Of a stretch of 64,000 bases of DNA, positions 1 to 64,000 are shown in pieces. The notes beneath the pieces were generated by a model that ran no database searches, had not been told where the DNA came from, and saw only the letters and a list, made by a program, of their open reading frames with translations. How positions within the stretch are numbered: position 1 is the first letter of the stretch; each line of letters opens with the position of its first letter. The DNA is from Candidatus Thiodiazotropha sp. (ex Codakia rugifera) (lineage in GTDB: Bacteria; Pseudomonadota; Gammaproteobacteria; Chromatiales; Chromatiaceae): the NCBI GenBank assembly GCA_025656675.1, contig JAHXHN010000003.1:62001-126000 (forward strand). The letters run 5' to 3'. A program made the translations under genes and the position numbers.

Positions 1-1517
1 CCACGAATAAAAAAGCCCATCATTACCGGCACCAGCGTCACTGCCAGGATCGCCGATGCGGCCATGGCGTAGGTTTTTGTGAATGCCAAGGGACTGAATA
101 ACCGTCCCTCCTGGGCTTGCAGGGTAAAGACCGGCAGGAAAGAGACAGTGATGATCAGCAATGAGAAGAAAAGCGCCGGACCTACTTCCCGAGCGGCATT
201 GCCGATGGCCTGCCATCGTTCCCGGTCACTCAGCGTTCTGCCGAGCCGGTGGGCCATCTGCTCCAGGTGTTTATGGGCGTTCTCGATCATCACGATGGCC
301 CCGTCGACCATAGCCCCGATGGCAATGGCGATACCCCCGAGAGACATGATGTTTGCATTGATCCCCTGAGCCTGCATGACGATGAAGGCGATCAGAATAC
401 CGACCGGCAGGGTCAGGATCGCTACCAGTGCTGAACGGGCATGCAGCAGAAAAGCAATACAGACGAGAGAGACGACAACCGACTCCTCGAGTAACTTATG
501 TTGCAGATTGTTCACCGCTCTCTGGATAAGATCGGAGCGATCATAGACCGGGACTATTTCCACCCCATCCGGCAGACCGGCCTTCAGTGCATCGAGTTTC
601 TCACGTACCATCTGAATGGTTGTCAGGGCATTTTCGCCAAAACGCATCACGACTACACCACCTACAGTCTCACCCTCTCCATTCAGTTCACCCACACCAC
701 GCCGCAACTCCGGCCCCAGCTGTACCTGGGCGATATCCCTCAAACGCACCGGAGTGCCTTGACCATCCACAGCCACCGGGATCTCACGCAGGTCATCTAG
801 ACTTTCGATGTAACCTTGACCTCGTACCATGTACTCGGTCTCGCTCATCTCCACCAATCGCCCACCTACATCATTGTTGGAACGCTTGATGGCACGCTGC
901 ACCTTGTTCAGAGAGATGCCATAGGCAGCCATCGCATTGGGATCGACTTCCACTTGGTACTGCTTCACGTAGCCACCGATGCTGGCCACCTCCGCTACAC
1001 CGGGTACTGTCTGTAGCGGGTAGCGCAAATACCAGTCCTGGATTGATCGCAGCTGGGAAAGATCCTGATTTCCGTTCCGGTCAACCAAGGCATACTCATA
1101 GACCCAACCAACCCCCGTGGCATCCGGTCCCAAAGTTGGATTGACGCCATCGGGCAGCCGGCTGGTGACATAGTTGAGTTGTTCAAGCACACGGGAGCGT
1201 GCCCAGTAGAGGTCTGTCCCATCCTCAAAAATGATATAAACAAATGAGAATCCAAAGAAGGAGTAGCCTCGCACTGTCTTGGCAAAGGGCACCGAAAGCA
1301 TGGCACTGGTCAATGGATAGGTGACCTGTTCCTCCACTACTTTCGGTGCCTGCCCAGGATATTCGGTAAAGACGATCACCTGTACGTCGGACAGATCGGG
1401 GATAGCATCCAGTGGGGTCTGTTTCACTGCCCAGATACCTGCCACCAGCAGTAACAGGCTACTGAGGATGATCAGAAAACGGTTGCGTAGGGAGCGATCT
1501 ATGATCCACTCGATCAT
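1..1517 (-). CDS. cusA: CusA/CzcA-family heavy-metal RND efflux pump, partial
   Basis: This is the N-terminal half (about 505 codons) of an inner-membrane RND pump that exports Cu(I)/Ag(I) using the proton gradient. It is cut by the window's left edge. The translation begins [13 protein letters not shown], followed by the first membrane helix. It then reads [31 protein letters not shown] and [10 protein letters not shown], all characteristic of the heavy-metal RND (CzcA) branch. Near residue 400 it has [19 protein letters not shown], the membrane motif of the family. The start ATG (1515-1517) overlaps the cusB stop as ATGA, so the two are translationally coupled. With the CusB and CusC genes upstream it forms a complete tripartite pump. 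Cu/Ag rather than Co/Zn/Cd specificity is inferred from the Met-rich partner and the adjacent copper genes. Confidence 0.93.
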
Positions 1518-3079
1518 GGTTTGCTTCCCCCATCCAGTGTCAGACCATCCCTATCAAGTGCATCGGTATCGCCGCTATCGAGACGCATCGCATCCATTGA
1601 CATTTCACCCGTATCCATCGACATACCCTGCATGTCCATATCATCCGATCCATCGCTTGACGGCTCCTCTTGAGCAGCCTCCAGCATCTTGGCGGTGGCC
1701 TCCCGTAACTTGGACTCTGAATCGATCAGAAACAGGGCTGATGCCACGACCTCTTCCCCGGCCTTCACCCCATCGATCACTTGTACCCAGCCTTCGCTAC
1801 TCTGTCCTAACGTCACCTCCCGCGGCTCAAACTTACCCGGCTCACGCACCACGAAGACCTGCTCACGTTCACCAGAACGTACAATGGCCGCATCCGGTAA
1901 CACGACAGCCTCCTTCTGCAACCCAGTGTTGAGGGCCACATCGGCAAACATATCGGGTTTCAACGCCAAATCCGGATTATCCAGTTCCAAACGCACTTTG
2001 ATGGTGCGTGTCTTCGCCTCCGCGTAGGGGTAGATATAGGCCACAGTGCCTTCGAAGGATCTGCCCGGTAGACTTTTCAAAGTTACCTGAGCCCTATCCC
2101 CGATCCGCACCCAGGGAAGTTCATATTCGAAGACATCGACCTGTACCCATATTTTTGAGAGATCGGCGAGCCGGTAAAGCTCACTCTTCGGGGTCACATA
2201 CTCTCCCTCGCTCACACTCAGTTTCATTACGATACCGTTGAAAGGGGAGTGTACGTGCAATGCCTTGAATGTCTTCCCAGACTGTTCCAGCTCCCGGATT
2301 TGGTGTTCCGGCACATCCATCAGCCGCAGTCGTTCGCGGGAGATCTCTGCCATCTGACGGGCACCCTCCCTGATATCCGGATACTCGCTCTCACCCAACG
2401 CTTTCAGATTGCGCTGTGCCAACAGATATTCATGCTGACTGGTAACCAACTTGGGGGAGTAGATGGAGAACAGGATGTCGTTTTTCCTGACCGGCTCTCC
2501 CGTCTTGTTGATGAAGAGTTTCTCGATCCACCCCTCGGTTTTGGGATGTAGACGGGTGATCCGGGTCTCGTCAGCAATCACCCGTCCCAATGCCCGTACA
2601 GTGCGTGAGAATGCCTGGCGTTTGGCCTTTACTGTGCGGACACCGATGTTCTGTACAGTTACCGGATCGATCTTCACCGTACCCGCAGGCTCATCCCCCC
2701 CGCCACCCTCTTCGGCATAGACCGGCAGGTAGTCCATACCCATCTCATCCTGGGTGAACACCGGTGAGGTAATGGCGGGATTCATGGGATTGCGCCAGAA
2801 CAGGACTTCGGGTTCCTTTTTTTCTCGCTTTGGTTCATCGGCATAGACGGGCAGGTAGTCCATGCCCATCTCATCCTTGGTGAATACCGGTGAGGTGATG
2901 GCAGGATTCATGGGATTGCGCCAGAAAAGAGGCTTTTTCTCCTCCCCATTGGCCGCGACGGCCACATCACCCAGCCCCGTCTCAGTCCAGGGCATCAGCG
3001 GCTGATAACGGCTGATGGCAATGCCTGCACCGATACCAACCAGTAGCGCAACTGTCAGGCCAATGGGATATTTATTCAT
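1514..3079 (-). CDS. cusB: CusB-type periplasmic adaptor with two heavy-metal-binding domains
   Basis: This is the membrane-fusion protein of the CusCBA pump (521 aa). It has an N-terminal membrane anchor at about residues 7-25. Two near-identical copies of a short heavy-metal-binding module follow, at about 51-80 and 93-122. Each contains the pattern [13 protein letters not shown] and then [12 protein letters not shown], with its Met/Asp ligands. The usual barrel-sandwich/lipoyl and beta-barrel adaptor domains come next. The C-terminus has an unusual Met/Asp-rich tail (about 480-505: [20 protein letters not shown]). CusB proteins normally carry at most one such N-terminal module, so the duplication and the tail suggest extra Cu(I)/Ag(I) binding. 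The gene overlaps cusC by 8 bp and cusA by 4 bp. Function is secure; the role of the duplicated module is inferred. Confidence 0.93.
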
Positions 3080-4361
3080 GATTCACCTCCACACCAACCG
3101 CTGCCAACAGGCGTGCTTCTGCCTGTTTTGCCTGGCTCAATGCCTTCCAGTAAGCGATACGAAAATTGTTTAATTTGATCTGAGTACGGACCAGGGTGAG
3201 GAAATCAACCTTATCCACCTGATAGCCGGCAAGCATGGAAGCTACGGTCTGTTCGGTCTGGGGAATAATCCCGTTGAGCAATAGACGAACCTGCTCCCGA
3301 CCCTGTTCATAGTTAGCCAGGGCCTGTTCCACTTGTTCACGAATCTCACGCCGGGCATCGTCCAATGCGTAACGGGCCTCCATTCGCTCGCTGGTACGCT
3401 GATCCACCTCCCGGTCCTGTTTTTGATCCTGGTAGAGAGGAAGATTGAGACTGACACCGATGGTGAGGAAATCACTGCGGGAGGAACCATCCGGATTATT
3501 CCCTCCCCTCAAGCCGTAGGCACCCTTGACGGTAAAGTCCGGATACTTGCCCTTTTTTGACAACGCCAGCTTGTGATCCATCGCATCCAGAGCACGCTGC
3601 TTCATACTCAGCAGCGGACGACGAACCAGGGCCATTTGTAACCAATCCTCGGCACTACCCAATGCCTCCAACTGAGGTATTCCGATAGATTTCAGCGCCA
3701 CAGGCGCATTGCCGGGATGGGCCATCAAGGCATGCAACCGCGCCGCTTCACTGCTGCGCATACCCTGTAGGCGTACCTGCCGCTCCAGCTGCCCGGAAAG
3801 CTCTACCTGGGCCAACAGTACATCCTGCTGTTGGCCATCCCCCACACGGTATTTCATTTGCACCACCTGAACGAAGGATCGCAAACGTTCCTGATTGTCC
3901 TTCACCGTGGTTAAAGCCCTGTCCAGATAGAAGAGATTCCACCAGCTGCGCCGTACGTCGCGAGCCAGCATCAGCCTTGCCTCGCGGACTGCATCCTGCT
4001 TGCCCAATGCAGTCAGTCGCATCGCCTCGGCGCGTAGCTCTAGCTTGCCTGGCCAGGGCAATTTCTGACTGATCCCAATCTGAATCTGGGTCATCGCTTC
4101 CTGGGTCAGATCAAAGGTGTCCACAGGAAGATTGGCTGCATTGAGGAACAACACAGGATCGGACAAGGCGCCTACCTGACTCGGTTGCTGGGCCGCGGCC
4201 TCTGCCCTGGCTTGCATCTCGGCCAGGTTCGGATTGTCCTTTAACGCCAGGTTGACCGCCTGTTCGATCGAGAAAGTGGTATTCGCCTGACTGCTCTGCC
4301 AGATCAGGCCACACGCCAGGGAAAGGGCGAATCGCCCCCAGGATTGTAAAAAAGAACGCAT
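3072..4361 (-). CDS. cusC: CusC/TolC-family outer-membrane efflux protein
   Basis: This is the outer-membrane channel of the tripartite metal pump (429 aa). A signal peptide at about residues 1-26 ends around SQA. Two repeats of long amphipathic helices follow, typical of OEP/TolC proteins: an N-terminal repeat with LALKDNPNLAEMQARAEAA, and a second ending in QAKQAEARLLAAVGVEV. It is the first gene of the cusCBA unit, overlapping cusB by 8 bp. The start is the first ATG of the frame and gives a plausible signal peptide. No classical lipobox is visible, so it is probably not lipidated, unlike E. coli CusC. Assignment to the metal pump comes from gene order. Confidence 0.9.
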   Translation of the reverse strand: MRSFLQSWGRFALSLACGLIWQSSQANTTFSIEQAVNLALKDNPNLAEMQARAEAAAQQPSQVGALSDPVLFLNAANLPVDTFDLTQEAMTQIQIGISQKLPWPGKLELRAEAMRLTALGKQDAVREARLMLARDVRRSWWNLFYLDRALTTVKDNQERLRSFVQVVQMKYRVGDGQQQDVLLAQVELSGQLERQVRLQGMRSSEAARLHALMAHPGNAPVALKSIGIPQLEALGSAEDWLQMALVRRPLLSMKQRALDAMDHKLALSKKGKYPDFTVKGAYGLRGGNNPDGSSRSDFLTIGVSLNLPLYQDQKQDREVDQRTSERMEARYALDDARREIREQVEQALANYEQGREQVRLLLNGIIPQTEQTVASMLAGYQVDKVDFLTLVRTQIKLNNFRIAYWKALSQAKQAEARLLAAVGVEVNHE

Positions 4362-4519
4362 TGATAGGAGCCTGCTGTTGAGTTCAGTAACTGCAGCGAA
4401 TGGTCTCCCTCCTTCGTCACATCACCAATCCGATTCGGCGGACTGTTATTCACGATAAGGTCGAAAATCCAATAGCTGCCTTATGTAAGCGGTTTCGGTA
4501 CCGCCAGACAGCCGTGGTA

Positions 4520-4927
4520 TCAGATACGCAGACAGCAAAAATTCAGGCGCGGGGGAATGGGGATAGGTGTAGTTGATGGGATGAAAAGCAGTAGATCCCG
4601 GGGAGGTCCCCTTACCGGAAGCTGGACCATCGGATCCATGACGAGTAATGTCGGTTGATCGATCCGTTCAGAGCCCAAAATGGCGGAATCGCGTCGCGGC
4701 AAGGTCTGCTGCAGACTGGCGCAGCCACAGCCACAATCTTGTTGTAAAACTTTTCCCTCAGGCATCTGGCAATGCGGGTTGTCGCCTGAGACCCTATGGG
4801 AGCCCTCTCCCATCGACATGCTGCTTTGTGAAATTGCCGCCAATAGGCCATCACCCCAGGACAATAGCAGTAGTACTATCAATATCCAGACGGTCACATG
4901 TCGGTTTTGATCTTGGACGCGTGGCAT
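4520..4927 (-). CDS. Small Cys/Met-containing exported protein of copper cluster
   Basis: This is an unrecognised 135-aa protein. It has a hydrophobic N-terminal segment at about residues 11-31 (VWILIVLLLLSWGDGLLAA), a likely signal peptide or anchor. A Met/His stretch (SSMSMGEGSHR) and a Cys cluster (QDCGCGCAS) follow at about residues 65-71, then a Pro/Arg-rich C-terminus (IPIPPRLNF). The layout resembles the protein at 9507-9890: hydrophobic N-terminus, His/Met linker, closely spaced Cys, and a C-terminal PPR-type end. Small proteins of this kind often accompany copper-resistance operons. A periplasmic copper-binding or copper-sensing role is inferred from composition and location only. 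It lies 158 bp upstream of cusC on the same strand. Confidence 0.55.
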   Translation of the reverse strand: MPRVQDQNRHVTVWILIVLLLLSWGDGLLAAISQSSMSMGEGSHRVSGDNPHCQMPEGKVLQQDCGCGCASLQQTLPRRDSAILGSERIDQPTLLVMDPMVQLPVRGPPRDLLLFIPSTTPIPIPPRLNFCCLRI

Positions 4928-5251
4928 TTAAAGGATTTCACCAACTGAAGATTTTCATGAGAGACACTGCGGGTGACGATTGGTTCCCTCATTTGAGTAT
5001 TGAATCTAACCACATTTCCATGATTGCTCTCAAATTTATTCATTCTTCCCGATGATCTTCAGCCGATTACTTGACTCATCGGGAGGCATGTTGCAGCAAG
5101 TGGCAGGTGGTGCCCTGGCGTTGTCTCGCCCATCATGATCGGTCTCCTTGTTAAGTCTCTATGCGTTGTTTGTCCAGATCCCCTCGTCCTGCCTATTCAT
5201 AGATCACATCTCTGTTCATTTAGTCGCACCTGTTTTCTTTTTCCCGGAACA
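4928..5251 (-). other. Intergenic region with one possible 25-codon ORF
   Basis: No long gene lies in this 324-bp stretch. On the minus strand, positions 5136-5059 encode a possible 25-residue peptide beginning MMGETTPGHHLP. A good Shine-Dalgarno sequence (AAGGAGA) ends 6 bases upstream of its ATG, which is the only argument for translation. A second minus-strand frame over the same bases reads ATCCNMPPDESSNRLK but has no start codon. It could be the 3' part of a decayed gene. I see no terminator with a T-run behind the DUF4399 gene. Confidence 0.25.
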
Positions 5252-5695
5252 TCACTCAACTGTGATTGTGATCTTCTCTGAGAACAGTGGTGGAGCCTGA
5301 GGTTCGTGGTCTTCATCGCCCAGTAACAGCTGAAGGGTGTGCTTACCCGCAGGTAGTTCCAGGAGAACTTCGGTTTCCCCTTTATCGAAGTGCAAATGAC
5401 GCGCATCCCTGGGAATGGCTTCATCCAGATCCGGTAACTGTTCCACATCCACCAAAAGATGGTGATGACCCGCTGTGTGCCGAATCTTTCCTTTGGTTCC
5501 GGCAGGCGTGATACCAAATCCCTTGATGCCAAATTTCACTTTGAATGGGCTGGTAACCACTGCACCATCCATAAGGCCGATGAAGTAGACTTTTGCATCG
5601 TCTGGTGGTGTATGTGCTCTCGCGATGAATGTGCTCACGAGCAGGGTAATGATTAAGATTGGAACGGCAACTGAAACAAGACTTTTTTTACTCAT
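5252..5695 (-). CDS. DUF4399 exported protein
   Basis: This is a 147-aa exported protein with an N-terminal signal peptide ending near ARA-H. The rest matches the DUF4399 family: VYFIGLMDGAVVTSPF, then FGIKGFGITPAGT, the His-rich TAGHHHLLVD, and HLHFDKGETEVLLELPAGKHTLQLLLGDEDHE. The conserved histidines (HHH, HLH, DHEP) suggest metal coordination, but the family has no established function. The start was set at the ATG at 5695, not the GTG at 5704, because AGGTG sits about 7 bases before this ATG. It is the last gene of the minus-strand copper unit, 16 bp below the DUF411 gene. A periplasmic copper-related role is inferred from context. Confidence 0.82.
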   Translation of the reverse strand: MSKKSLVSVAVPILIITLLVSTFIARAHTPPDDAKVYFIGLMDGAVVTSPFKVKFGIKGFGITPAGTKGKIRHTAGHHHLLVDVEQLPDLDEAIPRDARHLHFDKGETEVLLELPAGKHTLQLLLGDEDHEPQAPPLFSEKITITVE

Positions 5696-5711
5696 TGGTG
5701 TCACCTACTGA

Positions 5712-6203
5712 TTACCGGCTGGCATAAACGGTGGTTTTCCCGTTTTGTTGAAAGGTCAAAATGTCATAGGCATCACTCCTGGGCCCTTCCATTCCAGGCG
5801 AACCCATAGGCATACCGGGCACGGCAAGGCCTTTTATCTGGGGTTTGTCTTTCAATAGACGGACGATTAAATTGGCTGGAACATGCCCTTCCACCACATA
5901 ACCGCCCACTTTCGCGGTATGGCAGGATTGTAAATGTCGTGGTACGCCCAACTCTTTCTTGACTGGATTCATATTACGTTGGTTATGCACCTCAACTGTA
6001 AAACCGTTATCTTTCAGATGGTCGATCCATTTCTTGCAGCAACCACAGGTTGGACTTTTATAGACCACTATATCGGCAGCCCCAGCGGGTTGCTGGCTAA
6101 GTAGTATGCCACCCGTAACTAAACTGACTCCGAGCAGTAGCCATCCAGCCAACTTTCCGTATGTGGGCAATTTGTTCGACTTCTTAACTCTCTTAGTTGC
6201 CAT
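5712..6203 (-). CDS. DUF411 periplasmic metal-binding protein
   Basis: This is a 163-aa DUF411 protein, a family regularly found in copper-resistance operons and thought to bind Cu. A membrane segment or signal lies at about residues 19-41. The core has the thioredoxin-like metal site VYKSPTCGCCKKWIDHL. It continues with GFTVEVHN, the conserved VPRHLQSCHTAKVGGYVVEGHVPA, and LAVPGMPMGSPGM. The CGCC and SCHT motifs with the downstream His and Met residues are the presumed ligands. It lies between a cytochrome c lipoprotein gene (21 bp upstream) and the DUF4399 gene. The family call is firm; its exact biochemical role is not known. Confidence 0.9.
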   Translation of the reverse strand: MATKRVKKSNKLPTYGKLAGWLLLGVSLVTGGILLSQQPAGAADIVVYKSPTCGCCKKWIDHLKDNGFTVEVHNQRNMNPVKKELGVPRHLQSCHTAKVGGYVVEGHVPANLIVRLLKDKPQIKGLAVPGMPMGSPGMEGPRSDAYDILTFQQNGKTTVYASR

Positions 6204-6224
6204 GATTTAACGCCTTTGCAATTG

Positions 6225-6728
6225 TCAGCCTTTTTTTATTGGCTGCATAGGTTTGTTGGCCTGAACATTCCGTTCATCCCAAATACGGTAGATCTCATCA
6301 GACCAGTGGGATTGAACCCAGGCCAGAATGTCATTGATCTGCTCAGTATTCAGTGTCTCTGCGAAACCGGGCATGGTTCCGCCCAATGGCACCCCTCCCA
6401 CTCTGACTGTCCGATGCAAAATGGACAACGGATGATGCCATGCATGCGCAGTGCCATTTAAAGGTGGTGGCGGGAGTTTTCCATCGGCATCCAGATCACG
6501 CCAATTGGGCGTGCCCGAGGCATCGGGCTTATGACAGCTGGCACAATTTGTTTGGAACAGTGGATCACCTCTTTCGACTTGCGCCCGGCTGTACCAACGC
6601 TCAATCGATAACGTCTTCAGCGATGCCGCTGGCTCATTGACGCCGGCAGCAGCCCGTTGCTGGTTTTCGCAACCGGCCAGCCCAACCAGGCTGATCAGCA
6701 TAAGCACTATCAATACGCTTTTCTTCAT
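6225..6728 (-). CDS. Monohaem cytochrome c lipoprotein
   Basis: This is a 167-aa predicted lipoprotein with lipobox LVGLAGC at about residues 14-20. It has one c-type haem site CASCH (about 62-66) and a probable Met ligand in GGTMPGFAETL (about 123). The fold is that of class I cytochromes c (LFQTNCASCHKPDASG at the start, INDILAWVQSHW at the end). Cytochromes of this size occur in copper operons between copB and DUF411 genes. It may accept electrons from the multicopper oxidase or buffer copper redox state, which is inferred. The spacing (31 bp below copB, 21 bp above DUF411) supports one transcript. Confidence 0.87.
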   Translation of the reverse strand: MKKSVLIVLMLISLVGLAGCENQQRAAAGVNEPAASLKTLSIERWYSRAQVERGDPLFQTNCASCHKPDASGTPNWRDLDADGKLPPPPLNGTAHAWHHPLSILHRTVRVGGVPLGGTMPGFAETLNTEQINDILAWVQSHWSDEIYRIWDERNVQANKPMQPIKKG

Positions 6729-6759
6729 TACCCAGACTCCTGTTGTTTCACTGCACCTG

Positions 6760-7461
6760 TCAGAACCAGGCCCTAATACCGAGCACTATCTGTACATCGC
6801 TGGTATCCTCACCCTCGTCACTGGCAAAGTCGGCAGTCTGACCAAATAACTTTGTCCAGTTGACCCCAATGTACGGCGCAAACTCGCGAAGTACTTCGTA
6901 ACGCAAGCGTAGTCCCAGCTCCATGTCGGAGAGACCAGACCCTATTCCCACTTCCTCGTCATCCTTGCTATAGAGATTCATTTCTATCTCGGGTGACAGA
7001 ATCAATTTCTGGGTTAACATGTATTCATATTCAGCATCTATCCTGGCTCCGATCTGTCCCGATTCACCGATGAATACCCCGGCATCAACCTCGAACAAAT
7101 AAGGTGCCAGACCTTTGAATCCCAGTGCCAGAAAATCACGGTCAGGCTGCGGTTTTATGTCCCGACGCCATCCGGCCTGAACATCCCAAAAGGGTGCGAC
7201 TGCCCGGCTGTAAAGAAACTGTACTTCCGCCTCCTCCGTCTCACCGTCCACACGCTCAATCTCGGTTTTGAACCAGAATTTGTTGAGGTCGTAACCCACC
7301 CAGGCATCTGCATCCAATACAAGTGGATCATTACCCCCGGTATTTCTGATCTCCAGTTTATCGAGCATCACTTTGTAGATCAGTGGGTCATCGGCTCCAC
7401 CCGCAAACACAGTTGTAGAGAGTCCCATCGCTATCAAGGCAAATACTGTTTTGTTCATCAT
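6760..7461 (-). CDS. copB: Copper resistance protein B (outer membrane)
   Basis: This is a 233-aa CopB/PcoB family protein, an outer-membrane beta-barrel working with CopA in periplasmic copper resistance. It has a signal peptide ending near VFAGG. Barrel strands recognisable from the family follow: DADAWVGYDLNKFWFKTEIE, VQFLYSRAVAPFWDVQAGWRRD, LRYEVLREFAPYIGVNW, and the C-terminal LGIRAWF ending in an aromatic residue. It lacks the long Met/His-rich N-terminal extension of Pseudomonas CopB, so it is a short version. The gene sits 10 bp downstream of copA on the same strand. Confidence 0.92.
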   Translation of the reverse strand: MMNKTVFALIAMGLSTTVFAGGADDPLIYKVMLDKLEIRNTGGNDPLVLDADAWVGYDLNKFWFKTEIERVDGETEEAEVQFLYSRAVAPFWDVQAGWRRDIKPQPDRDFLALGFKGLAPYLFEVDAGVFIGESGQIGARIDAEYEYMLTQKLILSPEIEMNLYSKDDEEVGIGSGLSDMELGLRLRYEVLREFAPYIGVNWTKLFGQTADFASDEGEDTSDVQIVLGIRAWF

Positions 7462-7471
7462 TTATTCCTTC

Positions 7472-9397
7472 TCAACTGACGATAACTGTGCGAAACATGC
7501 CAAGCATGTGATACAGCAGATGGCAGTGGTATGCCCAACCGCCTTCCGCATCCACAGTCACCCGGTAACTGATGCGAGAACCAGGCTGTACGATCACGGT
7601 ATGTTTGCGTGGAAGGAAATTGTTGTCCCCTGTTTCAAGGTCACTCCACATGCCGTGCAGATGCATCGGATGGTTCATCATGGTGTCGTTGACAAAGGTG
7701 ATGCGCAGGCGCTCTCCCAACTTCCAGCGTAGCGGTTCGGCCTTGGCGTGTTTCACACCGTTGATCGACCACATATAACGCCCCATGTTGCCGGTTAAGT
7801 GGAGCTCAATCTCCCTGTCGGGTTCACGATGATCGTGGGTGCTCCGTAAATTCTTCAAATCCGCATAGGTTAGAACGCGACGGCCATTGTTGCGTAGACC
7901 TACACCTGGATCATTTAACCGGTACTGTGGTGCATCAGCCCGCATATCCACATGGGGGCCATATTCGCTTGCGGCATGGTGAACTGGACCAGAGGTGAAA
8001 TCTGATGGATTGGCTCTCTCTGATGCATGGCTTAACTGGTATCCACCCATATCCATATCCGTATTGCTACCCATCGACATACCAGGCATCTGATGCTGAC
8101 TGTGATCCATGCCCGGCATCAGTTTTCCATCCGGCATCCGATGCTGGCTGTGGTCCATGCCTGACATGTCATGACCGGTATGGTGCATCATGTCCATACC
8201 CATATCGGCATGTCCTAAGTTCGGTACAACATCCATCTCCGGAATCTCAGCCGTAAGCAATGGGTCGGGTGTTAGTGTTCCCCTGGCATATCCGGAACGG
8301 GAGATATCCTGAGCAAAGAGGGTGTAGGCCGTATCATCACTGGGCTCGACAATCACGTCATAGGTCTCCGCAACGCCGATTCGGAACTCGTCCACCGAAA
8401 CCGGTTCGATGTGCTGACCGTCCGCCGCCGCCACGGTCATCTTCAGACCCGGAATTCGTACATCGAAGAAACTCATGGCCGAACCATTGATGATACGCAG
8501 TCGAATCTTTTCACCTTTTTTGAACAATCCCATCCAGCCATTGGCCGGGGTCTGGCCATTCATCAGGTAGGTGTAGGTGTAACCAGTGACATCTGACAGA
8601 TCACGCTGACTCATACGCATTTGATTCCACATCTTGCGATCGTTCCAGGTAGCAGCCAGCCCCTTCTCCTCGATGTCCTTCATCAGGTCAGCGTGGGAAC
8701 GCTCATTGAAGTTGTAGTAGTGACTGAGCTTCTTCAGTTTTTTATAGACATCCGTAGGGTCTTCATCGGTCCAGTCGGAGAGCATTACCACATAATCCCG
8801 GTCGTAGCTGGCCGGTTCCGATTCCCGGGGATCGATCACGATGGCGCCATACAGCCCCGTCTGCTCCTGAAAGCCGGAATGGCTGTGATACCAGTAGGTG
8901 CCACTCTGGATCACAGGAAACTGATAGGTGAAGGTCTCACCGGGCTTGATACCCTCAAAGCCTGTCGCGATGCCTGGCACACCATCCATTGCGCTCGGCA
9001 GAATGATGCCATGCCAGTGGATCGAACTGGTCTCGCTGAGCAGGTTGGTGACCCGCAAAGTCACCCTATCACCCTCACGCCAGCGCAGGACAGGCGCCGG
9101 TAATGAGCCATTGACAGTGGTGCCGATGCGCGGTGTACCGGTAAAATTAACCGTCTGCTCACTGATGGTCAGATTGAAATCAGTACCACCCAATGTCTGT
9201 GGCCCTTGCTGCCTCATGACCGCCGCTAACAGGGACGGGGTACTCAGGCCCAGACCGGTAACAGCCCCACCCATAGCCAGTCCCTGAACAAATCGACGCC
9301 GTATCAGACAAACACCCTCCGGGGATGGAGACGTATCGTGGGAGACAGGACGTCGAAAGCGACAGCCACCCTTGATTATCGGATCTTTTACACTCAT
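7472..9397 (-). CDS. copA: CopA-type periplasmic multicopper oxidase
   Basis: This is a 641-aa multicopper oxidase of the CopA/PcoA family, thought to oxidise Cu(I) in the periplasm. A Tat signal is visible at about residues 33-60 (RRRFVQGLAMGGAVTG). Copper ligands are present: HWHG, WYHSHSGFQEQ, HPMHLHG and the C-terminal YHCHLLYHMLGM, which holds the type 1/3 site. Between about residues 395 and 455 is a Met/His-rich insert with repeated MDHSQH and GMDMM-type units. Such inserts bind extra Cu(I). The length matches the family. It heads copA-copB-cytochrome-DUF411-DUF4399, with the small Cys protein 109 bp upstream. The first ATG leaves about 30 residues before the Tat motif; a later start is possible. 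Confidence 0.95.
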   Translation of the reverse strand: MSVKDPIIKGGCRFRRPVSHDTSPSPEGVCLIRRRFVQGLAMGGAVTGLGLSTPSLLAAVMRQQGPQTLGGTDFNLTISEQTVNFTGTPRIGTTVNGSLPAPVLRWREGDRVTLRVTNLLSETSSIHWHGIILPSAMDGVPGIATGFEGIKPGETFTYQFPVIQSGTYWYHSHSGFQEQTGLYGAIVIDPRESEPASYDRDYVVMLSDWTDEDPTDVYKKLKKLSHYYNFNERSHADLMKDIEEKGLAATWNDRKMWNQMRMSQRDLSDVTGYTYTYLMNGQTPANGWMGLFKKGEKIRLRIINGSAMSFFDVRIPGLKMTVAAADGQHIEPVSVDEFRIGVAETYDVIVEPSDDTAYTLFAQDISRSGYARGTLTPDPLLTAEIPEMDVVPNLGHADMGMDMMHHTGHDMSGMDHSQHRMPDGKLMPGMDHSQHQMPGMSMGSNTDMDMGGYQLSHASERANPSDFTSGPVHHAASEYGPHVDMRADAPQYRLNDPGVGLRNNGRRVLTYADLKNLRSTHDHREPDREIELHLTGNMGRYMWSINGVKHAKAEPLRWKLGERLRITFVNDTMMNHPMHLHGMWSDLETGDNNFLPRKHTVIVQPGSRISYRVTVDAEGGWAYHCHLLYHMLGMFRTVIVS

Positions 9398-9506
9398 GAA
9401 ATTCTTCTTCCTCTGCGATCAACGACAGACACACCATCGTTGACGATTGGTTCAACAGATCGTTATTACTGAAGGATCTCCATACGAGTGGAGATCAGCA
9501 GGGAAG

Positions 9507-9890
9507 TCAGGGTCTGGGCGGACGAAAGGGAGATGAGGGGGCGTGGTTGATGATACCCGGGTCCGTTCGAACATATCCAGGTATGACTGAGACGTTCGTG
9601 AGATTTAATAAAACCGGAAGTATGGCCAATGTACATGAGGCGCATTGACAGGATGCGCAGTCATGATCACTGCAATCTGCATCAATACCGGTTTGTGTAT
9701 TGTCATGATTACCATTCATAACCACGCCATCACTATGGATATCAGTCATCTGATGCATCTTTCCTTGCTGCCCGGTTAATCCTGTTAAACCGGCTATAGC
9801 ACCCTGCAGTGGAAATAATCCAATCAGCAGCACAAGCAGAATGGCCAGCAGTTTCTCAGATGATAGGTACATAAATATACAGACCGACAA
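9507..9890 (-). CDS. Small His/Cys-rich exported protein upstream of copA
   Basis: This 127-aa protein does not match any family I can name. A hydrophobic segment at about residues 12-33 (LLAILLVLLIGLFPLQGAIAG) is a likely signal peptide or anchor. A His/Met/Asp-rich linker follows (KMHQMTDIHSDG), then a Cys cluster near residue 75 (DCSDHDCASCQCASC), and a Pro-rich tail ending PFRPPRP. It has the same architecture as the protein at 4520-4927. Its position directly upstream of copA suggests periplasmic copper binding, delivery or sensing. This rests on residue composition and neighbourhood only. Confidence 0.6.
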   Translation of the reverse strand: MSVCIFMYLSSEKLLAILLVLLIGLFPLQGAIAGLTGLTGQQGKMHQMTDIHSDGVVMNGNHDNTQTGIDADCSDHDCASCQCASCTLAILPVLLNLTNVSVIPGYVRTDPGIINHAPSSPFRPPRP

Positions 9891-10053
9891 AAATGAGATA
9901 GTTCCCTCAAACTAATAGCTTAGATCCGGTAGGCTTGCTAAGCAGCTATCAGTACATGAAGAACAGCTTGACCGTAGAAAGCATAGTAAACTGCAACCTC
10001 TCATTGATTGGCAGTAATCGTGTAACTGCAAAATAGATCACGTCATTTCTTGA

Positions 10054-11436
10054 TCACGAATGATCGTCTTCTTCCATGCTATATTTCTTTAACTTTCGCC
10101 ACAGGGAAACACGATCAATACCTAGGATTTTCGCAGCCCGGGTACGATTCTGTCCACTACGTTCCATTACATAGTTTATATAGTTCACCTCCCGTTCGAC
10201 CAAGGTGGGCAGTCGTCCCGCCTCTTCGCGCACGACATGTACTGCATGATCTACCAGGCTGGGTGGTAGATTTGCCATCATCAGTTGTCCCTCCTGGGAT
10301 AGGGTTACAGCACGTTCGATAATATTTTCAAGCTCACGGATATTTCCCGGATAGTCATAATCAAGTAATACAGCCATTACCGTAGAATCAATATCATTCA
10401 CAGCACGACCCATACGTGCTGCATGTTTACGCAAGAAGTAAAATGCCAGTAGTGGAATATCGTCACGACGCTCTGCCAATGGGGGAAGATGTAGCCCTAC
10501 CACGTCAAGACGATAATAGAGATCCTGTCGAAAGCGACCTGCGGCAATCTCGTCACGCAAATCACGATGAGTAGCGGTAATCAGGCGGATGTCTACAGGC
10601 GTAGTGCGGGTTGAGCCCAGGCGTTGAACCTCACGCTCCTGAATGACTCGTAATAGCTTAACCTGCATCCCAACTGACATTTCCGCAATTTCATCCAGAA
10701 ACAGAGTGCCCCCATTCGCTGCTTCGATAAGCCCTTCCTTCGCTTCACCGGCCCCTGTATAGGCCCCTTTCTCGTGACCGAATAGTTCATTGGCCAACAG
10801 GTCCTCCTGTAGGGCACCACAGTTGACAGCTTGAAAAGTCTTATCGCTTCGATCGCTGTGAGCATGGATAAAGCGGGCCAGCAACTCCTTACCGGTGCCA
10901 CTCTCCCCAGTAATTAGCACATTGGTAGTAGTGGGTGCAATTTGTTTAGCCATTTCCAACAGACGCTGCATAATAGCATCCTGGGTAATGATAGAAGGCT
11001 CACTGTGGCTATCCCTCAACTGCTCCTTCAACTGCCGATTTTCCTTTTTAAGATGGACTAATTCCAATGCATTACGCACAACTTCCCGCACCTCATCGAG
11101 ACGAAATGGTTTGGCAATATAGTGAAAAGCACCTGCCTTCATCGCCTCAACCGCAGAATCCAGTGTTGCATAGCCAGTGATCAAAACTACTGCAGTTTCC
11201 GGATCAAGTTCCTTGGCACGACGAAGAATGTCCATGCCGCCCACTTTTTCCATTCGCAAGTCAGTCAGAATAACGTCGAATTGCTTTTTTTCCAGGATCT
11301 CAATGGCACCCAGACCCGTCATCTGAGTACTGACCTCGTGGCCCTCCTTACGACATACATGGGCCAGATTTTCAACAGCGGTGACTTCATCATCGACAAT
11401 CAATACACGACCAACAGCAGACGATGCATCAGCCAT
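10054..11436 (-). CDS. NtrC-family sigma-54-dependent response regulator
   Basis: This is a 460-aa response regulator. An N-terminal receiver domain (VLIVDDE near residue 10; phospho-Asp in ILTDLRM near residue 55) is followed by a sigma-54 AAA+ domain and a C-terminal Fis-type helix-turn-helix (RAAKILGIDRVSLWRKLKKY). The AAA+ domain has Walker A GESGTGKE and Walker B GGTLFLDEIAEM. The sigma-54 contact loop reads GAYTGA instead of GAFTGA, a tolerated variant. The start is the ATG at 11436 (MADASS), preceded by GGAGAGG, because a 47-residue upstream extension overlaps the kinase gene. It overlaps the kinase by 8 bp. It probably activates the sigma-54 promoter at 13097, upstream of the divergent transporter operon. 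Confidence 0.93.
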   Translation of the reverse strand: MADASSAVGRVLIVDDEVTAVENLAHVCRKEGHEVSTQMTGLGAIEILEKKQFDVILTDLRMEKVGGMDILRRAKELDPETAVVLITGYATLDSAVEAMKAGAFHYIAKPFRLDEVREVVRNALELVHLKKENRQLKEQLRDSHSEPSIITQDAIMQRLLEMAKQIAPTTTNVLITGESGTGKELLARFIHAHSDRSDKTFQAVNCGALQEDLLANELFGHEKGAYTGAGEAKEGLIEAANGGTLFLDEIAEMSVGMQVKLLRVIQEREVQRLGSTRTTPVDIRLITATHRDLRDEIAAGRFRQDLYYRLDVVGLHLPPLAERRDDIPLLAFYFLRKHAARMGRAVNDIDSTVMAVLLDYDYPGNIRELENIIERAVTLSQEGQLMMANLPPSLVDHAVHVVREEAGRLPTLVEREVNYINYVMERSGQNRTRAAKILGIDRVSLWRKLKKYSMEEDDHS

Positions 11437-12922
11437 GTTTAGGTGCCTCTCCGGGAAGTAACAAAATGACCTGGGTACCTTTTCCCTGCCTCGAAGCAAT
11501 AGCGAGGCAGCCGTCATGCTCACGCACAATTTCCTGCACGATAAACAGTCCAAGCCCCACACCTTGGCCTGGTTCACTGGTTGTATAAAAAGGGTCGAAG
11601 ACTTTAGAAAGACTCTCTAATGGAATGCCTGGACCATCATCAGCAACCAGTATCTCGATGAAACGACCTTCGTAGTCGGTAATGCATTTAAGATTACCGG
11701 CCACTTCAGCACCTTCCGGAATCATTGAAATACCCCGCTCACATAGCATAGCGCTGATACGTAGGTGTACCCCCTGTCCCGCTGCATGCAGTGCATTTTG
11801 GATGAGATTGATGAACAGTTGTTGAATGCGTTGTTTGTCTACTTCAAGAACAAGATCGTCCGGGATATTCACCGTTAACTTTGCCGAGTATTGCTGTAGT
11901 GTTTTACCGATAATAGTCTGTGTCTCATTGAAGATAGTCGACAGCTCCACCCTACTCCTCTCAAAGGTGCTCTGACTACCGAAATCAAGCAGGGTTTTAA
12001 CAATATTTCGCCCACGCTCAGTTTCACTGTCAATCTGCCTTAGCCAGATATTTAACTGCTCCGGGTCAGCTTCCATTAATTCCTCTATAAGCAATTGACA
12101 GGAAGAGGAGATATTGGAGAGGGGATTGTTTAATTCGTGAGCGACTCCGGATGCCAGAATACCCAAGGATGCCAGCTTTTCCGACTGCATCATACGCTTC
12201 TGGCGAATCTCCAGCTCTTTCAGCATTCGATTGAACACATTGGTAAAGGTCAAAAACTCACGATCACTTGATGGTGACTCTAACTGATTAAAGCGACCTT
12301 TGGCGATAGCCTTTAGCTGTGATTCCAACTGCTTGAGCGGTGTGAGCACCACACGCTTGAGTCGATACCCAACGACATAAATTGCAAGCCCGATCATGAA
12401 TAGGGATATGAGAAGAAACCACTGGGACTCTTGAACTGCAGTCTCGAGCATCCTTCGCTCTTGATTCGACAATGATTCGACAGCGAGATAGGTACGATGC
12501 CCAAGTACTCTTATTTGATCTTCGAGTATCTGACGACCTTCACTGGTTGAGCTATTCCAATTTCCCAGCTTTATACGGTAGTCTTTTAGATCCTGCACCA
12601 TTGTCAATGGATCGGGGTGTCGCATGATCGAGCTCACGACGACATGATAACTTTGCAGAATATTCAGGGATAATACGGCATATTCATCCGCCCTGGAGAA
12701 CGCCTCTTTGTCTGCATAGAGAAACAGATTTTTTTCTTCCCGGCGCATTTCTAATACTGCGTCTTTCAGATCTGCGACCACTTCCCCTTCCGACACCTGA
12801 CGCTCAAGAAACAGCAGGTCTAAAAAGGCGATGATACCAAGCACCAGAATTCCAGCCACCAATGCAATATACGCACTGGTGATTTTGCCCCGTAAGCTGG
12901 TCAGATCAAAGCGTGTAGCCAT
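11429..12922 (-). CDS. Membrane sensor histidine kinase (NtrB/ZraS-like)
   Basis: This is a 497-aa sensor kinase. A first membrane helix lies at about residues 17-39 and a second at about 170-190 (WFLLISLFMIGLAIYVVGY), enclosing a periplasmic helical sensor domain. A HAMP linker, a HisKA domain with the phosphorylated His in GVAHELNNPLSNISSS, and an ATPase domain with N box (NLIQNALHA) and G boxes (DDGPGIP, GLGLFIVQEI) follow. The ATG at 12922 is preferred over the in-frame TTG at 12934. It overlaps the response regulator by 8 bp. A perfect palindrome lies 19 bp upstream of the start, suggesting autoregulation together with the divergent operon. The signal sensed is unknown; control of NhaD and EptA points to an envelope or ion stress. 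Confidence 0.9.
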   Translation of the reverse strand: MATRFDLTSLRGKITSAYIALVAGILVLGIIAFLDLLFLERQVSEGEVVADLKDAVLEMRREEKNLFLYADKEAFSRADEYAVLSLNILQSYHVVVSSIMRHPDPLTMVQDLKDYRIKLGNWNSSTSEGRQILEDQIRVLGHRTYLAVESLSNQERRMLETAVQESQWFLLISLFMIGLAIYVVGYRLKRVVLTPLKQLESQLKAIAKGRFNQLESPSSDREFLTFTNVFNRMLKELEIRQKRMMQSEKLASLGILASGVAHELNNPLSNISSSCQLLIEELMEADPEQLNIWLRQIDSETERGRNIVKTLLDFGSQSTFERSRVELSTIFNETQTIIGKTLQQYSAKLTVNIPDDLVLEVDKQRIQQLFINLIQNALHAAGQGVHLRISAMLCERGISMIPEGAEVAGNLKCITDYEGRFIEILVADDGPGIPLESLSKVFDPFYTTSEPGQGVGLGLFIVQEIVREHDGCLAIASRQGKGTQVILLLPGEAPKHG

Positions 12923-12940
12923 AACAAATTGCAACGTACC

Positions 12941-12955
12941 GTTTCAAATTGAAAC
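12941..12955. promoter_or_regulatory. Palindromic operator, copy 1 (probable enhancer site)
   Basis: GTTTCAAATTGAAAC is a perfect 15-bp palindrome with a 7-bp arm. It lies between the kinase gene and the sigma-54 promoter at 13097, about 150 bp upstream of that promoter, which is a normal distance for an enhancer-binding protein. A degenerate second copy follows at 13021-13035. The likely ligand is the adjacent NtrC-like regulator. Confidence 0.6.
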
Positions 12956-13020
12956 AATACTAACAGGATATATGAGTTAGCGCATTCTAAGGCAATCGTC
13001 GCTTACACTCGTGGATCATC

Positions 13021-13035
13021 GTTTCACATTGCAAC
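13021..13035. promoter_or_regulatory. Palindromic operator, copy 2 (degenerate)
   Basis: GTTTCACATTGCAAC matches the 12941-12955 palindrome at 13 of 15 positions. It starts 80 bp from copy 1, close to an integral number of helical turns (about 7.6), and 75 bp upstream of the sigma-54 promoter. Paired sites of this kind are usual for NtrC-type activators. Confidence 0.5.
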
Positions 13036-13096
13036 ACCCTCAAAAAACTTAACCCTATACCGGTCTAAAAATCAATGGCTTACAAGTTCATAAACT

Positions 13097-13113
13097 TGGC
13101 ATAGGCATTGCTA
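13097..13113 (+). promoter_or_regulatory. Sigma-54 promoter of USP/SLC13/EptA/NhaD operon
   Basis: TGGCATAGGCATTGCTA fits the -24/-12 consensus TGGCAC(G/A)-N4-TTGC(A/T), with GG and GC separated by exactly 10 bp. The predicted transcript starts near 13123, about 25 bp before the ATG of the first gene. A sigma-54 activator is encoded divergently next door. Confidence 0.85.
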
Positions 13114-13147
13114 TAACAGAGTAAAGTAATATTCGGAATTATTGATC

Positions 13148-13702
13148 ATGAAAAAACTCAGCAATGACCTGAAACGTATATTGACCGGTCTGGCATATCA
13201 GGATGCCGGTGATTTTCTATCCATACACGAAAAAATGAAGGTGGTGGGGCCTGTATTAGAAGCTAGGCAGATTCCTTCGGTACCTCCCCGAAAAGTTGTA
13301 AAAAAACCGCTAACTCAACGTATCGCCTTGATTAGCAATGGTAGAGGACTGGGCGCGCCCCTCGACTATGCCATAGATGCTTGTTCACGGCATGGCGGAA
13401 AGATCGACCTGCTGATTCACGATGCTGCTGGAGCAGGAAATATCACCGCACTGGTAGATCGGATCCAAGAAGCTGGTCTTGACTACCGCCGGATTCAACT
13501 CAGCATAAACACAGCCGATGACATCATCGATTATATCAGTAACCACACCTCCCTGATTTTTCTGGTAGCGATGCCAGATGACCCTCCTGTGAAAGTGCTC
13601 ATTGAAGAAGTGATACCTAAGCGTGGGAGACGTATCCCTGTCCCGTTGGTGCTGATCGAAGACCAGCCATCAGCCATCTCCCCTAAACTGTCTGCGGCCT
13701 GA
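13148..13702 (+). CDS. USP-like cytosolic protein, first gene of sigma-54 operon
   Basis: This is a 184-aa soluble protein with no membrane segment. Residues 1-55 are helical and charged. From about residue 58 (QRIALISNGRGLGAPLDYAIDACSRHGGKIDLLIHD) the pattern is an alpha/beta Rossmann-like fold, resembling a universal-stress-protein or ANTI-FOLD nucleotide-binding unit. The ATP-binding G-x2-G-x9-G motif of classical USPs is not visible. The ATG at 13148 is preferred to the TTG at 13142. It lies 77 bp upstream of the SLC13 permease gene on the same strand. A regulatory role for that transporter is inferred. I do not recognise the family with confidence. Confidence 0.7.
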   Translation: MKKLSNDLKRILTGLAYQDAGDFLSIHEKMKVVGPVLEARQIPSVPPRKVVKKPLTQRIALISNGRGLGAPLDYAIDACSRHGGKIDLLIHDAAGAGNITALVDRIQEAGLDYRRIQLSINTADDIIDYISNHTSLIFLVAMPDDPPVKVLIEEVIPKRGRRIPVPLVLIEDQPSAISPKLSAA

Positions 13703-13779
13703 TATCCCTATTCGGGTATTGCATCAAAACACACTGGACTGATTGCCGACGAACTGAAAACTAACGAAGACTATAAAGA

Positions 13780-15768
13780 ATGAATAAACTTGCAGATGAA
13801 GAACAGACTATTGCAATCCCAGGTATTGTTACCCGAAAACAGATTATCGCAGCAATTATTTTTGTAGCATTGGCACTTTTTCTAGCCAGTGTGGTTCCCA
13901 CAATTGAAATAGCCTGGGTCACCGGAATTCTGGTGCTGACAATCTATCTGTTTGCCTTTGAAGTGGTTGGTGTTGATGTTGCTGCAGTGACTGTCATGGT
14001 GTTGTTAGGATTGACCTCACTGCTAGCACCCGTTATGGGATTGGAGCAGGGGTTAGTGAACAACAAGCATCTGTTCGATGGATTCTCCTCCAATGCAGTG
14101 ATCTCCATAATTGCGGTGATGATCATCGGTGCCGGTCTCGACAAAACCGGCATCATGAGCAAGGTTGCCGCCTTCATACTGAATATTGGCGGTAGCACTG
14201 AGGGGCGTATCATCCCTATCATCTCCGCTACGGTGGGTTTTATCTCATCGTTTATGCAGAACGTAGGTGCTGCGGCACTCTTCCTTCCGGTGGTTTCCCG
14301 TATCTCGGCCCGCTCTGGATTACCCATGTCACGTTTGCTGATGCCGATGGGATTTACCGCCATCCTCGGTGGCACCATGACCATGGTCGGATCCAGTCCA
14401 CTCATTTTACTGAACGATCTGATCCTTACTTCCAACAAGGCGCTGCCTGCTGAGCAGCAGATGGAGATCTGGGGGTTGTTTTCGGTCACACCAGTGGGTA
14501 TAGCATTGATTACCGCCGGTATCATTTACTTCGTAATAGCCGGGCGTTTTGTATTACCAAAGACTAAAAGTGAAAGCAGTACCAAGGGTGCTGATCCCAT
14601 GGTGTACTTCCATAAGGTCTATGGTGTGAATTTCACCGTCAATGAGATTGTTGTGACGGATGACAGCGATCTGATTGGTAAAGAACTGGACGATGTTGAA
14701 ACAACTTATCGTATACGTGTCATTGCCACCAAGTATCCTGGTAAAGAAGTACGTGTTGGACCTGGAACGATCGCTCGTGACACTGAGTTACTGGCGGGTA
14801 TGGTGCTGGGAGTGGTTGCCGACCCCCATGATCTGAATCACTTTGTAGAGAAGTACAACCTTAAAAAGCGCCCCGTACTTCGGACTTTCCCCGAATCACT
14901 CTCAGCCGCAAAGTCTGGTATTGGTGAGATAGTCATCCCCCCGGGTTCCAGTCTGATAGGGAAAAGTGCAAGAGATGTGTGGATGCGCAAAACCTATGGC
15001 ATAGCCATGATCGGATTGCACAGGGATGGCACAACCATGCGTGAAGGAGAGGATATCCGTAATATGCCACTTCATGTCGGAGATACCTTGGTGGTACACA
15101 CGGCATGGAACGCTCTGGAGCGAATCGAAAAAGATCGTGATTTTGTAGTGGTAACTACCGAATACCCCCGTGAGGAGATGTTGCGTCCCCACAAGATTTT
15201 TCCTGCTGCCATCTTTTTTGGCATTGCACTCTTTATGGTGCTGTTTACTGACATCCGTCTCTCTGTAGCGCTCCTCACTGGTGCTATGGGAATGGTGTTA
15301 TCCGGTGTACTGAATATCGAAGAGGCCTATGAAGCAGTGAGTTGGAAGACTGTATTCCTACTCGCTTCACTCATTCCACTGGGACTGGCCGTTGAGACCA
15401 CAGGTACTGCAAAATGGATTGCCGAGCAGGTTTTAGTTGTCGTTGGTGATATGCCGATCTGGGTAATACAGACAGCTGTTGCCGTACTGGCGACATTCTT
15501 TACCCTTGTTATGTCAAATGTGGGTGCAACTGTGCTGTTGGTACCGCTAGCAGTCAATATTGCTGTGGGTGCCGGTACTAATCCAGCGGTATTTGCTCTC
15601 ACCGTAGCCATCGCCACCTCCAACTCCTTCCTGATCCCAACACATCAAGTGAATGCCTTGATCATGGGGCCGGCTGGTTATCGTGTGGCTGACTTCATGA
15701 AAGCAGGCGGCATCATGACAATACTGTTTTTGATAGTGATGCTGCTGGTCATGAATCTCATTTTCTAA
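13780..15768 (+). CDS. SLC13-family permease with two RCK_C (TrkA-C) domains
   Basis: This 662-aa inner-membrane transporter belongs to the divalent anion:Na+ symporter (SLC13/CitT) superfamily. It has membrane helices at about residues 18-240. A cytosolic middle region at about 270-450 holds two RCK_C-like domains (NEIVVTDDSDLIGKELDDV and IVIPPGSSLIGKSARDVWMRKTYG). A second membrane block runs from about 470 to the end. Motifs of the family include GLTSLLAPVMGL, GTMTMVGSSPLILLND and ATSNSFLIPTHQVNALIMGP. RCK_C-bearing members are often annotated as sulfate or undefined anion permeases, and the substrate is not readable here. Co-transcription with NhaD suggests coupling to sodium homeostasis. 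Confidence 0.9.
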   Translation: MNKLADEEQTIAIPGIVTRKQIIAAIIFVALALFLASVVPTIEIAWVTGILVLTIYLFAFEVVGVDVAAVTVMVLLGLTSLLAPVMGLEQGLVNNKHLFDGFSSNAVISIIAVMIIGAGLDKTGIMSKVAAFILNIGGSTEGRIIPIISATVGFISSFMQNVGAAALFLPVVSRISARSGLPMSRLLMPMGFTAILGGTMTMVGSSPLILLNDLILTSNKALPAEQQMEIWGLFSVTPVGIALITAGIIYFVIAGRFVLPKTKSESSTKGADPMVYFHKVYGVNFTVNEIVVTDDSDLIGKELDDVETTYRIRVIATKYPGKEVRVGPGTIARDTELLAGMVLGVVADPHDLNHFVEKYNLKKRPVLRTFPESLSAAKSGIGEIVIPPGSSLIGKSARDVWMRKTYGIAMIGLHRDGTTMREGEDIRNMPLHVGDTLVVHTAWNALERIEKDRDFVVVTTEYPREEMLRPHKIFPAAIFFGIALFMVLFTDIRLSVALLTGAMGMVLSGVLNIEEAYEAVSWKTVFLLASLIPLGLAVETTGTAKWIAEQVLVVVGDMPIWVIQTAVAVLATFFTLVMSNVGATVLLVPLAVNIAVGAGTNPAVFALTVAIATSNSFLIPTHQVNALIMGPAGYRVADFMKAGGIMTILFLIVMLLVMNLIF

Positions 15769-15843
15769 CGCAACCCGAACAGCCTCACCTTGACTGGTCA
15801 AGCTAAACTCACGAGCAATGAAATCTAAGATAAGAACCCATTA

Positions 15844-17454
15844 ATGCCTATGCTGCACTACCAGATAAGCCAGATAAAGCTGATCCTGTCCGTCACCCTG
15901 TTCCTTACCATTTTTCATAATTTCACTTTCCTGCGAAAAGTTATCGATGCCTATGCAGGCACAGACAACATCTGGCTGATCGTTATTTCATTGTTTGTTA
16001 TTCACGGCTGTATGCTGACGATTCTATTGTCGCTTGGGGGGTTACACAAACAACTCAAACCAGTGCTGATTGGTCTGTTGTTACTGTCCTCAATAACCAG
16101 CTATTTTATCGATACTTACCAGGTGGTATTCGATAGTGACATGATCACCAACATGATTGAAACCGATGCCGGTGAGGTAAATGATCTTTTAAACTATCGC
16201 TTACTCGGCTATTTTGTGCTAATCGGTGCACTACCCGCTTACCTACTGTCTAAACTACAGCTTATCCAAGAGCCGTTTTTTCAAGCCATATTGAAGCGTT
16301 TCGTGCTTATCGCATCATGCTTGATCATAGCGGCCGCAACAATATACTTTTACAGCGATTTCTATGCCTCGTTCTTTAGATCACATAAAATTATCCGCTA
16401 CTATACAAATCCTACAACCCCAATTTATTCCCTATATAAATTTATCGACCTTCAACTCAAGGTCAATAACATCAATGAATTCCTGACTGTTGGCACCGAT
16501 GCAGCAGTTCCTGATTCAGACCTGGATACTGAATTGGTGATATTGATAGTCGGGGAAACCGCTCGTACAGACCACTTCTCTCTAAATGGATATAAGCGGA
16601 TCACCAACCCGCTACTCTCTCAGAGAAAATTAGTCAGTTTTTCGAATGTTAGCTCATGCGGAACATCGACTGCAGTATCCGTTCCCTGCATGTTTTCATT
16701 TCTGGAACAAAACAACTACAGCAAGGACAAATCATCCTCCATGGAAAATGTACTCGATGTTTTGCATCGCTCCGGCGTATCCATTTTATGGCGTGATAAC
16801 AATTCAGGTTCCAAAGGCGTCGCCAGTCGCGTCAAATATGAAAGCTACAAAACACCTATCGTCAATCCTGTTTGCAACCCTGAGTGCCGGGATGAAGGCA
16901 TGCTCGATGGACTTAATGAGTGGGTTAAACAGCATACAAGCAGCGACATGCTCATTGTCTTGCATCAAATGGGCAGCCATGGGCCCGCATACTTCAAACG
17001 CTATCCGGATAATTTCGAGAAGTTCAAACCAACTTGCCAATCCACACAGCTGGACAAGTGTACTCGCGAAGAGGTTGTTAACGCCTATGACAACTCAATT
17101 CTCTATACAGACTATTTCGTCGACCGGGTGATTAATTGGCTGAAAGAAAAATCTACTCAATTTGAGACTTCCATGATCTATATCAGCGACCATGGTGAGT
17201 CCCTGGGTGAATCAGGGCTCTATCTGCACGGAATCCCGTATGCCCTCGCTCCAACCACACAAACCCATGTGCCGACTCTATTCTGGAGTTCTGAAGAAAA
17301 CAGTGACATTGACTTGGAAGCCCTCCAAAACAGCATCAATGAACCTTACTCTCACGATAATCTCTTCCATACGCTACTCGGTATCTTCGAAATCAAGAGT
17401 GAAGTCTACCAGCCGGAGAAAGACATACTGAAGTATAAGCACACTTATCAATGA
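15844..17454 (+). CDS. EptA-like lipid A phosphoethanolamine transferase
   Basis: This 536-aa inner-membrane enzyme transfers phosphoethanolamine to lipid A or related envelope sugars. Five N-terminal membrane helices lie at about residues 12-170. A periplasmic alkaline-phosphatase/sulfatase-fold domain follows. It has the metal-binding, nucleophile-containing VGETARTDHFSLNGY near residue 238 (Thr nucleophile), the conserved SCGTSTAVSVPCMF, QMGSHGPAYFKRYP, and ISDHGESLGESGLYLHG near residue 450. Cys residues typical of the family are present (for example CNPECRDEG). It lies 75 bp after the SLC13 gene and 12 bp before nhaD. Under sigma-54 control it would reduce surface charge on demand. Known family members confer polymyxin resistance. 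Confidence 0.92.
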   Translation: MPMLHYQISQIKLILSVTLFLTIFHNFTFLRKVIDAYAGTDNIWLIVISLFVIHGCMLTILLSLGGLHKQLKPVLIGLLLLSSITSYFIDTYQVVFDSDMITNMIETDAGEVNDLLNYRLLGYFVLIGALPAYLLSKLQLIQEPFFQAILKRFVLIASCLIIAAATIYFYSDFYASFFRSHKIIRYYTNPTTPIYSLYKFIDLQLKVNNINEFLTVGTDAAVPDSDLDTELVILIVGETARTDHFSLNGYKRITNPLLSQRKLVSFSNVSSCGTSTAVSVPCMFSFLEQNNYSKDKSSSMENVLDVLHRSGVSILWRDNNSGSKGVASRVKYESYKTPIVNPVCNPECRDEGMLDGLNEWVKQHTSSDMLIVLHQMGSHGPAYFKRYPDNFEKFKPTCQSTQLDKCTREEVVNAYDNSILYTDYFVDRVINWLKEKSTQFETSMIYISDHGESLGESGLYLHGIPYALAPTTQTHVPTLFWSSEENSDIDLEALQNSINEPYSHDNLFHTLLGIFEIKSEVYQPEKDILKYKHTYQ

Positions 17455-17466
17455 GCGATAAATACA

Positions 17467-18903
17467 ATGATGAAAACTAGTAATATAATATTTAAGCTGC
17501 TTCCTACCTCTGCGCTTTGCATAGTATCCGGTGCTGTAATGGCCTCGGAACCTGAAATGCATCCATTGGATTTAACCAATAGTTGGGTTGGCTATCTCTC
17601 CATTGGCATATTCTTGCTAGCCTATCTACTTGTCATGGCCGAGGAATTCACCCATTTGCGCAAATCGAAACCCGTGATTATCGGTGCCGGCCTGATCTGG
17701 GGAATCATTGCCTGGGTCTATACCAATCACGATTTGCCCACAATGGCGGAACAGGCGGTACGGCATAACCTGCTGGAATATGCGGAATTGATGCTCTTTC
17801 TACTGGTAGCGATGACTTATATCAATACCATGGAAGAGAGACGGGTATTCGATGCATTGCGTGCCTGGCTGATCCGCAAAGGCTTTGGTTTTCGTTCGCT
17901 ATTCTGGATCACTGGGACCCTGGCTTTTTTTATTTCACCCATCGCGGATAATTTGACCACGGCGCTTTTGATGTGTGCCGTAGTAATGGCTGTGGGCGGT
18001 GACAACAGCCGCTTTGTTTCGCTGGCCTGTATCAATATTGTAGTTGGTGCCAATGCTGGTGGTGCTTTCTCTCCTTTTGGTGATATCACCACACTGATGG
18101 TCTGGCAGAAGGGTATCGTGGAATTCTGGACTTTTTTCGCCCTGTTCATCCCGGCGGCAGTCAATTACCTTGTCCCTGCAGCCATCATGCATTTTGCAGT
18201 ACCCAATATTAAGCCAGAAGCATCCGGGGATCAGGTGTTGATGCAACGGGGTGCACGCCGGATCATTGCATTGTTTCTCGCTACCATCGCCACAGCTGTT
18301 TCGTTCCACAACTTCCTGTACATGCCACCCGTGATCGGTATGCTGACCGGTCTTGGTTTCCTCCAATTGTTCGGATTCTTCCTAAAGAAAACCGCTATTC
18401 GTGATCAACCAGTGAAGCCAGACAATATAGAGCATGACGGTCAACTGGGCATACCCGTTGGATTCGATGTCTTTTCCCCTGTGGCAAGAGCTGAATGGGA
18501 TACATTGTTGTTCTTCTACGGCGTAGTGCTCTGTGTCGGCGGACTAGGTTTTCTTGGTTATCTGAGCATAGCATCCGAGCTGATGTACACAGGCTGGGGC
18601 GCTACCAATGCAAACATAACAATCGGCCTCCTATCTGCCATTGTCGACAACATTCCCGTCATGTTCGCGGTGCTTACCATGAATCCAGAGATGTCGACCG
18701 GTCATTGGCTTTTAGTGACCTTGACTGCTGGTGTTGGTGGATCTCTACTCTCCATCGGTTCGGCTGCCGGGGTGGCGCTAATGGGACAAGCCCGTGGCAA
18801 TTACACCTTTTTCGGCCATATAAAATGGACGCCAGCAATCACTGCCGGCTATATCGCCAGCATCTATGTACATATGGTTATTAACAGCAACTATTTCACA
18901 TGA
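17467..18903 (+). CDS. nhaD: Na+/H+ antiporter NhaD
   Basis: This 478-aa antiporter is of the NhaD branch of the ion-transporter superfamily. It exports Na+ (or Li+) for protons. About 12 membrane helices follow a cleavable-looking N-terminal segment (residues 7-26). Family motifs include ISPIADNLTTALLMCAVV near residue 160, NIVVGANAGGAFSPFGDITTLMVWQ near 195, and VDNIPVMFAVLTMNPEM near 395. It is the last gene of the sigma-54 operon, 12 bp after the phosphoethanolamine transferase. Its presence suits a marine or alkaline environment. Gene product assignment is firm. Confidence 0.94.
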   Translation: MMKTSNIIFKLLPTSALCIVSGAVMASEPEMHPLDLTNSWVGYLSIGIFLLAYLLVMAEEFTHLRKSKPVIIGAGLIWGIIAWVYTNHDLPTMAEQAVRHNLLEYAELMLFLLVAMTYINTMEERRVFDALRAWLIRKGFGFRSLFWITGTLAFFISPIADNLTTALLMCAVVMAVGGDNSRFVSLACINIVVGANAGGAFSPFGDITTLMVWQKGIVEFWTFFALFIPAAVNYLVPAAIMHFAVPNIKPEASGDQVLMQRGARRIIALFLATIATAVSFHNFLYMPPVIGMLTGLGFLQLFGFFLKKTAIRDQPVKPDNIEHDGQLGIPVGFDVFSPVARAEWDTLLFFYGVVLCVGGLGFLGYLSIASELMYTGWGATNANITIGLLSAIVDNIPVMFAVLTMNPEMSTGHWLLVTLTAGVGGSLLSIGSAAGVALMGQARGNYTFFGHIKWTPAITAGYIASIYVHMVINSNYFT

Positions 18904-18983
18904 AGCTGTATATTTTTTGGGACAACTGAAAACTGCCATACGGATGATGTGCCAAGGATTGGCTCTACACCGACGGGCATAAC

Positions 18984-19583
18984 TCACCGATAACACCGCA
19001 ACAATCCCGTCAACACACCCTGGACCTGAATCTCTTCAGGCTTGTAAACCATCGCAGCCATCGAGGCGTTAGCCGGATAAAGAATCACTCTGTCAGATTG
19101 CTGTTTAATTTTTTTCAGTGTCGCCTCTTCGTTATTGACCAGGGCTACGACGATATCTCCGTTGTCAGCGCTGTCTCTCTGTTCAATGACCACATAATCC
19201 CCGTCGAAGATACCCTCATCGATCATTGAGTCACCCGTAACCTGAAGCACATAGCAGGATTTGCCGGTCAACATCTCATCAGGCACTTTCATCAGGGCCG
19301 CCTGGGAAATGGCTTCGATAGGTCGACCGGCTGCGATGCGGCCAAGAAAGGGGATACCCTCCTCGACCTCTACTGACTCGACCAGGCGAATGCCTCGTTG
19401 CAATCCCTCCATCGGTTCCAGTAGACCTGCCTGAATCAGTGCCTGAATATGCTTATGCAGGGAACCCCGCGAGCTGAGCCCCAACAACCGGCAGAGCTCA
19501 TCATAGGTGGGTGGCTGGTCGAAGTGATCGAGATTGTCTCGCAGGATGTCGTAAATCTCCTGCTGGCGTCGGGTCAATTTCAT
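18984..19583 (-). CDS. lexA: LexA repressor
   Basis: This is a 199-aa SOS repressor. An N-terminal winged helix (LTRRQQEIYDILRDNLDHF) has the recognition region LSSRGSLHKHIQAL, which differs from E. coli LexA. The C-terminal S24 protease domain has the Ala-Gly cleavage site in GRIAAGRP, the catalytic Ser in VTGDSMIDEG and the catalytic Lys in EATLKKIK. It is transcribed away from the mrfA-like helicase. The 68-bp spacer has two boxes of the GTTC-N7-GTTC/GAAC-N7-GAAC type and no CTGT-N8-ACAG box. This suggests an atypical binding specificity. It may be the cell's only LexA or an accessory second copy. Confidence 0.95.
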   Translation of the reverse strand: MKLTRRQQEIYDILRDNLDHFDQPPTYDELCRLLGLSSRGSLHKHIQALIQAGLLEPMEGLQRGIRLVESVEVEEGIPFLGRIAAGRPIEAISQAALMKVPDEMLTGKSCYVLQVTGDSMIDEGIFDGDYVVIEQRDSADNGDIVVALVNNEEATLKKIKQQSDRVILYPANASMAAMVYKPEEIQVQGVLTGLLRCYR

Positions 19584-19598
19584 GATTGCACTTGATTT

Positions 19599-19613
19599 GT
19601 TCTCCAGTTGTTC
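19599..19613. promoter_or_regulatory. Candidate LexA box, GTTC-N7-GTTC
   Basis: GTTCTCCAGTTGTTC is a direct repeat GTTC-N7-GTTC beginning 16 bp upstream of the lexA ATG. This form is the LexA target described for Alphaproteobacteria. It is the reverse complement pattern of the box at 19631-19645, so the spacer carries a mirror pair. Confidence 0.7.
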
Positions 19614-19630
19614 TCTATTCTACACGAAGA

Positions 19631-19645
19631 GAACGGATAGAGAAC
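19631..19645. promoter_or_regulatory. Candidate LexA box, GAAC-N7-GAAC
   Basis: GAACGGATAGAGAAC is GAAC-N7-GAAC, ending 7 bp before the mrfA-like start at 19652. With the box at 19599 it forms mirror-image sites, so LexA would repress both divergent genes. The arms 19610-19613 and 19631-19634 also form a GTTC...GAAC inverted pair. Confidence 0.7.
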
Positions 19646-19651
19646 AGTCAA

Positions 19652-22063
19652 ATGAGCATACCTGCAGCGTCCTTTTCCATCCCGCGTGTTGTCAAAACAA
19701 ACGATCCGGCCGATCAGCTGGCCACCCGGCTGCGGGCTGACTATGCAAACCGGATCACCGGTGAACTGATGGTGCCCGCCACATCAGGCCGATACCGACC
19801 CCTGCCTGCCGCCCTTGACCCACGCCTGACCGATGCCCTACACAGTCGGGGCATTGATCAGCTCTACACCCACCAGGCTGCCGCCTGGGAGAGTGTCCAG
19901 GCAGCTCAACACACGGTTATTGTCACCCCGACCGCCTCGGGTAAGACACTCTGCTACAACCTGCCGGTACTACAGGCTGCGCTGGAGGATCGTGCCAAGG
20001 CCCTCTATCTCTTTCCCACCAAGGCTCTGGCACAGGATCAGGTGGCAGAGCTGACAGCGTTGAATGAGACCGTTTCACTGGGAGTAAGGGCCTTCACTTT
20101 TGACGGTGACACGCCGGGAGATGCCCGCAAAGCGGTCAGGACACGCGGTGATATCGTGGTGACCAATCCGGACATGCTGCACCAGGGCATCCTGCCTCAT
20201 CACACCAAATGGGCGCAGTTTTTTGAGACCCTGCGTTTCGTGGTGATCGATGAGATGCATACCTACCGTGGCGTGTTCGGTTCTCACGTGGCCAATGTAA
20301 TACGACGTCTGCAACGCATCTGCCGATTCTACGGTTCAGATCCCCTGTTCATTCTCTGCTCCGCAACCATTGCCAACCCGGCGGAGCTGGCCGGTGAGTT
20401 GATTAATCGCGAGGTGTTTGCAATCACTGAGAGTGGTGCACCGCAGGGTGCAAAACACCTCTTGTTATGGAATCCCCCCGTGGTGAATGCCGATTTGGGT
20501 ATCCGCGCCTCGGCCCGTTCTCAGACCACCCGGATTACAAAACTGGCGGTGAAGAACGGACTCAAAAGCATCGTCTTTGCCCAGTCGAGACTAATGGTCG
20601 AGGTGCTCACCAAGTACCTTAAAGATGCCTTCGATCATGACCCACGCTACCCGGCGCGGGTGGCCGCCTATCGCGGGGGCTATCTTCCAACCGAACGTCG
20701 CGCCATGGAGAAACAGCTGCGCCAGGGCCAGCTCGATTGTGTCGTCTCGACCTCTGCACTGGAGTTGGGGGTGGATATCGGCGCCCTCGATTTATGTGTG
20801 CTGAACGGTTATCCCGGTACCATCGCTGGCACCTGGCAACGGCTCGGTCGTGCCGGTCGACGCCAACGCACTGCCGTCGGGGTTCTTATTGCCAGCAGCC
20901 TTCCCTTGGATCAATACATCATCCGAAATCCCGACTTCTTCCTGGGCGCCTCACCGGAGCAGGCCCGTATCGATCCGGACCAACTGTTGATCCTGTTGGA
21001 TCATATTCGTTGTGCCGCCTTTGAGTTGCCGTTCAACGAAGGCGAGGCATTCGGCAGGCAACAGCTGGCCGAGATGCTTGCCTATCTCGAAGAGCATGGG
21101 ATCGTTCACCGGGAAGGAACGCAGTGGCACTGGATGGCCGATAGTTATCCCGCCAACAATGTGAGCCTGCGTTCGGTGGCAGAAGGCAATTTCGTGGTAA
21201 TCGACACCACGGCGGGAGCAAAATCGGTAATAGCCGAGGTCGATTACAGTTCGGCGCCTATGACCATCTACCCTGGGGCCATCTACATGATCCAGTCCGC
21301 CCCCTATCAGGTCGAGAGACTCGACTGGGAGGGTCGTAAAGCTTTTGTCAGTCGTACCCGGGCAGACTATTACACAGATGCTATCGACTATACCCGGTTG
21401 AAAATCCTTGAACGTTTCGAGGAAAAGAGACCGGCACAACACGCTGTAGCACAGGGTGAGGTTCATCTGGTCAAGCGTTTTGTCGGCTATAAGAAGATTC
21501 GTTACTACAGCCATGAGAATGTGGGCTATGGCAAGATCAATCTATCCGACCAGGAGATGCATACCACCGCTGTCTGGTGGCAGCTTAATCCGCTTGCTCT
21601 CGACGAAGTTTTCTCTTCACGCCAGGCAGCACTGGACGGGTTCCTGGGTGCCGGTTACGCACTACACATCGTTGCCGCCATGCGTATGCTCTCTGAACCT
21701 GGGGACATCGGTCGTGCCGTGGGGGACGGGGATGCCAAATGGTTCGCCACCCTGGGCACGAGTGGCCGTGGCCAGCTACGTGATACAAGCGGTGATGCAC
21801 TGGATCCAGCTCAGTTAACCCATTTCACGCCAACCCTGTTCCTCTACGACAACTATCCGGGCGGCATCGGTATCACTGCCCCGCTCTATGAGAGCCGGAC
21901 TGCGATCGTGGCTGATGCAAAGCTGCTGGTCAGCGATTGTGAGTGCGCTCGGGGTTGTCCCAGCTGTATCGGTCCAATCCTGTCCAGTGATGAGGCGCGC
22001 GGTTATTCGCCGAAACAGGTCGCGCTGCAACTCTTGGCACTGATTTCTCATCATGAATCTTAA
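19652..22063 (+). CDS. mrfA: MrfA-like DExH helicase with C-terminal zinc-binding domain
   Basis: This 803-aa SF2 helicase resembles MrfA (YprA) of Bacillus and eukaryotic Hrq1. Walker A is TPTASGKTLCYN (near residue 110) and the DExH box is VIDEMHTYRGVFG. Motif VI is QRLGRAGRRQ. The C-terminus has the DUF1998/MZB-type cysteine set CECARGCPSC (about residue 765), the likely zinc site. In Bacillus, MrfA acts with the exonuclease MrfB in mitomycin C damage repair. The start at 19652 (MSIPAASF) is chosen over an upstream in-frame ATG at 19586, which would overlap both operator boxes. It overlaps the mrfB-like gene by 11 bp. LexA control is inferred from the spacer. Confidence 0.88.
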   Translation: MSIPAASFSIPRVVKTNDPADQLATRLRADYANRITGELMVPATSGRYRPLPAALDPRLTDALHSRGIDQLYTHQAAAWESVQAAQHTVIVTPTASGKTLCYNLPVLQAALEDRAKALYLFPTKALAQDQVAELTALNETVSLGVRAFTFDGDTPGDARKAVRTRGDIVVTNPDMLHQGILPHHTKWAQFFETLRFVVIDEMHTYRGVFGSHVANVIRRLQRICRFYGSDPLFILCSATIANPAELAGELINREVFAITESGAPQGAKHLLLWNPPVVNADLGIRASARSQTTRITKLAVKNGLKSIVFAQSRLMVEVLTKYLKDAFDHDPRYPARVAAYRGGYLPTERRAMEKQLRQGQLDCVVSTSALELGVDIGALDLCVLNGYPGTIAGTWQRLGRAGRRQRTAVGVLIASSLPLDQYIIRNPDFFLGASPEQARIDPDQLLILLDHIRCAAFELPFNEGEAFGRQQLAEMLAYLEEHGIVHREGTQWHWMADSYPANNVSLRSVAEGNFVVIDTTAGAKSVIAEVDYSSAPMTIYPGAIYMIQSAPYQVERLDWEGRKAFVSRTRADYYTDAIDYTRLKILERFEEKRPAQHAVAQGEVHLVKRFVGYKKIRYYSHENVGYGKINLSDQEMHTTAVWWQLNPLALDEVFSSRQAALDGFLGAGYALHIVAAMRMLSEPGDIGRAVGDGDAKWFATLGTSGRGQLRDTSGDALDPAQLTHFTPTLFLYDNYPGGIGITAPLYESRTAIVADAKLLVSDCECARGCPSCIGPILSSDEARGYSPKQVALQLLALISHHES

Positions 22064-23282
22064 ATCCAGGCTGGCTCGCTTACAGGCACAGGCGGGAAGT
22101 GAGCACACCTCCCCTGCCCCATCAAATAACCTGCGTAGTCGGCTGGCAAAGATCAAAACGATACGATTACACCGGCAACGCATCACGCCATGCTGCTCCA
22201 TGTCGGATGCAACGCTTGCAGACAGGGTTCACGGCAAGCTGATTGCAGAGGGGGTAATCCAGATCAAAAAATACCTCCCACTGAGTGGACAACTCGGTAA
22301 TGTTGAGTTGGCCGGTTTGCTGAATCAGCCACGTCTTCCAGGGGAGCCAAAGGTACGATGCCAACGCCAGGTCTACATCGACACAGAGACAACCGGCCTG
22401 TCAGGTGGCAGCGGCACCCTGGCCTTCCTGGTTGGAATGGCAGTCCTGGATGAGAACGCCATTCTACTATCCCAGTTTCTGATCACCCGCTTTGCAGCTG
22501 AGTCATGCATGCTCACAGCCTTTGCCCAAAGCCTCACGGACAATGACAGGCTGGTCAGCTACAACGGCAAGAGCTATGACCTGCCACTATTAGCGACCCG
22601 TTATCGCATGCATTCGCTCTCACATCCCCTTGAACAGCTGCCCCACGTCGACCTCCTCCATCCAACCCGGCGTCTGTTCCGCCGACAATGGCCGGATTGC
22701 CGCCTGACGACACTGGAAAAGAAACTGCTCGGTTTTAAACGTCGCAATGACCTGCCTGGTGCTGAAGCGCCAGCTGCCTGGTTCAGTTATATTCGACATG
22801 GACAGGGTGAAAATCTCATCAAGGTGGTGACACATAACCAGCACGATATCCTCTCTTTGGCAGCGGCCCATACCCGCTTATCGGAAGCTATCGAACAGCC
22901 ACAACGCTATCAGGCAGATTGTTGCGCTATCGCCCGCTGGTTATCCGAAACAGATGAACTCGGTGCACGTCAGTTACTGGCGCGATGCTCAGCATCCCTA
23001 TCCGATGATGCTAAACGTCTCCAGGCACAACTAGCCAGACGGCATGGAGACTGGTCCCAGGCCACCGAGATCTGGCGGGCACTTGCCAAGAGGGGGTGCA
23101 GCGAGTCTGTTGAACGACTCGCAAAATACCACGAACATATCAATAAGGATCTACACAAGGCAAAGTACTACTGTGAGTGTTTACCTGTAGGTGCTGCGCA
23201 GTCGCTTCGCTTGCGAAGACTGAATGAAAAAATAGACCGACAACCGATTCAATCCTGTGTGGATGATGCTATCTCGATGTAA
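22053..23282 (+). CDS. mrfB: MrfB-like DEDDh exonuclease with C-terminal helical repeat
   Basis: This 409-aa protein has an RNase H-like DEDDh exonuclease domain at about residues 105-275. Exo I is VYIDTETTGLSGG (D,E), and Exo II lies in DNDRLVSYNGKSYDLPLL (D). Exo III is VTHNQHDILSLAAAH (H,D). The N-terminal ~100 residues are basic. The C-terminus (about 300-390) has TPR-like helices (QATEIWRALAKRGCSESVERLAKYHEH). This is the layout of Bacillus MrfB (YprB). The start overlaps the helicase gene by 11 bp, so both are one translationally coupled unit. A shared role in interstrand crosslink or similar lesion repair is inferred from the family. Confidence 0.86.
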   Translation: MNLKSRLARLQAQAGSEHTSPAPSNNLRSRLAKIKTIRLHRQRITPCCSMSDATLADRVHGKLIAEGVIQIKKYLPLSGQLGNVELAGLLNQPRLPGEPKVRCQRQVYIDTETTGLSGGSGTLAFLVGMAVLDENAILLSQFLITRFAAESCMLTAFAQSLTDNDRLVSYNGKSYDLPLLATRYRMHSLSHPLEQLPHVDLLHPTRRLFRRQWPDCRLTTLEKKLLGFKRRNDLPGAEAPAAWFSYIRHGQGENLIKVVTHNQHDILSLAAAHTRLSEAIEQPQRYQADCCAIARWLSETDELGARQLLARCSASLSDDAKRLQAQLARRHGDWSQATEIWRALAKRGCSESVERLAKYHEHINKDLHKAKYYCECLPVGAAQSLRLRRLNEKIDRQPIQSCVDDAISM

Positions 23283-23345
23283 CTGCAGGGTGCGGTCCAG
23301 CCGCACCGATACCTTATCTGATCAAACGGAACAATAGCTGATATC

Positions 23346-23616
23346 CTAGGGCCTGTTAACACTAATCCAATACGCCCTGCTGAGGCTGTTTTTATGCCCA
23401 GCAAGGCAGAATGAGCGTGGTGTAGCCCGGCTACATAAGCGAATGATAACGCCGTTGGGCGCAAAAACAGCCTCAGCCCTAAGGGTTGCGTCTGCAAAAG
23501 CGACACTCGGCGTTGCTTATCGCTCATTTGGAACAACCAAACCCTGCTCCTCGCACCTTGATTGGCGCTTTTTCAGGCACAACAGGGCATATTGGATTAG
23601 TGTTAACAGGCCCTAG
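23346..23616. mobile_element. 271-bp MITE-like element with 34-bp terminal inverted repeats
   Basis: The left end (23346-23379, CTAGGGCCTGTTAACACTAA...) and the right end (23583-23616) are inverted copies that differ at one of 34 positions. A second nested inverted repeat lies at 23379-23400 and 23456-23477, containing CTGAGGCTGTTTTT on the left. The element contains no ORF of its own. It lies between the mrfB-like gene and the SRAP gene, with CTAG at both outer ends. No transposase is in the window. It is a non-autonomous element or a large palindromic repeat. It could also act as a transcription or mRNA-folding barrier. Confidence 0.75.
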
Positions 23617-23700
23617 TGTGGTGTCTCAACCGGGTATGAACTTGTCTATGAACAACAGGTGTCGCAGGGCTACACCCTACATGATAATAGGGGATCAATG

Positions 23701-24369
23701 ATGTGTGGTCGGTTTTATCTCGACGTACAGCAAGATGAGTTGATGAGTTATTTTAATTTGGCAACTGTCATGCAGCTCCCTCCACGGTATAACATTGCGC
23801 CCTCACAAAACATAGCAGCAGTTTTGGTGTCCGGCCGTGAACGAAGAGTGGTCAATCTAAGATGGGGATTGATACCTTTCTGGGCCAAAGACGAAAAGAT
23901 AGGCTATCGCACGATCAATGCCCGTGCTGAAACAGTAGAGAGCAAACCGGCCTATCGCGCAGCCTTCAAACAGCGACGCTGTCTGATACCGGCCAGTGGT
24001 TTTTTTGAGTGGAAAGCGCAAAAAGAGGGCAAACAGCCCTACTGCATTCGCCCAAGACACAATGCCCTGTTTGCTTTCGCCGGATTATATGAGCATTGGC
24101 GAAACAATAAGGGGGAGCAACTTGATACAGGTACTATTCTGGTGACAGATGCGAACGCCGTTGTGAAACAAGTACATGATAGGATGCCGGTCATTCTAAG
24201 CCCCGAGCATTTTGAGAGCTGGCTTGATCCTGACAATCAAAACCGATCCGGGTTAAAAGAGATGCTCAAGCCCTGGCCGGAGGATGAAACCGATCTGTAT
24301 GCGGTCAGCAGAAAAATCAACAATCCTGGCAATGACAACCCGGAATGTATCGCACCGCTTTCCTTGTAG
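23701..24369 (+). CDS. yedK: SRAP-domain protein (YedK/HMCES family)
   Basis: This is a 222-aa SOS-response-associated peptidase that forms DNA-protein crosslinks at abasic sites. It starts MCGRFYLD, so removal of Met exposes the catalytic Cys2. Family residues are seen: the Asn in RYNIAPSQN, the Glu in INARAETVESKPAYRAAF, and the His in VHDRMPVIL. The PASGFFEWK motif is also present. The ATG at 23701 is chosen instead of an upstream ATG because Cys2 must be the first residue after Met. A position-imperfect GAAC-N8-GAAC lies just upstream (23638-23653), so SOS control is possible but unproven. A MITE-like element separates it from the mrfB-like gene. Confidence 0.95.
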   Translation: MCGRFYLDVQQDELMSYFNLATVMQLPPRYNIAPSQNIAAVLVSGRERRVVNLRWGLIPFWAKDEKIGYRTINARAETVESKPAYRAAFKQRRCLIPASGFFEWKAQKEGKQPYCIRPRHNALFAFAGLYEHWRNNKGEQLDTGTILVTDANAVVKQVHDRMPVILSPEHFESWLDPDNQNRSGLKEMLKPWPEDETDLYAVSRKINNPGNDNPECIAPLSL

Positions 24370-24383
24370 AAAAATTCAATCTT

Positions 24384-25061
24384 ATGAATGAAACAATCCT
24401 GATTGTAGAAGATGAAGCCGCAATAGCCGATACGCTGCTGTATGCACTCGAAATCGATGGTTTCAATAGCAATTGGGTAACGACAGCACACCAAGCATTG
24501 GAAACTATCGCCGTCGGAAAGACCGACCTTGTTATTCTTGATATAGGCCTTCCCGATATGAATGGCTTTGAATTACTCAAGGAAATACGAAAAATTTCAG
24601 ATCTACCTGTAATTTTTCTTACGGCAAGAAGTGCAGAAATCGATCGTGTTGTTGGGCTTGAGATCGGTGCAGATGATTATGTCACCAAGCCCTTCAGTCC
24701 CAGGGAAGTTGTAGCCCGCGTTAAAGTGATTCTGAAACGTGTCTGTCGAACAGATCAAGCCGCCCATGATTCAAAGAAGCGGTTCGAGGTCGATATTGAT
24801 GCAGCTATCATTCGTTTTTCAGGAGAGCCGCTACAACTGACCAAAGCGGAATTTATATTACTGCGCACGTTATTGGAACGACCTGGCAGGGTATTCTCAC
24901 GTGCACAGTTGATGGAGAGTATCTGGCAACACCCACATCCATCAGATGAGCGGACCATCGATACACATATCAAGGCAATCCGGGCAAAACTACGTGACAT
25001 AGATCGTCATGCAGAACCTGTTTGTACCCACCGTGGCCTCGGATACAGCATAGCCCCATGA
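24384..25061 (+). CDS. creB: CreB-like response regulator
   Basis: This 225-aa OmpR-family regulator starts MNETILIVEDEAA. It has a receiver domain (phospho-Asp in LVILDIGLPDMNGFE near residue 52; conserved Lys in ADDYVTKPFSPRE) and a C-terminal winged helix (LTKAEFILLRTLLERPGRVFSRAQLMESIW...SDERTIDTHIKAIRAKLRD). Assignment as CreB comes from the following CreC-like kinase and creD. An upstream ATG at 24345 overlaps the SRAP gene and is not favoured. It overlaps the kinase by 4 bp (ATGA). Confidence 0.9.
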   Translation: MNETILIVEDEAAIADTLLYALEIDGFNSNWVTTAHQALETIAVGKTDLVILDIGLPDMNGFELLKEIRKISDLPVIFLTARSAEIDRVVGLEIGADDYVTKPFSPREVVARVKVILKRVCRTDQAAHDSKKRFEVDIDAAIIRFSGEPLQLTKAEFILLRTLLERPGRVFSRAQLMESIWQHPHPSDERTIDTHIKAIRAKLRDIDRHAEPVCTHRGLGYSIAP

Positions 25062-26545
25062 AGTTTCGTCCCGGTTTCAGCTTCCGAATCGCACTGCTCT
25101 ATTTTATTCTGATTGGTGGACTGTTCTGGTTTATGCTGCACAAAGCGTTCGATACCCTGGATGCCAGCGTCAGACAGGCTGCTGAAGACGTGATGGTCGA
25201 TACCGCCAACCTGTTGGCTGAGCAAGTTACACAGCAGTCTGCTAATGGTGTAATCGATATAAATGTCCTGGCCGATTTGATTCCGGCCTATCTCAACCGC
25301 CGTCTTGATGCTCGTATCTACTCTGTGTTCAAGCCCAGTCCAGATATGCAAGTCTACGTTACTGATTCGGAAGGGATTGTTCTATTCGACTCAACCGGTC
25401 AGCATACAGGAGAGGATTTCTCAAATTGGCGTGATGTCTGGCTGACATTGCTAGGTCAATATGGTGCACGTTCCAGCGCGGTCGATATCACAACCAGGGT
25501 CTCATCCCCGGAAGACAGGGTGATGTATGTTGCGGCGGCAATCTATGCAGGTAGTGATATCATTGGTGTGCTGACCGTTTCAAAAGAGGTGCGCCACCTT
25601 GATCCGTTTATTATATCCGCAAGCAATCAACTGCAGACCTACGCGATTGTTGTACTGATAATATCGTTACTGTTTGGTGCTGCTGTTGTCTGGTGGCTTT
25701 CCCGCTCAATTCGTAAACTGGTCTCATATGCCGATGAACTGGCTGTTGGGCAGAAGGTCTCTGCACCCAAGTTGCAGGAGCATGAGTTCGATAAACTCAG
25801 TCGTGCAATGGAGCGTATGCAGGAAGAGCTTGAGGGTAAACGTTATGTGGAAGAGTATATCCATACTATGGCCCACGAACTCAAAAGTCCTTTAACCAGT
25901 ATTCAGGCTGCTGTTGAGTTACTCGATAACGATGCCATGACAGTGCAAAAGCGCAGTCAATTCACCTCGTCAATCGGTGACTCAGCAGAACGTATGACAC
26001 AGCTTGTAGCACGCTTGCTTGAACTTGCGGCCCTGGAGCAACGCCGACATCTGGAGAAGCCAGAGTCATTTAATCTGTCGGCCCTTGTCGATGAGATAAT
26101 AAAAGAGCGTGAACATTCTCTGAATGAGAAGAGTATCGATATCATACGACAAGATTCAGACAAGATTAACTTTTTTGGTGAACGTTTACTGATCCGCCAG
26201 GCGATAACGAATCTATTCGACAATGCCATTGATTTTTCACCGACAGAAGGTGAGATTACTGTCGATGCCAGGTCAAATGGGGGTGAATGTACCTTTCAAA
26301 TCCAAGACCAAGGCCCGGGTATTCCTGGCTATGCTTTGGATAAGCTCTACCAACGTTTTTACTCGCTCCCCCGTCCTCATGATCAAAAGCGAAGTTCAGG
26401 CCTTGGACTCAGTTTTGTACGAGAAGTATTACATCTCCACCAGGGCCGGGTAAAGCTCAGTAATCAGGCAGGTGGCGGTACAATTGCCACCCTGGTCTGG
26501 CCCTGTCACACTCTTCATAGAAACCACACAGACTCTTCACAGTAA
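25058..26545 (+). CDS. creC: CreC-like sensor histidine kinase
   Basis: This 495-aa inner-membrane sensor kinase starts MKFRPGFSFRIALLYFIL at the ATGA overlap with creB. Two membrane helices flank a periplasmic domain of about 150 residues. The second lies at about residue 193 (YAIVVLIISLLFGAAVVWWL). A HAMP linker, HisKA (MAHELKSPLTSIQAA) and HATPase (NLFDNAIDFSP, DQGPGIPGYALDKLYQRF, GLGLSFVREVL) follow. In enterobacteria CreBC responds to fermentation/minimal-medium growth and cell-wall stress. An upstream ATG at 25022 lies inside creB and was not used. Confidence 0.92.
   Translation: MKFRPGFSFRIALLYFILIGGLFWFMLHKAFDTLDASVRQAAEDVMVDTANLLAEQVTQQSANGVIDINVLADLIPAYLNRRLDARIYSVFKPSPDMQVYVTDSEGIVLFDSTGQHTGEDFSNWRDVWLTLLGQYGARSSAVDITTRVSSPEDRVMYVAAAIYAGSDIIGVLTVSKEVRHLDPFIISASNQLQTYAIVVLIISLLFGAAVVWWLSRSIRKLVSYADELAVGQKVSAPKLQEHEFDKLSRAMERMQEELEGKRYVEEYIHTMAHELKSPLTSIQAAVELLDNDAMTVQKRSQFTSSIGDSAERMTQLVARLLELAALEQRRHLEKPESFNLSALVDEIIKEREHSLNEKSIDIIRQDSDKINFFGERLLIRQAITNLFDNAIDFSPTEGEITVDARSNGGECTFQIQDQGPGIPGYALDKLYQRFYSLPRPHDQKRSSGLGLSFVREVLHLHQGRVKLSNQAGGGTIATLVWPCHTLHRNHTDSSQ
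26510..26542 (+). promoter_or_regulatory. Candidate CreB operator: three 11-bp units
   Basis: Three consecutive 11-mers (ACTCTTCATAG, AAACCACACAG, ACTCTTCACAG) lie over the creC stop, 59 bp upstream of the next gene. Units 1 and 3 match at 10 of 11; unit 2 shares the CACAG end with unit 3. An 11-bp period is what the enterobacterial cre-tag TTCAC-N6-TTCAC uses. The TTCA core is shared, so a CreB site for the downstream genes is plausible. Confidence 0.5.
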
Positions 26546-26600
26546 CTCCGTTCTGGCAGGTTAAATTACTCTTGATGTTAAAAACAACGAGAGTATAGCC

Positions 26601-26918
26601 ATGCGAGATTCTGCTTTTCAGTACAGGCGTCAATCACACCCTACCATTCATGACTTTATCAATGAGGCCATCAGCCAGGTAAGAGAAGGCAGTGAAACCA
26701 TTACCGCTGTGGCCGATCGGCTTGGATTGCGCCAATCGCTGTTACGCCAATGGCTTTCCGCCGGATTGCCCGTGGAACAAAAAAATAACAGTAGTGAGCG
26801 TGTCGAAGCACTGCAGCGTGAGAATCATGCACTACAGATGGAGTGTAACCGTTTACAAAAAGCACTTGTTTCAGTCCTGGGTCTTGATGAACAAACATTA
26901 CAGGGAGGTGACCGGTGA
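26601..26918 (+). CDS. Small HTH plus coiled-coil protein inserted before creD
   Basis: This is a 105-aa protein with a helix-turn-helix at about residues 33-55 (AVADRLGLRQSLLRQWLSAG). A leucine-heptad coiled coil follows at about 68-92 (ERVEALQRENHALQMECNRLQKALVS). The layout resembles the transposase OrfA of IS3/IS911 elements, but there is no OrfB or inverted repeat next to it. It overlaps creD at GTGA, so it is part of the creD transcript. A domesticated transposase-type DNA-binding protein is the best guess. Its role in the Cre regulon is unknown, and I know of no such gene in E. coli creABCD. Confidence 0.75.
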   Translation: MRDSAFQYRRQSHPTIHDFINEAISQVREGSETITAVADRLGLRQSLLRQWLSAGLPVEQKNNSSERVEALQRENHALQMECNRLQKALVSVLGLDEQTLQGGDR

Positions 26919-28252
26919 AACCCCTGATAAAGCCGTTGATATTGATAGCAATGCTTATTGTACTACTCGTGCCTCTTGCAATGGTGGAAGGTGTAGTACA
27001 GGAAAGAGCTGCTTATCGTGACCATGCCGTGCAGGATATTGCCTCATCATGGACGGGTGCTCAGATAGTGAATGGCCCGTTTATTATTGTTGATTACCGG
27101 GTCATCGAGAAGCAAAGACGTTGGGATCAGCGGGCAGAAAAAACGGTCGTGACATCAAAAAGGGTCAAGAAACGTGCCTTGATCCGGCCAATAAAAAGCC
27201 TGGTTTCAGCCGACCTGGATGTCTCTTTTCGGCACCGGGGTATCTATGATGTTCCTGTCTATACTGCATCTATCAAGTTGGATGGTAACTTTGACCTGAA
27301 AGAACTGGATAAGGTACTTGAAGGAGAGAGTGAACCTGTTGTTGACAGAGTTGCCGTTGAGACCGGTGTCTCGGATGCACGTGGGTTCGCAGGTTCACCC
27401 AAACTTAAGTGGAATGAGGACACGCTGAAGGGGAAACCTGGTGTTAGCTACCGGAAAGATGCTCAGGGTTTTCACACATTGATAGATCAGAAAATAATTG
27501 AAAAGGGGAATAAGAAAGTCCGCTTTACAGGGGAATTCAAGCTACGTGGCATCAATGAGATGTTTATCAGGGCAGCAGGATTTGACAGTACAATAGAAAT
27601 GAAATCGAATTGGAAGCATCCCAGTTTTCAGGGTGAATTTCTTCCCGATAAGCGGGTGATAAACAACACCGGCTTTCAATCGAGCTGGAATATCTCTTCA
27701 CTTGCTTCCGGTAATTCATTGATACCGGAGGTCATTAAAAATGATACTGCATTCGATAGTGTGAATAAATTGCGCCACATGGGTGTTCAACTCTTTCAGC
27801 CTGTCGATATTTATACACTAGGTGATCGAGCAACCAAATATGGCGTACTGTTTATTATTGTGACTTTTACACTCTTCTATCTGATTGAAGTAATGAAGGG
27901 AGAACGACTACATCCGATTCAATACTCACTGGTTGGAATGGCACTGGCGATATTCTTCCTTCTGTTGCTGTCCCTAGCCGAGCATATAGGATTCGGTTTT
28001 TCCTATCTAATTGCTTCTACGGCCTGTATTGGAATGATCAGTCTCTATACCCGTTCAATGATATCTGGAAGGCTGGCAATTTTAACAGGTACTGTCCTTT
28101 CGATGTTGTACTTTACCTGCTACATCATCCTGCAATTGGAAGGTTATGCCCTATTGGTCGGCTCACTTCTGCTTTTCGGCCTGCTTGGCAGTGTCATGTA
28201 TGTGACTCGTGGTATTGACTGGTATAAGTTTTCCACCGATCACCGCTTATGA
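26915..28252 (+). CDS. creD: CreD-like inner-membrane protein
   Basis: This is a 445-aa protein with an N-terminal membrane helix at about residues 7-22 (ILIAMLIVLLVPLAMVEGV), close to the 450 residues of E. coli CreD. A periplasmic domain of about 280 residues contains the family stretch RHRGIYDVPVYTASIKLDG. Then RNA-like segments give way to five or six membrane helices from about residue 302 (YGVLFIIVTFTLFYLIEVM). CreD is the main effector induced by CreBC and affects envelope integrity and beta-lactam response in several Gammaproteobacteria. The start is a GTG that overlaps the preceding stop as GTGA, with the strong site GGGAGGTG just upstream. Confidence 0.92.
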   Translation: MKPLIKPLILIAMLIVLLVPLAMVEGVVQERAAYRDHAVQDIASSWTGAQIVNGPFIIVDYRVIEKQRRWDQRAEKTVVTSKRVKKRALIRPIKSLVSADLDVSFRHRGIYDVPVYTASIKLDGNFDLKELDKVLEGESEPVVDRVAVETGVSDARGFAGSPKLKWNEDTLKGKPGVSYRKDAQGFHTLIDQKIIEKGNKKVRFTGEFKLRGINEMFIRAAGFDSTIEMKSNWKHPSFQGEFLPDKRVINNTGFQSSWNISSLASGNSLIPEVIKNDTAFDSVNKLRHMGVQLFQPVDIYTLGDRATKYGVLFIIVTFTLFYLIEVMKGERLHPIQYSLVGMALAIFFLLLLSLAEHIGFGFSYLIASTACIGMISLYTRSMISGRLAILTGTVLSMLYFTCYIILQLEGYALLVGSLLLFGLLGSVMYVTRGIDWYKFSTDHRL

Positions 28253-28278
28253 GTATTGCAATCAAAAGGCAGGTCTAT

Positions 28279-29391
28279 TTAAAAGTCCCTGGCATTCCGC
28301 TTATTCCGCATCACGGGTCGTGGAATGACTTGCAGGTCGACTGAATGTTGTATCGCATCTTGTATCACATGGTGCTGAGGCGACAGGCTGCATGCCGGGT
28401 CTGTTGCCTCAGTGTCGCCCGTGAGGAGATAGGCCTGACAGCGACAACCGCCAAAGCAGGTGCTGCGTTCATCACAACTGCTACAGGGTTCCTGCATCCA
28501 CATCTCGCCGCGGAAACGATTAAAGCCTTGTGACTCTTTCCATATCCAATCGATGCTGTTCTCACGCACGTTAGGCAACTGAAGGCCGGGCAGATCTGCC
28601 GCAGCATGACAGGGCAGCGCTGTACCATTCGGCGAGATGCTGAGAAATACGCGTCCCCAGCCATTCATACAGGGCTTTGGGCGGCCTTCGAAGTAGTCAG
28701 GTACTACGAAATAGATCTTCATGCGATCGTTGTAACGTGTCTGATATTGGTGTGCGATGGCCTCTGCTTTTTTTAACTGTTCTCTGGTTGGAAGCAGAAA
28801 GTCACGGTTTATCAGTGCCCATCCATAATATTGTGCATTGGCCAGTTCTACATAATCCGCACCAAGATCGAGGGCCATATCGAGAATTTCACTGATGCGA
28901 TCCAGGTTGTGTCGGTGCATTACGATATTCAGGACCATTGGATAGCCGTAAGACTTCACCAACTTGGCGACCTGACTTTTCTGGGCAAAACTATCACTAC
29001 CCGCCAGCTTGTTGTTGAGGTCCGGATCATCGGCCTGGAAACTGACCTGAATATGGTCTAGACCGGCTGTTTTCAGGCTGGCTATTCGTGCTTCACTCAT
29101 ACCCATACCGGACGTCAGCAGATTAGTATAGTAGCCCAGTCGTCTAGCCTCTTTTACGATGATTTCAAGATCTTTGCGCAGCAGGGGTTCCCCCCCCGAC
29201 AGGCCAAGCTGTGCGGCACCCAGCTTTCGTGCTTCTGCGAGTACTCGAAGCCACTCATCTGTCTCAAGTTCCTCTTTCCGGTCACCCAACTTCAGGGGAT
29301 TGGAACAGTAGGGACACTGCAGTGGGCAACTGTAAGTAACTTCCGCCAAAAGCCAGAGGGGTCTGACCGGTTCTTGTACTAGATCTGTCAT
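28279..29391 (-). CDS. pqqE: PQQ biosynthesis radical SAM enzyme PqqE
   Basis: This is a 370-aa radical SAM enzyme that crosslinks the Glu and Tyr of PqqA in the first step of PQQ synthesis. It has the radical SAM cluster motif CPLQCPYC (near residue 20) and the SPASM-domain cysteines at the C-terminus (CSSCDERSTCFGGCRCQAYLL). SGGEPLLRKD is the SAM-binding GGE motif. It lies downstream of pqqA on the minus strand, after a terminator-like hairpin. It converges on creD with only 26 bp between stops. Confidence 0.97.
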   Translation of the reverse strand: MTDLVQEPVRPLWLLAEVTYSCPLQCPYCSNPLKLGDRKEELETDEWLRVLAEARKLGAAQLGLSGGEPLLRKDLEIIVKEARRLGYYTNLLTSGMGMSEARIASLKTAGLDHIQVSFQADDPDLNNKLAGSDSFAQKSQVAKLVKSYGYPMVLNIVMHRHNLDRISEILDMALDLGADYVELANAQYYGWALINRDFLLPTREQLKKAEAIAHQYQTRYNDRMKIYFVVPDYFEGRPKPCMNGWGRVFLSISPNGTALPCHAAADLPGLQLPNVRENSIDWIWKESQGFNRFRGEMWMQEPCSSCDERSTCFGGCRCQAYLLTGDTEATDPACSLSPQHHVIQDAIQHSVDLQVIPRPVMRNKRNARDF

Positions 29392-29412
29392 GGCTCACCT
29401 GAAGGAGTAAAC

Positions 29413-29445
29413 AAAAAGGGCGGAAGAGCTACGCTCCCCCGCCCT
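29413..29445 (-). terminator. Rho-independent-type hairpin between pqqA and pqqE
   Basis: On the minus strand the arm GGGCGG and its partner CCGCCC (29439-29444 and 29418-29423) enclose a further GAGC/GCTC stem and are followed by five T. It lies just after pqqA and before pqqE. It would allow partial read-through, giving more pqqA than pqqE transcript, as documented for pqqA in Methylorubrum. Confidence 0.75.
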
Positions 29446-29468
29446 CAATCTTCTACCCAAGACCGGAG

Positions 29469-29546
29469 TTAACGGACTTTTACATAGAGATTAATCTCAA
29501 AACCATAGCGCAGATTTTGAAACGTTGGTTTAGACCACTTAGTCAT
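29469..29546 (-). CDS. pqqA: PQQ precursor peptide PqqA
   Basis: This 25-residue peptide is too short for most gene callers. It reads MTKWSKPTFQNLRYGFEINL then YVKVR. The conserved Glu-x3-Tyr pair (E17 and Y21) is the PQQ backbone. MTKWxKPxxxxLRYGFEI is typical of PqqA. A ribosome site (GGGAGAGAG) lies 6 bases before the ATG. The gene is between pqqD and pqqE instead of in front of pqqB, and is followed by a terminator-like hairpin. A 270-bp spacer separates it from pqqD and may hold its own promoter. Confidence 0.95.
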   Translation of the reverse strand: MTKWSKPTFQNLRYGFEINLYVKVR

Positions 29547-29816
29547 TGTCACTCTCTCCCATTCGCTTATCTGGTTAGTGGATTGGTTGCCTCTTTTAAA
29601 TCGTTAGAGGTAACACTCGTTATTATTGATACAAGTAACATGCCAAAAGGTCTTTTGGTCACTATTCAGGGTATATGGGAACCTTAGTGCTGTTTTTTAT
29701 GGATAAAGCCGCAGATTGGTTAATTTTATCCAACCAATAGCCGTTTTTCACTGTCTCAATGAGCCATCTGTAGTAACAAATGTGCAGATTCTGAACACAA
29801 AAGCACAGCAATGTCT
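29547..29816. other. Spacer between pqqD and pqqA
   Basis: This is a 270-bp AT-rich region without a gene. No sigma-54 match (GG-N10-GC) facing pqqA is seen. It probably contains a sigma-70-type promoter or an attenuator for pqqA, but no single -35/-10 pair stands out to me. pqqD terminates at its left part. Confidence 0.3.
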
Positions 29817-30092
29817 TTACAGACGTCGCAACCAACCTTGATCCAGAGCAGCGGTGATAAGTTCTACAACATCCTTTGTCAAACCAGTTTCACCATAAGC
29901 CTGTTCCAAGTCGGTGATGACTTGTTCCAGCGGTGTTTCACCGTCACAGCGATTGAGTATTTCAGCAGCACTTTGATTGAGCTGCACCATCCCTTCAGGA
30001 TAGAGGACAACCCATGCCTGTTGTGCTTCTTCAAATTGCAATCGATGCCCCATTGCAATGCCGTAACATTCGTTTAGGTTTAGTCCACTCAT
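29817..30092 (-). CDS. pqqD: PQQ peptide chaperone PqqD
   Basis: This 91-aa protein is the PqqA-binding chaperone that delivers the peptide to PqqE. The family pattern is clear: [48 protein letters not shown]. The start overlaps the pqqC stop (ATGA). It is the third gene of pqqB-C-D, followed by a spacer before pqqA. Confidence 0.95.
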
Positions 30093-30817
30093 GATTGCTC
30101 CTCCTGGTTGAAATAGGGAGGCATCTCCAATACATAAGCCATGTACATCGCATCCAGCATAGACCAGAGAATATCCAGCTTGAGTTGCAGAATCTCCAGT
30201 GCCCGCTGTTGACGCTCAGGTGTGTTGAACCACGCCAGGGTGACTGCCAGACCATGTTCAACATCACGACTTGCCTGACTGACCCGCTTGCGAAAATAAT
30301 CAAGTCCCGATGACTCTATCCACGGATAATCCCGTGGCCAGTTCTCCAGACGCTGACGATGTATCTTGGGAGCGAACAGCTCCGTCAGCGATGAGCAGAT
30401 ACCTTCATGCCATTCGGCATTTCGAACAAATTCAAGATAGGCGTTTACCGCAAAGCGTACACCGGGAAGAACATGTTCCTGTGACCAGATCTCTTCTCTG
30501 GTAAGACCGCATGCTATACCCAGACGAACCCACGCCTCTATACCTCCCTCTTCACCCTCGTAGCCATCATGATCGAGAATTCGCTGTAACCAGATTCGTC
30601 GCGTGGCTGGATCGGGGCAGTTGGCCATCAACGCAGCATCTTTACGGGGAATGGTGATTTGATAGTAGAACCGATTGGCAACCCACCCCCTTATCTGTTC
30701 AGGATTCAACGCTCCATTTGCCATCATCCGATGGTAGGGATGATGGATATGGTAGCGGGAGCTACGGGCTCTTAGCGCTGACTCAAATGCTTCCTGGCTC
30801 CACGGGTGGGTTTCCAA
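30089..30817 (-). CDS. pqqC: Pyrroloquinoline-quinone synthase PqqC
   Basis: This 242-aa cofactorless oxidase catalyses the final ring closure and oxidation of PQQ. Motifs are [33 protein letters not shown] and [23 protein letters not shown](L)[19 protein letters not shown]. These match the family, including the His and Arg active-site residues. It overlaps pqqD by 4 bp and lies 26 bp after pqqB. Confidence 0.97.
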
Positions 30818-30843
30818 GTCGATCTCCTCTCATCAATAAAACG

Positions 30844-31761
30844 TCAGACATCAATTTCCATACCATCATGTGAGACTGCTATCCCCGCTGCGCTCAATGC
30901 AGCTCGTTCGGGTGAATCCTCCACTAACATGGGGTTGGTATTGTTGATGTGAATCAGAACCTTGTGTTGTCGTTGGAAAGAGCTCAATGACTCGATCATT
31001 CCACCTGCGCCTGACTGAGGCAGATGTCCCATGGCGAGCGAACGCCTTGTACCTACACCACGACGCTCCATTTCATCATCCGTCCAGCAGGTACCATCTA
31101 CAAGCAGCAGATCGGAAGCGTGCATTACCGGTTCCAGGTGCGGTTCAATACAAGCCAGCCCTGGTGCATAGAACATACTTCGTCCCGTTGCTTTATCCTG
31201 AACATGAATCCCGATATTGTCACCAGGATGCGGGTCCTCCCTATGAGGAGAATATGGAGGGGCCTTGCTGGTCAGGGCCATGGCGGTAAAAACCAATCCA
31301 TCGATACCCGTGATACCAAAACTCGTTCCATTAATCGGAATCTCGTTCCAGACTACCCCACAATAGTGTTCGAGCATATTCAGCACCGGGAAGCCGGTGG
31401 TTAAATCCTGATGCACCATGCGTGTGCAGTAGACTTCGAGAGGACGACTGTTTTCCCTTAACAGAATAAGACCTGTGGAATGATCTATTTGACTGTCGAT
31501 CAGGAGCACGGCCCTGATACCTGTATCCCGTTTGTTCCGTGCTGGTTGTAGAGCTGGAAAGTCTATGATTTGTTGCCTGATGTCAGGAGATGCATTCACC
31601 AACAGCCATTCCTCACCATCACTGCTGATTGCAATCGAGGACTGAGTACGCTGTCTGGCGTTGAGATGCCCTGAACGCACACCGGTGCAGTTCTCGCAAT
31701 TGCAATTCCACTGGGGAAACCCTCCACCTGCACCAGATCCCAATACCCTGACTTTTAACAT
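30844..31761 (-). CDS. pqqB: PQQ biosynthesis protein PqqB
   Basis: This 305-aa metallo-beta-lactamase-fold protein is the hydroxylase-type PqqB. It begins [25 protein letters not shown], the signature N-terminus with its Cys zinc site. [25 protein letters not shown] and [10 protein letters not shown] supply the MBL-fold His/Asp region. It starts pqqB-C-D, with a dihaem cytochrome gene 54 bp upstream. A sigma-54 promoter further upstream (32700-32715) could drive both. Confidence 0.97.
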
Positions 31762-31815
31762 TGACCTGAACCGTTCATATTGTATGTGATCAGGTTGAAA
31801 TGCCTATCGTCGATA

Positions 31816-32553
31816 TCACTGCCTGCCCGCCGGAGGTTCGACATAGGCAGGAATACCCTTGGTATCAAGTGATAATATCCAATGTACCAGATCGGCTGCA
31901 TCCTCATTTTTCAAGGCCACATTGGGTGGCATAAACTGCATATTGACGTTATGCCAAATTTTCTGGTTACCCTGAGTACCATTTTTCACCGAGTCGAGGA
32001 GTTTATGCGGGCTGTTTGCTCTATCCTCATAGCGAGCGGCTATTTCCCTGAATGAGGGGGCAAGAGGGACAACACGCAGTTCTTTGACAGGGTCCATTCG
32101 ATGACAGATTGTACAGCCACTCACTGTGGAGAGTGTCAGCATTCTGTCATGATGTAGCAGTCTTTTCGCCAATGCCGAATCGATATCCAGATCAAGTATC
32201 CAGTTGACCAGCGCCGCAGCGGTATCACGCGAGATATTGACATTCGGCGGCATAAATCTCATACCGACCTTGCCACTCCAGGCCTGATCCTGATAGACCG
32301 TTCCATGCATGACACGGTCAAGTAGACGGTTGAATGCATCACCATCTTTTTTATAACGTATTGCAATTTCCTGATAGCTGGGGGCAAGTGGTAGATTGTC
32401 TGTCGAAACAGGTGCTACCAAGTGACAGATAAAACAGCCGGAAGCATTGGCAAGAGCCAACATCTCCTCATCCTTCGCATGACTGACAGATGCCACTAAG
32501 ATAAGGACTGTTGTAATAATGCCGCTAAAAGACAACTTTAGCCTTGCCATCAT
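31816..32553 (-). CDS. Dihaem cytochrome c with duplicated domain
   Basis: This 245-aa exported cytochrome has two CXXCH sites: CFICH near residue 40 and CTICH near residue 150. The two halves are internal duplicates; both contain LAPSxxEIAxRY, FMPPNV (Met ligand) and LVxWILxLD. The signal peptide ends near SHA. Each domain is close to the cytochrome c-551/552 type. It is 54 bp upstream of pqqB with no promoter-like T-run between, suggesting co-transcription. It may carry electrons from a quinoprotein. This is inferred from context. Confidence 0.88.
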   Translation of the reverse strand: MMARLKLSFSGIITTVLILVASVSHAKDEEMLALANASGCFICHLVAPVSTDNLPLAPSYQEIAIRYKKDGDAFNRLLDRVMHGTVYQDQAWSGKVGMRFMPPNVNISRDTAAALVNWILDLDIDSALAKRLLHHDRMLTLSTVSGCTICHRMDPVKELRVVPLAPSFREIAARYEDRANSPHKLLDSVKNGTQGNQKIWHNVNMQFMPPNVALKNEDAADLVHWILSLDTKGIPAYVEPPAGRQ

Positions 32554-32699
32554 GAATCTCCCCTGGTTGGTATAACGCCGGTGTTAGTGCTGGTAATTAG
32601 TGTTTGTTCTGATCATAGCCAGATAACAGGCCAGAAGATAATTTTCAGCCGGTTAAACATCTTACTACGCAGTGCATTCATCTACTTTAATAAAGTATT

Positions 32700-32715
32700 A
32701 GCAACAACTGTGCCT
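32700..32715 (-). promoter_or_regulatory. Sigma-54 promoter of dihaem cytochrome/pqq genes
   Basis: The minus strand reads AGGCACAGTTGTTGCT, with GG-N10-GC at exact spacing; only the first position (A for T) departs from TGGCAC-N5-TTGC. It faces the cytochrome gene at 32553, about 147 bp away. A matching promoter on the other strand lies at 32929. Confidence 0.7.
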
Positions 32716-32783
32716 ATCTTCCATACCAATTTCCATTAATTTTTGTATTACTTTTTCCTAAACCCCAACCCACACGATAATAA

Positions 32784-32844
32784 AGCGAGGTGTTGTAAGG
32801 TGTTCGCTAGAATGAGAATGATTGGCGACCCCATCTGTGGTGTT
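32784..32844. promoter_or_regulatory. Repeat cluster between divergent sigma-54 promoters
   Basis: AGGTGTT occurs at 32788 and 32798, exactly 10 bp apart, inside an AGCGA...TCGCT inverted repeat (32784-32808). A third GGTGTT is at 32839-32844. The cluster lies between the minus-strand promoter at 32700 and the plus-strand promoter at 32929, where a shared enhancer-binding site would be expected. GGTGTTG is also the reverse complement of the CAACACC core in the exaC palindrome. Confidence 0.4.
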
Positions 32845-32928
32845 CAATATTCGTAGTCAATGCCCCATAAATGAAACAGTCCCATACAATCATCTGGAGA
32901 CTGAAGCTGGTTCAGTAGCGCACTCCTT

Positions 32929-32945
32929 TGGCACAGACTATGCTT
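32929..32945 (+). promoter_or_regulatory. Sigma-54 promoter of ExbB/ExbD-like operon
   Basis: TGGCACAGACTATGCTT has GG-N10-GC spacing and a perfect TGGCAC -24 element. It faces the TTG start at 33001. Its divergent partner at 32700 serves the cytochrome and pqq genes, so the two operons share one control region. Confidence 0.78.
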
Positions 32946-33000
32946 TGTATCACTACTAGTTGTACAAGATTTAAACAGAATAAATAACGAGAAGATCAAT

Positions 33001-33738
33001 TTGCGTCAATCCCAAACAACCTATGGACTGTTTCTTCAATGGCTACTGTTGTTCGGGTTGTTGGCTTTTATTACCTGGCTATTTTGGGATCAGGGCCTAC
33101 TGCAAAAGGTTTTGATATCTGATCCTACGCATATTACCTTGATTATCTTATTACTGTTTCTCATTGCCACAGGCCATTGTGCAACACGTAGCCTCTTTTT
33201 GTCTCATGAACAGAATGCCCTTGGACAGATTATCGCATCTGCCGCAACCAATCCTCCCGGATCAGGTAGCAATCGGTGGTGGGCAGATCAACTGCCCAAC
33301 AGTACATCGCTGTCAGGACAGTTGATAACTGGTGTAGTTGTCAAACAGGATGTTCATCCAGATATTCAGAACAAACCCGACACACAACTGCTTGCGCAGG
33401 TGATGGCAGAACAGGCAAGAGGCCAACATGAAGCAGGCTGGTTTGTCTGTGGCCTGCTGGTAAAACTGGGCCTGCTGGGTACAGTGGTTGGTTTTGTAAT
33501 CATGCTCGCCCCGGTTGCTGAACTGGAGTCTTTTGACTTATCCGATATACAGGGTTTACTACAGCGTATGACTACCGGTATGGGTGTAGCCCTGAATACG
33601 ACCCTGATGGGGCTCAGTTGCAGTATGTTGCTTGGTATGCAGTACTTGATGCTTGACCGTGCTGCCGACCGTCTGGTGGCTGAAGCCATACAGTTTACTG
33701 AAACACGGTTGTTTAACGTGACAGATCAAGGAAAGTGA
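33001..33738 (+). CDS. MotA/TolQ/ExbB-family proton-channel protein
   Basis: This 245-aa membrane protein matches the TolQ/ExbB channel family. It has membrane helices at about residues 10-28 and 40-58. A third is at about 148-166 (GLLVKLGLLGTVVGFVIMLAP), and a fourth at about 190-212 (MTTGMGVALNTTLMGLSCSMLLG). This last part is the conserved GMGVALxTTLxGL signature. It starts at TTG (33001) with GAGAAG upstream, and is followed after 4 bp by an ExbD-like partner. ExbB/D pairs energise TonB or other envelope complexes. The partner and neighbours do not match a normal exbB-exbD-tonB cluster. Confidence 0.85.
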   Translation: MRQSQTTYGLFLQWLLLFGLLAFITWLFWDQGLLQKVLISDPTHITLIILLLFLIATGHCATRSLFLSHEQNALGQIIASAATNPPGSGSNRWWADQLPNSTSLSGQLITGVVVKQDVHPDIQNKPDTQLLAQVMAEQARGQHEAGWFVCGLLVKLGLLGTVVGFVIMLAPVAELESFDLSDIQGLLQRMTTGMGVALNTTLMGLSCSMLLGMQYLMLDRAADRLVAEAIQFTETRLFNVTDQGK

Positions 33739-33742
33739 ATAC

Positions 33743-34351
33743 ATGGCCATGTTTCGCAATCCCCGTCAGTTTGATGCAGATCCATTTACCGACCTGCTGT
33801 TTAATGCCCTGCTTGCGTTTACCTTTTTATTTCTGGTCGCATTGATGTTTTTAAATCCACCCGCAAAGACAGGCGTCATCAATCCCAAGGCCGATTTTCT
33901 GATCTCTGTAACCTGGGCTGATAACAGTCCTGATGATATCGATACATGGATGGAAGGTCCCAATGGCCAACTGATCTGGTTCAAGAATCCCCAGGCGAAT
34001 CTGATGCACTTGGACAGAGACGACCGTGGCATGACCAATGACACCCTGTTGATCAATGGTCAGACTATCCAGAATCCATTGAACCAGGAGATCGTAACCA
34101 TACGGGGTCGCCCCCCTGGCGAATATGTGATTAATGTCCACTACTACAACAGCAAAACACAAAGCTCTGTTCCGGTAACTGTTTATCTGGCGGAAGTAAA
34201 TCCTGCATTGAAAGTGCTGCACTATGCAACCCTGATGCTGGAACGCGTTGGTGAAGAGAAAACAGCTGTACGGTTTACCATCGGCACCAATGGCCAAGTC
34301 AGTGACATTAATACCTTAGAAAAGTCGATTGTCAAAGTAGGAAAGATATGA
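33743..34351 (+). CDS. ExbD/TolR-like single-helix protein fused to a DUF2135/YfaP-like domain
   Basis: This is a 202-aa protein. Its single N-terminal helix, at about residues 16-40 (TDLLFNALLAFTFLFLVALMF), begins with an Asp (D17), as in the TolR/ExbD proton pathway. The rest is not an ExbD periplasmic domain. Residues 50-110 look like a DUF2135/YfaP-type beta domain (DFLISVTWADNSPDDIDTWM, EGPNGQLIWF). The C-terminus is compact beta (RPPGEYVINVHYYNSKTQSS). It ends with an ATGA overlap to the next gene. So the proton channel is linked to a different periplasmic module. The family is recognised in part; the combination is unfamiliar to me. Confidence 0.7.
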   Translation: MAMFRNPRQFDADPFTDLLFNALLAFTFLFLVALMFLNPPAKTGVINPKADFLISVTWADNSPDDIDTWMEGPNGQLIWFKNPQANLMHLDRDDRGMTNDTLLINGQTIQNPLNQEIVTIRGRPPGEYVINVHYYNSKTQSSVPVTVYLAEVNPALKVLHYATLMLERVGEEKTAVRFTIGTNGQVSDINTLEKSIVKVGKI

Positions 34352-34863
34352 GTGAATCCGTACTCCTGCTGCTGCTCGCATACGTTGCTTTGGCCGCATT
34401 GGTAGCGGCGGCATTGATTGCAAGCCGATTTCCCTTCCTGGTCAAACTCATCATCCTGCTAGTGACCACTGCACTCTATTTTGTCAGTTACCAGGGTTGG
34501 CAATCAGCTCAAGGCTGGCCCGCCAAGGCAGATGTTCCTGAGCGTTTTTTACTGCACGCTTCAGTCGTCGATGAACCCGACAAGAGTACCGGATCTCCAG
34601 GCTCGATTACAATCTGGGCATCGGACCTTGGTAGCGGAAAACCGGCTGATGAACCCCGCGCCTACCAACTAAGTTACGGCAAAGCGCTCCATTCCGATTT
34701 AGAGGATGCGCTAAGAAACATGCGCAACGGCATTATTCAACTAGGACGGATTACGGTTTCCGACAATCAGTCTGACAGGCCCACAGACTTCACACGTTTC
34801 GGCGAGAAGAGAGAGAAGATCGAGATCTACTCCCTCCCCGATCCAGCACTGCCGGAAAAATGA
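34348..34863 (+). CDS. Two-helix membrane protein of ExbB/D-like operon, unknown
   Basis: This is a 171-aa protein with two closely spaced N-terminal membrane helices (about residues 5-25 and 31-49), then a periplasmic C-terminal region. That region is mixed alpha/beta with SITIWASDLGSGKPADEPRAYQLSYGKALHSDLEDA. I do not recognise a family. ATGA overlaps at both ends make it translationally coupled to its neighbours. A subunit of an envelope complex with the preceding two proteins is the simplest reading. Confidence 0.7.
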   Translation: MSESVLLLLLAYVALAALVAAALIASRFPFLVKLIILLVTTALYFVSYQGWQSAQGWPAKADVPERFLLHASVVDEPDKSTGSPGSITIWASDLGSGKPADEPRAYQLSYGKALHSDLEDALRNMRNGIIQLGRITVSDNQSDRPTDFTRFGEKREKIEIYSLPDPALPEK

Positions 34864-35561
34864 GAATTTCTCTTACGATAGTATTGTCTGTTATTTTTCT
34901 ACAATCGTGTTCGAATGCAGCGTTCGATACTCAGAGCTATTTCCCAATGCAGCCAGGTATGCGGTGGGACTATCAGGTCTCGACTGAAGTTGCCAATGGC
35001 AGAGAAAACTCTGAGTATACTATTTCCATTGGTGAAGCAGAGTTGGTTAACGGAGTTCCATACAGTGTGCGTATCACCAGTGATGGCACACGTTATTATG
35101 TAACTGAGAATGAAACCGGGATCTATCGTATAGCCAAGCGCACCCTGGTTGAAAGCAAACCCGTGTTAGATGATGCACCAAACTGGATTTTAAAATATCC
35201 CTATAAAATAGGTACCAGCTGGAGCAACAATACATCCCCTTTTGTATTACGTCGCATCCATCCCTATGAAGAGCGACTCACACGTGGCATGAACCTCAAG
35301 ATGGCCTTCCAGATAGCTGCCGAGGATGAAACAGTGGTTGTGCCAGCTGGTCAGTTTAAACACTGCATACGCGTTGACGGAGAGGCGAACTTTACAATCT
35401 ATGCAGATGCCAGTAGTGGTTATGAAGAGATATTGATCAATACGACAGAGTGGTATGCCCCCGGTGTCGGATTGGTGAAATTATTGCGTGAAGAACCCCT
35501 GGATAACGGTGTATTCGCAGGGGGGCATGTATTATTTGAATTGAAGAAGCTCATGTATTGA
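34860..35561 (+). CDS. Exported lipoprotein of ExbB/D-like operon, unknown
   Basis: This is a 233-aa protein with a lipobox (FLQSC at about residues 13-17), so probably an outer-membrane or periplasm-facing lipoprotein. The body has an all-beta look (YFPMQPGMRWDYQVSTEV, PYSVRITSDGTRYYV, TEWYAPGVGLVKLLREE). This shape is shared by several DUF-type lipoproteins, but I cannot name the family. It is the last of four genes and starts at the ATGA overlap with the preceding gene. Confidence 0.7.
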   Translation: MRISLTIVLSVIFLQSCSNAAFDTQSYFPMQPGMRWDYQVSTEVANGRENSEYTISIGEAELVNGVPYSVRITSDGTRYYVTENETGIYRIAKRTLVESKPVLDDAPNWILKYPYKIGTSWSNNTSPFVLRRIHPYEERLTRGMNLKMAFQIAAEDETVVVPAGQFKHCIRVDGEANFTIYADASSGYEEILINTTEWYAPGVGLVKLLREEPLDNGVFAGGHVLFELKKLMY

Positions 35562-35680
35562 TTGATTCCACCCATGATCAAGTGGACAGAGCAACCCTTT
35601 ATCATTAAGAATTCAAAGACGCAGTACAGATTGTCACAGAACTAGTGAAATGAATAACTATGGGGAATGTGCCTATTGAA

Positions 35681-36724
35681 TCAGTGTTTTTTGACAAAGT
35701 CACGGAAACCAATCTTTTCATAATGTGCACCTGCAACATAGTCAGCGAGACCACGTAAAACACGTTTATCGACAATAATACCGCTATGACGGTGTATCTC
35801 TTCACCGTCTTTTCCCAGGAAAATCATGGTCGGTGTACGTACCACTCTATGAAACTCCCTGGAATAGGCCATCATCGTTGTTTTAGTACCATCCGGTGCA
35901 ATGAGTGGTGATTTGTTATCAAGGTCCAGTGAGAATGAGAGAAAATCTTTCCGGTAGTGACGTATCAGGTCAAGATCTCTCAATACACTCTTTCGCATGC
36001 GACGACAAAAGGGACAATCTTCTGTTTCAAAAAAAAACATCAAACCTTTTAACCCAGGCTCATCACGTACTTTGTTAGCAGCGATGGTGAGATCGTCATC
36101 CAAGCAGTCAAAGAATGCAGTTTCGCTACCTGTCTGGCAATCCTCAATTCCTGTCATGTTTGGCAGGGGGATGGGATGGCCGTGTACCAGCTCAAGTCCC
36201 GCTTCATCCCAACCATCACTTCCTTCCGGGTACCAGTACAAGTTGCGATACCCAATTTCATCGGCCCTTTTGACCGCATTCCATGACATCCAACAATCCA
36301 CCACACAATAGAAGACCAACGGCCGGTCCTTATTGCCATCAGTAAAACGCTCCAAGTTACTTTCAAGATAGGTCATCATACGCTGGGTGAGCTGTCCATA
36401 CCCAACATTCGGCAACCATCTGCTACCGGGGATATGCCATCGCTGTTTGTTTGGCAACCAGGCAATACCGAATTCTTCAGATTCAGGACGAATCGTTATC
36501 GCTTGAACATCGAGCAGTAACGGTTTTTTTATACGCATCAGCTCTACCAACTGCTCAGTATCAACCCGTTCTCCTACCGGTGGTGTTTCAGGCAGTGCCG
36601 CACGATAACGTGCGATACGATAACCTTCAGCTGAAAACAGCGTATTGTCATTTGCGTTGAGTACAACAGGCAACAGCAGAAAGATCAAACAAACCATTGC
36701 ACTTGCATTCGACCTGCCCATCAT
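35681..36724 (-). CDS. CXXCW rhodanese domain fused to thioredoxin-like domain, PQQ-associated
   Basis: This 347-aa exported protein has a signal peptide (about residues 7-24). An N-terminal rhodanese-like domain (about 45-175) has the PQQ-associated CXXCW motif (FYCVVDCWMSWNAVKRADEIGYRNLYWYPEG). A C-terminal thioredoxin-like domain (about 220-340) has FFETEDCPFCRRMRK and the cis-Pro region RVVRTPTMIFLGKDG, as in SoxW. The two parts are normally separate proteins, so this is a fusion. It is the last gene of the quinoprotein operon. Redox repair of periplasmic thiols is inferred from domain types. Confidence 0.9.
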   Translation of the reverse strand: MMGRSNASAMVCLIFLLLPVVLNANDNTLFSAEGYRIARYRAALPETPPVGERVDTEQLVELMRIKKPLLLDVQAITIRPESEEFGIAWLPNKQRWHIPGSRWLPNVGYGQLTQRMMTYLESNLERFTDGNKDRPLVFYCVVDCWMSWNAVKRADEIGYRNLYWYPEGSDGWDEAGLELVHGHPIPLPNMTGIEDCQTGSETAFFDCLDDDLTIAANKVRDEPGLKGLMFFFETEDCPFCRRMRKSVLRDLDLIRHYRKDFLSFSLDLDNKSPLIAPDGTKTTMMAYSREFHRVVRTPTMIFLGKDGEEIHRHSGIIVDKRVLRGLADYVAGAHYEKIGFRDFVKKH

Positions 36725-36730
36725 ACAGTT

Positions 36731-37678
36731 TCAGTCCTGTTCAACCCTGCCCCGGCCCAGGGCCTTTGCCTCGATATCAGGAAACAGATGAGCAACCGAA
36801 CGTTGAAACTCTTCACGAAATACAGCCAGTTTTGCAATCGATGAAGGTGCATCTGATTCCAGCACTTCCGCCATAGTCTGACCTGTCTCTGCAGCCTGAC
36901 TCAACCTGTTAATGAGCCATTCCAGATATTCACGTGTCTGAACAATAGGTAGTGAATCCGAAACAACATGACCATGTCCAGGTACCAGTAATTTGAATTT
37001 CAGGGAAGAGAGTGTATCCAATGCCTGCATCCACCGTGTTACATCCGCATGCGGAGTGGTGGGTGTACGGCCATGAAAGACAACATCTGCTGCAAACAGT
37101 ACACCAGTTGTTTGATCCAGGATGACCAGATCAGCATGTGAATGACCATCCATCTCAATAAGGCGCAGACGGTGGCCACCCACATCAACAACACCGGGGT
37201 TCACTGATTGGGTAGGCAATACAACACGGGTACCCGCCATCCAGGCGCCCGCGAGGCGATACATACTGTCATTGAATAACTCACCCTGCTCACGTATACC
37301 TTCGATGGTACTCGGCAATGCAGCAATCTGGATATCCTCAAAAGCCTGATTGCCCAGGATATGATCCGGATGCAGGTGTGTATTAAAGACTTTGACAATC
37401 GGCTGGTCGGTAATTTTTCCTATCGCTGTTCGCAACTGTTCACCATACAGTCGAGAAGGCCCAGTATCGATAACAATAACCCCCTTCTCGGTAACAATAA
37501 ATCCGGTATTGACAATATTGCCCCCATTGCGGAAATTAAAATGTTCATTCTGTCCAAGTAGTACATAAGTACCGGGGGCAATCTCTTTGGGTGTCAGGCC
37601 GTAGTCTTTAGCACCCCAGGCTGGAGAGATCATGACCATGATGACAATAAAGAGAAGCAGTTGTGTGACTGGCATCAT
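36731..37678 (-). CDS. Quinoprotein relay zinc metallohydrolase (MBL fold)
   Basis: This 315-aa exported metallo-beta-lactamase protein carries NTHLHPDHILGNQAF (HxHxDH site) and the downstream EMDGHSHADLVIL and VPGHGHVVSD histidines. The family is repeatedly adjacent to PQQ dehydrogenases and SoxYZ-like carriers and is called quinoprotein relay system zinc metallohydrolase. The start overlaps the SoxYZ-like gene by ATGA. A signal peptide covers residues 1-22. It probably acts on a carrier-bound sulfur or thioester group, as proposed from the SoxYZ connection. Confidence 0.9.
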   Translation of the reverse strand: MMPVTQLLLFIVIMVMISPAWGAKDYGLTPKEIAPGTYVLLGQNEHFNFRNGGNIVNTGFIVTEKGVIVIDTGPSRLYGEQLRTAIGKITDQPIVKVFNTHLHPDHILGNQAFEDIQIAALPSTIEGIREQGELFNDSMYRLAGAWMAGTRVVLPTQSVNPGVVDVGGHRLRLIEMDGHSHADLVILDQTTGVLFAADVVFHGRTPTTPHADVTRWMQALDTLSSLKFKLLVPGHGHVVSDSLPIVQTREYLEWLINRLSQAAETGQTMAEVLESDAPSSIAKLAVFREEFQRSVAHLFPDIEAKALGRGRVEQD

Positions 37679-38460
37679 TTTTTGTCACCGCTCAAGCCTG
37701 CCAATATCCGGGCCTGTACCGGATTTCCATTATTGTCTTCACCTTGAACCTTTACCACATTCAGCTTAGGTAGATCCAGGGTGATAACAGGATTTTCAGA
37801 AACAGGCTCGTATAAAAAAAGTCGTGTCAGCAGATCACCGGCATTATCCTGCAGCTCCAATCGATTTATAAAAAATGCAGGGATACCGGATACCAACCCT
37901 GTATCCATGGGATGCATGATGCGCATACGCAGACGAGTTGACTGATCCCCAGGCCAGAGTCGACCACTCACCTCCCCCATTCTGCTGGCCCAATCTTCAT
38001 TGTCACTACTGAGACTGGGTGCAGTACAGCCGCCACCCGCAGCCTCGACAATATGGCCACCCACATGCCATTGTCCGTCGGGAGTAAGCGCTGCTGCACG
38101 AACCGGCGTGGCCTGTTGCACCTTGATACGGAATCCAATCAAAGGTTTGGATTGACGTGGTTCCATCTCCAGCACCTTATGGATTGGATTGAGTTCAGCA
38201 AAAACCAACAGACGAGTAACTTTACCGAGTGCTGTGGCATCCACCAACACAGGAACATTCATAGAATCTTCAGCGTCACCAGGTAGCAATACCCGCACCT
38301 GATCATCAAATACAACAGGTGCATCACCTAACAGCGATCGCCGCATCTCTTTCCACATCACTGAATCAAGAGGATCGGGCGATACCTCTTCTGTATGTGC
38401 AACCGGTGTCAGGCAATAAAGGAAAATAAAGAGCATGCCAGGTGCCATCAATTTAATCAT
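37675..38460 (-). CDS. Quinoprotein dehydrogenase-associated SoxYZ-like carrier
   Basis: This 261-aa exported protein combines SoxY-like and SoxZ-like halves. The SoxY-type part (about residues 40-160) ends with GGHIVEAAGGGCTAP, carrying the carrier Cys. The SoxZ-type part (about 165-240) has STRLRMRIMHPMDTGLVSG. The N-terminal signal ends near VAHT-EE. It is coupled by ATGA to both neighbours. The family always accompanies PQQ alcohol dehydrogenase clusters; its exact reaction is unproven. Confidence 0.92.
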   Translation of the reverse strand: MIKLMAPGMLFIFLYCLTPVAHTEEVSPDPLDSVMWKEMRRSLLGDAPVVFDDQVRVLLPGDAEDSMNVPVLVDATALGKVTRLLVFAELNPIHKVLEMEPRQSKPLIGFRIKVQQATPVRAAALTPDGQWHVGGHIVEAAGGGCTAPSLSSDNEDWASRMGEVSGRLWPGDQSTRLRMRIMHPMDTGLVSGIPAFFINRLELQDNAGDLLTRLFLYEPVSENPVITLDLPKLNVVKVQGEDNNGNPVQARILAGLSGDKK

Positions 38461-39065
38461 GATGCCTCTCCCTTGGGTATGATCCTTTTAATAATAATAC
38501 GCCGTAGCCAGTGCTTATCAGATGCTTCATACAATTCATTGGGATCGATAGGACGAAGATCTCCCTCCTCAGGTGGTGCCTGAAGCACATTCAAATCGGT
38601 TTCTCTCAAGTTTCCCTCAAAACCGTTATCAAGTTGCGTGAATTTGAAATAGAGTCCGTTCCAGGCGTTGATACCATACTCTTGCGGTGATTTATGCAGA
38701 AACAGCATGTCATATTCCAGATCAGTCAGATCATCGTTGCTTAGTTTACGATGTATTTTATAAGGGTATGGCAGGTGACAGATCAATTGAGTGGGATGAG
38801 GCAGACATTTAAATGGACGCATAGAGAGAAAATGATTTTCAAACTGAGAATCGTCCCAGTCAATGCGATAGTTTTGACTATCACCTTGATCGATTAATTC
38901 AATAGTGCCGAGCTCTCTGTAATCACCTTGCTGATCAACGGTAAGTATGCGGTAGTAGTTACTATCCGCAACAGCATAACCTCCCATTGTCACCACATAC
39001 AGCAGTGCGTTTCCTAGCCAATAGATACAACGCTTCTTATCAGTTACGTTGTGCGAGTCGTTCAT
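38457..39065 (-). CDS. Exported protein of quinoprotein operon, unknown
   Basis: This 202-aa protein has an N-terminal hydrophobic segment at about residues 14-32 (YWLGNALLYVVTMGGYAV). Its body is beta-rich with SNYYRILTVDQQGDYRELGTIELIDQG and the Cys pair MRPFKCLPHPTQLICHLP. I do not recognise the family. It starts at the ATG at 39065, not the TTG at 39083; both overlap the binding-protein gene. It stops with ATGA into the SoxYZ-like gene. Its place inside the operon is the only functional hint. Confidence 0.7.
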   Translation of the reverse strand: MNDSHNVTDKKRCIYWLGNALLYVVTMGGYAVADSNYYRILTVDQQGDYRELGTIELIDQGDSQNYRIDWDDSQFENHFLSMRPFKCLPHPTQLICHLPYPYKIHRKLSNDDLTDLEYDMLFLHKSPQEYGINAWNGLYFKFTQLDNGFEGNLRETDLNVLQAPPEEGDLRPIDPNELYEASDKHWLRRIIIKRIIPKGEAS

Positions 39066-39951
39066 TCGACTCAACCTTAGCAAGTCTTAAGCGACTCGGT
39101 AGTTGATACGTGGAGTGGTATTGGGCAAAGATCTCATTCAATGAGCCTTTCTGTCGAAGTTGTGTCATGGCTTTTTCGACAGCTTGTGCCAGTGCATCAT
39201 TGCCCTGTTTAACGGCAACACCAAGATCCCAACCGCTATTGCGCAGACCCGGCATCTGTACAGGACCTACAGCATAGTCTGTGTATTGATCACCTAGCGC
39301 AAATTCTATCTCACTGCGAGGCCCTGCGACACCCGCCAGATCTCCTTTTTTCAAGGCGGCAACCGCTTCGCCAATATTGGGAAAATGAACAACCTGATTT
39401 CGAATCTTTCCGTTGTAAGCGGTTAATAGATAAAAATCGGTTAAGGTATCCAACTCGACACCGACCTTCTCACGACTAAAATACTCAAGTGGATCAAGGT
39501 TTGCGCCCTGACCCTTTTCAACGGCGATCACAACCTGTTCCCGATAGTATGGTGCGACAAAGATCACACGATCATTCGCTTTGGCAAAGGCAGCATCATA
39601 GGGAACGTGCAGCATCACATCGGCAACACCGCCGCCCAGATAGTGACCTTTCCAGACATTATTACGTAAATCATCTCCCATGGATTCATCCGCACCTACC
39701 GCTCTGATAGCTGCTGCCACACCAAGACTTTTAGCGATGGCTCGCGCAATATCCGCATCAATACCAACGATCCTACCCTGTTCGTCACGATAGGAGAATG
39801 GAGGGAAATTGGTGTAGACGGCAACTTCCAAAACACCACGTTCACGTATCCGATCGAGTGCTGATTCACCTTCCTGAGCAATTGCGAAATTCTGCACTGC
39901 AAGCGAGGCTACCATAGTTGCAATGATAAAAAGCCTTTTGATCTTATCCAT
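39040..39951 (-). CDS. Periplasmic binding protein of quinoprotein cluster (PedG/XoxJ type)
   Basis: This 303-aa SBP_bac_3-type protein has a signal peptide at about residues 1-25 (ending near AIAQ). Family signatures are LEVAVYTNFPPFSYRDEQG, IVGIDADIARAIAK and GGGVADVMLHVPYD. Such proteins are linked to PQQ dehydrogenases and are often called quinoprotein dehydrogenase-associated ABC transporter substrate-binding protein, with XoxJ as a methylotroph relative. There is no ABC permease next to it. It lies 27 bp after the cytochrome gene. A role in supporting dehydrogenase assembly or activity is inferred. Confidence 0.88.
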   Translation of the reverse strand: MDKIKRLFIIATMVASLAVQNFAIAQEGESALDRIRERGVLEVAVYTNFPPFSYRDEQGRIVGIDADIARAIAKSLGVAAAIRAVGADESMGDDLRNNVWKGHYLGGGVADVMLHVPYDAAFAKANDRVIFVAPYYREQVVIAVEKGQGANLDPLEYFSREKVGVELDTLTDFYLLTAYNGKIRNQVVHFPNIGEAVAALKKGDLAGVAGPRSEIEFALGDQYTDYAVGPVQMPGLRNSGWDLGVAVKQGNDALAQAVEKAMTQLRQKGSLNEIFAQYHSTYQLPSRLRLAKVESNERLAQRN

Positions 39952-39978
39952 ATTTCCCTCTACTTTTATTAACAGTGA

Positions 39979-40407
39979 TTATTCATCCACAGGTAGGGTG
40001 ACAAGCCAGGCTCGAATGGACCAGAGCGCCTCCTGCGAAAGAATGCCTTCAAACGGCGGCATATAAGTAATTCCATTCCGAATTGCGCCATTGCGAGTCC
40101 GATAGAGATACCACTCATCGCCTTCATCCTCAGCTGGAAGCAAGCGAAGATCGGGGGCGATACCACCGGAAACAGCACCCAGACCATGGCAACGCGCACA
40201 GTTTTGATTATACGCGGAAGCCCCTGTCTTGATTGCATCAGCATTGTCACGATAAGGATTGACCTCAAGCCACTCTTCACCCAGTTGCGGCAGATTCTTG
40301 GTATCAACGGCTTGTGGTGTCACATTGCCGTGCGCCATTACATTACCTGCAATAATAGTCGAGAGCAGTACACCAAGACCGACTTTTATTGATGTTGATA
40401 TTTGCAT
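39979..40407 (-). CDS. pedF: Cytochrome c-550 PedF-type electron acceptor
   Basis: This is a 142-aa cytochrome with signal peptide ending at VMA-H. It begins HGNVTPQAVDTKNLPQLGEEWLEVNPYR, the PedF family start. The haem site is CARCHGLGAVSGGIAPDLR, and MPPF (Met ligand) lies in the C-terminal region. It is the predicted direct acceptor of electrons from the PQQ dehydrogenase. The start was moved to the ATG at 40407 to match family length and signal peptide. It lies after a large hairpin behind the dehydrogenase gene. Confidence 0.93.
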   Translation of the reverse strand: MQISTSIKVGLGVLLSTIIAGNVMAHGNVTPQAVDTKNLPQLGEEWLEVNPYRDNADAIKTGASAYNQNCARCHGLGAVSGGIAPDLRLLPAEDEGDEWYLYRTRNGAIRNGITYMPPFEGILSQEALWSIRAWLVTLPVDE

Positions 40408-40542
40408 GTGGAAATACTCCGGGTATTCGATCAGGAAATAGGTGGATGATCCGTGGCGTGCTTCCTGGTCATCTTCCAATTTCAGTATCAGCAATTAATA
40501 CATCGACTTATAGATTACTGTTTTGCATAAAAGTGTTGCACA

Positions 40543-40572
40543 GGGTCGGTTTTGAACATTCAAAACCGACCC
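40543..40572 (-). terminator. 30-bp intercistronic hairpin after the dehydrogenase gene
   Basis: GGGTCGGTTTTGAA (40543-40556) pairs perfectly with TTCAAAACCGACCC (40559-40572) over a 2-base loop. It sits just after the dehydrogenase stop codon and 136 bp before pedF. No T-run follows closely on the minus strand, so it may protect mRNA ends or attenuate rather than fully terminate. Confidence 0.65.
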
Positions 40573-40585
40573 ATTGTTTCACTAA

Positions 40586-42352
40586 TTAGACATCAGACAA
40601 CTTAAACACCCAGAGTGAGCCACCCTGGTTCAGATACTTGACCTTCTTAGCGACATCACCGCCCCAGAGAGGTACCGCACCACCCCAACCAGAGGGCACT
40701 GCGATGAACTGTTCACCATCCTGCTCCCAGGTAACAGGACAGCCAACCACACCAGAGCCAGTCTGGAATTTCCACAGCTCCTCCCCTGTCTTATCATCGA
40801 ATGCCTTCAAAAAGCCTTCTGGAGTACCGGTAAATACCAAACCGCCACCGGTTGTCATTACACCACCCCACAGCGGTGCGTTGTTCTTGTATTCCCAGAC
40901 AACCTTTCCACTCTTAGGATCAACTGCCCGTAAAGCGCCGATATAATCCTCGTTAAGTGGCTTGATTGTGAAACCAGCACCCAGATAGGCGGCACCTTTT
41001 TTGTAGGTGATGGGTTCGTTCCACAGATCCATACCCCACTCGTTGGCAGGTACATAGAAGAGTTCGGTATCAGGACTGTAGGCCATCGGCATCCAGTTTT
41101 TTGCGCCTAAAAATGAAGGTGCTACAAATACTGATTCACCCTTCTTACCGTCCTTACTCTTGGTCGGATCTCCAGCGCGCACACCTGTCTCGATTGGACG
41201 ACCGGTCTTCAGATCAACACCCTTGGCCCAGTCAATCCGGTTAACAAATGGAAAGGCATTTTCTAAATTGCCGTTGGTACGATCCAGGACATAGAAGAAA
41301 CCGTTTCGATCTGCATGGCCCGCCAGCTTCTTACCACCTGTATTGAATGAAACCAATTCATTGACGCCGTCGTAATCCCAGCCATCATTCGGCGTGTACT
41401 GATAATGCCAGGAGATCTTGCCGGTATCCGGATCAAGCGCAAGCGTGGATGTAGCGTAGAGATTATCACCGGGACGTAGATGAGCATTCCATGGTGCTGG
41501 ATTACCTGTACCGTAAAAGATCAGGTCGACTTCATGGTCATAGCTACCGCCCTGCCATGTAGCGGCACCGCCTGTCTTCCACATATCACCTGGCCAAGTG
41601 GCGTTTGTTGTACCGGTTATACCGTTTTCAACCTTTTTTCCATCCTTCCAGATATAACCCATGTGACCTTCTATCGAAGGTCGTATCCAGCGCATCTTAC
41701 CTGTCTTGGCATCACGCGCTTCTACACGCCCAACCACACCAAATTCACCACCAGAGACACCCGTGATGACCATATCCTTGACAATCAAGGGGGCGGCTGT
41801 CATTGAATAACCAGCTTTATAATCGTCCACTTTCGCTCTCCAGACGACTTTTCCTGTTTCCTGGCTCAAGGCAATGATTCGTGCATCCAGGGTACCGAAT
41901 ATAACCAGATCATCGTAAAGCGCTGCGCCACGGTTAACTACATCACAACAGGGTAATATGCCATCAGGAAGGCGATGATCATACTGCCATAACTCTTCTC
42001 CGGTTTTACTATCGATGGCATATAGACGGGAATAGGATGCGGTTACAAACATCTTGCCATCTTTAATGACCGGTTGTGCTTCCTGACCTCGTTGTTTTTC
42101 ACCGCCAAACGAGAAACTCCATGCGGGTACAAGTTTCTTTACATTTTTCTTGTTAACTTTATTGAGTGGGCTATAACGCTGGCCCTGCTGGCCTATACCC
42201 CAACTCAACACATCACCAGTACTGGTTGCATCGGCATCAATATCAGCCTGAGTTGTACGTGCGCTGGCAGAACCGGCAAACACAACAGCGGCACCAAGGC
42301 TGGCTATAGCGACCCTGTTGAGCAACGTCGTTTTTCGATACGGGGAAATCAT
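40586..42352 (-). CDS. PQQ-dependent alcohol dehydrogenase, probably lanthanide-dependent (PedH/XoxF type)
   Basis: This 588-aa periplasmic quinoprotein has a signal peptide (about residues 1-32). The disulfide pair Cys135-Cys136 ([12 protein letters not shown]) clamps PQQ. Metal and catalytic residues are visible: Glu203 (GGEFG), Asn284 (GTGNPAP), catalytic Asp326 ([11 protein letters not shown]). Asp328, two positions after the catalytic Asp, is the extra residue that separates lanthanide-dependent enzymes from Ca-dependent MxaF. Beta-propeller W motifs recur ([27 protein letters not shown]). Gene context (PedF, SoxYZ-like carrier, relay metallohydrolase) matches the ped/exa type. Natural substrate (methanol, ethanol, other alcohols) is not readable. 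RBS GGAGGAG precedes the ATG. Confidence 0.93.
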
Positions 42353-42436
42353 ATTTTCTTCTCCTCCAAGTTCAATGGATTGTTCTGTTCCCGAAACAGA
42401 TCGTTGGGACTGATCCCACTACTCCTTCACAAAATC

Positions 42437-42453
42437 AGCAAAAAGCGGGCCAA
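42437..42453 (-). promoter_or_regulatory. Sigma-54 promoter of quinoprotein operon
   Basis: The minus strand reads TTGGCCCGCTTTTTGCT, a GG-N10-GC match with a T-rich -12 half. It lies 85 bp upstream of the dehydrogenase ATG. The surrounding region also holds inverted repeats such as GATCGG...CCGATC at about 42548-42569. Confidence 0.82.
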
Positions 42454-42670
42454 TTGATGTATTGTGCCTCTCTTTGCGCCAAAAAATATGATCATTTATA
42501 GATACTTAAGAAGTATTTACGGTTAAGATTCAGAAGAGAAAAAAAAGATCGGTACAGCTTGTCCGATCCATCTTGTCACGGTTTCGAGACAGTGGGTCAA
42601 GACTCATACAGCTGTAGTCTCGCTGTATCACATAGCTTGTTGAATAGTGGTTTTTAAAGTCTCACTTTCA

Positions 42671-43954
42671 TCAAGTACGACAATGATCCAGTTGAGAAAG
42701 TGCCTGATAGGCCTCAATGAGACGACCCGGATTATCCATGAGTCTTTTCTTCCAGGATTTAAGCGGTATTTGCGAGTGAATCAATCTGGGTAGCAGCCTT
42801 ATGTGCTCTGTATTACCAAGACTGGTTGCACCGATCAGCAAATCCTCTTTAAACTGGAGATTGAGATAAGTGTAGCTGCTTGAATCGGAATCGGTAACAC
42901 TCTCACCACCATCCACACCTCCCCATAAACCAAAAGAACTGGAAACAAAACCGAGTGTGTCGAGTACATTCATTGTGATACTGCCAGGGTATTTGGCCTT
43001 GAGTCCGCACATATTGGCAGCTGCTATTCGGCCATGTTCACTGGCTGTCAACTGAATCGCCTGCACTCTGCGCTTGCCCACAGAGAAATCAATTCCCTGG
43101 CAGACATCACCAGCTGCATAAACTTTTGGTGTGGTTGTATTCAGACATTCATCGACAAGTACACCCTGCTTGTAGGCAATGTCAGAGCCCTCGAGAAATG
43201 CAGTATTCATTGTAGTACCGGTAGCAAATATCACCATATCGGCTGGCAATGATTCACCACTGTTTAAGAGTACTGATAATTGTTGAGAATGCGATCTATC
43301 GCTTTTTTTGATATGTGATTGTTTCTCGATAGCTTTGATATCCGTTGATGTCCTGACTGTAACACCCTTTGCTTCGCACCAGGATCGTATCAAACGGCTT
43401 GAGGCCTCGTTCATTAAATGAGGTAGTATATGATTTCCCTTTTCGATCAGGTTCAGACGTACACCTGTACGGGCAAGTGCATCAAGAATGATACATCCGA
43501 TAAAGCCTGCACCGACAATGGTTATCTCGCTGTTAACGCCTGAGTAACCGGCAATCTTTCTAGCATCGTTAAGGGTCCAGCAGTTGACAACGCCGGGAAG
43601 CTCATGACCAGGAATAGCGGGCTTTTCAGGTCGTGTACCTGTAGCTATCAACAGACGGTCATACTCCAGGCGGCTGCCATCTTCAAGAATCACGGCATCC
43701 GCAAGGGTATCAACTTTAATTACACTCCCTTTACGTACATCGATTGAATGAGCGGCAAAATAGTCAGATTCCCTTCTAAGATAGGTCGCGTCTTCATCAA
43801 TCTTTCCTTGAAGAAAATGGGGTATTGCCAACCTTGAATAGGGTCTGTCAGGTTCATTGCTGATTAAAGTGACTGTACTGGATGAGTCGTATTTCCGTAT
43901 CGATTCAGCAGCAACCACGCCAGCGGGGCCAGCGCCGATGATCAGATGCTGCAT
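42671..43954 (-). CDS. FAD/NAD(P)-dependent oxidoreductase
   Basis: This 427-aa protein has an N-terminal FAD-binding motif (IIGAGPAGVVAAESI) and a NAD(P) motif near residue 148 (ITIVGAGFIGCIILDAL). ATGTRPEKPAIPG and VYAAGDVCQGIDFSVGK are also family marks. It resembles rubredoxin/ferredoxin or nitrite-reductase-type flavin reductases. It lies upstream of the quinoprotein operon with 318 bp between, and may recycle a redox partner. Substrate is not inferable. No signal peptide, so it is cytoplasmic. Confidence 0.85.
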   Translation of the reverse strand: MQHLIIGAGPAGVVAAESIRKYDSSSTVTLISNEPDRPYSRLAIPHFLQGKIDEDATYLRRESDYFAAHSIDVRKGSVIKVDTLADAVILEDGSRLEYDRLLIATGTRPEKPAIPGHELPGVVNCWTLNDARKIAGYSGVNSEITIVGAGFIGCIILDALARTGVRLNLIEKGNHILPHLMNEASSRLIRSWCEAKGVTVRTSTDIKAIEKQSHIKKSDRSHSQQLSVLLNSGESLPADMVIFATGTTMNTAFLEGSDIAYKQGVLVDECLNTTTPKVYAAGDVCQGIDFSVGKRRVQAIQLTASEHGRIAAANMCGLKAKYPGSITMNVLDTLGFVSSSFGLWGGVDGGESVTDSDSSSYTYLNLQFKEDLLIGATSLGNTEHIRLLPRLIHSQIPLKSWKKRLMDNPGRLIEAYQALSQLDHCRT

Positions 43955-44124
43955 GTTGGCACTTCCTGGCAGATTTCATTCACACTGATACATATCTGTC
44001 TATTTTGCATAGAAAAGATATTTCGTAACACCTCAACATTGCGTACCTTTAAATATTTTGGTTCAGCAACATCAGAGTGACTCATGGTTGCGGTTTGATG
44101 TAGCAGTATGTTGTGTATCAGCAT
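43942..44124 (-). CDS. Possible 60-codon ORF upstream of flavin reductase
   Basis: This ORF overlaps the flavin reductase start by 13 bp and has three Cys near its C-terminal half (ICISVNEICQEVPTC). A sigma-54 match 132 bp upstream would transcribe it. An alternative ATG at 44085 (MSHSDVAEP) has no ribosome-binding site; the first ATG has only a weak one. No family recognised. It may simply be a leader region. Confidence 0.3.
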   Translation of the reverse strand: MLIHNILLHQTATMSHSDVAEPKYLKVRNVEVLRNIFSMQNRQICISVNEICQEVPTCSI

Positions 44125-44255
44125 TTTATTATTAACTCATCCGTGGAAAAGATACCCAAAATGTCGATAGTTGTTATGACGCCATGCCTAAACGACGCAT
44201 CCAGTAAATAACAAAAAAAAACAGTAAATACTGAATGCATTGAATAAATAATATC

Positions 44256-44271
44256 AGCAAGAAATGCGCCA
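44256..44271 (-). promoter_or_regulatory. Sigma-54 promoter upstream of flavin reductase
   Basis: The minus strand reads TGGCGCATTTCTTGCT with GG-N10-GC spacing. The nearest ORF downstream is the doubtful 60-codon frame (44124); the flavin reductase ATG is at 43954. About 60 bp upstream is an inverted pair TATATCA/TGATATA (around 44334-44362) that may be the enhancer. Confidence 0.65.
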
Positions 44272-44667
44272 CCCTGCAGGTTTTGTATCTAGATTTGATC
44301 ACTGGATATTGAATGAGTGGTTTTCTACTATGCTATATCAGTAGCTTGCAACGATTGATATAAAGCTAAATTCCTGGATGGTATAGATAACTGTTGGCTT
44401 GGCTGATAACGAAAAATTCGTACAAACACGCAATGCTTGTAGGTAAGCTGCTTTAGCGGTTAAGCTAATCAGATTCCCCTATATATTTCTTGGTTATTCT
44501 ATTCTGGAAGATCACTGCACTGAGAGGCTGGTACTGGTTAAACATTCTTGATGTATCGGAAATGACACAGTTATTGTGCAAATACCTGAAAATAAGAGTA
44601 GATTGATTTGCTATAAATAATAAAGATACTGCGGCCTATCCGTAGATCAATTTGGTTGGAGGAAATC
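44272..44667. other. Intergenic region upstream of sigma-54 activator gene
   Basis: This 396-bp AT-rich stretch holds the TATATCA...TGATATA inverted repeat (about 44334-44362) and the promoter(s) of the activator at 44668. I find no GG-N10-GC match facing the activator, so it is probably sigma-70-driven; I cannot pick one -35/-10 pair with confidence. A good GGAGGA precedes the ATG at 44668. Confidence 0.4.
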
Positions 44668-46677
44668 ATGGTTCAAAATCAGAAACTTCGTCAACATGCT
44701 CAGCGCATCACTACGGTGGCTGCCCTGACTGATGATACGGAGGATCTGGGTATTGAGCTTGAGATTATTAGATCTTGGCAGCGATGTCTCAACGATGAGC
44801 AGCTGGATCCATTCACACCTCGAGGACCTAACGTACTTGAGTCTCAATCTCTGCATGAACTCAAAGCCCGATTTGAAGCCCTGATCCATTTATCGGAACC
44901 TGAACTGGCAAATCTGGCATCGGCACTTTCGGGTAGTGGTTATGCCGTTATTCTGACTGACAATCAGGGACTCATCCTGCATCACCAGGTTGAAGACAAT
45001 CTGAAACATGATTTTCAAAGTGCAGGACTATGGCAAGGTGCAGACTGGGGTGAGCAACACGTTGGTACCAACGGCATTGGAACCTGTATATCAGAAATGC
45101 GTCCAGTGACAGTACATAGGGATGAGCATTTTCTCAGCCAGAATATAGGACTTTCCTGCTCGGCAGCGCCCATACTCGATCCACATGGAAATCTACTCAC
45201 TGTATTAGATGCCTCATGCTGTGGGTCAGCGGATACACGTTCATCGCAAATCCATACACGGGCATTGGTTGTTGGTTATGCCCGTCTGATTGAGGGCCGT
45301 CATTTCCTAAGGGAGTTTCGAAATCAGCGTGTACTACGTTTCCATAGTCGTGTTGAATGTGTTGCCCTACCTAACGAAGCGATGCTCGCACTTGGAGAAG
45401 ATAATCGCATTCTTGCTGTCAACAGTGTGGCATTACAACTACTCGGTGTATCCGATCGCTCTCAAATAGTAGGCAAAGAGCTTTCAGAGCTGGTAGGAAA
45501 CGACCTGGATAGTTTACTTTTTGCATCGATATCAAATGAAGGGACCGTATTGCCATTTCGCCATCTGGCTAACGGGGCTCGATTTTTTGGATTCATCTAT
45601 CAATACCGGGAACCTACACCTATTCGTGGTCTGACCATTCAGCCTGCCAAGATGAGTCCAGATGAATGTCGAGGAGAGCTTTGTAATCTTAGCAAGCTTG
45701 CAGGAGAGGATCCGCAGATGCTTGAGGCAGCCAAACGTGCAATACGGGTGATTGACAAACGTATCCCGATACTGCTTCAGGGAGAGACAGGTACCGGCAA
45801 AGACCTTTTCTCACAAGCAATGCACCGCGCCAGTAAACGTAAGGATAAACCCTTTGTTGCCCTCAACTGTGCATCAATCCCCGAATCACTCATTGAGAGC
45901 GAACTATTCGGCTATAAACATGGTGCATTTACCGGTGCACGTCGTGAAGGGCGGCGAGGGAAATTGATAGAGTCTAGTGGTGGAACACTTTTCTTGGATG
46001 AAATAGGTGATATGCCACTTAACATGCAATCAAGATTACTCAGGGTTCTTGAGACAGAAGAGGTCGTACCTCTGGGTGCGGAAGAACTGATCAAGGTGAA
46101 ACTCAATATTGTGGCAGCGACCCATCGAGACCTCGGACAGTTGATAAGTGAAGGTTCATTTCGCGAGGATCTTTATTACAGGCTGAATGGTATCACCTTG
46201 TATCTACCGCCACTTAGGGAGCGTCAGGATTTACGAAATATCATCCTCAAAGTACTTGAGGCAGAAAACGATACAGGTAGAAAATTACAAATCACACCCG
46301 CGTCCATTTCACATTTGCTCGAGTATCCCTGGCCGGGCAATTTACGACAATTGCGCAATGTAATCCGAACAGCAATCGCCTTATGTGACGGTGATGTTAT
46401 AGATACTTCTCATATCAACCTGCCAACACTCGTAGGTAAGAGCAAACAACCAATCTATACCCCTCCTGTATATAGAGACGTGCCTGTTGAGGAAGCTCGC
46501 AGTGAGGTACACGAGACTTCTGACAATCCCCTGAAATCCGCAGAGCAACTTGTGATTCTGAAAGCATTGGATGCTCATAAATGGAATATTTCCCGTACAG
46601 CTGAAGCACTTGATATGAGCAGGAACACACTCTACCGTAAGATGCAAAAGCATGGCATAAATTCTGACAATCGATAG
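44668..46677 (+). CDS. AcoR-like sigma-54-dependent activator
   Basis: This 669-aa activator has an N-terminal GAF domain (WGEQHVGTNGIGTCISEMRPVTV), typical of AcoR relatives that bind a small ligand. A PAS-like domain (EDNRILAVNSVALQLLGVSD) follows. The AAA+ domain has Walker A GETGTGKD and the loop GAFTGARR, Walker B GGTLFLDEIGDM, and a Fis-type HTH at the C-terminus (ISRTAEALDMSRNTLYRKM). Start ATG at 44668 has GGAGGA 5 bases before; an in-frame TTG 12 bp upstream is rejected. AcoR-like proteins often control acetoin or alcohol genes, which fits exaC and the quinoprotein cluster. The ligand is unknown. Confidence 0.92.
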   Translation: MVQNQKLRQHAQRITTVAALTDDTEDLGIELEIIRSWQRCLNDEQLDPFTPRGPNVLESQSLHELKARFEALIHLSEPELANLASALSGSGYAVILTDNQGLILHHQVEDNLKHDFQSAGLWQGADWGEQHVGTNGIGTCISEMRPVTVHRDEHFLSQNIGLSCSAAPILDPHGNLLTVLDASCCGSADTRSSQIHTRALVVGYARLIEGRHFLREFRNQRVLRFHSRVECVALPNEAMLALGEDNRILAVNSVALQLLGVSDRSQIVGKELSELVGNDLDSLLFASISNEGTVLPFRHLANGARFFGFIYQYREPTPIRGLTIQPAKMSPDECRGELCNLSKLAGEDPQMLEAAKRAIRVIDKRIPILLQGETGTGKDLFSQAMHRASKRKDKPFVALNCASIPESLIESELFGYKHGAFTGARREGRRGKLIESSGGTLFLDEIGDMPLNMQSRLLRVLETEEVVPLGAEELIKVKLNIVAATHRDLGQLISEGSFREDLYYRLNGITLYLPPLRERQDLRNIILKVLEAENDTGRKLQITPASISHLLEYPWPGNLRQLRNVIRTAIALCDGDVIDTSHINLPTLVGKSKQPIYTPPVYRDVPVEEARSEVHETSDNPLKSAEQLVILKALDAHKWNISRTAEALDMSRNTLYRKMQKHGINSDNR

Positions 46678-46696
46678 ACAATAGGTTCAATTACAA

Positions 46697-48151
46697 GTGG
46701 AACTGAAGTCTAAAGTACCACCTATAAGCTTAAAAAAACTGTTGTTGTACCAACATCTTTTGTTGCTGACTATGTTGGCAATGAGCGCTCTACTGGGTGG
46801 CACCTGGATCATCATGTGGCAAAATGCATCGGCAGAGTCCTTATTGATCAATGGACTCCTCAGAGAATCTCAGCATCTTTATAGGGACATCTATAGACAG
46901 GCCCGTGAAGCCAATGTCGCCAGCCGAACTTCTGACCATCTATCTGTCACCCAATATTGGGATCATGTTTATGATATGGATGCAAGATTTGCTCGACTCG
47001 AGCAGGGATTGTATGACCAGGGTGAAACCCAGGCTATTCTGGCGATGCGTAACGCATACAGCATGATGCAGACACAGATCAATGTGCTGCTTACAGAACG
47101 GGAAAGAACGAATGCTCACCTACTCATCGACAATGCAGTTGAGCGCTGGATTAGTGGTGCTTTTAGTGATGCCTACTCAACCCTTTCTCGAATCCTTGAT
47201 GCACGTTCCAAAAAGGTGAAAGAGCGACTGGAACATTGGAATCGATTGGCTATATGGTTGTTTCCAATACCCTTACTGACAGGTGCACTGGTTGTCCTGT
47301 TTACACATAAACGTCTGGAAAAGATGTTCTCCAAGCCAATGCTTGCTTTGAGTCATGGCGCAATGGAGATTGCACAGGGTCATCTTGAACACGCAGTATC
47401 AGAGACTGGGGTTACTGAAACACGTTCATTGGCATCATCGATCAATCACATGGCTGTAGATCTTAAGCAGGCACGTGAACAGATTCTTGAACAGGAACGT
47501 CAAACATCCCTACAACGGTTAGTTCCTATGGTTGCCCACAATATCCGTAATCCACTGGCAACTATCCGTGCTGTGGCACAGGCAGCAGATTCTGAAGACA
47601 GTCTTGAAGAACAGATTGAGACAAAACAGTCAATCATCTCTACTGTTGATCGCCTGGAACGCTGGACCACTTCTCTATTGGATTACCTAAATCCATTTAA
47701 ACCACAACTTGTTGCCATCAATGCAGATGAGTTTTTAAAAGAGCTGGCAATGATGGCTGATACTCAGGCAGAACTGAAAGCGATTGAATTGGTCTATCAA
47801 CGCAATACCGGTCTAGTATTCAATGCTGATCAAAATCTGTTGGAACAGGCGCTGCATGGCTTGTTGATTAATGCGATTGAGGCTAGTCCTGCCGGATCTA
47901 AAATATTTATCAGTGTGCTGGATGATGAACGTTCGACTACCCTACTCATCGAAGATCAGGGGCCAGGTATGGCCTATACCCCGGATGAGAACAGCAAGGG
48001 ACCAGGCCCATCGACAAAAACTCATGGCACAGGAATTGGAATACCATTTGCAATACGTGTTTGCCAAGCTCATGGAGGACAGCTGCTTTTCGGTAAATCA
48101 TCACAGGGTGGAACAGCAGTCAACTTTCAACTAGTAAAGGAATCAGTCTGA
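46697..48151 (+). CDS. Sensor histidine kinase of second two-component pair
   Basis: This is a 484-aa kinase with membrane helices at about residues 20-40 and 186-205, a periplasmic helical sensor of about 145 residues, and a HAMP linker. HisKA has the acceptor His in VAHNIRNPLATIRA. HATPase boxes include GLLINAIEASPAG and IEDQGPGM. It starts at GTG (46697), 19 bp after the AcoR-like gene. The response regulator follows after 11 bp, so the three genes probably form one transcript. Confidence 0.88.
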   Translation: MELKSKVPPISLKKLLLYQHLLLLTMLAMSALLGGTWIIMWQNASAESLLINGLLRESQHLYRDIYRQAREANVASRTSDHLSVTQYWDHVYDMDARFARLEQGLYDQGETQAILAMRNAYSMMQTQINVLLTERERTNAHLLIDNAVERWISGAFSDAYSTLSRILDARSKKVKERLEHWNRLAIWLFPIPLLTGALVVLFTHKRLEKMFSKPMLALSHGAMEIAQGHLEHAVSETGVTETRSLASSINHMAVDLKQAREQILEQERQTSLQRLVPMVAHNIRNPLATIRAVAQAADSEDSLEEQIETKQSIISTVDRLERWTTSLLDYLNPFKPQLVAINADEFLKELAMMADTQAELKAIELVYQRNTGLVFNADQNLLEQALHGLLINAIEASPAGSKIFISVLDDERSTTLLIEDQGPGMAYTPDENSKGPGPSTKTHGTGIGIPFAIRVCQAHGGQLLFGKSSQGGTAVNFQLVKESV

Positions 48152-48162
48152 GACTATCTCAT

Positions 48163-49542
48163 ATGAGTGGAAAATCAGATATCTCGGTGTTGTTGGTGGA
48201 TGACGAAAAACTTTTTGTCAGAGCAGCATGTAAACTGCTTGGGCGAGCGGGTCTGTCTTGTATCGGTTGCCATTTACTGGAAAAGGCACGACAGCTATTG
48301 AATGAGACGCAACCCAAGGTTGTATTACTGGATGTACGTCTGCCAGATGGTTCAGGCCTGGAGTTATTAGAAGAACTTTCACAAACGGTAGACCCACCTT
48401 CTGTCGTCGTACTTACTGCATTTGCAGATATTGAAGATGCTGTAACAGCCATGAAACAGGGTGCTGCCGATTATCTGCAAAAACCTTGTGATATGGATCA
48501 TATCATTCAAATTGTCAAACGCCTGTTGAAAAATGGCAACACCAGTAAACAAGAAGTTTTACATAATATTAGTGGGAGACCAGACACCCAATTGGTCGGT
48601 GAAACAAGTGAAATCGAGGCATTGCGTCAACAATTAGATAATATCGGCAGACTCAGTCAACGCTCTGAATTACCTCCACCAACAGTCTTGCTGACAGGAG
48701 AAACAGGCGCTGGTAAGGGGCTGGCAGCAAGGCATCTACATGCAACCAGCGCACGTCATCCAGCCCCATTCATACAGGTAGATTGTGCCACATTACCACG
48801 GGATCTGATTGAATCAGAGTTGTTTGGTCATACCAAAGGAGCATTCACTGGCGCTCATCGCGACAAGGTAGGACTTATCGAACAAGCAACAGGAGGCACA
48901 CTGTTTCTGGATGAAATTGGTGAATTGCCACTGGAACTACAAGCAAAATTACTGACCCTCCTAGACAGACGCTGCGCTCGACGAGTGGGTGCGACAGAGG
49001 AGTACTCGGTCGATGCCTGGTTTATAGCCGCAACCCACCACAATCTCAAAAAACTGAGTCAGGAAGCGAGTTTTCGACAAGATCTGTTCTATCGACTCAG
49101 CCCACTGACTATCCATGTGCCGTCACTTGTTGAACGCCGGGATGATATTCTTCTTCTGGCCAGACACCATTTGGTAGCGCTGTGTAAACAGTACAAATTT
49201 AACACAGTCTTTTCTACAGCAGCCGAACATACACTCGTGAATCACTCTTGGCCAGGCAACGTTCGGGAGCTGAAGGGTGTTGTTGAAAGAGCTTTATATG
49301 CATGCAACGGTGATCCTATTGATCCTATCCATCTTGGCCTGACGTCTCAACAGGAACTGGACACATCTCAAAACGTCCACGATGCCGGTTCACTGCAGCA
49401 GGCTGAAATTGAAATGGTTAGTCGTACACTGTATGAAACTAAGGGGAATGTCTCCGAAGCCGCACGTCGCTTAGGAATGACACGGATGATGCTGCGTTAC
49501 CGTATCCGAAAATATGGCCTGTCAGAGAAGTCATCAGTCTAA
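48163..49542 (+). CDS. Sigma-54-dependent response regulator of second pair
   Basis: This 459-aa NtrC-type regulator has a receiver (VLLVDDEKLFVRAA; phospho-Asp in VVLLDVRLPDGSG), an AAA+ domain with GETGAGKG and GAFTGAHR, Walker B GGTLFLDEIGEL, and a Fis-type HTH (VSEAARRLGMTRMMLRYRIRKYG). The kinase partner is directly upstream. It can activate any of the sigma-54 promoters of the window; exaC is nearest downstream. Confidence 0.92.
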   Translation: MSGKSDISVLLVDDEKLFVRAACKLLGRAGLSCIGCHLLEKARQLLNETQPKVVLLDVRLPDGSGLELLEELSQTVDPPSVVVLTAFADIEDAVTAMKQGAADYLQKPCDMDHIIQIVKRLLKNGNTSKQEVLHNISGRPDTQLVGETSEIEALRQQLDNIGRLSQRSELPPPTVLLTGETGAGKGLAARHLHATSARHPAPFIQVDCATLPRDLIESELFGHTKGAFTGAHRDKVGLIEQATGGTLFLDEIGELPLELQAKLLTLLDRRCARRVGATEEYSVDAWFIAATHHNLKKLSQEASFRQDLFYRLSPLTIHVPSLVERRDDILLLARHHLVALCKQYKFNTVFSTAAEHTLVNHSWPGNVRELKGVVERALYACNGDPIDPIHLGLTSQQELDTSQNVHDAGSLQQAEIEMVSRTLYETKGNVSEAARRLGMTRMMLRYRIRKYGLSEKSSV

Positions 49543-49556
49543 GAAAAGGCCTGAAG

Positions 49557-50513
49557 GTGCGAGACACTCCCCTATTTCCAGAAATAGAAGCCTATCACCA
49601 GGAATACCTTTCCGTTAGCGATGGGCATACTATCCACTTTAAGATGTTTGGCCTCCCTCAAGGAGTACCTGTTCTTTTTTTACATGGTGGGCCTGGTTCA
49701 GGGTGCAATCCACAACATGCCCGCCTATTCCATCCACAGCGATACCAACTGATCCAAGTCGACCAACGAGGTGCTGGACATTCAAGGCCACAGGGTGGTC
49801 TACAGGGAAACAACCTCTCTGCTCTTGTGAATGACCTGATTCAGTTGAGACACCATATCGGAATCCAGGAGTGGCTGGTATATGGTGGTTCCTGGGGAGC
49901 CACCCTCGCTTTGGAGTATGCCAAACAGGAACCTGACAGGGTAAGTGGTTTACTACTGCGTGCTCCGTTTTTAGCACGAAGTGAGGATCTATCATGGTTC
50001 ACGGAGGCAGGCGGTGTTGCAGATAAACTACCCACAGCATATGCCAACTTGAGACGCAACTTAGGCCTTAAGGCAGAAGCTAGTGTGATCAACCGACTCT
50101 ACCAGATATTGTGTAATGGCCAGTCAGACAATGAACTGCGCTATACATCTGCTCTGGCCTGGGATAGCTGGGAAGCTGCTGTAATGGGTGTGCCATTACC
50201 CCTGTATGAAACAGAAAAGCAGCTCAGGATGGCACGGATAGATAGAAAACGCATCCATGTACATTACTGTAAACATGGATTCTTTCTGGGCGATCAAGGT
50301 GTATTACCCGGTCTCAATGCACTAAGAAATTTAAAAGTTTCTATTTTGCATGCCATAGGCGATCAAGTCTGTCGATTCAGTGGATCTGAAACACTTGCAA
50401 ATGCCCTGGCAGATTGTGAGCTTAAGTCTATAGCAGACATGGACCATCGTCTCGACTCAGTTAAGATGCAGCTTGAAATACACCGCCTTCTGGATGCGCT
50501 GACACCCGATTAG
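49557..50513 (+). CDS. pip: Prolyl aminopeptidase (alpha/beta hydrolase)
   Basis: This is a 318-aa alpha/beta hydrolase of the Pip family. Signature motifs: VLFLHGGPGSGCNPQHARLF (oxyanion), VDQRGAGHSRPQ, nucleophile Ser in YGGSWGATLALEYAK, and the catalytic His in MDHRLD. It removes N-terminal proline from peptides. The start is GTG at 49557, 14 bp after the response regulator stop, with AAAAGG at a suitable distance. No tie to alcohol metabolism is evident. Confidence 0.93.
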   Translation: MRDTPLFPEIEAYHQEYLSVSDGHTIHFKMFGLPQGVPVLFLHGGPGSGCNPQHARLFHPQRYQLIQVDQRGAGHSRPQGGLQGNNLSALVNDLIQLRHHIGIQEWLVYGGSWGATLALEYAKQEPDRVSGLLLRAPFLARSEDLSWFTEAGGVADKLPTAYANLRRNLGLKAEASVINRLYQILCNGQSDNELRYTSALAWDSWEAAVMGVPLPLYETEKQLRMARIDRKRIHVHYCKHGFFLGDQGVLPGLNALRNLKVSILHAIGDQVCRFSGSETLANALADCELKSIADMDHRLDSVKMQLEIHRLLDALTPD

Positions 50514-50565
50514 ACAAGCATCTCCTACGCGAAAGATTATCTACCAGAATGACTCTGCGTCATTT

Positions 50566-50581
50566 TGCAACACCTGTTGCA
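50566..50581. promoter_or_regulatory. Palindromic upstream site of exaC
   Basis: TGCAACACCTGTTGCA is a perfect 16-bp palindrome with two 7-bp arms, 129 bp upstream of the sigma-54 promoter at 50710. A second inverted element AATGAC...GTCATT lies just before it. It is the probable enhancer-binding site. Confidence 0.6.
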
Positions 50582-50709
50582 TATTAGTACAGATAACTTG
50601 AATTCAGCCTGTTTCAGGATAACCACTGCAGGTAACCCATTCCAAACACCCTATCTAACTAACTGATATGACGAAACAATAGGCTTTGATGACAATGTAA
50701 TAACGACTT

Positions 50710-50726
50710 TGGCATGCTCCCTGCTT
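50710..50726 (+). promoter_or_regulatory. Sigma-54 promoter of exaC
   Basis: TGGCATGCTCCCTGCTT has exact GG-N10-GC spacing. It lies 250 bp before the ATG at 50976, leaving a long untranslated leader. The remaining leader has no ORF of note. Confidence 0.78.
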
Positions 50727-50975
50727 GGATCAACATAATGAAGATAATATGGACCTCTATGTTGCTGAGGTCAGTGAGAGAAGTTAAGTATTGAGATAAC
50801 AGCAAATCATGCATAAGAAAAATCTGATTTCGAGTGATACTTTTCACGCTTAACTCAGAATAATATCCAATTTTTTATACTCACTCACTTAGAAAAAGAT
50901 CATTTTATACGAAACGATTCATACAGCTATGTCACAGCGATGTGATAAAAGATAATTAAGAGGAGATTCATCCGC

Positions 50976-52496
50976 ATGATTTATGTTGAACCAAACGAAA
51001 CCGGTAGCAAAGTTGAATTTAAATCCCGCTATGAAAACTATATTGGCGGTCATTGGGTAGCCCCTGCAGAAGGACGCTATTTTGAAAATGTGAGTCCGGT
51101 CAATGGTAAGAGCTTTTGTGAAATACCTCGCTCCTCAGCCCTTGATATTGATCTGGCTATTGATGCAGCCCATGCAGCTAAGGATGGCTGGGGTAAGACA
51201 TCGGTTACTGAACGCTCTAACATACTACTCAGGATTGCTGATCGTATTGAACAGAATATAGAAACCCTGGCTGTAGCGGAGACCTGGGATAATGGGAAAG
51301 CGATACGAGAGACCTTGAATGCGGATGTGCCATTGTGTGTCGATCATTTCCGCTACTATGCCGGTTGTCTACGTGCTCAAGAAGGCACCATGAGTGAGAT
51401 TGACGAAAAAACGGTTGCCTACCATTTTCATGAACCCCTCGGCGTAGTTGGACAGATCATTCCTTGGAACTTCCCATTACTGATGGCGGCCTGGAAACTG
51501 GCGCCTGCGCTCGCTGCAGGTAATTGTATTGTGCTAAAACCCGCCGAACAGACACCCGCTTCCATTCTGATACTGTTAGAACTCATAGGTGACCTGCTTC
51601 CAGCTGGTGTATTGAATGTTGTCAATGGCTACGGAAAAGAGGCTGGTCAAGCACTAGCTACCAGTAATCGTATTGCAAAAATTGCTTTTACAGGCTCTAC
51701 ACCGGTTGGCTCACATATACTCAAATGTGCCGCTGAAAATATCATTCCTTCAACAGTTGAATTGGGAGGAAAATCGCCTAATATCTATTTTGAAGATGTA
51801 CTGGACCAAGAAGATGCATTTGTCAGCAAAGCAGTAGAAGGTGCTGTACTGGCTTTCTTCAATCAGGGTGAAGTGTGCACATGTCCATCACGCTTGCTTA
51901 TCCAGGAATCCATCTACGATGAGTTTATCAGTAGGGTTATAGACCGTGCTCAACAAATTAAAAGAGGCAACCCTCTCGATACGGAAACCATGGTAGGTGC
52001 CCAAGCTTCAAAAGAACAGTATGAAAAAATACTCAGTTACATGAAAATCGGAGATGAAGAAGGCGCTGAAGTGATCGTTGGTGGAGGAGTAGAGACAATG
52101 GAGAGTAACTATAGCGATGGTTACTATATCCAACCTACCCTTCTCAAGGGCCACAATAAGATGCGTATCTTTCAGGAAGAGATATTCGGACCGGTTGTCT
52201 CAGTAGCCACCTTCAAAGATGAGGCTGAAGCACTGGAAATTGCCAATGACACGGAGTTTGGCCTTGGCGCCGGATTGTGGACACGCGATATGAATCGCTC
52301 ATACCGTATGGGAAGGGGTATTCAAGCCGGTCGTGTCTGGACTAATTGTTATCATCTCTACCCAGCTCATGCAGCCTTTGGTGGTTATAAGAAATCCGGT
52401 GTTGGTCGCGAAACCCATAAAATGATGCTGGATCATTATCAGCAAACCAAGAATATGTTGGTGAGTTACGATATCAACCCATTAGGATTCTTTTAG
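50976..52496 (+). CDS. exaC: ExaC-type NAD-dependent aldehyde dehydrogenase
   Basis: This 506-aa enzyme oxidises the aldehyde made by the PQQ dehydrogenase. Motifs: NWDxGK-type [30 protein letters not shown] (substrate and cofactor), [12 protein letters not shown] (NAD), [10 protein letters not shown] (catalytic Glu), and [12 protein letters not shown] with catalytic Cys. The AdhX/ExaC group is identified by this Cys region and by the C-terminal end GFF. RBS GAGGAGA precedes ATG. The sigma-54 promoter upstream suggests co-induction with the quinoprotein operon. Confidence 0.94.
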
Positions 52497-52561
52497 GTGT
52501 TGAGTTTTTTAATGGGTTAGATAGATTCGAATTGATCTAAACGAGGAAACATGACAAGCGT

Positions 52562-52598
52562 GGTTAAATAGGGAAAAGGGATTGTTCCCTATTTAACC
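52562..52598. terminator. 14-bp perfect stem-loop downstream of exaC
   Basis: GGTTAAATAGGGAA pairs with TTCCCTATTTAACC over a 9-base loop. It lies 65 bp after the exaC stop. No T-run follows, so it may be a weak terminator or an mRNA-stabilising hairpin. Confidence 0.6.
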
Positions 52599-52693
52599 AG
52601 CATCCAATTTGATTATTCATTTATTTACTCTTAACTTTGAGAGAGACAATCTTTTAAAGCACATATGAGCATGGAACTTAATAGGTATGAGCA

Positions 52694-55093
52694 ATGCTTG
52701 ATAGGGTGAAGCTTCCCACATCAAAAAATAAACAGGTGTTGCGATATAGTCTGATACGATATCGCTTTTTATTATCGTGGTTATCACTTGCTGGGCTCTT
52801 GTCAGCACAGGCCCAGGTTTTAGCCGAAACCGTGTTGGATACTGTGACGGTAATTGGTATCACACCACTACACGGATCAATCCAAAATGTACAACGTATA
52901 CCCAGTAGCGTCCAGACTGCGGACAGTGAAGCGTTGGAAAGAGGTCAGGCACTCAACCTGGCCGATCATCTGCGCAATAACTTTGCCAGTGTGACCATCA
53001 ATGACGTTGTCAGTAATCCCTATCAGCCGGATGTGCAATATCGTGGCTTTACCGCTTCTCCCTTGCTGGGACTGCCACAAGGTCTTTCTGTTTATGTCGA
53101 AGGAATCCGTTTCAATGAGCCATTTGGTGATACGGTCAACTGGGACTTGCTGGCCGATGGTGCGATTGCGTCAATTAATCTCTTTTCCGGCTCTAATCCG
53201 GTATTCGGCCAAAACACACTGGGTGGAGCGCTGTCACTGAAAATCAAAGATGGATTCAATTATCCGGGTAGTCAGTTTGAATCTTCAGTGGGCAATGAAG
53301 GGCGCTGGAATATTGAGTTTCAACATGGCGACAGCAGTGACGACTTCGGTTATTATTTGATCGGTAATCTGTATGAGGAAGATGGCTGGCGAAGGAACTC
53401 CCCGACAGAAGTGCGTCAGGGTCTAGCCAATTTAAGCTGGGAAGGTGAAGAATCACGCCTTGGATTGATCGTTGCGGTCAATGATAATACCTTGACCGGT
53501 AACGGTGCGGTACCTATCAATCTGATGTCAATCGAAGGCCGGGAGACAATCTATACTTTTCCTGACGAAACAGAAACCCAACTATCCTTGCTAGGTGTTA
53601 ATGGTGATATCTGGATCAATCCCGGTCTGCAAGTAGCAGGTAATGTCTACTATCGCAGTAACCAGATCGATACCTTCAATGGTGATGACAGTGACTACGA
53701 AGCCTGTAGTCTGACGACAGGACCAAATGCAGGTGATGAAACGCTATGTGAAGATGGCGATCCCAGTGAAGCAGTGGAGTTCCTGGATTTCGAGGGGCTC
53801 TCCCTCGAAAGGATTAATCCCAGCCTCGATCCAGATGAAATCGACGGCACGAACAATACCTCATTCACCGATCAGGACAGTTTCGGCCTTGCAGGGCAAC
53901 TAACCTATCTTGATGAGATGAACTCTCATGAGTATCAACTTACATTTGGCGCCAGTTTTGATTATGCTGACATCCACTTCAAATCCCGAAGTGAATTCGC
54001 TGAACTACGCAACGATACGTCCGCAGATGATCGTGGGACTGAGGGAATCAATCTGTTCGATGCAGATTCAGAAGTTGACCTCGATGCTGAGACGCGAAAT
54101 ATCGGCCTCTTTTTCACCAGCACCATTGCACTGAATGAAACAATCGATCTTACCCTGTCCGGTCGGTACAATCATACAAAGGTTGAAATGTCTGACCAGT
54201 TGGAGGAAGGCCCTGGCTCACTTGATGGCAATCATACCTTTAGACGCTTCAATCCCGCTATCGGCCAGACAATGGGTTTAGGCAACGGCATCACTGCTTA
54301 TATGGGTTACGCCGAATCATCCCGTGCCCCCTCACCCGCCGAATTGAGCTGCGCTGATGAAGAGGATCCCTGTAAGCTGCCGAACGGTTTCGTCTCCGAT
54401 CCCCCCCTTGAGCAGGTTGTTTCTAAAACATTCGAATTCGGTGTACGTGCTGATCAACCGCAACTGCAATGGAATGCCGGTTTTTTTCACACCATCAACC
54501 ATGACGATATAATTTTCCAACAGGCAGGCAGAACGGTTTCAGAGGGCTTTTTTTCGAACGCAGGCAAGACACGTCGTATAGGCGTCGAGTTAGGTGCTGC
54601 CCGTCAATTTGGCGCTGTCAACCTGACGGCTAACTATACCTGGCTTGAAGCCACATTTCGTGATCCTTTCGTATCCTTCAGTCCGAATAATCCATTGGGC
54701 GGTAATCGCCCGGTGGAGTCTGGAGACCACATCCCGGGAATCCCAGAACATGTTATGAAATTAGGCCTCGAATGGCTGGTCAACGACGCTCTCGATCTGG
54801 GAGCCGAGTTGAGCTACCAGGGCAGCCAGTACTACCGTGGCGATGAGGCCAATGAGAATGAGAAAATAGATGGTTTTACCCTGGTCAATCTACGCGCACG
54901 CTACCGCATAAATAAAAGCGTTGAATTGTATGCAAAGGTCGACAATCTTTTTGATACAGAATACGAAACCTTTGCTGTCTATGGTGAGTCAGAGGAAGTG
55001 CTGGGAGATGTCTATCCTGACTTTGATGACGAGCGATTTGTTGGACCTGGCAAACCGCGTACCGGTATGCTGGGAGTACGGGTACGCTTTTGA
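52694..55093 (+). CDS. TonB-dependent outer-membrane receptor
   Basis: This 799-aa receptor has a signal peptide (about residues 25-45, ending at VLA-E) and a plug domain. The plug shows VLDTVTVIGITPLHGSIQ and PDVQYRGFTASPLLGLPQGLSVYVEGIRFNEPFGDTVNWDL. The barrel ends with the typical LGVRVRF. Extracellular loops are rich in Asp/Glu (about residues 330-385 and 440-455), which would suit metal-ion or cationic chelate binding. The substrate is not known. Position beside a lanthanide-type dehydrogenase makes lanthanide uptake a testable guess only. Confidence 0.9.
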   Translation: MLDRVKLPTSKNKQVLRYSLIRYRFLLSWLSLAGLLSAQAQVLAETVLDTVTVIGITPLHGSIQNVQRIPSSVQTADSEALERGQALNLADHLRNNFASVTINDVVSNPYQPDVQYRGFTASPLLGLPQGLSVYVEGIRFNEPFGDTVNWDLLADGAIASINLFSGSNPVFGQNTLGGALSLKIKDGFNYPGSQFESSVGNEGRWNIEFQHGDSSDDFGYYLIGNLYEEDGWRRNSPTEVRQGLANLSWEGEESRLGLIVAVNDNTLTGNGAVPINLMSIEGRETIYTFPDETETQLSLLGVNGDIWINPGLQVAGNVYYRSNQIDTFNGDDSDYEACSLTTGPNAGDETLCEDGDPSEAVEFLDFEGLSLERINPSLDPDEIDGTNNTSFTDQDSFGLAGQLTYLDEMNSHEYQLTFGASFDYADIHFKSRSEFAELRNDTSADDRGTEGINLFDADSEVDLDAETRNIGLFFTSTIALNETIDLTLSGRYNHTKVEMSDQLEEGPGSLDGNHTFRRFNPAIGQTMGLGNGITAYMGYAESSRAPSPAELSCADEEDPCKLPNGFVSDPPLEQVVSKTFEFGVRADQPQLQWNAGFFHTINHDDIIFQQAGRTVSEGFFSNAGKTRRIGVELGAARQFGAVNLTANYTWLEATFRDPFVSFSPNNPLGGNRPVESGDHIPGIPEHVMKLGLEWLVNDALDLGAELSYQGSQYYRGDEANENEKIDGFTLVNLRARYRINKSVELYAKVDNLFDTEYETFAVYGESEEVLGDVYPDFDDERFVGPGKPRTGMLGVRVRF

Positions 55094-55297
55094 GTGAACC
55101 ATTTCAACGACCCTGTTAATGCATACTTCTACTTACCCTAACCCAGGGTAGCTCTGAACAGGTCATAGACGGCCATCATGTGACAAAAAAACTTCTGCCT
55201 CTGCGTTGTCAATCATGACAATTGACCGGCTATTGCCTGCGATTGACGCCTTGACGCGAAAGTTTTCTGGCTCACAATCTGACTCGTCCAAACTTGT

Positions 55298-56062
55298 TCA
55301 GAGCTTCCCTGGATTCGGATTGGAAAAAGCAGCAATTCCCGAAAGAATATCAGGATGACGTTTCATCAATTCTCTACCCAATTCATCGGCATCACGCTTA
55401 ACAACAGGATCGATACGGGATGGCAGCAGTGCTTCCCGGTGTACTATTCTAGCTGGTCCCTTGGATAGAAAGAGTATCTGATCTGCCAGCTCCAGTGCCT
55501 CTCGAAGATTGTGTGTAACCAATAAAACTGCACTTGAGTGGTCACGCCAAAGATTGAGTACCATCTCTCTTAAACCGGCCGCTGTCGGTTCGTCAAGCGA
55601 TGTGAAGGGTTCATCCAGCAATAGAATATCCGGTTTGATTGCCATCGCCCTGGCCAGTGCCACCCGGCGCTGCATACCACCGGACAATTGACCGGGGTAG
55701 GCTTCAGCTCTATCTGATAACTCGACTTTTCTTAACAGATGATCTACCCACGGTTTGTCTTCATCAGCATCTGTCATTACCAGTTCAATATTCTCCCGTA
55801 CCGTGAGCCACGGCATCAGCCTGGGATCCTGGAAGACATAACCTATTCGCCCAGGACCACCATCAGCCCACTCCAGACTGCCGGTAAATTCGGAATCCAA
55901 TCCACTCAGTATATTGAGCAATGTACTCTTGCCAGCGCCAGAAGGACCCACCAGAGTGACAAAGGCATTGGTTAATATTTCGAACTCCAGCTGCTGTATA
56001 ACAGGGATCTCTGCAAAACACTTTTTGGCTATATTTACCCGACAACCCCTCATGAACGCCAC
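55298..56062 (-). CDS. NitT/TauT-type ABC transporter ATP-binding protein
   Basis: This is a 254-aa ABC ATPase with Walker A GPSGAGKSTLLNILSG, signature LSGGMQRRVALARAMA, and Walker B ILLLDEPFTSLDE. It belongs to the SsuB/TauB group. It is the last gene of the operon (permease overlap 13 bp). The SBP and permease upstream complete the system. Confidence 0.93.
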   Translation of the reverse strand: MAFMRGCRVNIAKKCFAEIPVIQQLEFEILTNAFVTLVGPSGAGKSTLLNILSGLDSEFTGSLEWADGGPGRIGYVFQDPRLMPWLTVRENIELVMTDADEDKPWVDHLLRKVELSDRAEAYPGQLSGGMQRRVALARAMAIKPDILLLDEPFTSLDEPTAAGLREMVLNLWRDHSSAVLLVTHNLREALELADQILFLSKGPARIVHREALLPSRIDPVVKRDADELGRELMKRHPDILSGIAAFSNPNPGKL

Positions 56063-56796
56063 CGGGTAAGATGATTTTCCAATGGTCGCATCAGCATCGA
56101 TTCGATGCTGTATATCACTAATACAAAGGCCAGTGTATAGGCAAGTATACTGGTGATATCGAAGAACTGAAAAAATGTGCTGAGCTGAAATCCAACCCCA
56201 TCGCTTCGACCCAAAAGTTCTACAACCAGTACAATCTTCCAGATCAGGGAGAGTCCTGACCTGGCAGCTGTCATGAGATAGGGATAGAGTTGGGGCATGT
56301 AGATATGAATCAATCTTCGAATCAGCGAAACCTGGAAAACATCGCCGACCTGAAGCAGTTGGTGATCGATAGCTCGAACACCTTCACGTACAGTCACTGC
56401 GACCAAAGGCATTTTGTTGATGGCTACTGCTGCAACAGCGGCTGCCTCTACGAGACCAAACCAGACGTAACATAAAATGATGATGACCAAGGCAGGAATA
56501 TTGAGTCCCATTATCAATACTCCGTCCAGTATGGTGTCGATGAGAGGGAAGCGGCCCATAAGAAAACCAACGATAACCCCCACCACCATTGCCAGAGTAA
56601 ATGCCAGTAGAACCCTGCGAAGAGTAACAATGATACTCTGCAATAAGTCGCCTTCTATCAAATGAAACCAAAGTGACTGCAGGACTTCCAATGGACCGGG
56701 TAACTGATCACTCTGCAGCAACAGTGCTGCGACCTGCCAGATGCACAGGAAAACGCCGAGAAAAAGCCACCTTCCCCAGGTACTACCTTGCAACAT
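56050..56796 (-). CDS. NitT/TauT-type ABC transporter permease
   Basis: This 248-aa permease has about six membrane helices and the BPD loop VAAVAINKMPLVAVTVREGVRAI. Its C-terminal part (ITSILAYTLAFVLVIYSIESMLMRPLENHL) fits the SsuC type. It overlaps the SBP gene by 14 bp and the ATPase by 13 bp. Confidence 0.92.
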   Translation of the reverse strand: MLQGSTWGRWLFLGVFLCIWQVAALLLQSDQLPGPLEVLQSLWFHLIEGDLLQSIIVTLRRVLLAFTLAMVVGVIVGFLMGRFPLIDTILDGVLIMGLNIPALVIIILCYVWFGLVEAAAVAAVAINKMPLVAVTVREGVRAIDHQLLQVGDVFQVSLIRRLIHIYMPQLYPYLMTAARSGLSLIWKIVLVVELLGRSDGVGFQLSTFFQFFDITSILAYTLAFVLVIYSIESMLMRPLENHLTRWRS

Positions 56797-57775
56797 CGTT
56801 ATTGATCAACTCCGCGCTATTTTGAATTTGCCAGAAGGTACCAGGCAACAGTGCTGTCGCTTTACCTACCAATCGCCTGCCCCCTTCCCTGGCCAGCACA
56901 TCAAAAACTTTGGTTGCAACGCTTGCGCCATTGTTTATTAGACCGCGTGGTATGCCATTTCTATAACCATCCCTCAGGTTTTTCAAGGTAGCATCATCTT
57001 TTGCCTTAGTCAGTGGTGCGATGGAATCCCACTCCTGATCACTTTCATACAATATCCGTTTCGCTGCATATGAAGCCCTGAGAAAGCCATCAATCACTTT
57101 AGGATGTTCGCTCGCCCATGTGGATGAGAATACCCAGCCAAGCATAGGGACAGTTTCCTTAATGCCTAGCCCTTCCATTATCGATCTGACATTGATTAAG
57201 GGGACCATGCCTAAGGCCTCCAAGCGAGCACCAAAATGCCAGAAATTCAATACCGCAGGCAATTCGCCTTTAATCATCAATTGATTGAGAAGCGGTGGTG
57301 CCGCGAAAGCAGGTTCAACCGATTTTGTGAGACTCACTCCCTGTTGACGGCTATAAGCCTGAAGTAGAAGCCAGCTCTTATCAACAGGTCCACCGGCAAT
57401 CCCCAGTTTGCGATCTTTCAGGTCTTCTATACGATCAATCCCTGAATCGGGTCGGACATAGAGTCCGCCAACCGTGAGTGAATAGGGAAAAAAGCTGTAG
57501 TCTTTTCCAGCTGCACGTTGTCGATTAACCCAGATCCAATCACTCACTATAACATCGACAGCTCCTCCCTGAAGTGCAACGCTGACTGCATTTTTGGAAC
57601 TCAGGGGCACTATTTTCAATTCGATATCATTTGCTATATCCAATTTATAGCGATCGATAACATCCATTTCCCAATTAACGGTTCCATATTGCAGTAAGCC
57701 AACTCGTACTTGTTCGACAGCATGGAGTGGCATAATAAAAAAGAACAATAATAAGCCAAGAGTATGTCTGCTCAT
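56783..57775 (-). CDS. NitT/TauT-type ABC transporter periplasmic binding protein
   Basis: This 330-aa binding protein has a signal peptide at about residues 1-20. It reads VRVGLLQYGTVNWEMDVI, then GGAVDVIVSDWIWVNRQRAAGKD. Its SsuA/THI5-like fold carries typical signature positions (DRKLGIAGGPVDKSW). Substrate class is unknown: taurine, sulfonate, nitrate or a metal chelate are all possible. It starts the three-gene operon facing away from the TonB receptor on the opposite strand. Confidence 0.9.
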   Translation of the reverse strand: MSRHTLGLLLFFFIMPLHAVEQVRVGLLQYGTVNWEMDVIDRYKLDIANDIELKIVPLSSKNAVSVALQGGAVDVIVSDWIWVNRQRAAGKDYSFFPYSLTVGGLYVRPDSGIDRIEDLKDRKLGIAGGPVDKSWLLLQAYSRQQGVSLTKSVEPAFAAPPLLNQLMIKGELPAVLNFWHFGARLEALGMVPLINVRSIMEGLGIKETVPMLGWVFSSTWASEHPKVIDGFLRASYAAKRILYESDQEWDSIAPLTKAKDDATLKNLRDGYRNGIPRGLINNGASVATKVFDVLAREGGRRLVGKATALLPGTFWQIQNSAELINNDVAR

Positions 57776-57988
57776 GATACCAATTCATCTAAAAAAAAAG
57801 CATTCTCTAGCAAGTATGCTGAATGCTTTTTGCTACTGAAATATCAGGCTGAAAGAGCCAAATATACGGGTTATATCGTTAATAAACAACTTACCGATTC
57901 AACATCCAGTGCTGAAATGTATAAAGGTAAATTGATTGGTACTAGTATAGAACACTGCACTAGCATGTATTAAGAAATATTCAGAATG

Positions 57989-58414
57989 TTATGGATATAA
58001 TTGTGACAAATCATTGAGCAGAGCCACATATATCCCATGGCAGAACTCAACAGCATCCTCAGAATTTGAATCCCATGACGATGACCATTCCACCTTGGTG
58101 CCAGCATTATCACCTGCCTGGCTAAGCTTTACGACACCAAAATAATTCGAGACTTCCTCTTTTGATACAGGTGAAGGTCCATCATCAATTGAGTATTTCA
58201 AATAGTACTCGGTCGGTAGATACTCAACCAGTGTTTCGTGAAAAACACCATTCAAAATTCGCTTGGCACCAACGCAGTCTCCATCTTTATTACCTACTTT
58301 TATATTTTTACTAATGACATTAGATGCCCAGGAGAGATCGTGAAAGTTGCTGAATCTTTTCCAAACTTCGGTTATCGGTGCATTAACAACGATTGATTGA
58401 TCAGTTAATGGCAT
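57989..58414 (-). CDS. SRPBCC-family protein
   Basis: This 141-aa soluble START-like protein has the SRPBCC pattern: SIVVNAPITEVWKRFSNFHDLSWASNV at the N-terminus, and KLSQAGDNAGTKVEWSSSW near residue 110. Its ligand is unknown. It is monocistronic, with 213 bp between it and the ABC binding-protein gene. Confidence 0.85.
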   Translation of the reverse strand: MPLTDQSIVVNAPITEVWKRFSNFHDLSWASNVISKNIKVGNKDGDCVGAKRILNGVFHETLVEYLPTEYYLKYSIDDGPSPVSKEEVSNYFGVVKLSQAGDNAGTKVEWSSSWDSNSEDAVEFCHGIYVALLNDLSQLYP

Positions 58415-58781
58415 TACATATTCTCCAACGGCAATTTGTTATTGTTTGATTAAGCTTTTCCTATGACTTGCTACAGCCTTGTTTCCTAACAGGATAGGAC
58501 AACTTTTTCAAATAGTCTTCTCAATAATGATGAACTTAGAGAAAGTAAACACCATCCGGAATTGATATCCATATCGTTGAGTCGAAGCACTCAAGAAAAT
58601 AATAATAATCCATCTGAATTGGCAACCAGCAGAGTCCTGAGCACCCATACAATACGCTGTACCACAATAGCGCAACACACTCTCTGTGATTGTATTAAAA
58701 AAGAGACACTTCCATAGACATAAGCTTTTAAACCAAGGCAGACTCTAGCTATCCTGCTGTTATATCTATCAATAAATTTAG
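58415..58781. other. Intergenic region upstream of porin promoter
   Basis: AT-rich spacer between the divergent SRPBCC and porin genes. No ORF longer than about 60 codons on either strand looks coding. CAATAGCGCAACACACTC-type motifs around 58668-58685 resemble the CAACA elements upstream of the other sigma-54 promoters, but the match is weak. Confidence 0.35.
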
Positions 58782-58797
58782 TGGCATATTCATTGCA
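58782..58797 (+). promoter_or_regulatory. Sigma-54 promoter of the porin gene
   Basis: TGGCATATTCATTGCA has exact GG-N10-GC spacing and the TTGC -12 half. It lies 137 bp upstream of the porin ATG at 58919. Confidence 0.78.
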
Positions 58798-58918
58798 ACA
58801 ATTGCCACACGAAGAGCTGTGTATTTATTTCGTATCAAAAACGATACAGGTCGGAAGACACATTCGGCCTTGAATGGTCGTCAATACATTAAAATCCAAG
58901 AGAGGAGTCCAACTCAAC

Positions 58919-60106
58919 ATGAACAAATCCAAACTCGTATTGGCAATGCTGGGGGGAGTTTGTCTGGCCGGTGCTGGCAGTGCGCAGGCAGTCAACTGGC
59001 AGACCGATGACTGGACCTTAGGTCTGGGCGGCAATATCAACACCTTCTACACGATCACCTCCTGTGACTCTGGCGATCTGAACTCAGGGGGAACTACACT
59101 GGCAGGCTTGGCCTGTGGTGGTTCTACCGACGATGACACCCACTCAGTTTCTAACGGATTATTGCCAGCCTCACTGAACTTCAGCGCCACCACCAACCAA
59201 AATGGCTACGATATCGGTGCTCATATCAATGTCTATTACGGTATTGCCTCCCAAGGTAATGGATCGAGTGACGCCCTCGCCTTCTCGACAGTCGATGCAC
59301 GACAAGTCTACCTGACTTTCGGCAATGACAGCATGGGTAAAGTAACCATGGGACGCAACTTTGGTCTCTTTGGTCTCGATGCCATTCTCAATGACATCAG
59401 TCTGGTCGGGAGTGGACCGACATTCACGGCTGATAATCCAGGTCATACCACCTTGGGTGGCCTAGGCTATGGCTATGTCTATGTTGATCGTTTGGCACAG
59501 ATCAACTGGACCACGCCATCGATGGGTGGATTGTCGGCAACCATTGGTGTGTTTAATCCCATGAATGGCAATGCTAATGGCAGTACCGCACAAGGCCAGG
59601 ATGGCCCCGGCATACATGCTAAGGCCAGCTATAAGTGGGAAGGTGATCTAAGCGGCTATGTTTCAGCAACTGTTCTTTCCCAGGATGTCGATCTGGCTGG
59701 TGGTGATACCAGTAAAATGAAAGGCTGGGACCTGTTCGGTAAAATTGGTTTTGGTGACCTGGGTCTGATCGGCTATTACTATGACGGTGAGGGTATGTCT
59801 ACCTTGGCACTCGGTGGTTTAGTGTTACCCGGCTTTGATGCTGCCACAGGTGATGCTGAGGAATCCAGCGGCTACTATTTACAGGGTACCTACGACATCG
59901 GCAATACCAAATTGGGTATCAACTGGAGCGAAAGTGAGCAAGAGAAAATCACTGTGGTTGAAAACACACGCATCACACTGGGAGTCTACCACCATCTCAC
60001 ACCTGCCCTGACGCTACTGGCGGAATATTCCGACATGGAGAGTGAAACATCAGTGGGTTCTGATGATACCAATGCTCTCAACTTCGGTGCTATTTTATTC
60101 TTTTGA
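58919..60106 (+). CDS. Gram-negative porin
   Basis: This 395-aa outer-membrane beta-barrel starts MNKSKLVLAMLGGVCLAGAGSAQA, a clear signal peptide. Barrel features include VNWQTDDWTLGLGGNINTFY, LTFGNDSMGKVTMGRNFGLFGLDAI and the final LNFGAILFF. It is a general-porin type. A start 45 bp upstream (58874) is rejected because it has no signal. RBS AGAGGAG precedes the ATG. It is followed by a strong terminator. Confidence 0.92.
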   Translation: MNKSKLVLAMLGGVCLAGAGSAQAVNWQTDDWTLGLGGNINTFYTITSCDSGDLNSGGTTLAGLACGGSTDDDTHSVSNGLLPASLNFSATTNQNGYDIGAHINVYYGIASQGNGSSDALAFSTVDARQVYLTFGNDSMGKVTMGRNFGLFGLDAILNDISLVGSGPTFTADNPGHTTLGGLGYGYVYVDRLAQINWTTPSMGGLSATIGVFNPMNGNANGSTAQGQDGPGIHAKASYKWEGDLSGYVSATVLSQDVDLAGGDTSKMKGWDLFGKIGFGDLGLIGYYYDGEGMSTLALGGLVLPGFDAATGDAEESSGYYLQGTYDIGNTKLGINWSESEQEKITVVENTRITLGVYHHLTPALTLLAEYSDMESETSVGSDDTNALNFGAILFF

Positions 60107-60163
60107 TTTGCAATAGAGGCATTTAATTGCGACATTATTCATCCCCTAAGTAGGTCGTTATTC

Positions 60164-60188
60164 GGCCGGGGTTCGCCCCGGCCTTTTT
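60164..60188 (+). terminator. Rho-independent terminator after porin
   Basis: GGCCGGGG, TTCG loop, CCCCGGCC and five T: an ideal GNRA-like-loop terminator at 58 bp after the porin stop codon. Confidence 0.95.
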
Positions 60189-60222
60189 CTATTTAAACGA
60201 CACAACCTGAAGGATAGAACCA

Positions 60223-60861
60223 ATGTTCAGAACAATAACTTCATCCTTTGTAGCTTCACTGATAGTTATTTATTTTTTGCTTTCAGGTAACGTCCAGGCA
60301 AACTTGCTATTCAGTTCGAATCTTGCAGAAATCTATTCGGTTAAGGCAGAAGGTGAAAATATCAATTCGCATCCTGTGCAGCGAGTTGACAAAAGGGCAT
60401 TGGGGCAGTTGTTTGCATCAATCCAGATCAACTCTGATGCTAATAACGAGGTTATCTATCTGATGAGCGAACTCGATGCTGCACGATTGGCTGAACAGGT
60501 TGCACTCTCGTTGATGCGTCTGCGACCCAATCAAGATATGCATCTGGTCATCTACCGCAGTGTTGGCGGTTTTTTAACAACCAAACGATTTTCCACAGGT
60601 ATACGTCTGTTTGCCAATGATGCAGGATTAAACCTGATCTTTGGCCAGTTGGATACCTTTCAGAATGAGTTTCGGGGACCAGGTCGCAAGCTCGCCCATC
60701 CCGGTAGCCGCTCCAATACACGCATAAAAGGTGGCAGTCTGATGGCAGCTGACTGGTTCAGGTTTCACTCTGACCGCAAAGACTGGATGATCTATCCCAT
60801 TGCCACCACACCCTCATTGAAACTCAGAATAAAACCAGGGCAACCGCGCACAAACTATTAA
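60223..60861 (+). CDS. Exported protein, unknown
   Basis: This 212-aa protein has an N-terminal signal peptide (residues 1-26, ending NVQA-N). The body contains IQINSDANNEVIYLMSELDAARLAEQVALSLMRLRPNQDMHLVIYRSVGG. I do not recognise a family. It is separated from the porin gene by a terminator, so it has its own transcript. No close neighbour on the same strand is coupled. Confidence 0.75.
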   Translation: MFRTITSSFVASLIVIYFLLSGNVQANLLFSSNLAEIYSVKAEGENINSHPVQRVDKRALGQLFASIQINSDANNEVIYLMSELDAARLAEQVALSLMRLRPNQDMHLVIYRSVGGFLTTKRFSTGIRLFANDAGLNLIFGQLDTFQNEFRGPGRKLAHPGSRSNTRIKGGSLMAADWFRFHSDRKDWMIYPIATTPSLKLRIKPGQPRTNY

Positions 60862-61278
60862 TCAATAGGGTTCTTTTCCTGATCGAGTTTAAAAAGCAAG
60901 CCTCGTTAGAATAATTCGTGAGCAACCTTGAATGACAGCTATCGTTAATAATATTGAAAGATAATGATAATACTGAACATTTTGACTGCATCCTTTTCAA
61001 GGCTCAGGGCTGAATAAAGGATGCCATCAGAGCAGTAGATCTGCTGACAGCCTGTAACCTCGTCATTCGGGCCCATACCGAATTGATATAACCGCTTCTT
61101 TTGAGCAAATCCTTTGAATCCAGACTGTAACCGGCCACGTACCCTAGTGTATGAATGGTATATCCAGCTCAGCTGAGTGGAGCGGAAATAAATCTCAGTA
61201 GAATACTCACACACAGAAACTTGAATAAGAAATCTATCAAGATAGTTCAAGTTCTGGGGAGTCAAATCGAATCATTAT
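60862..61278. other. Gap upstream of HD-GYP gene
   Basis: This 417-bp spacer contains no credible gene. A 106-codon frame on the minus strand (60945-61265) ends in low-complexity Ile/Phe/Tyr and has no family or ribosome site support. It probably holds the promoter of the HD-GYP gene. Confidence 0.4.
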
Positions 61279-62202
61279 ATGAGGCGCAAGCCAATGATCA
61301 GTCTTCTACCCTCAAGCAAGTCATGGTTTGAAACAGAAAAGCACATAAAAATCAATCATCATGAAATAGAGCCCCTGCTACAGTCACTGATTGTGATGGC
61401 CTGGATGGTGGAAACACGTGATCCCTATACTGGCGGGCACCTGTGGCGGGTAGCCCAATACTGTCGACTACTTGCTGAAGCCCTGGGCCTGGAAAAGTCT
61501 GAAGTGGCTCGTATAGCGTTAGGTGGATTCCTTCATGATCTTGGCAAGATCAGTGTTCCTGATGCAACGCTGAAGAAACCGGGCAGGCTTTCCGACGAAG
61601 AGTACGAATCGATTAAAAACCATCCGGAAGTTGGTGCCCGAATCGTTGTCGGTCACCCATTGGCCGTATTGGTAAAAAGTGCCATTCTTCATCATCATGA
61701 ACGTCCAGACGGAGCCGGTTATCCTTATGGATTAGATGATGGCAATCTGTCGGTGGATTCGCGGATTGTCAGCATATGCGACGCCTTCGATGCCATGACC
61801 AGTACACGACCCTATCGAAAAGGTATGTCACTGGATCAGGGGTTGAAGGGAATCAAGATGAACCTGCATACCCAATTCGATGGGAATTTTGGCCATATCT
61901 TTATCGAATTGGGACAGACCGGCCGGTTAAATCATATCCTTGGACATACTGATCTGGGGATCCCCTTACAGACCTGCTTAACCTGTGGACCAACAATGGT
62001 TGTACAGCGCAATCAGAAGCCGGGCGATCATGTTTATTGTCACAATTGTGCAGCTGAAGCTGTCATTGAAAAAACAAACGACAAAATCGAACTCACAGCA
62101 ACCGGCCGAAAAGGTTCATCGAAAGAGCTCCAACCCAAGGTTGATTTTGATCTTATCGGCGAGTTCGTCACCACTTCCGCTTCGGCGCTTATAGTGCAAT
62201 AG
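61279..62202 (+). CDS. HD-GYP domain protein with C-terminal zinc-ribbon-like segment
   Basis: This 307-aa protein has an HD-GYP phosphodiesterase-type domain at about residues 45-205 that may degrade cyclic di-GMP. Motifs: HLWRVAQYCRLLAEALG, FLHDLGKISVPD (HD), HHHERPDGAGYPYGL (GYP), and ICDAFDAMTSTRPYRKG. The C-terminus (about 230-265) has CLTCGPTMVV and, later, CHNC, suggesting a zinc ribbon. No receiver or sensor domain at the N-terminus. The DUF3179 gene follows after 11 bp. Confidence 0.9.
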   Translation: MRRKPMISLLPSSKSWFETEKHIKINHHEIEPLLQSLIVMAWMVETRDPYTGGHLWRVAQYCRLLAEALGLEKSEVARIALGGFLHDLGKISVPDATLKKPGRLSDEEYESIKNHPEVGARIVVGHPLAVLVKSAILHHHERPDGAGYPYGLDDGNLSVDSRIVSICDAFDAMTSTRPYRKGMSLDQGLKGIKMNLHTQFDGNFGHIFIELGQTGRLNHILGHTDLGIPLQTCLTCGPTMVVQRNQKPGDHVYCHNCAAEAVIEKTNDKIELTATGRKGSSKELQPKVDFDLIGEFVTTSASALIVQ

Positions 62203-62213
62203 GGGTTAGCCAG

Positions 62214-63161
62214 ATGGCAATATCTATCGATTTTATAAAGCTTGTAATCACCGTTCTTTTCGGTGGCATGTTGCTCGGGCAGGCAGAGGCAAGGACATAT
62301 ATAGGTGGGTTTGATGTAACCGATGCACAAGTCCCAATCGAGAACATATTACCTGGTGGACCGCCTAAAGACGGTATTCCATCGATTGATAAACCTCGCT
62401 TTGTAGCCGCTAACAAGGCTCAATTCCTCGATCCTGAAGACCGTGTACTTGGTTTAGCCTACAATGGACAGGTCAAAGCCTATCCCATTTCCATTTTGAA
62501 CTGGCATGAGATTGTCAATGATCGCTTTGGAAATGAACGTGTGACTGTCACCTTCTGCCCATTGTGTGGCACAGGTATCGCATTCAAGGCGAAGCTGGAT
62601 AACAAGCCGTTGTTATTCGGTGTCTCCGGGTTGCTCTACAACAGTGACATGCTGCTGTATGACAGAACGACAGAATCGCTGTGGTCGCAGATAAAAAGAG
62701 AGGCGATCACTGGTAAACACAAAGGAAGACGCCTCACCCCCATCGCCTTACAACATACGACCTGGTCAGATTGGCAACAGCAATATCCTGCAACTAAGGT
62801 ACTATCGCAAGATACGGGCTTTTCACGTAATTACCAACGCTCACCCTATCAAGGCTACGAGACAAGCCGTTCAATCTATTTTCCCGTGGAATTTGCATCC
62901 AAAGGCTATCATCCAAAAGAACGGGTATTGGGGCTGGAGATCGGAGGTGTGAGTAAAGCCTACCCCTTTGCGGAACTATCCAAAACAACCGGGTTGATCA
63001 AAGAGAATGTGGCTGGTAAAGAGGTCGTTATTCATTACGATGTCGATAATCAAACCGCCAGCGTAAGTGATGGTAACGGCAACACAATACACTCTGTAAT
63101 CGCTTTCTGGTTTGCATGGTATACATTTTATCCTGATACAGCGCTGTTCCAGGTTGAATGA
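62214..63161 (+). CDS. DUF3179 exported protein
   Basis: This 315-aa protein with signal peptide (ending near AEA) matches DUF3179: AYPISILNWHEIVNDRFGNERVTVTFCPLCGTGIAF, GVSGLLYNSDMLLYDRTTESLWSQ, and the C-terminal half GLEIGGVSKAYPFAEL. The CPLCGT pair is a likely metal or redox site. The function of the family is unknown. It lies 11 bp after the HD-GYP gene. Confidence 0.93.
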   Translation: MAISIDFIKLVITVLFGGMLLGQAEARTYIGGFDVTDAQVPIENILPGGPPKDGIPSIDKPRFVAANKAQFLDPEDRVLGLAYNGQVKAYPISILNWHEIVNDRFGNERVTVTFCPLCGTGIAFKAKLDNKPLLFGVSGLLYNSDMLLYDRTTESLWSQIKREAITGKHKGRRLTPIALQHTTWSDWQQQYPATKVLSQDTGFSRNYQRSPYQGYETSRSIYFPVEFASKGYHPKERVLGLEIGGVSKAYPFAELSKTTGLIKENVAGKEVVIHYDVDNQTASVSDGNGNTIHSVIAFWFAWYTFYPDTALFQVE

Positions 63162-63185
63162 CGAATTCTATCGATGCAGGCTTAA

Positions 63186-63827
63186 CTACAAGGTGGATGC
63201 CGTATTCAAGGCATAAGCCGTCTGCTTTCTACCCAGATAAAAGTAGTGCATACCAATTTTCTTGCCCAACCTGAGCGTTGTGCTCCAATCCGGATTGACA
63301 TAATCAGCATGATACCAAAGGGCTCCCCCCGTAGGGTCATTGGAATGACCCATATAGATTTCATAAGCCAGCTGTAAGGACTTTAACCAGGCGGTACGAT
63401 TCGTTGGCTGATCTGACCGTCCGTCACACCACCAGGAAAACTGGCAACGATTTCTTTTTTTCTCACCCCCCTGCCTGACAACACGACAGATCGAATCAGG
63501 ATATCGGGTGTGTGCAACTCGATTCATGACCACATGCCCAACTGCCTGCTGCCCCTGTTCAGATTCACTCCGTGCTTCAAAATAGATATTCAATGCCAGA
63601 CAATGGATCTCTTCTGACACCTCCACTGCCTGATGGTAGTACGATAAATATTGCCAGGGCTTTGTGCCCGCATTTTCTACCCTGCTACGGGTTGTCTGAT
63701 TGTTGTTGTATTGAAGGAGAGAGAGCTCATCAGCCGACCCATTGCCTGTCATACCGCAACCAAGGGCCACTACCAGCAAGTAAACCGAGTGATATTGATG
63801 CGTTTTCCTGATGTTCTCTCTTTTCAT
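63186..63827 (-). CDS. SleB/CwlJ-type cell-wall hydrolase
   Basis: This 213-aa Hydrolase_2 protein has a hydrophobic N-terminal segment (about residues 14-31), and the catalytic-domain pattern CLALNIYFEARSESEQGQQAVGHVVMNRVAH with conserved Glu. CQFSWWCDGRSD and GGALWYHADYVNPDW follow. It converges on the DUF3179 gene with 24 bp between stops. The region from 63828 to 64000 contains no supported gene. Confidence 0.9.
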   Translation of the reverse strand: MKRENIRKTHQYHSVYLLVVALGCGMTGNGSADELSLLQYNNNQTTRSRVENAGTKPWQYLSYYHQAVEVSEEIHCLALNIYFEARSESEQGQQAVGHVVMNRVAHTRYPDSICRVVRQGGEKKRNRCQFSWWCDGRSDQPTNRTAWLKSLQLAYEIYMGHSNDPTGGALWYHADYVNPDWSTTLRLGKKIGMHYFYLGRKQTAYALNTASTL

Positions 63828-64000
63828 TGTTATCGCTTTTAAAAACCCGACCTGCTTTTCGATTTTGACTGCATCAACATGTCAGGGTTTTTTCCACTGG
63901 TTGTTGTGATAGATCGTTTTATTTATCAGATGCATATCTTAAGCCATGAGGAGTCAAATACTTAACAATCAACAATATAGAAACTTTTTTTATAGTTAAT

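Follow-up and report, generated by a model that had tools for sequence, protein, structure and literature searches.

A candidate sigma-54 regulon for quinoprotein alcohol oxidation in a lucinid gill symbiont

The genome analysed here groups with Candidatus Thiodiazotropha, the gill symbionts of lucinids, and one stretch of it, 64,000 nucleotides long and referred to below as the window, carries a cluster for quinoprotein alcohol oxidation. Six sigma-54 promoters in the window probably form one alcohol-oxidation regulon under the activator encoded at 44656-46677, with the promoter of the NhaD operon standing apart. Judged from these sequence features, alcohol use in these sulfur-oxidising bacteria is probably switched on as one dedicated programme.

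In the mechanism that we propose, RNA polymerase with sigma-54 would be poised at six -24/-12 promoters, those of the quinoprotein operon, the FAD oxidoreductase, the porin, the cytochrome/pqq genes, the ExbB-like operon and exaC. The GAF/PAS part of the AcoR-type activator would sense a cytoplasmic signal (the alcohol, its aldehyde, or redox state), and the activator, seated on an upstream TGTnnCA-N4-TGnnACA dyad, would open the promoters by ATP hydrolysis. The porin and the periplasmic PedH-like dehydrogenase, together with PQQ, c-type cytochromes and ExaC, would then carry the alcohol towards acetate, and sigma-54 would run the NhaD operon separately with that operon's own kinase/regulator pair. 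Activator binding, the inducer, RpoN dependence and the substrate of the pathway are predictions of this scheme.

The alcohol-oxidation cluster and its -24/-12 sites

The genes concerned are as follows.

28279..32553, minus strand: dihaem cytochrome, pqqB, pqqC, probable pqqD and pqqA, and pqqE (pqqD and pqqA are assigned by our own reading)
33001..35561, plus strand: four-gene ExbB-like operon (the first gene matches MotA_ExbB; the other three unassigned)
35681..40494, minus strand: remaining quinoprotein operon (PedF-type cytochrome, binding protein, unknown protein, SoxYZ-like carrier, SoxH-like hydrolase, CXXCW protein)
40586..42352, minus strand: PedH-like quinoprotein alcohol dehydrogenase (TIGR03075 above its cut-off; nearest solved sequences 6zcv and 6zcw; WDYD at 325-328)
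42671..43954, minus strand: pyridine-nucleotide-disulphide oxidoreductase (FAD) (PF07992; best NCBIfam match under its cut-off)
44656..46677, plus strand: GAF-PAS-AAA+-Fis sigma-54 activator, AcoR/DhaR-like, the proposed master activator (Pfam domains, motifs)
46697..49542, plus strand: kinase and NtrC-type regulator next to the activator gene (one of 10 relatives has it at the cluster)
50976..52496, plus strand: exaC, acetaldehyde dehydrogenase (NF050026, 958.7 bits against a cut-off of 900)
58874..60106, plus strand: porin (PF13609)

PQQ alcohol dehydrogenases of the lanthanide type are marked by an additional Asp, two positions beyond the catalytic one. This residue is present in the quinoprotein, as in 6zcv and 6zcw, where 1flg has Ser, and by this marker the protein is classed as lanthanide-type and PedH-like. 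The gene that a preliminary, sequence-only reading of the window had labelled a flavin reductase is, by its PF07992 match, a pyridine-nucleotide-disulphide oxidoreductase of unassigned substrate. In several relatives, exaC lies away from the cluster.

Sigma-54 recognises a -24/-12 consensus resembling TGGCAC-N5-TTGCW at fixed spacing. The bare GG-N10-GC pattern is uninformative (448 matches in the 64-kb window on both strands), and sites were therefore scored with a 16-position sigma-54 matrix, whose values were not derived from data here. All seven GG-N10-GC sites claimed by the sequence-only reading were found where it had placed them.

13097..13112, plus strand: NhaD operon (17.3 bits; 15.6-18.6 in 4 of 4 orthologous loci)
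32700..32715, minus strand: dihaem cytochrome/pqq genes (14.4 bits; 13.9-14.4 in 8 of 8 relatives)
32929..32944, plus strand: ExbB-like operon (15.7 bits; 13.9-16.2 in 8 of 8 relatives)
42437..42452, minus strand: quinoprotein operon (15.5 bits; 14.3-15.5 in 12 of 12 same-genus relatives carrying the gene)
44256..44271, minus strand: FAD oxidoreductase gene (15.5 bits; 13.1-15.5 in all 6 orthologous regions of full length, another 6 rows being too short for judgement)
50710..50725, plus strand: exaC (16.1 bits; 16.1 in all 4 loci where exaC is in reach)
58782..58797, plus strand: porin gene (17.4 bits; 17.4 in 5 of 5 same-genus relatives)
29630..29645, minus strand: weaker eighth candidate upstream of the probable pqqA (13.4 bits, with GT at -12)

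In a scan of the window with this matrix, the seven sites scored 14.4-17.4 bits and made up seven of the nine matches of at least 14 bits, against a chance expectation of 1.33 on average and 4 at most in 60 order-2 Markov simulations of the window. The other two matches, at 56930 (minus) and 62567 (plus), both fall within ORFs, and the seven are the sole intergenic ones; intergenic sequence makes up 8138 of the 64,000 bases by an ORF list that omits two short pqq ORFs. The seven sites begin 45-317 bp upstream of the next start codon used, and with the consensus-like motif, the fixed spacing and scores above chance they have the sequence properties of sigma-54 promoters. The genome encodes sigma-54, and among the matches listed the -24/-12 pattern is in genome-wide excess (446 matches, where the reversed pattern has 187).

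Comparison across genomes, which the sequence-only reading had suggested, bore the sites out: all but the NhaD site are kept upstream of orthologues in relatives despite diverging flanks, and the NhaD site recurs in its orthologous loci, counted over four loci at at least 86% identity with other NhaD copies (84% or less) left out. Pairwise sequence agreement is 98% at core positions, 60% in spacers and 36% in flanks. Of 123 control upstream regions, just one scores as high as 14 bits and the 95th percentile is 13.2; orthologous sites of 13.1-13.9 bits overlap with the top of the controls. The eighth candidate is kept in the nearest relative, with an identical score in G001. In the relatives' loci, four other genes or operons of the region showed no conserved site ahead of them: the TonB receptor, the ABC operon, the second kinase and the activator gene. 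Exceptions, at 14.0-15.0 bits, are the activator gene in G007 and G010, the ABC operon in G111 and, in L045, a distant TonB match.

The candidate activator and an enhancer-like dyad

The three sigma-54 activators that the sequence-only reading had recognised in the window are all supported by Pfam Sigma54_activat, with GAFTGA or GAYTGA loops. The protein of 44656-46677 combines a Sigma54_activat AAA+ domain, a GAFTGA loop, Walker motifs and a Fis-type HTH. It is AcoR/DhaR-like in domain order only: its score against the DhaR model NF008485 is below the cut-off (300.4 against 551 bits), and no AcoR model is among the NCBIfam matches listed for it. In the NtrC-type protein of 48163-49542, the Walker A pattern GE.G.GK[ED] found no match.

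Among the three, the GAF-PAS activator alone is generally present at the cluster; the kinase of the neighbouring pair is found there in G001 only, among the 10 relatives with long stretches. An orthologue of the activator (at least 58% identity) occurs in precisely the 13 of 22 genomes of the genus that hold the quinoprotein. Because it shares these genomes with the quinoprotein, and the kinase/NtrC pair is so rarely at the cluster, the protein of 44656-46677 is the likely activator. Among loci longer than 15 kb, all 14 with an activator gene and 2 of the 57 without one have a site before the quinoprotein at a 12-bit line, which was chosen after the scores had been seen; at 13.5 bits the counts are 11 of 14 and 1 of 57. 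Of the 14 activator loci, 8 come from one genus. This comparison excluded 22 loci as too short, among them L041, of 13 kb, with the activator but without a site (4.4 bits), and L051, of 14 kb, with a site of 15.5 bits but without the activator.

A dyad, TGTnnCA-N4-TGnnACA, is common to three of the promoter regions.

42572..42593, unstranded: upstream of the quinoprotein promoter (conserved alignment block; motif search)
44550..44571, unstranded: between the FAD gene and the activator gene (second-ranked in the window; none of 2297 control segments as good)
58689..58710, unstranded: upstream of the porin promoter (third-ranked; none of 2354 control segments as good)

The scan matrix was built from quinoprotein orthologues alone, and the FAD/activator and porin regions were thus held out. 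We relied on this matrix because a de novo palindrome search gave an inflated and unstable motif: its score of 66.7, against at most 45.0 in 8 simulated sets, is raised by related input sequences, and in leave-one-out runs the held-out quinoprotein, cytochrome, porin and exaC regions were each missed and the FAD region was recovered (5 of 600 controls as good). Exact short palindromes with 4-5-base arms gave one weak pair across the seven upstream regions and nothing useful. In relatives, the porin dyad scores 11.1-13.0 bits in 4 of 4 scored, and the FAD/activator dyad lies outside the scored region or has a spacing one base shorter. Per strand, the genome holds 190 copies of the pattern against 114 of its reverse.

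A single regulon might be expected to share an enhancer motif at all its promoters, and this one was found at the quinoprotein, FAD/activator and porin regions only; it is not significant at cytochrome/ExbB (320 of 2358 controls as good) or at exaC (1442 of 2354). These promoters would come under the same activator on the strength of their conserved sites and neighbourhood.

The NhaD operon and other readings of the sites

Two features adjoin the NhaD site.

10054..12934, minus strand: NtrC-type regulator and kinase, the likely controllers of the NhaD operon, from which they diverge
12941..13035, unstranded: two GTTKCA-N3-TGMAAC dyads upstream of the NhaD site (the sole two copies in the window)

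The pair stays divergent from the operon in 4 of 4 orthologous loci examined. The sequence-only reading had taken all seven sites for one regulon with one activator, as their high scores within one window might suggest. A sigma-54 programme around quinoprotein alcohol oxidation is upheld for six sites; the NhaD operon we place outside it because of its own divergent kinase/NtrC pair and its different dyad, the shared dyad being absent there (1907 of 2552 controls as good). The NhaD site is real yet belongs to a separate sigma-54 unit, and the seven-site version is highly improbable.

The sites could also be sigma-54 promoters at which the NtrC-type regulator of 48163-49542, with its kinase, activates or shares the work. 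Two-component systems govern ped/exa genes in Pseudomonas, this pair is encoded immediately after the GAF-PAS gene and before exaC, its GAFTGA loop is present, and exaC is without the shared dyad; yet the sites are kept in relatives where the kinase is not at the cluster, and we regard such a role as unlikely. A further alternative, in which the genes use other promoters and the matches are accidental or without function, would fit the frequency of GG-N10-GC and a matrix not derived here. Simulations, intergenic placement, conservation amid divergent flanks and co-occurrence with activator genes all speak against it, and it is the least probable of these explanations. The preferred reading remains the six-promoter regulon under the GAF-PAS activator.

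Wider alcohol metabolism and known systems

Lucinid symbionts alternate seasonally between sulfide and methanol oxidation, and according to the authors of PMC12172469 the regulation of these pathways is still understood to a limited extent. The text of that study that was available lists a porin and exaA, which are not equated with the window genes, among the highly transcribed genes of the same season as the methanol genes. Outside the window, methanol-to-CO2 genes of our genome also have sigma-54 sites that are conserved and lie near a paralogue of the window activator. A search for an enhancer common to these genes found none (47.3, with 42.6 the highest value in 5 simulations), nor does the window dyad recur there systematically (12.1 bits at one fdhB region, 9.9 or less at the other 16 regions). 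Tentatively, and at somewhat less than even chances, the whole of alcohol metabolism may consist of sigma-54 programmes, the window activator serving PedH-like oxidation and its paralogue XoxF, the formylmethanofuran/H4MPT enzymes and formate dehydrogenase, with duplicated activators and distinct enhancers as the switch behind the seasonal sulfide/methanol shift. Knowing a candidate activator and the positions of promoters and enhancer dyads opens the regulation of this symbiont pathway to direct tests.

If the proposal is true, an AAA+ activator with sigma-54 drives a lanthanide-type PQQ dehydrogenase, where the systems described in the sources consulted rely on other regulators. The locus is apparently the same as the soxYZ-S2/PQQ alcohol dehydrogenase locus reported from lucinid symbionts (PMC11237559), where the text consulted does not deal with transcriptional control. 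The claim that a complete sigma-54 programme is unusual holds in part. Pseudomonas ped/exa clusters, whose enzyme and accessory genes are closely related to those in the window, are placed under PedR1/AgmR and PedS2-PedR2 (PMC12997753, PMC13390443), regulators that, as described there, are not sigma-54 activators; the accessible text of the 2026 ped cluster review names neither AcoR nor RpoN and mentions sigma-54 once, for CbrB (PMC12997753). Against it stand two precedents, as far as the source texts extend. In Azospirillum brasilense Sp7, the PQQ alcohol dehydrogenase gene exaA is likewise under sigma-54 (Singh 2017, cited in PMC6115532), with a LuxR-type regulator as partner, whereas here an adjacent GAF-PAS-AAA+ activator is accompanied by sites at several operons. 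In Ralstonia solanacearum, ethanol growth requires rpoN1 and an AcoR homologue is predicted to act on exaC (PMC4676750), the same association of AcoR-type activator, sigma-54 and exaC; the predicted target is exaC only, unlike the quinoprotein, porin, cytochrome/pqq and other operons proposed here. BmoR of Thauera butanivorans is also an alcohol-responsive activator of a sigma-54 promoter, in that case the promoter of an alkane monooxygenase (PMC6366067). Precedents therefore exist for placing quinoprotein and ethanol genes under RpoN, and the parts are of known kinds in a combination that is little described.

Conserved -24/-12 sites in the alcohol-oxidation cluster

The sequence-only reading had proposed one sigma-54 regulon for quinoprotein alcohol oxidation, with seven -24/-12 sites at the quinoprotein, flavin reductase (FAD oxidoreductase below), dihaem cytochrome/pqq, ExbB-like, exaC, porin and NhaD genes and three sigma-54 activators in the window; all seven sites lie where it had put them, and the three activators are present. 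Because the bare GG-N10-GC pattern has 448 matches in the window, it is worthless as evidence. Under a more detailed sigma-54 matrix, which was not derived from these data, nine places in the window reach at least 14 bits, against a simulated mean of 1.33 and maximum of 4 (60 simulations); seven of the nine are the sites in question, and these are the only intergenic ones.

When the 450 bases upstream of orthologues were scored with this matrix, the six cluster sites proved to be kept in relatives, a check that the earlier reading had suggested. The quinoprotein site scores 14.3-15.5 bits in 12/12 same-genus carriers, the dihaem cytochrome and ExbB-like sites each at least 13.9 bits in 8/8 relatives, the FAD site at least 13.1 bits in 6/6 full-length regions (six further rows were too short), the exaC site 16.1 bits in 4/4, scored only where exaC lies near the cluster, and the porin site 17.4 bits in 5/5 same-genus relatives. 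One of 123 control upstream regions reached 14 bits, and sites of 13 bits are less secure because the control 95th and 99th percentiles are 13.2 and 13.5. Pairwise agreement was 98% in the core, 60% in the spacer and 36% in the flanks of segments anchored on the best match; since anchoring favours the core, the score comparison weighs more. The -24/-12 sites are real and conserved.

The window spans positions 62001-126000 of C3, one of the 19 contigs that make up a 4.65-Mb genome. Its quinoprotein is 97% identical to a copy in a Candidatus Thiodiazotropha genome and is present at 84-97% in 12 of 21 other genus genomes searched. A lucinid-symbiont locus that combines a PQQ alcohol dehydrogenase with fused soxYZ and with soxH is already on record (PMC11237559), and the part available does not deal with how it is regulated. 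The operon here is:

35681-42352, quinoprotein operon: quinoprotein, PedF-type cytochrome, binding protein, SoxYZ-like carrier, SoxH-like hydrolase and CXXCW protein

The solved sequences closest to the quinoprotein are 6zcv/6zcw. It has W-D-Y-D at residues 325-328 and carries Asp where ExaA (1flg) has Ser, a residue that marks lanthanide-type enzymes. ExaC scores above its curated family cut-off, and pqqB, pqqC and pqqE lie downstream of a protein with two CXXCH motifs. Within 29469-29645, a 27-residue ORF, presumably PqqA-like by its motif, has upstream a weaker sigma-54-like site with GT at -12, kept in the relative G001. In two Thiothrix loci (L050, L054) the ExbB-like pair (33001-35561 in the window) lies 3' of the CXXCW gene, in the same orientation as the quinoprotein, and its second protein has 69% identity there; this proton-channel-like unit seems to travel with the PQQ alcohol dehydrogenase.

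Activators, putative enhancer dyads and the NhaD unit

An orthologue (at least 58% identity) of the AcoR/DhaR-like GAF-PAS activator (44656-46677) occurs in exactly the same 13/22 genus genomes as the quinoprotein, the window's included. Long stretches were available for ten relatives, of which eight belong to the same genus and one each to the family and the class; the kinase of the adjacent kinase/NtrC-type regulator pair (46697-49542) was found at the cluster in G001 only. In a set of loci longer than 15 kb that spans many groups, the quinoprotein is preceded by a site of at least 12 bits, a line set after the scores were known, in 14/14 with a sigma-54 activator gene (8/14 being one genus) versus 2/57 without; at 13.5 bits the counts are 11/14 versus 1/57, and with sequences read backwards 0/14 versus 1/57. 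The counts exclude three duplicates as well as 22 short loci, among them L041, where an activator is present without a quinoprotein site, and L051, with a site and no activator within its stretch. Site (at least 12 bits) and activator also co-occur in Thiotrichaceae UBA4486, Methyloversatilis and Hydrocarboniphaga. In L045, from an uncultured gammaproteobacterium, the quinoprotein site scores 16.3 bits with no sigma-54 activator within 21.7 kb. The window's genome (G000) has two more full-length GAF-PAS paralogues (42-43% identity; G000:C3:56469-58376 and G000:C2:724003-725910), one of them ~4 kb outside the window.

In alignments of orthologues, a conserved block precedes the quinoprotein promoter. 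An enhancer matrix built from five quinoprotein orthologue sites alone ranked the region between the FAD gene (42671-43954, minus strand) and the GAF-PAS gene second in the window (equalled by 0/2297 control segments) and the porin region third (0/2354). It was unsupported at the cytochrome/ExbB region, exaC and NhaD, where 320/2358, 1442/2354 and 1907/2552 control segments were equally good. The porin dyad is kept, at 11.1-13.0 bits, in 4/4 relatives scored. Alignment shows the FAD/activator dyad in G001 and, with spacing one base shorter, in G003, G015 and G019; none of these four relatives gave a matrix match within the stretch scored. The motif matches therefore link three promoter regions, and the other predicted promoters are tied to the putative regulon by conserved sites and neighbourhood, not by motif.

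NhaD site, lead gene and divergent kinase/regulator occur together in 4/4 orthologous loci examined, and GTTKCA-N3-TGMAAC dyads are found twice upstream of NhaD and nowhere else in the window. The proposed regulon of seven thus becomes a probable single regulon of six promoters, and the NhaD unit, with its own regulators and dyads, is separate from it. Inside the NhaD operon lies a phosphoethanolamine-transferase-like gene (15844-17454), with no match in four orthologous NhaD loci.

Methanol genes and known systems

Outside the window, the genome's other quinoprotein, labelled XoxF-like from the available part of PMC11237559 and its neighbour genes, has a -24/-12 site. Such sites also stand at the formylmethanofuran dehydrogenase operon, beta-RFAP synthase and formate dehydrogenase; a sigma-54-like site at a downstream gene cluster is also kept in relatives. 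These sites, all in the window's genome, are:

L158:9906, minus strand
L157:14822, minus strand
L158:15165, minus strand
L158:15369, plus strand
L157:6960, minus strand

The 16-mer TGGCACACAAGTTGCG has two genomic copies, one upstream of xoxF, the other upstream of formate dehydrogenase. Counting the window's genome, the site is present at xoxF in 12/13 distinct genomes scored (the exception is G114, at 68% identity), at fdhB in 7/7, at fhcB in 5/5 and at beta-RFAP synthase in 5/5 (13.3-13.9 bits); downstream-gene controls reached at most 9.9 bits (n=24). An AcoR-type activator paralogue lies near formate dehydrogenase, and a search for its enhancer found none.

In the available part of a metatranscriptome study of lucinid symbionts (PMC12172469), whose orthogroups are not equated with the genes analysed here, the genes that reached high transcription in both clades only outside upwelling include fdhA, exaA, a porin, beta-RFAP synthase, xoxG, mxaD and mtd. 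Among the matches listed from the open literature, none describes an AAA+ activator driving a PedH-like or an XoxF system via sigma-54, which is weak evidence of novelty because most subscription papers lay outside the search. Sigma-54 control of a quinoprotein gene is known in Azospirillum (as cited in the available part of PMC6115532), and in Ralstonia, according to the part of PMC4676750 available, growth on ethanol needs rpoN1 and an AcoR-exaC link has been predicted.
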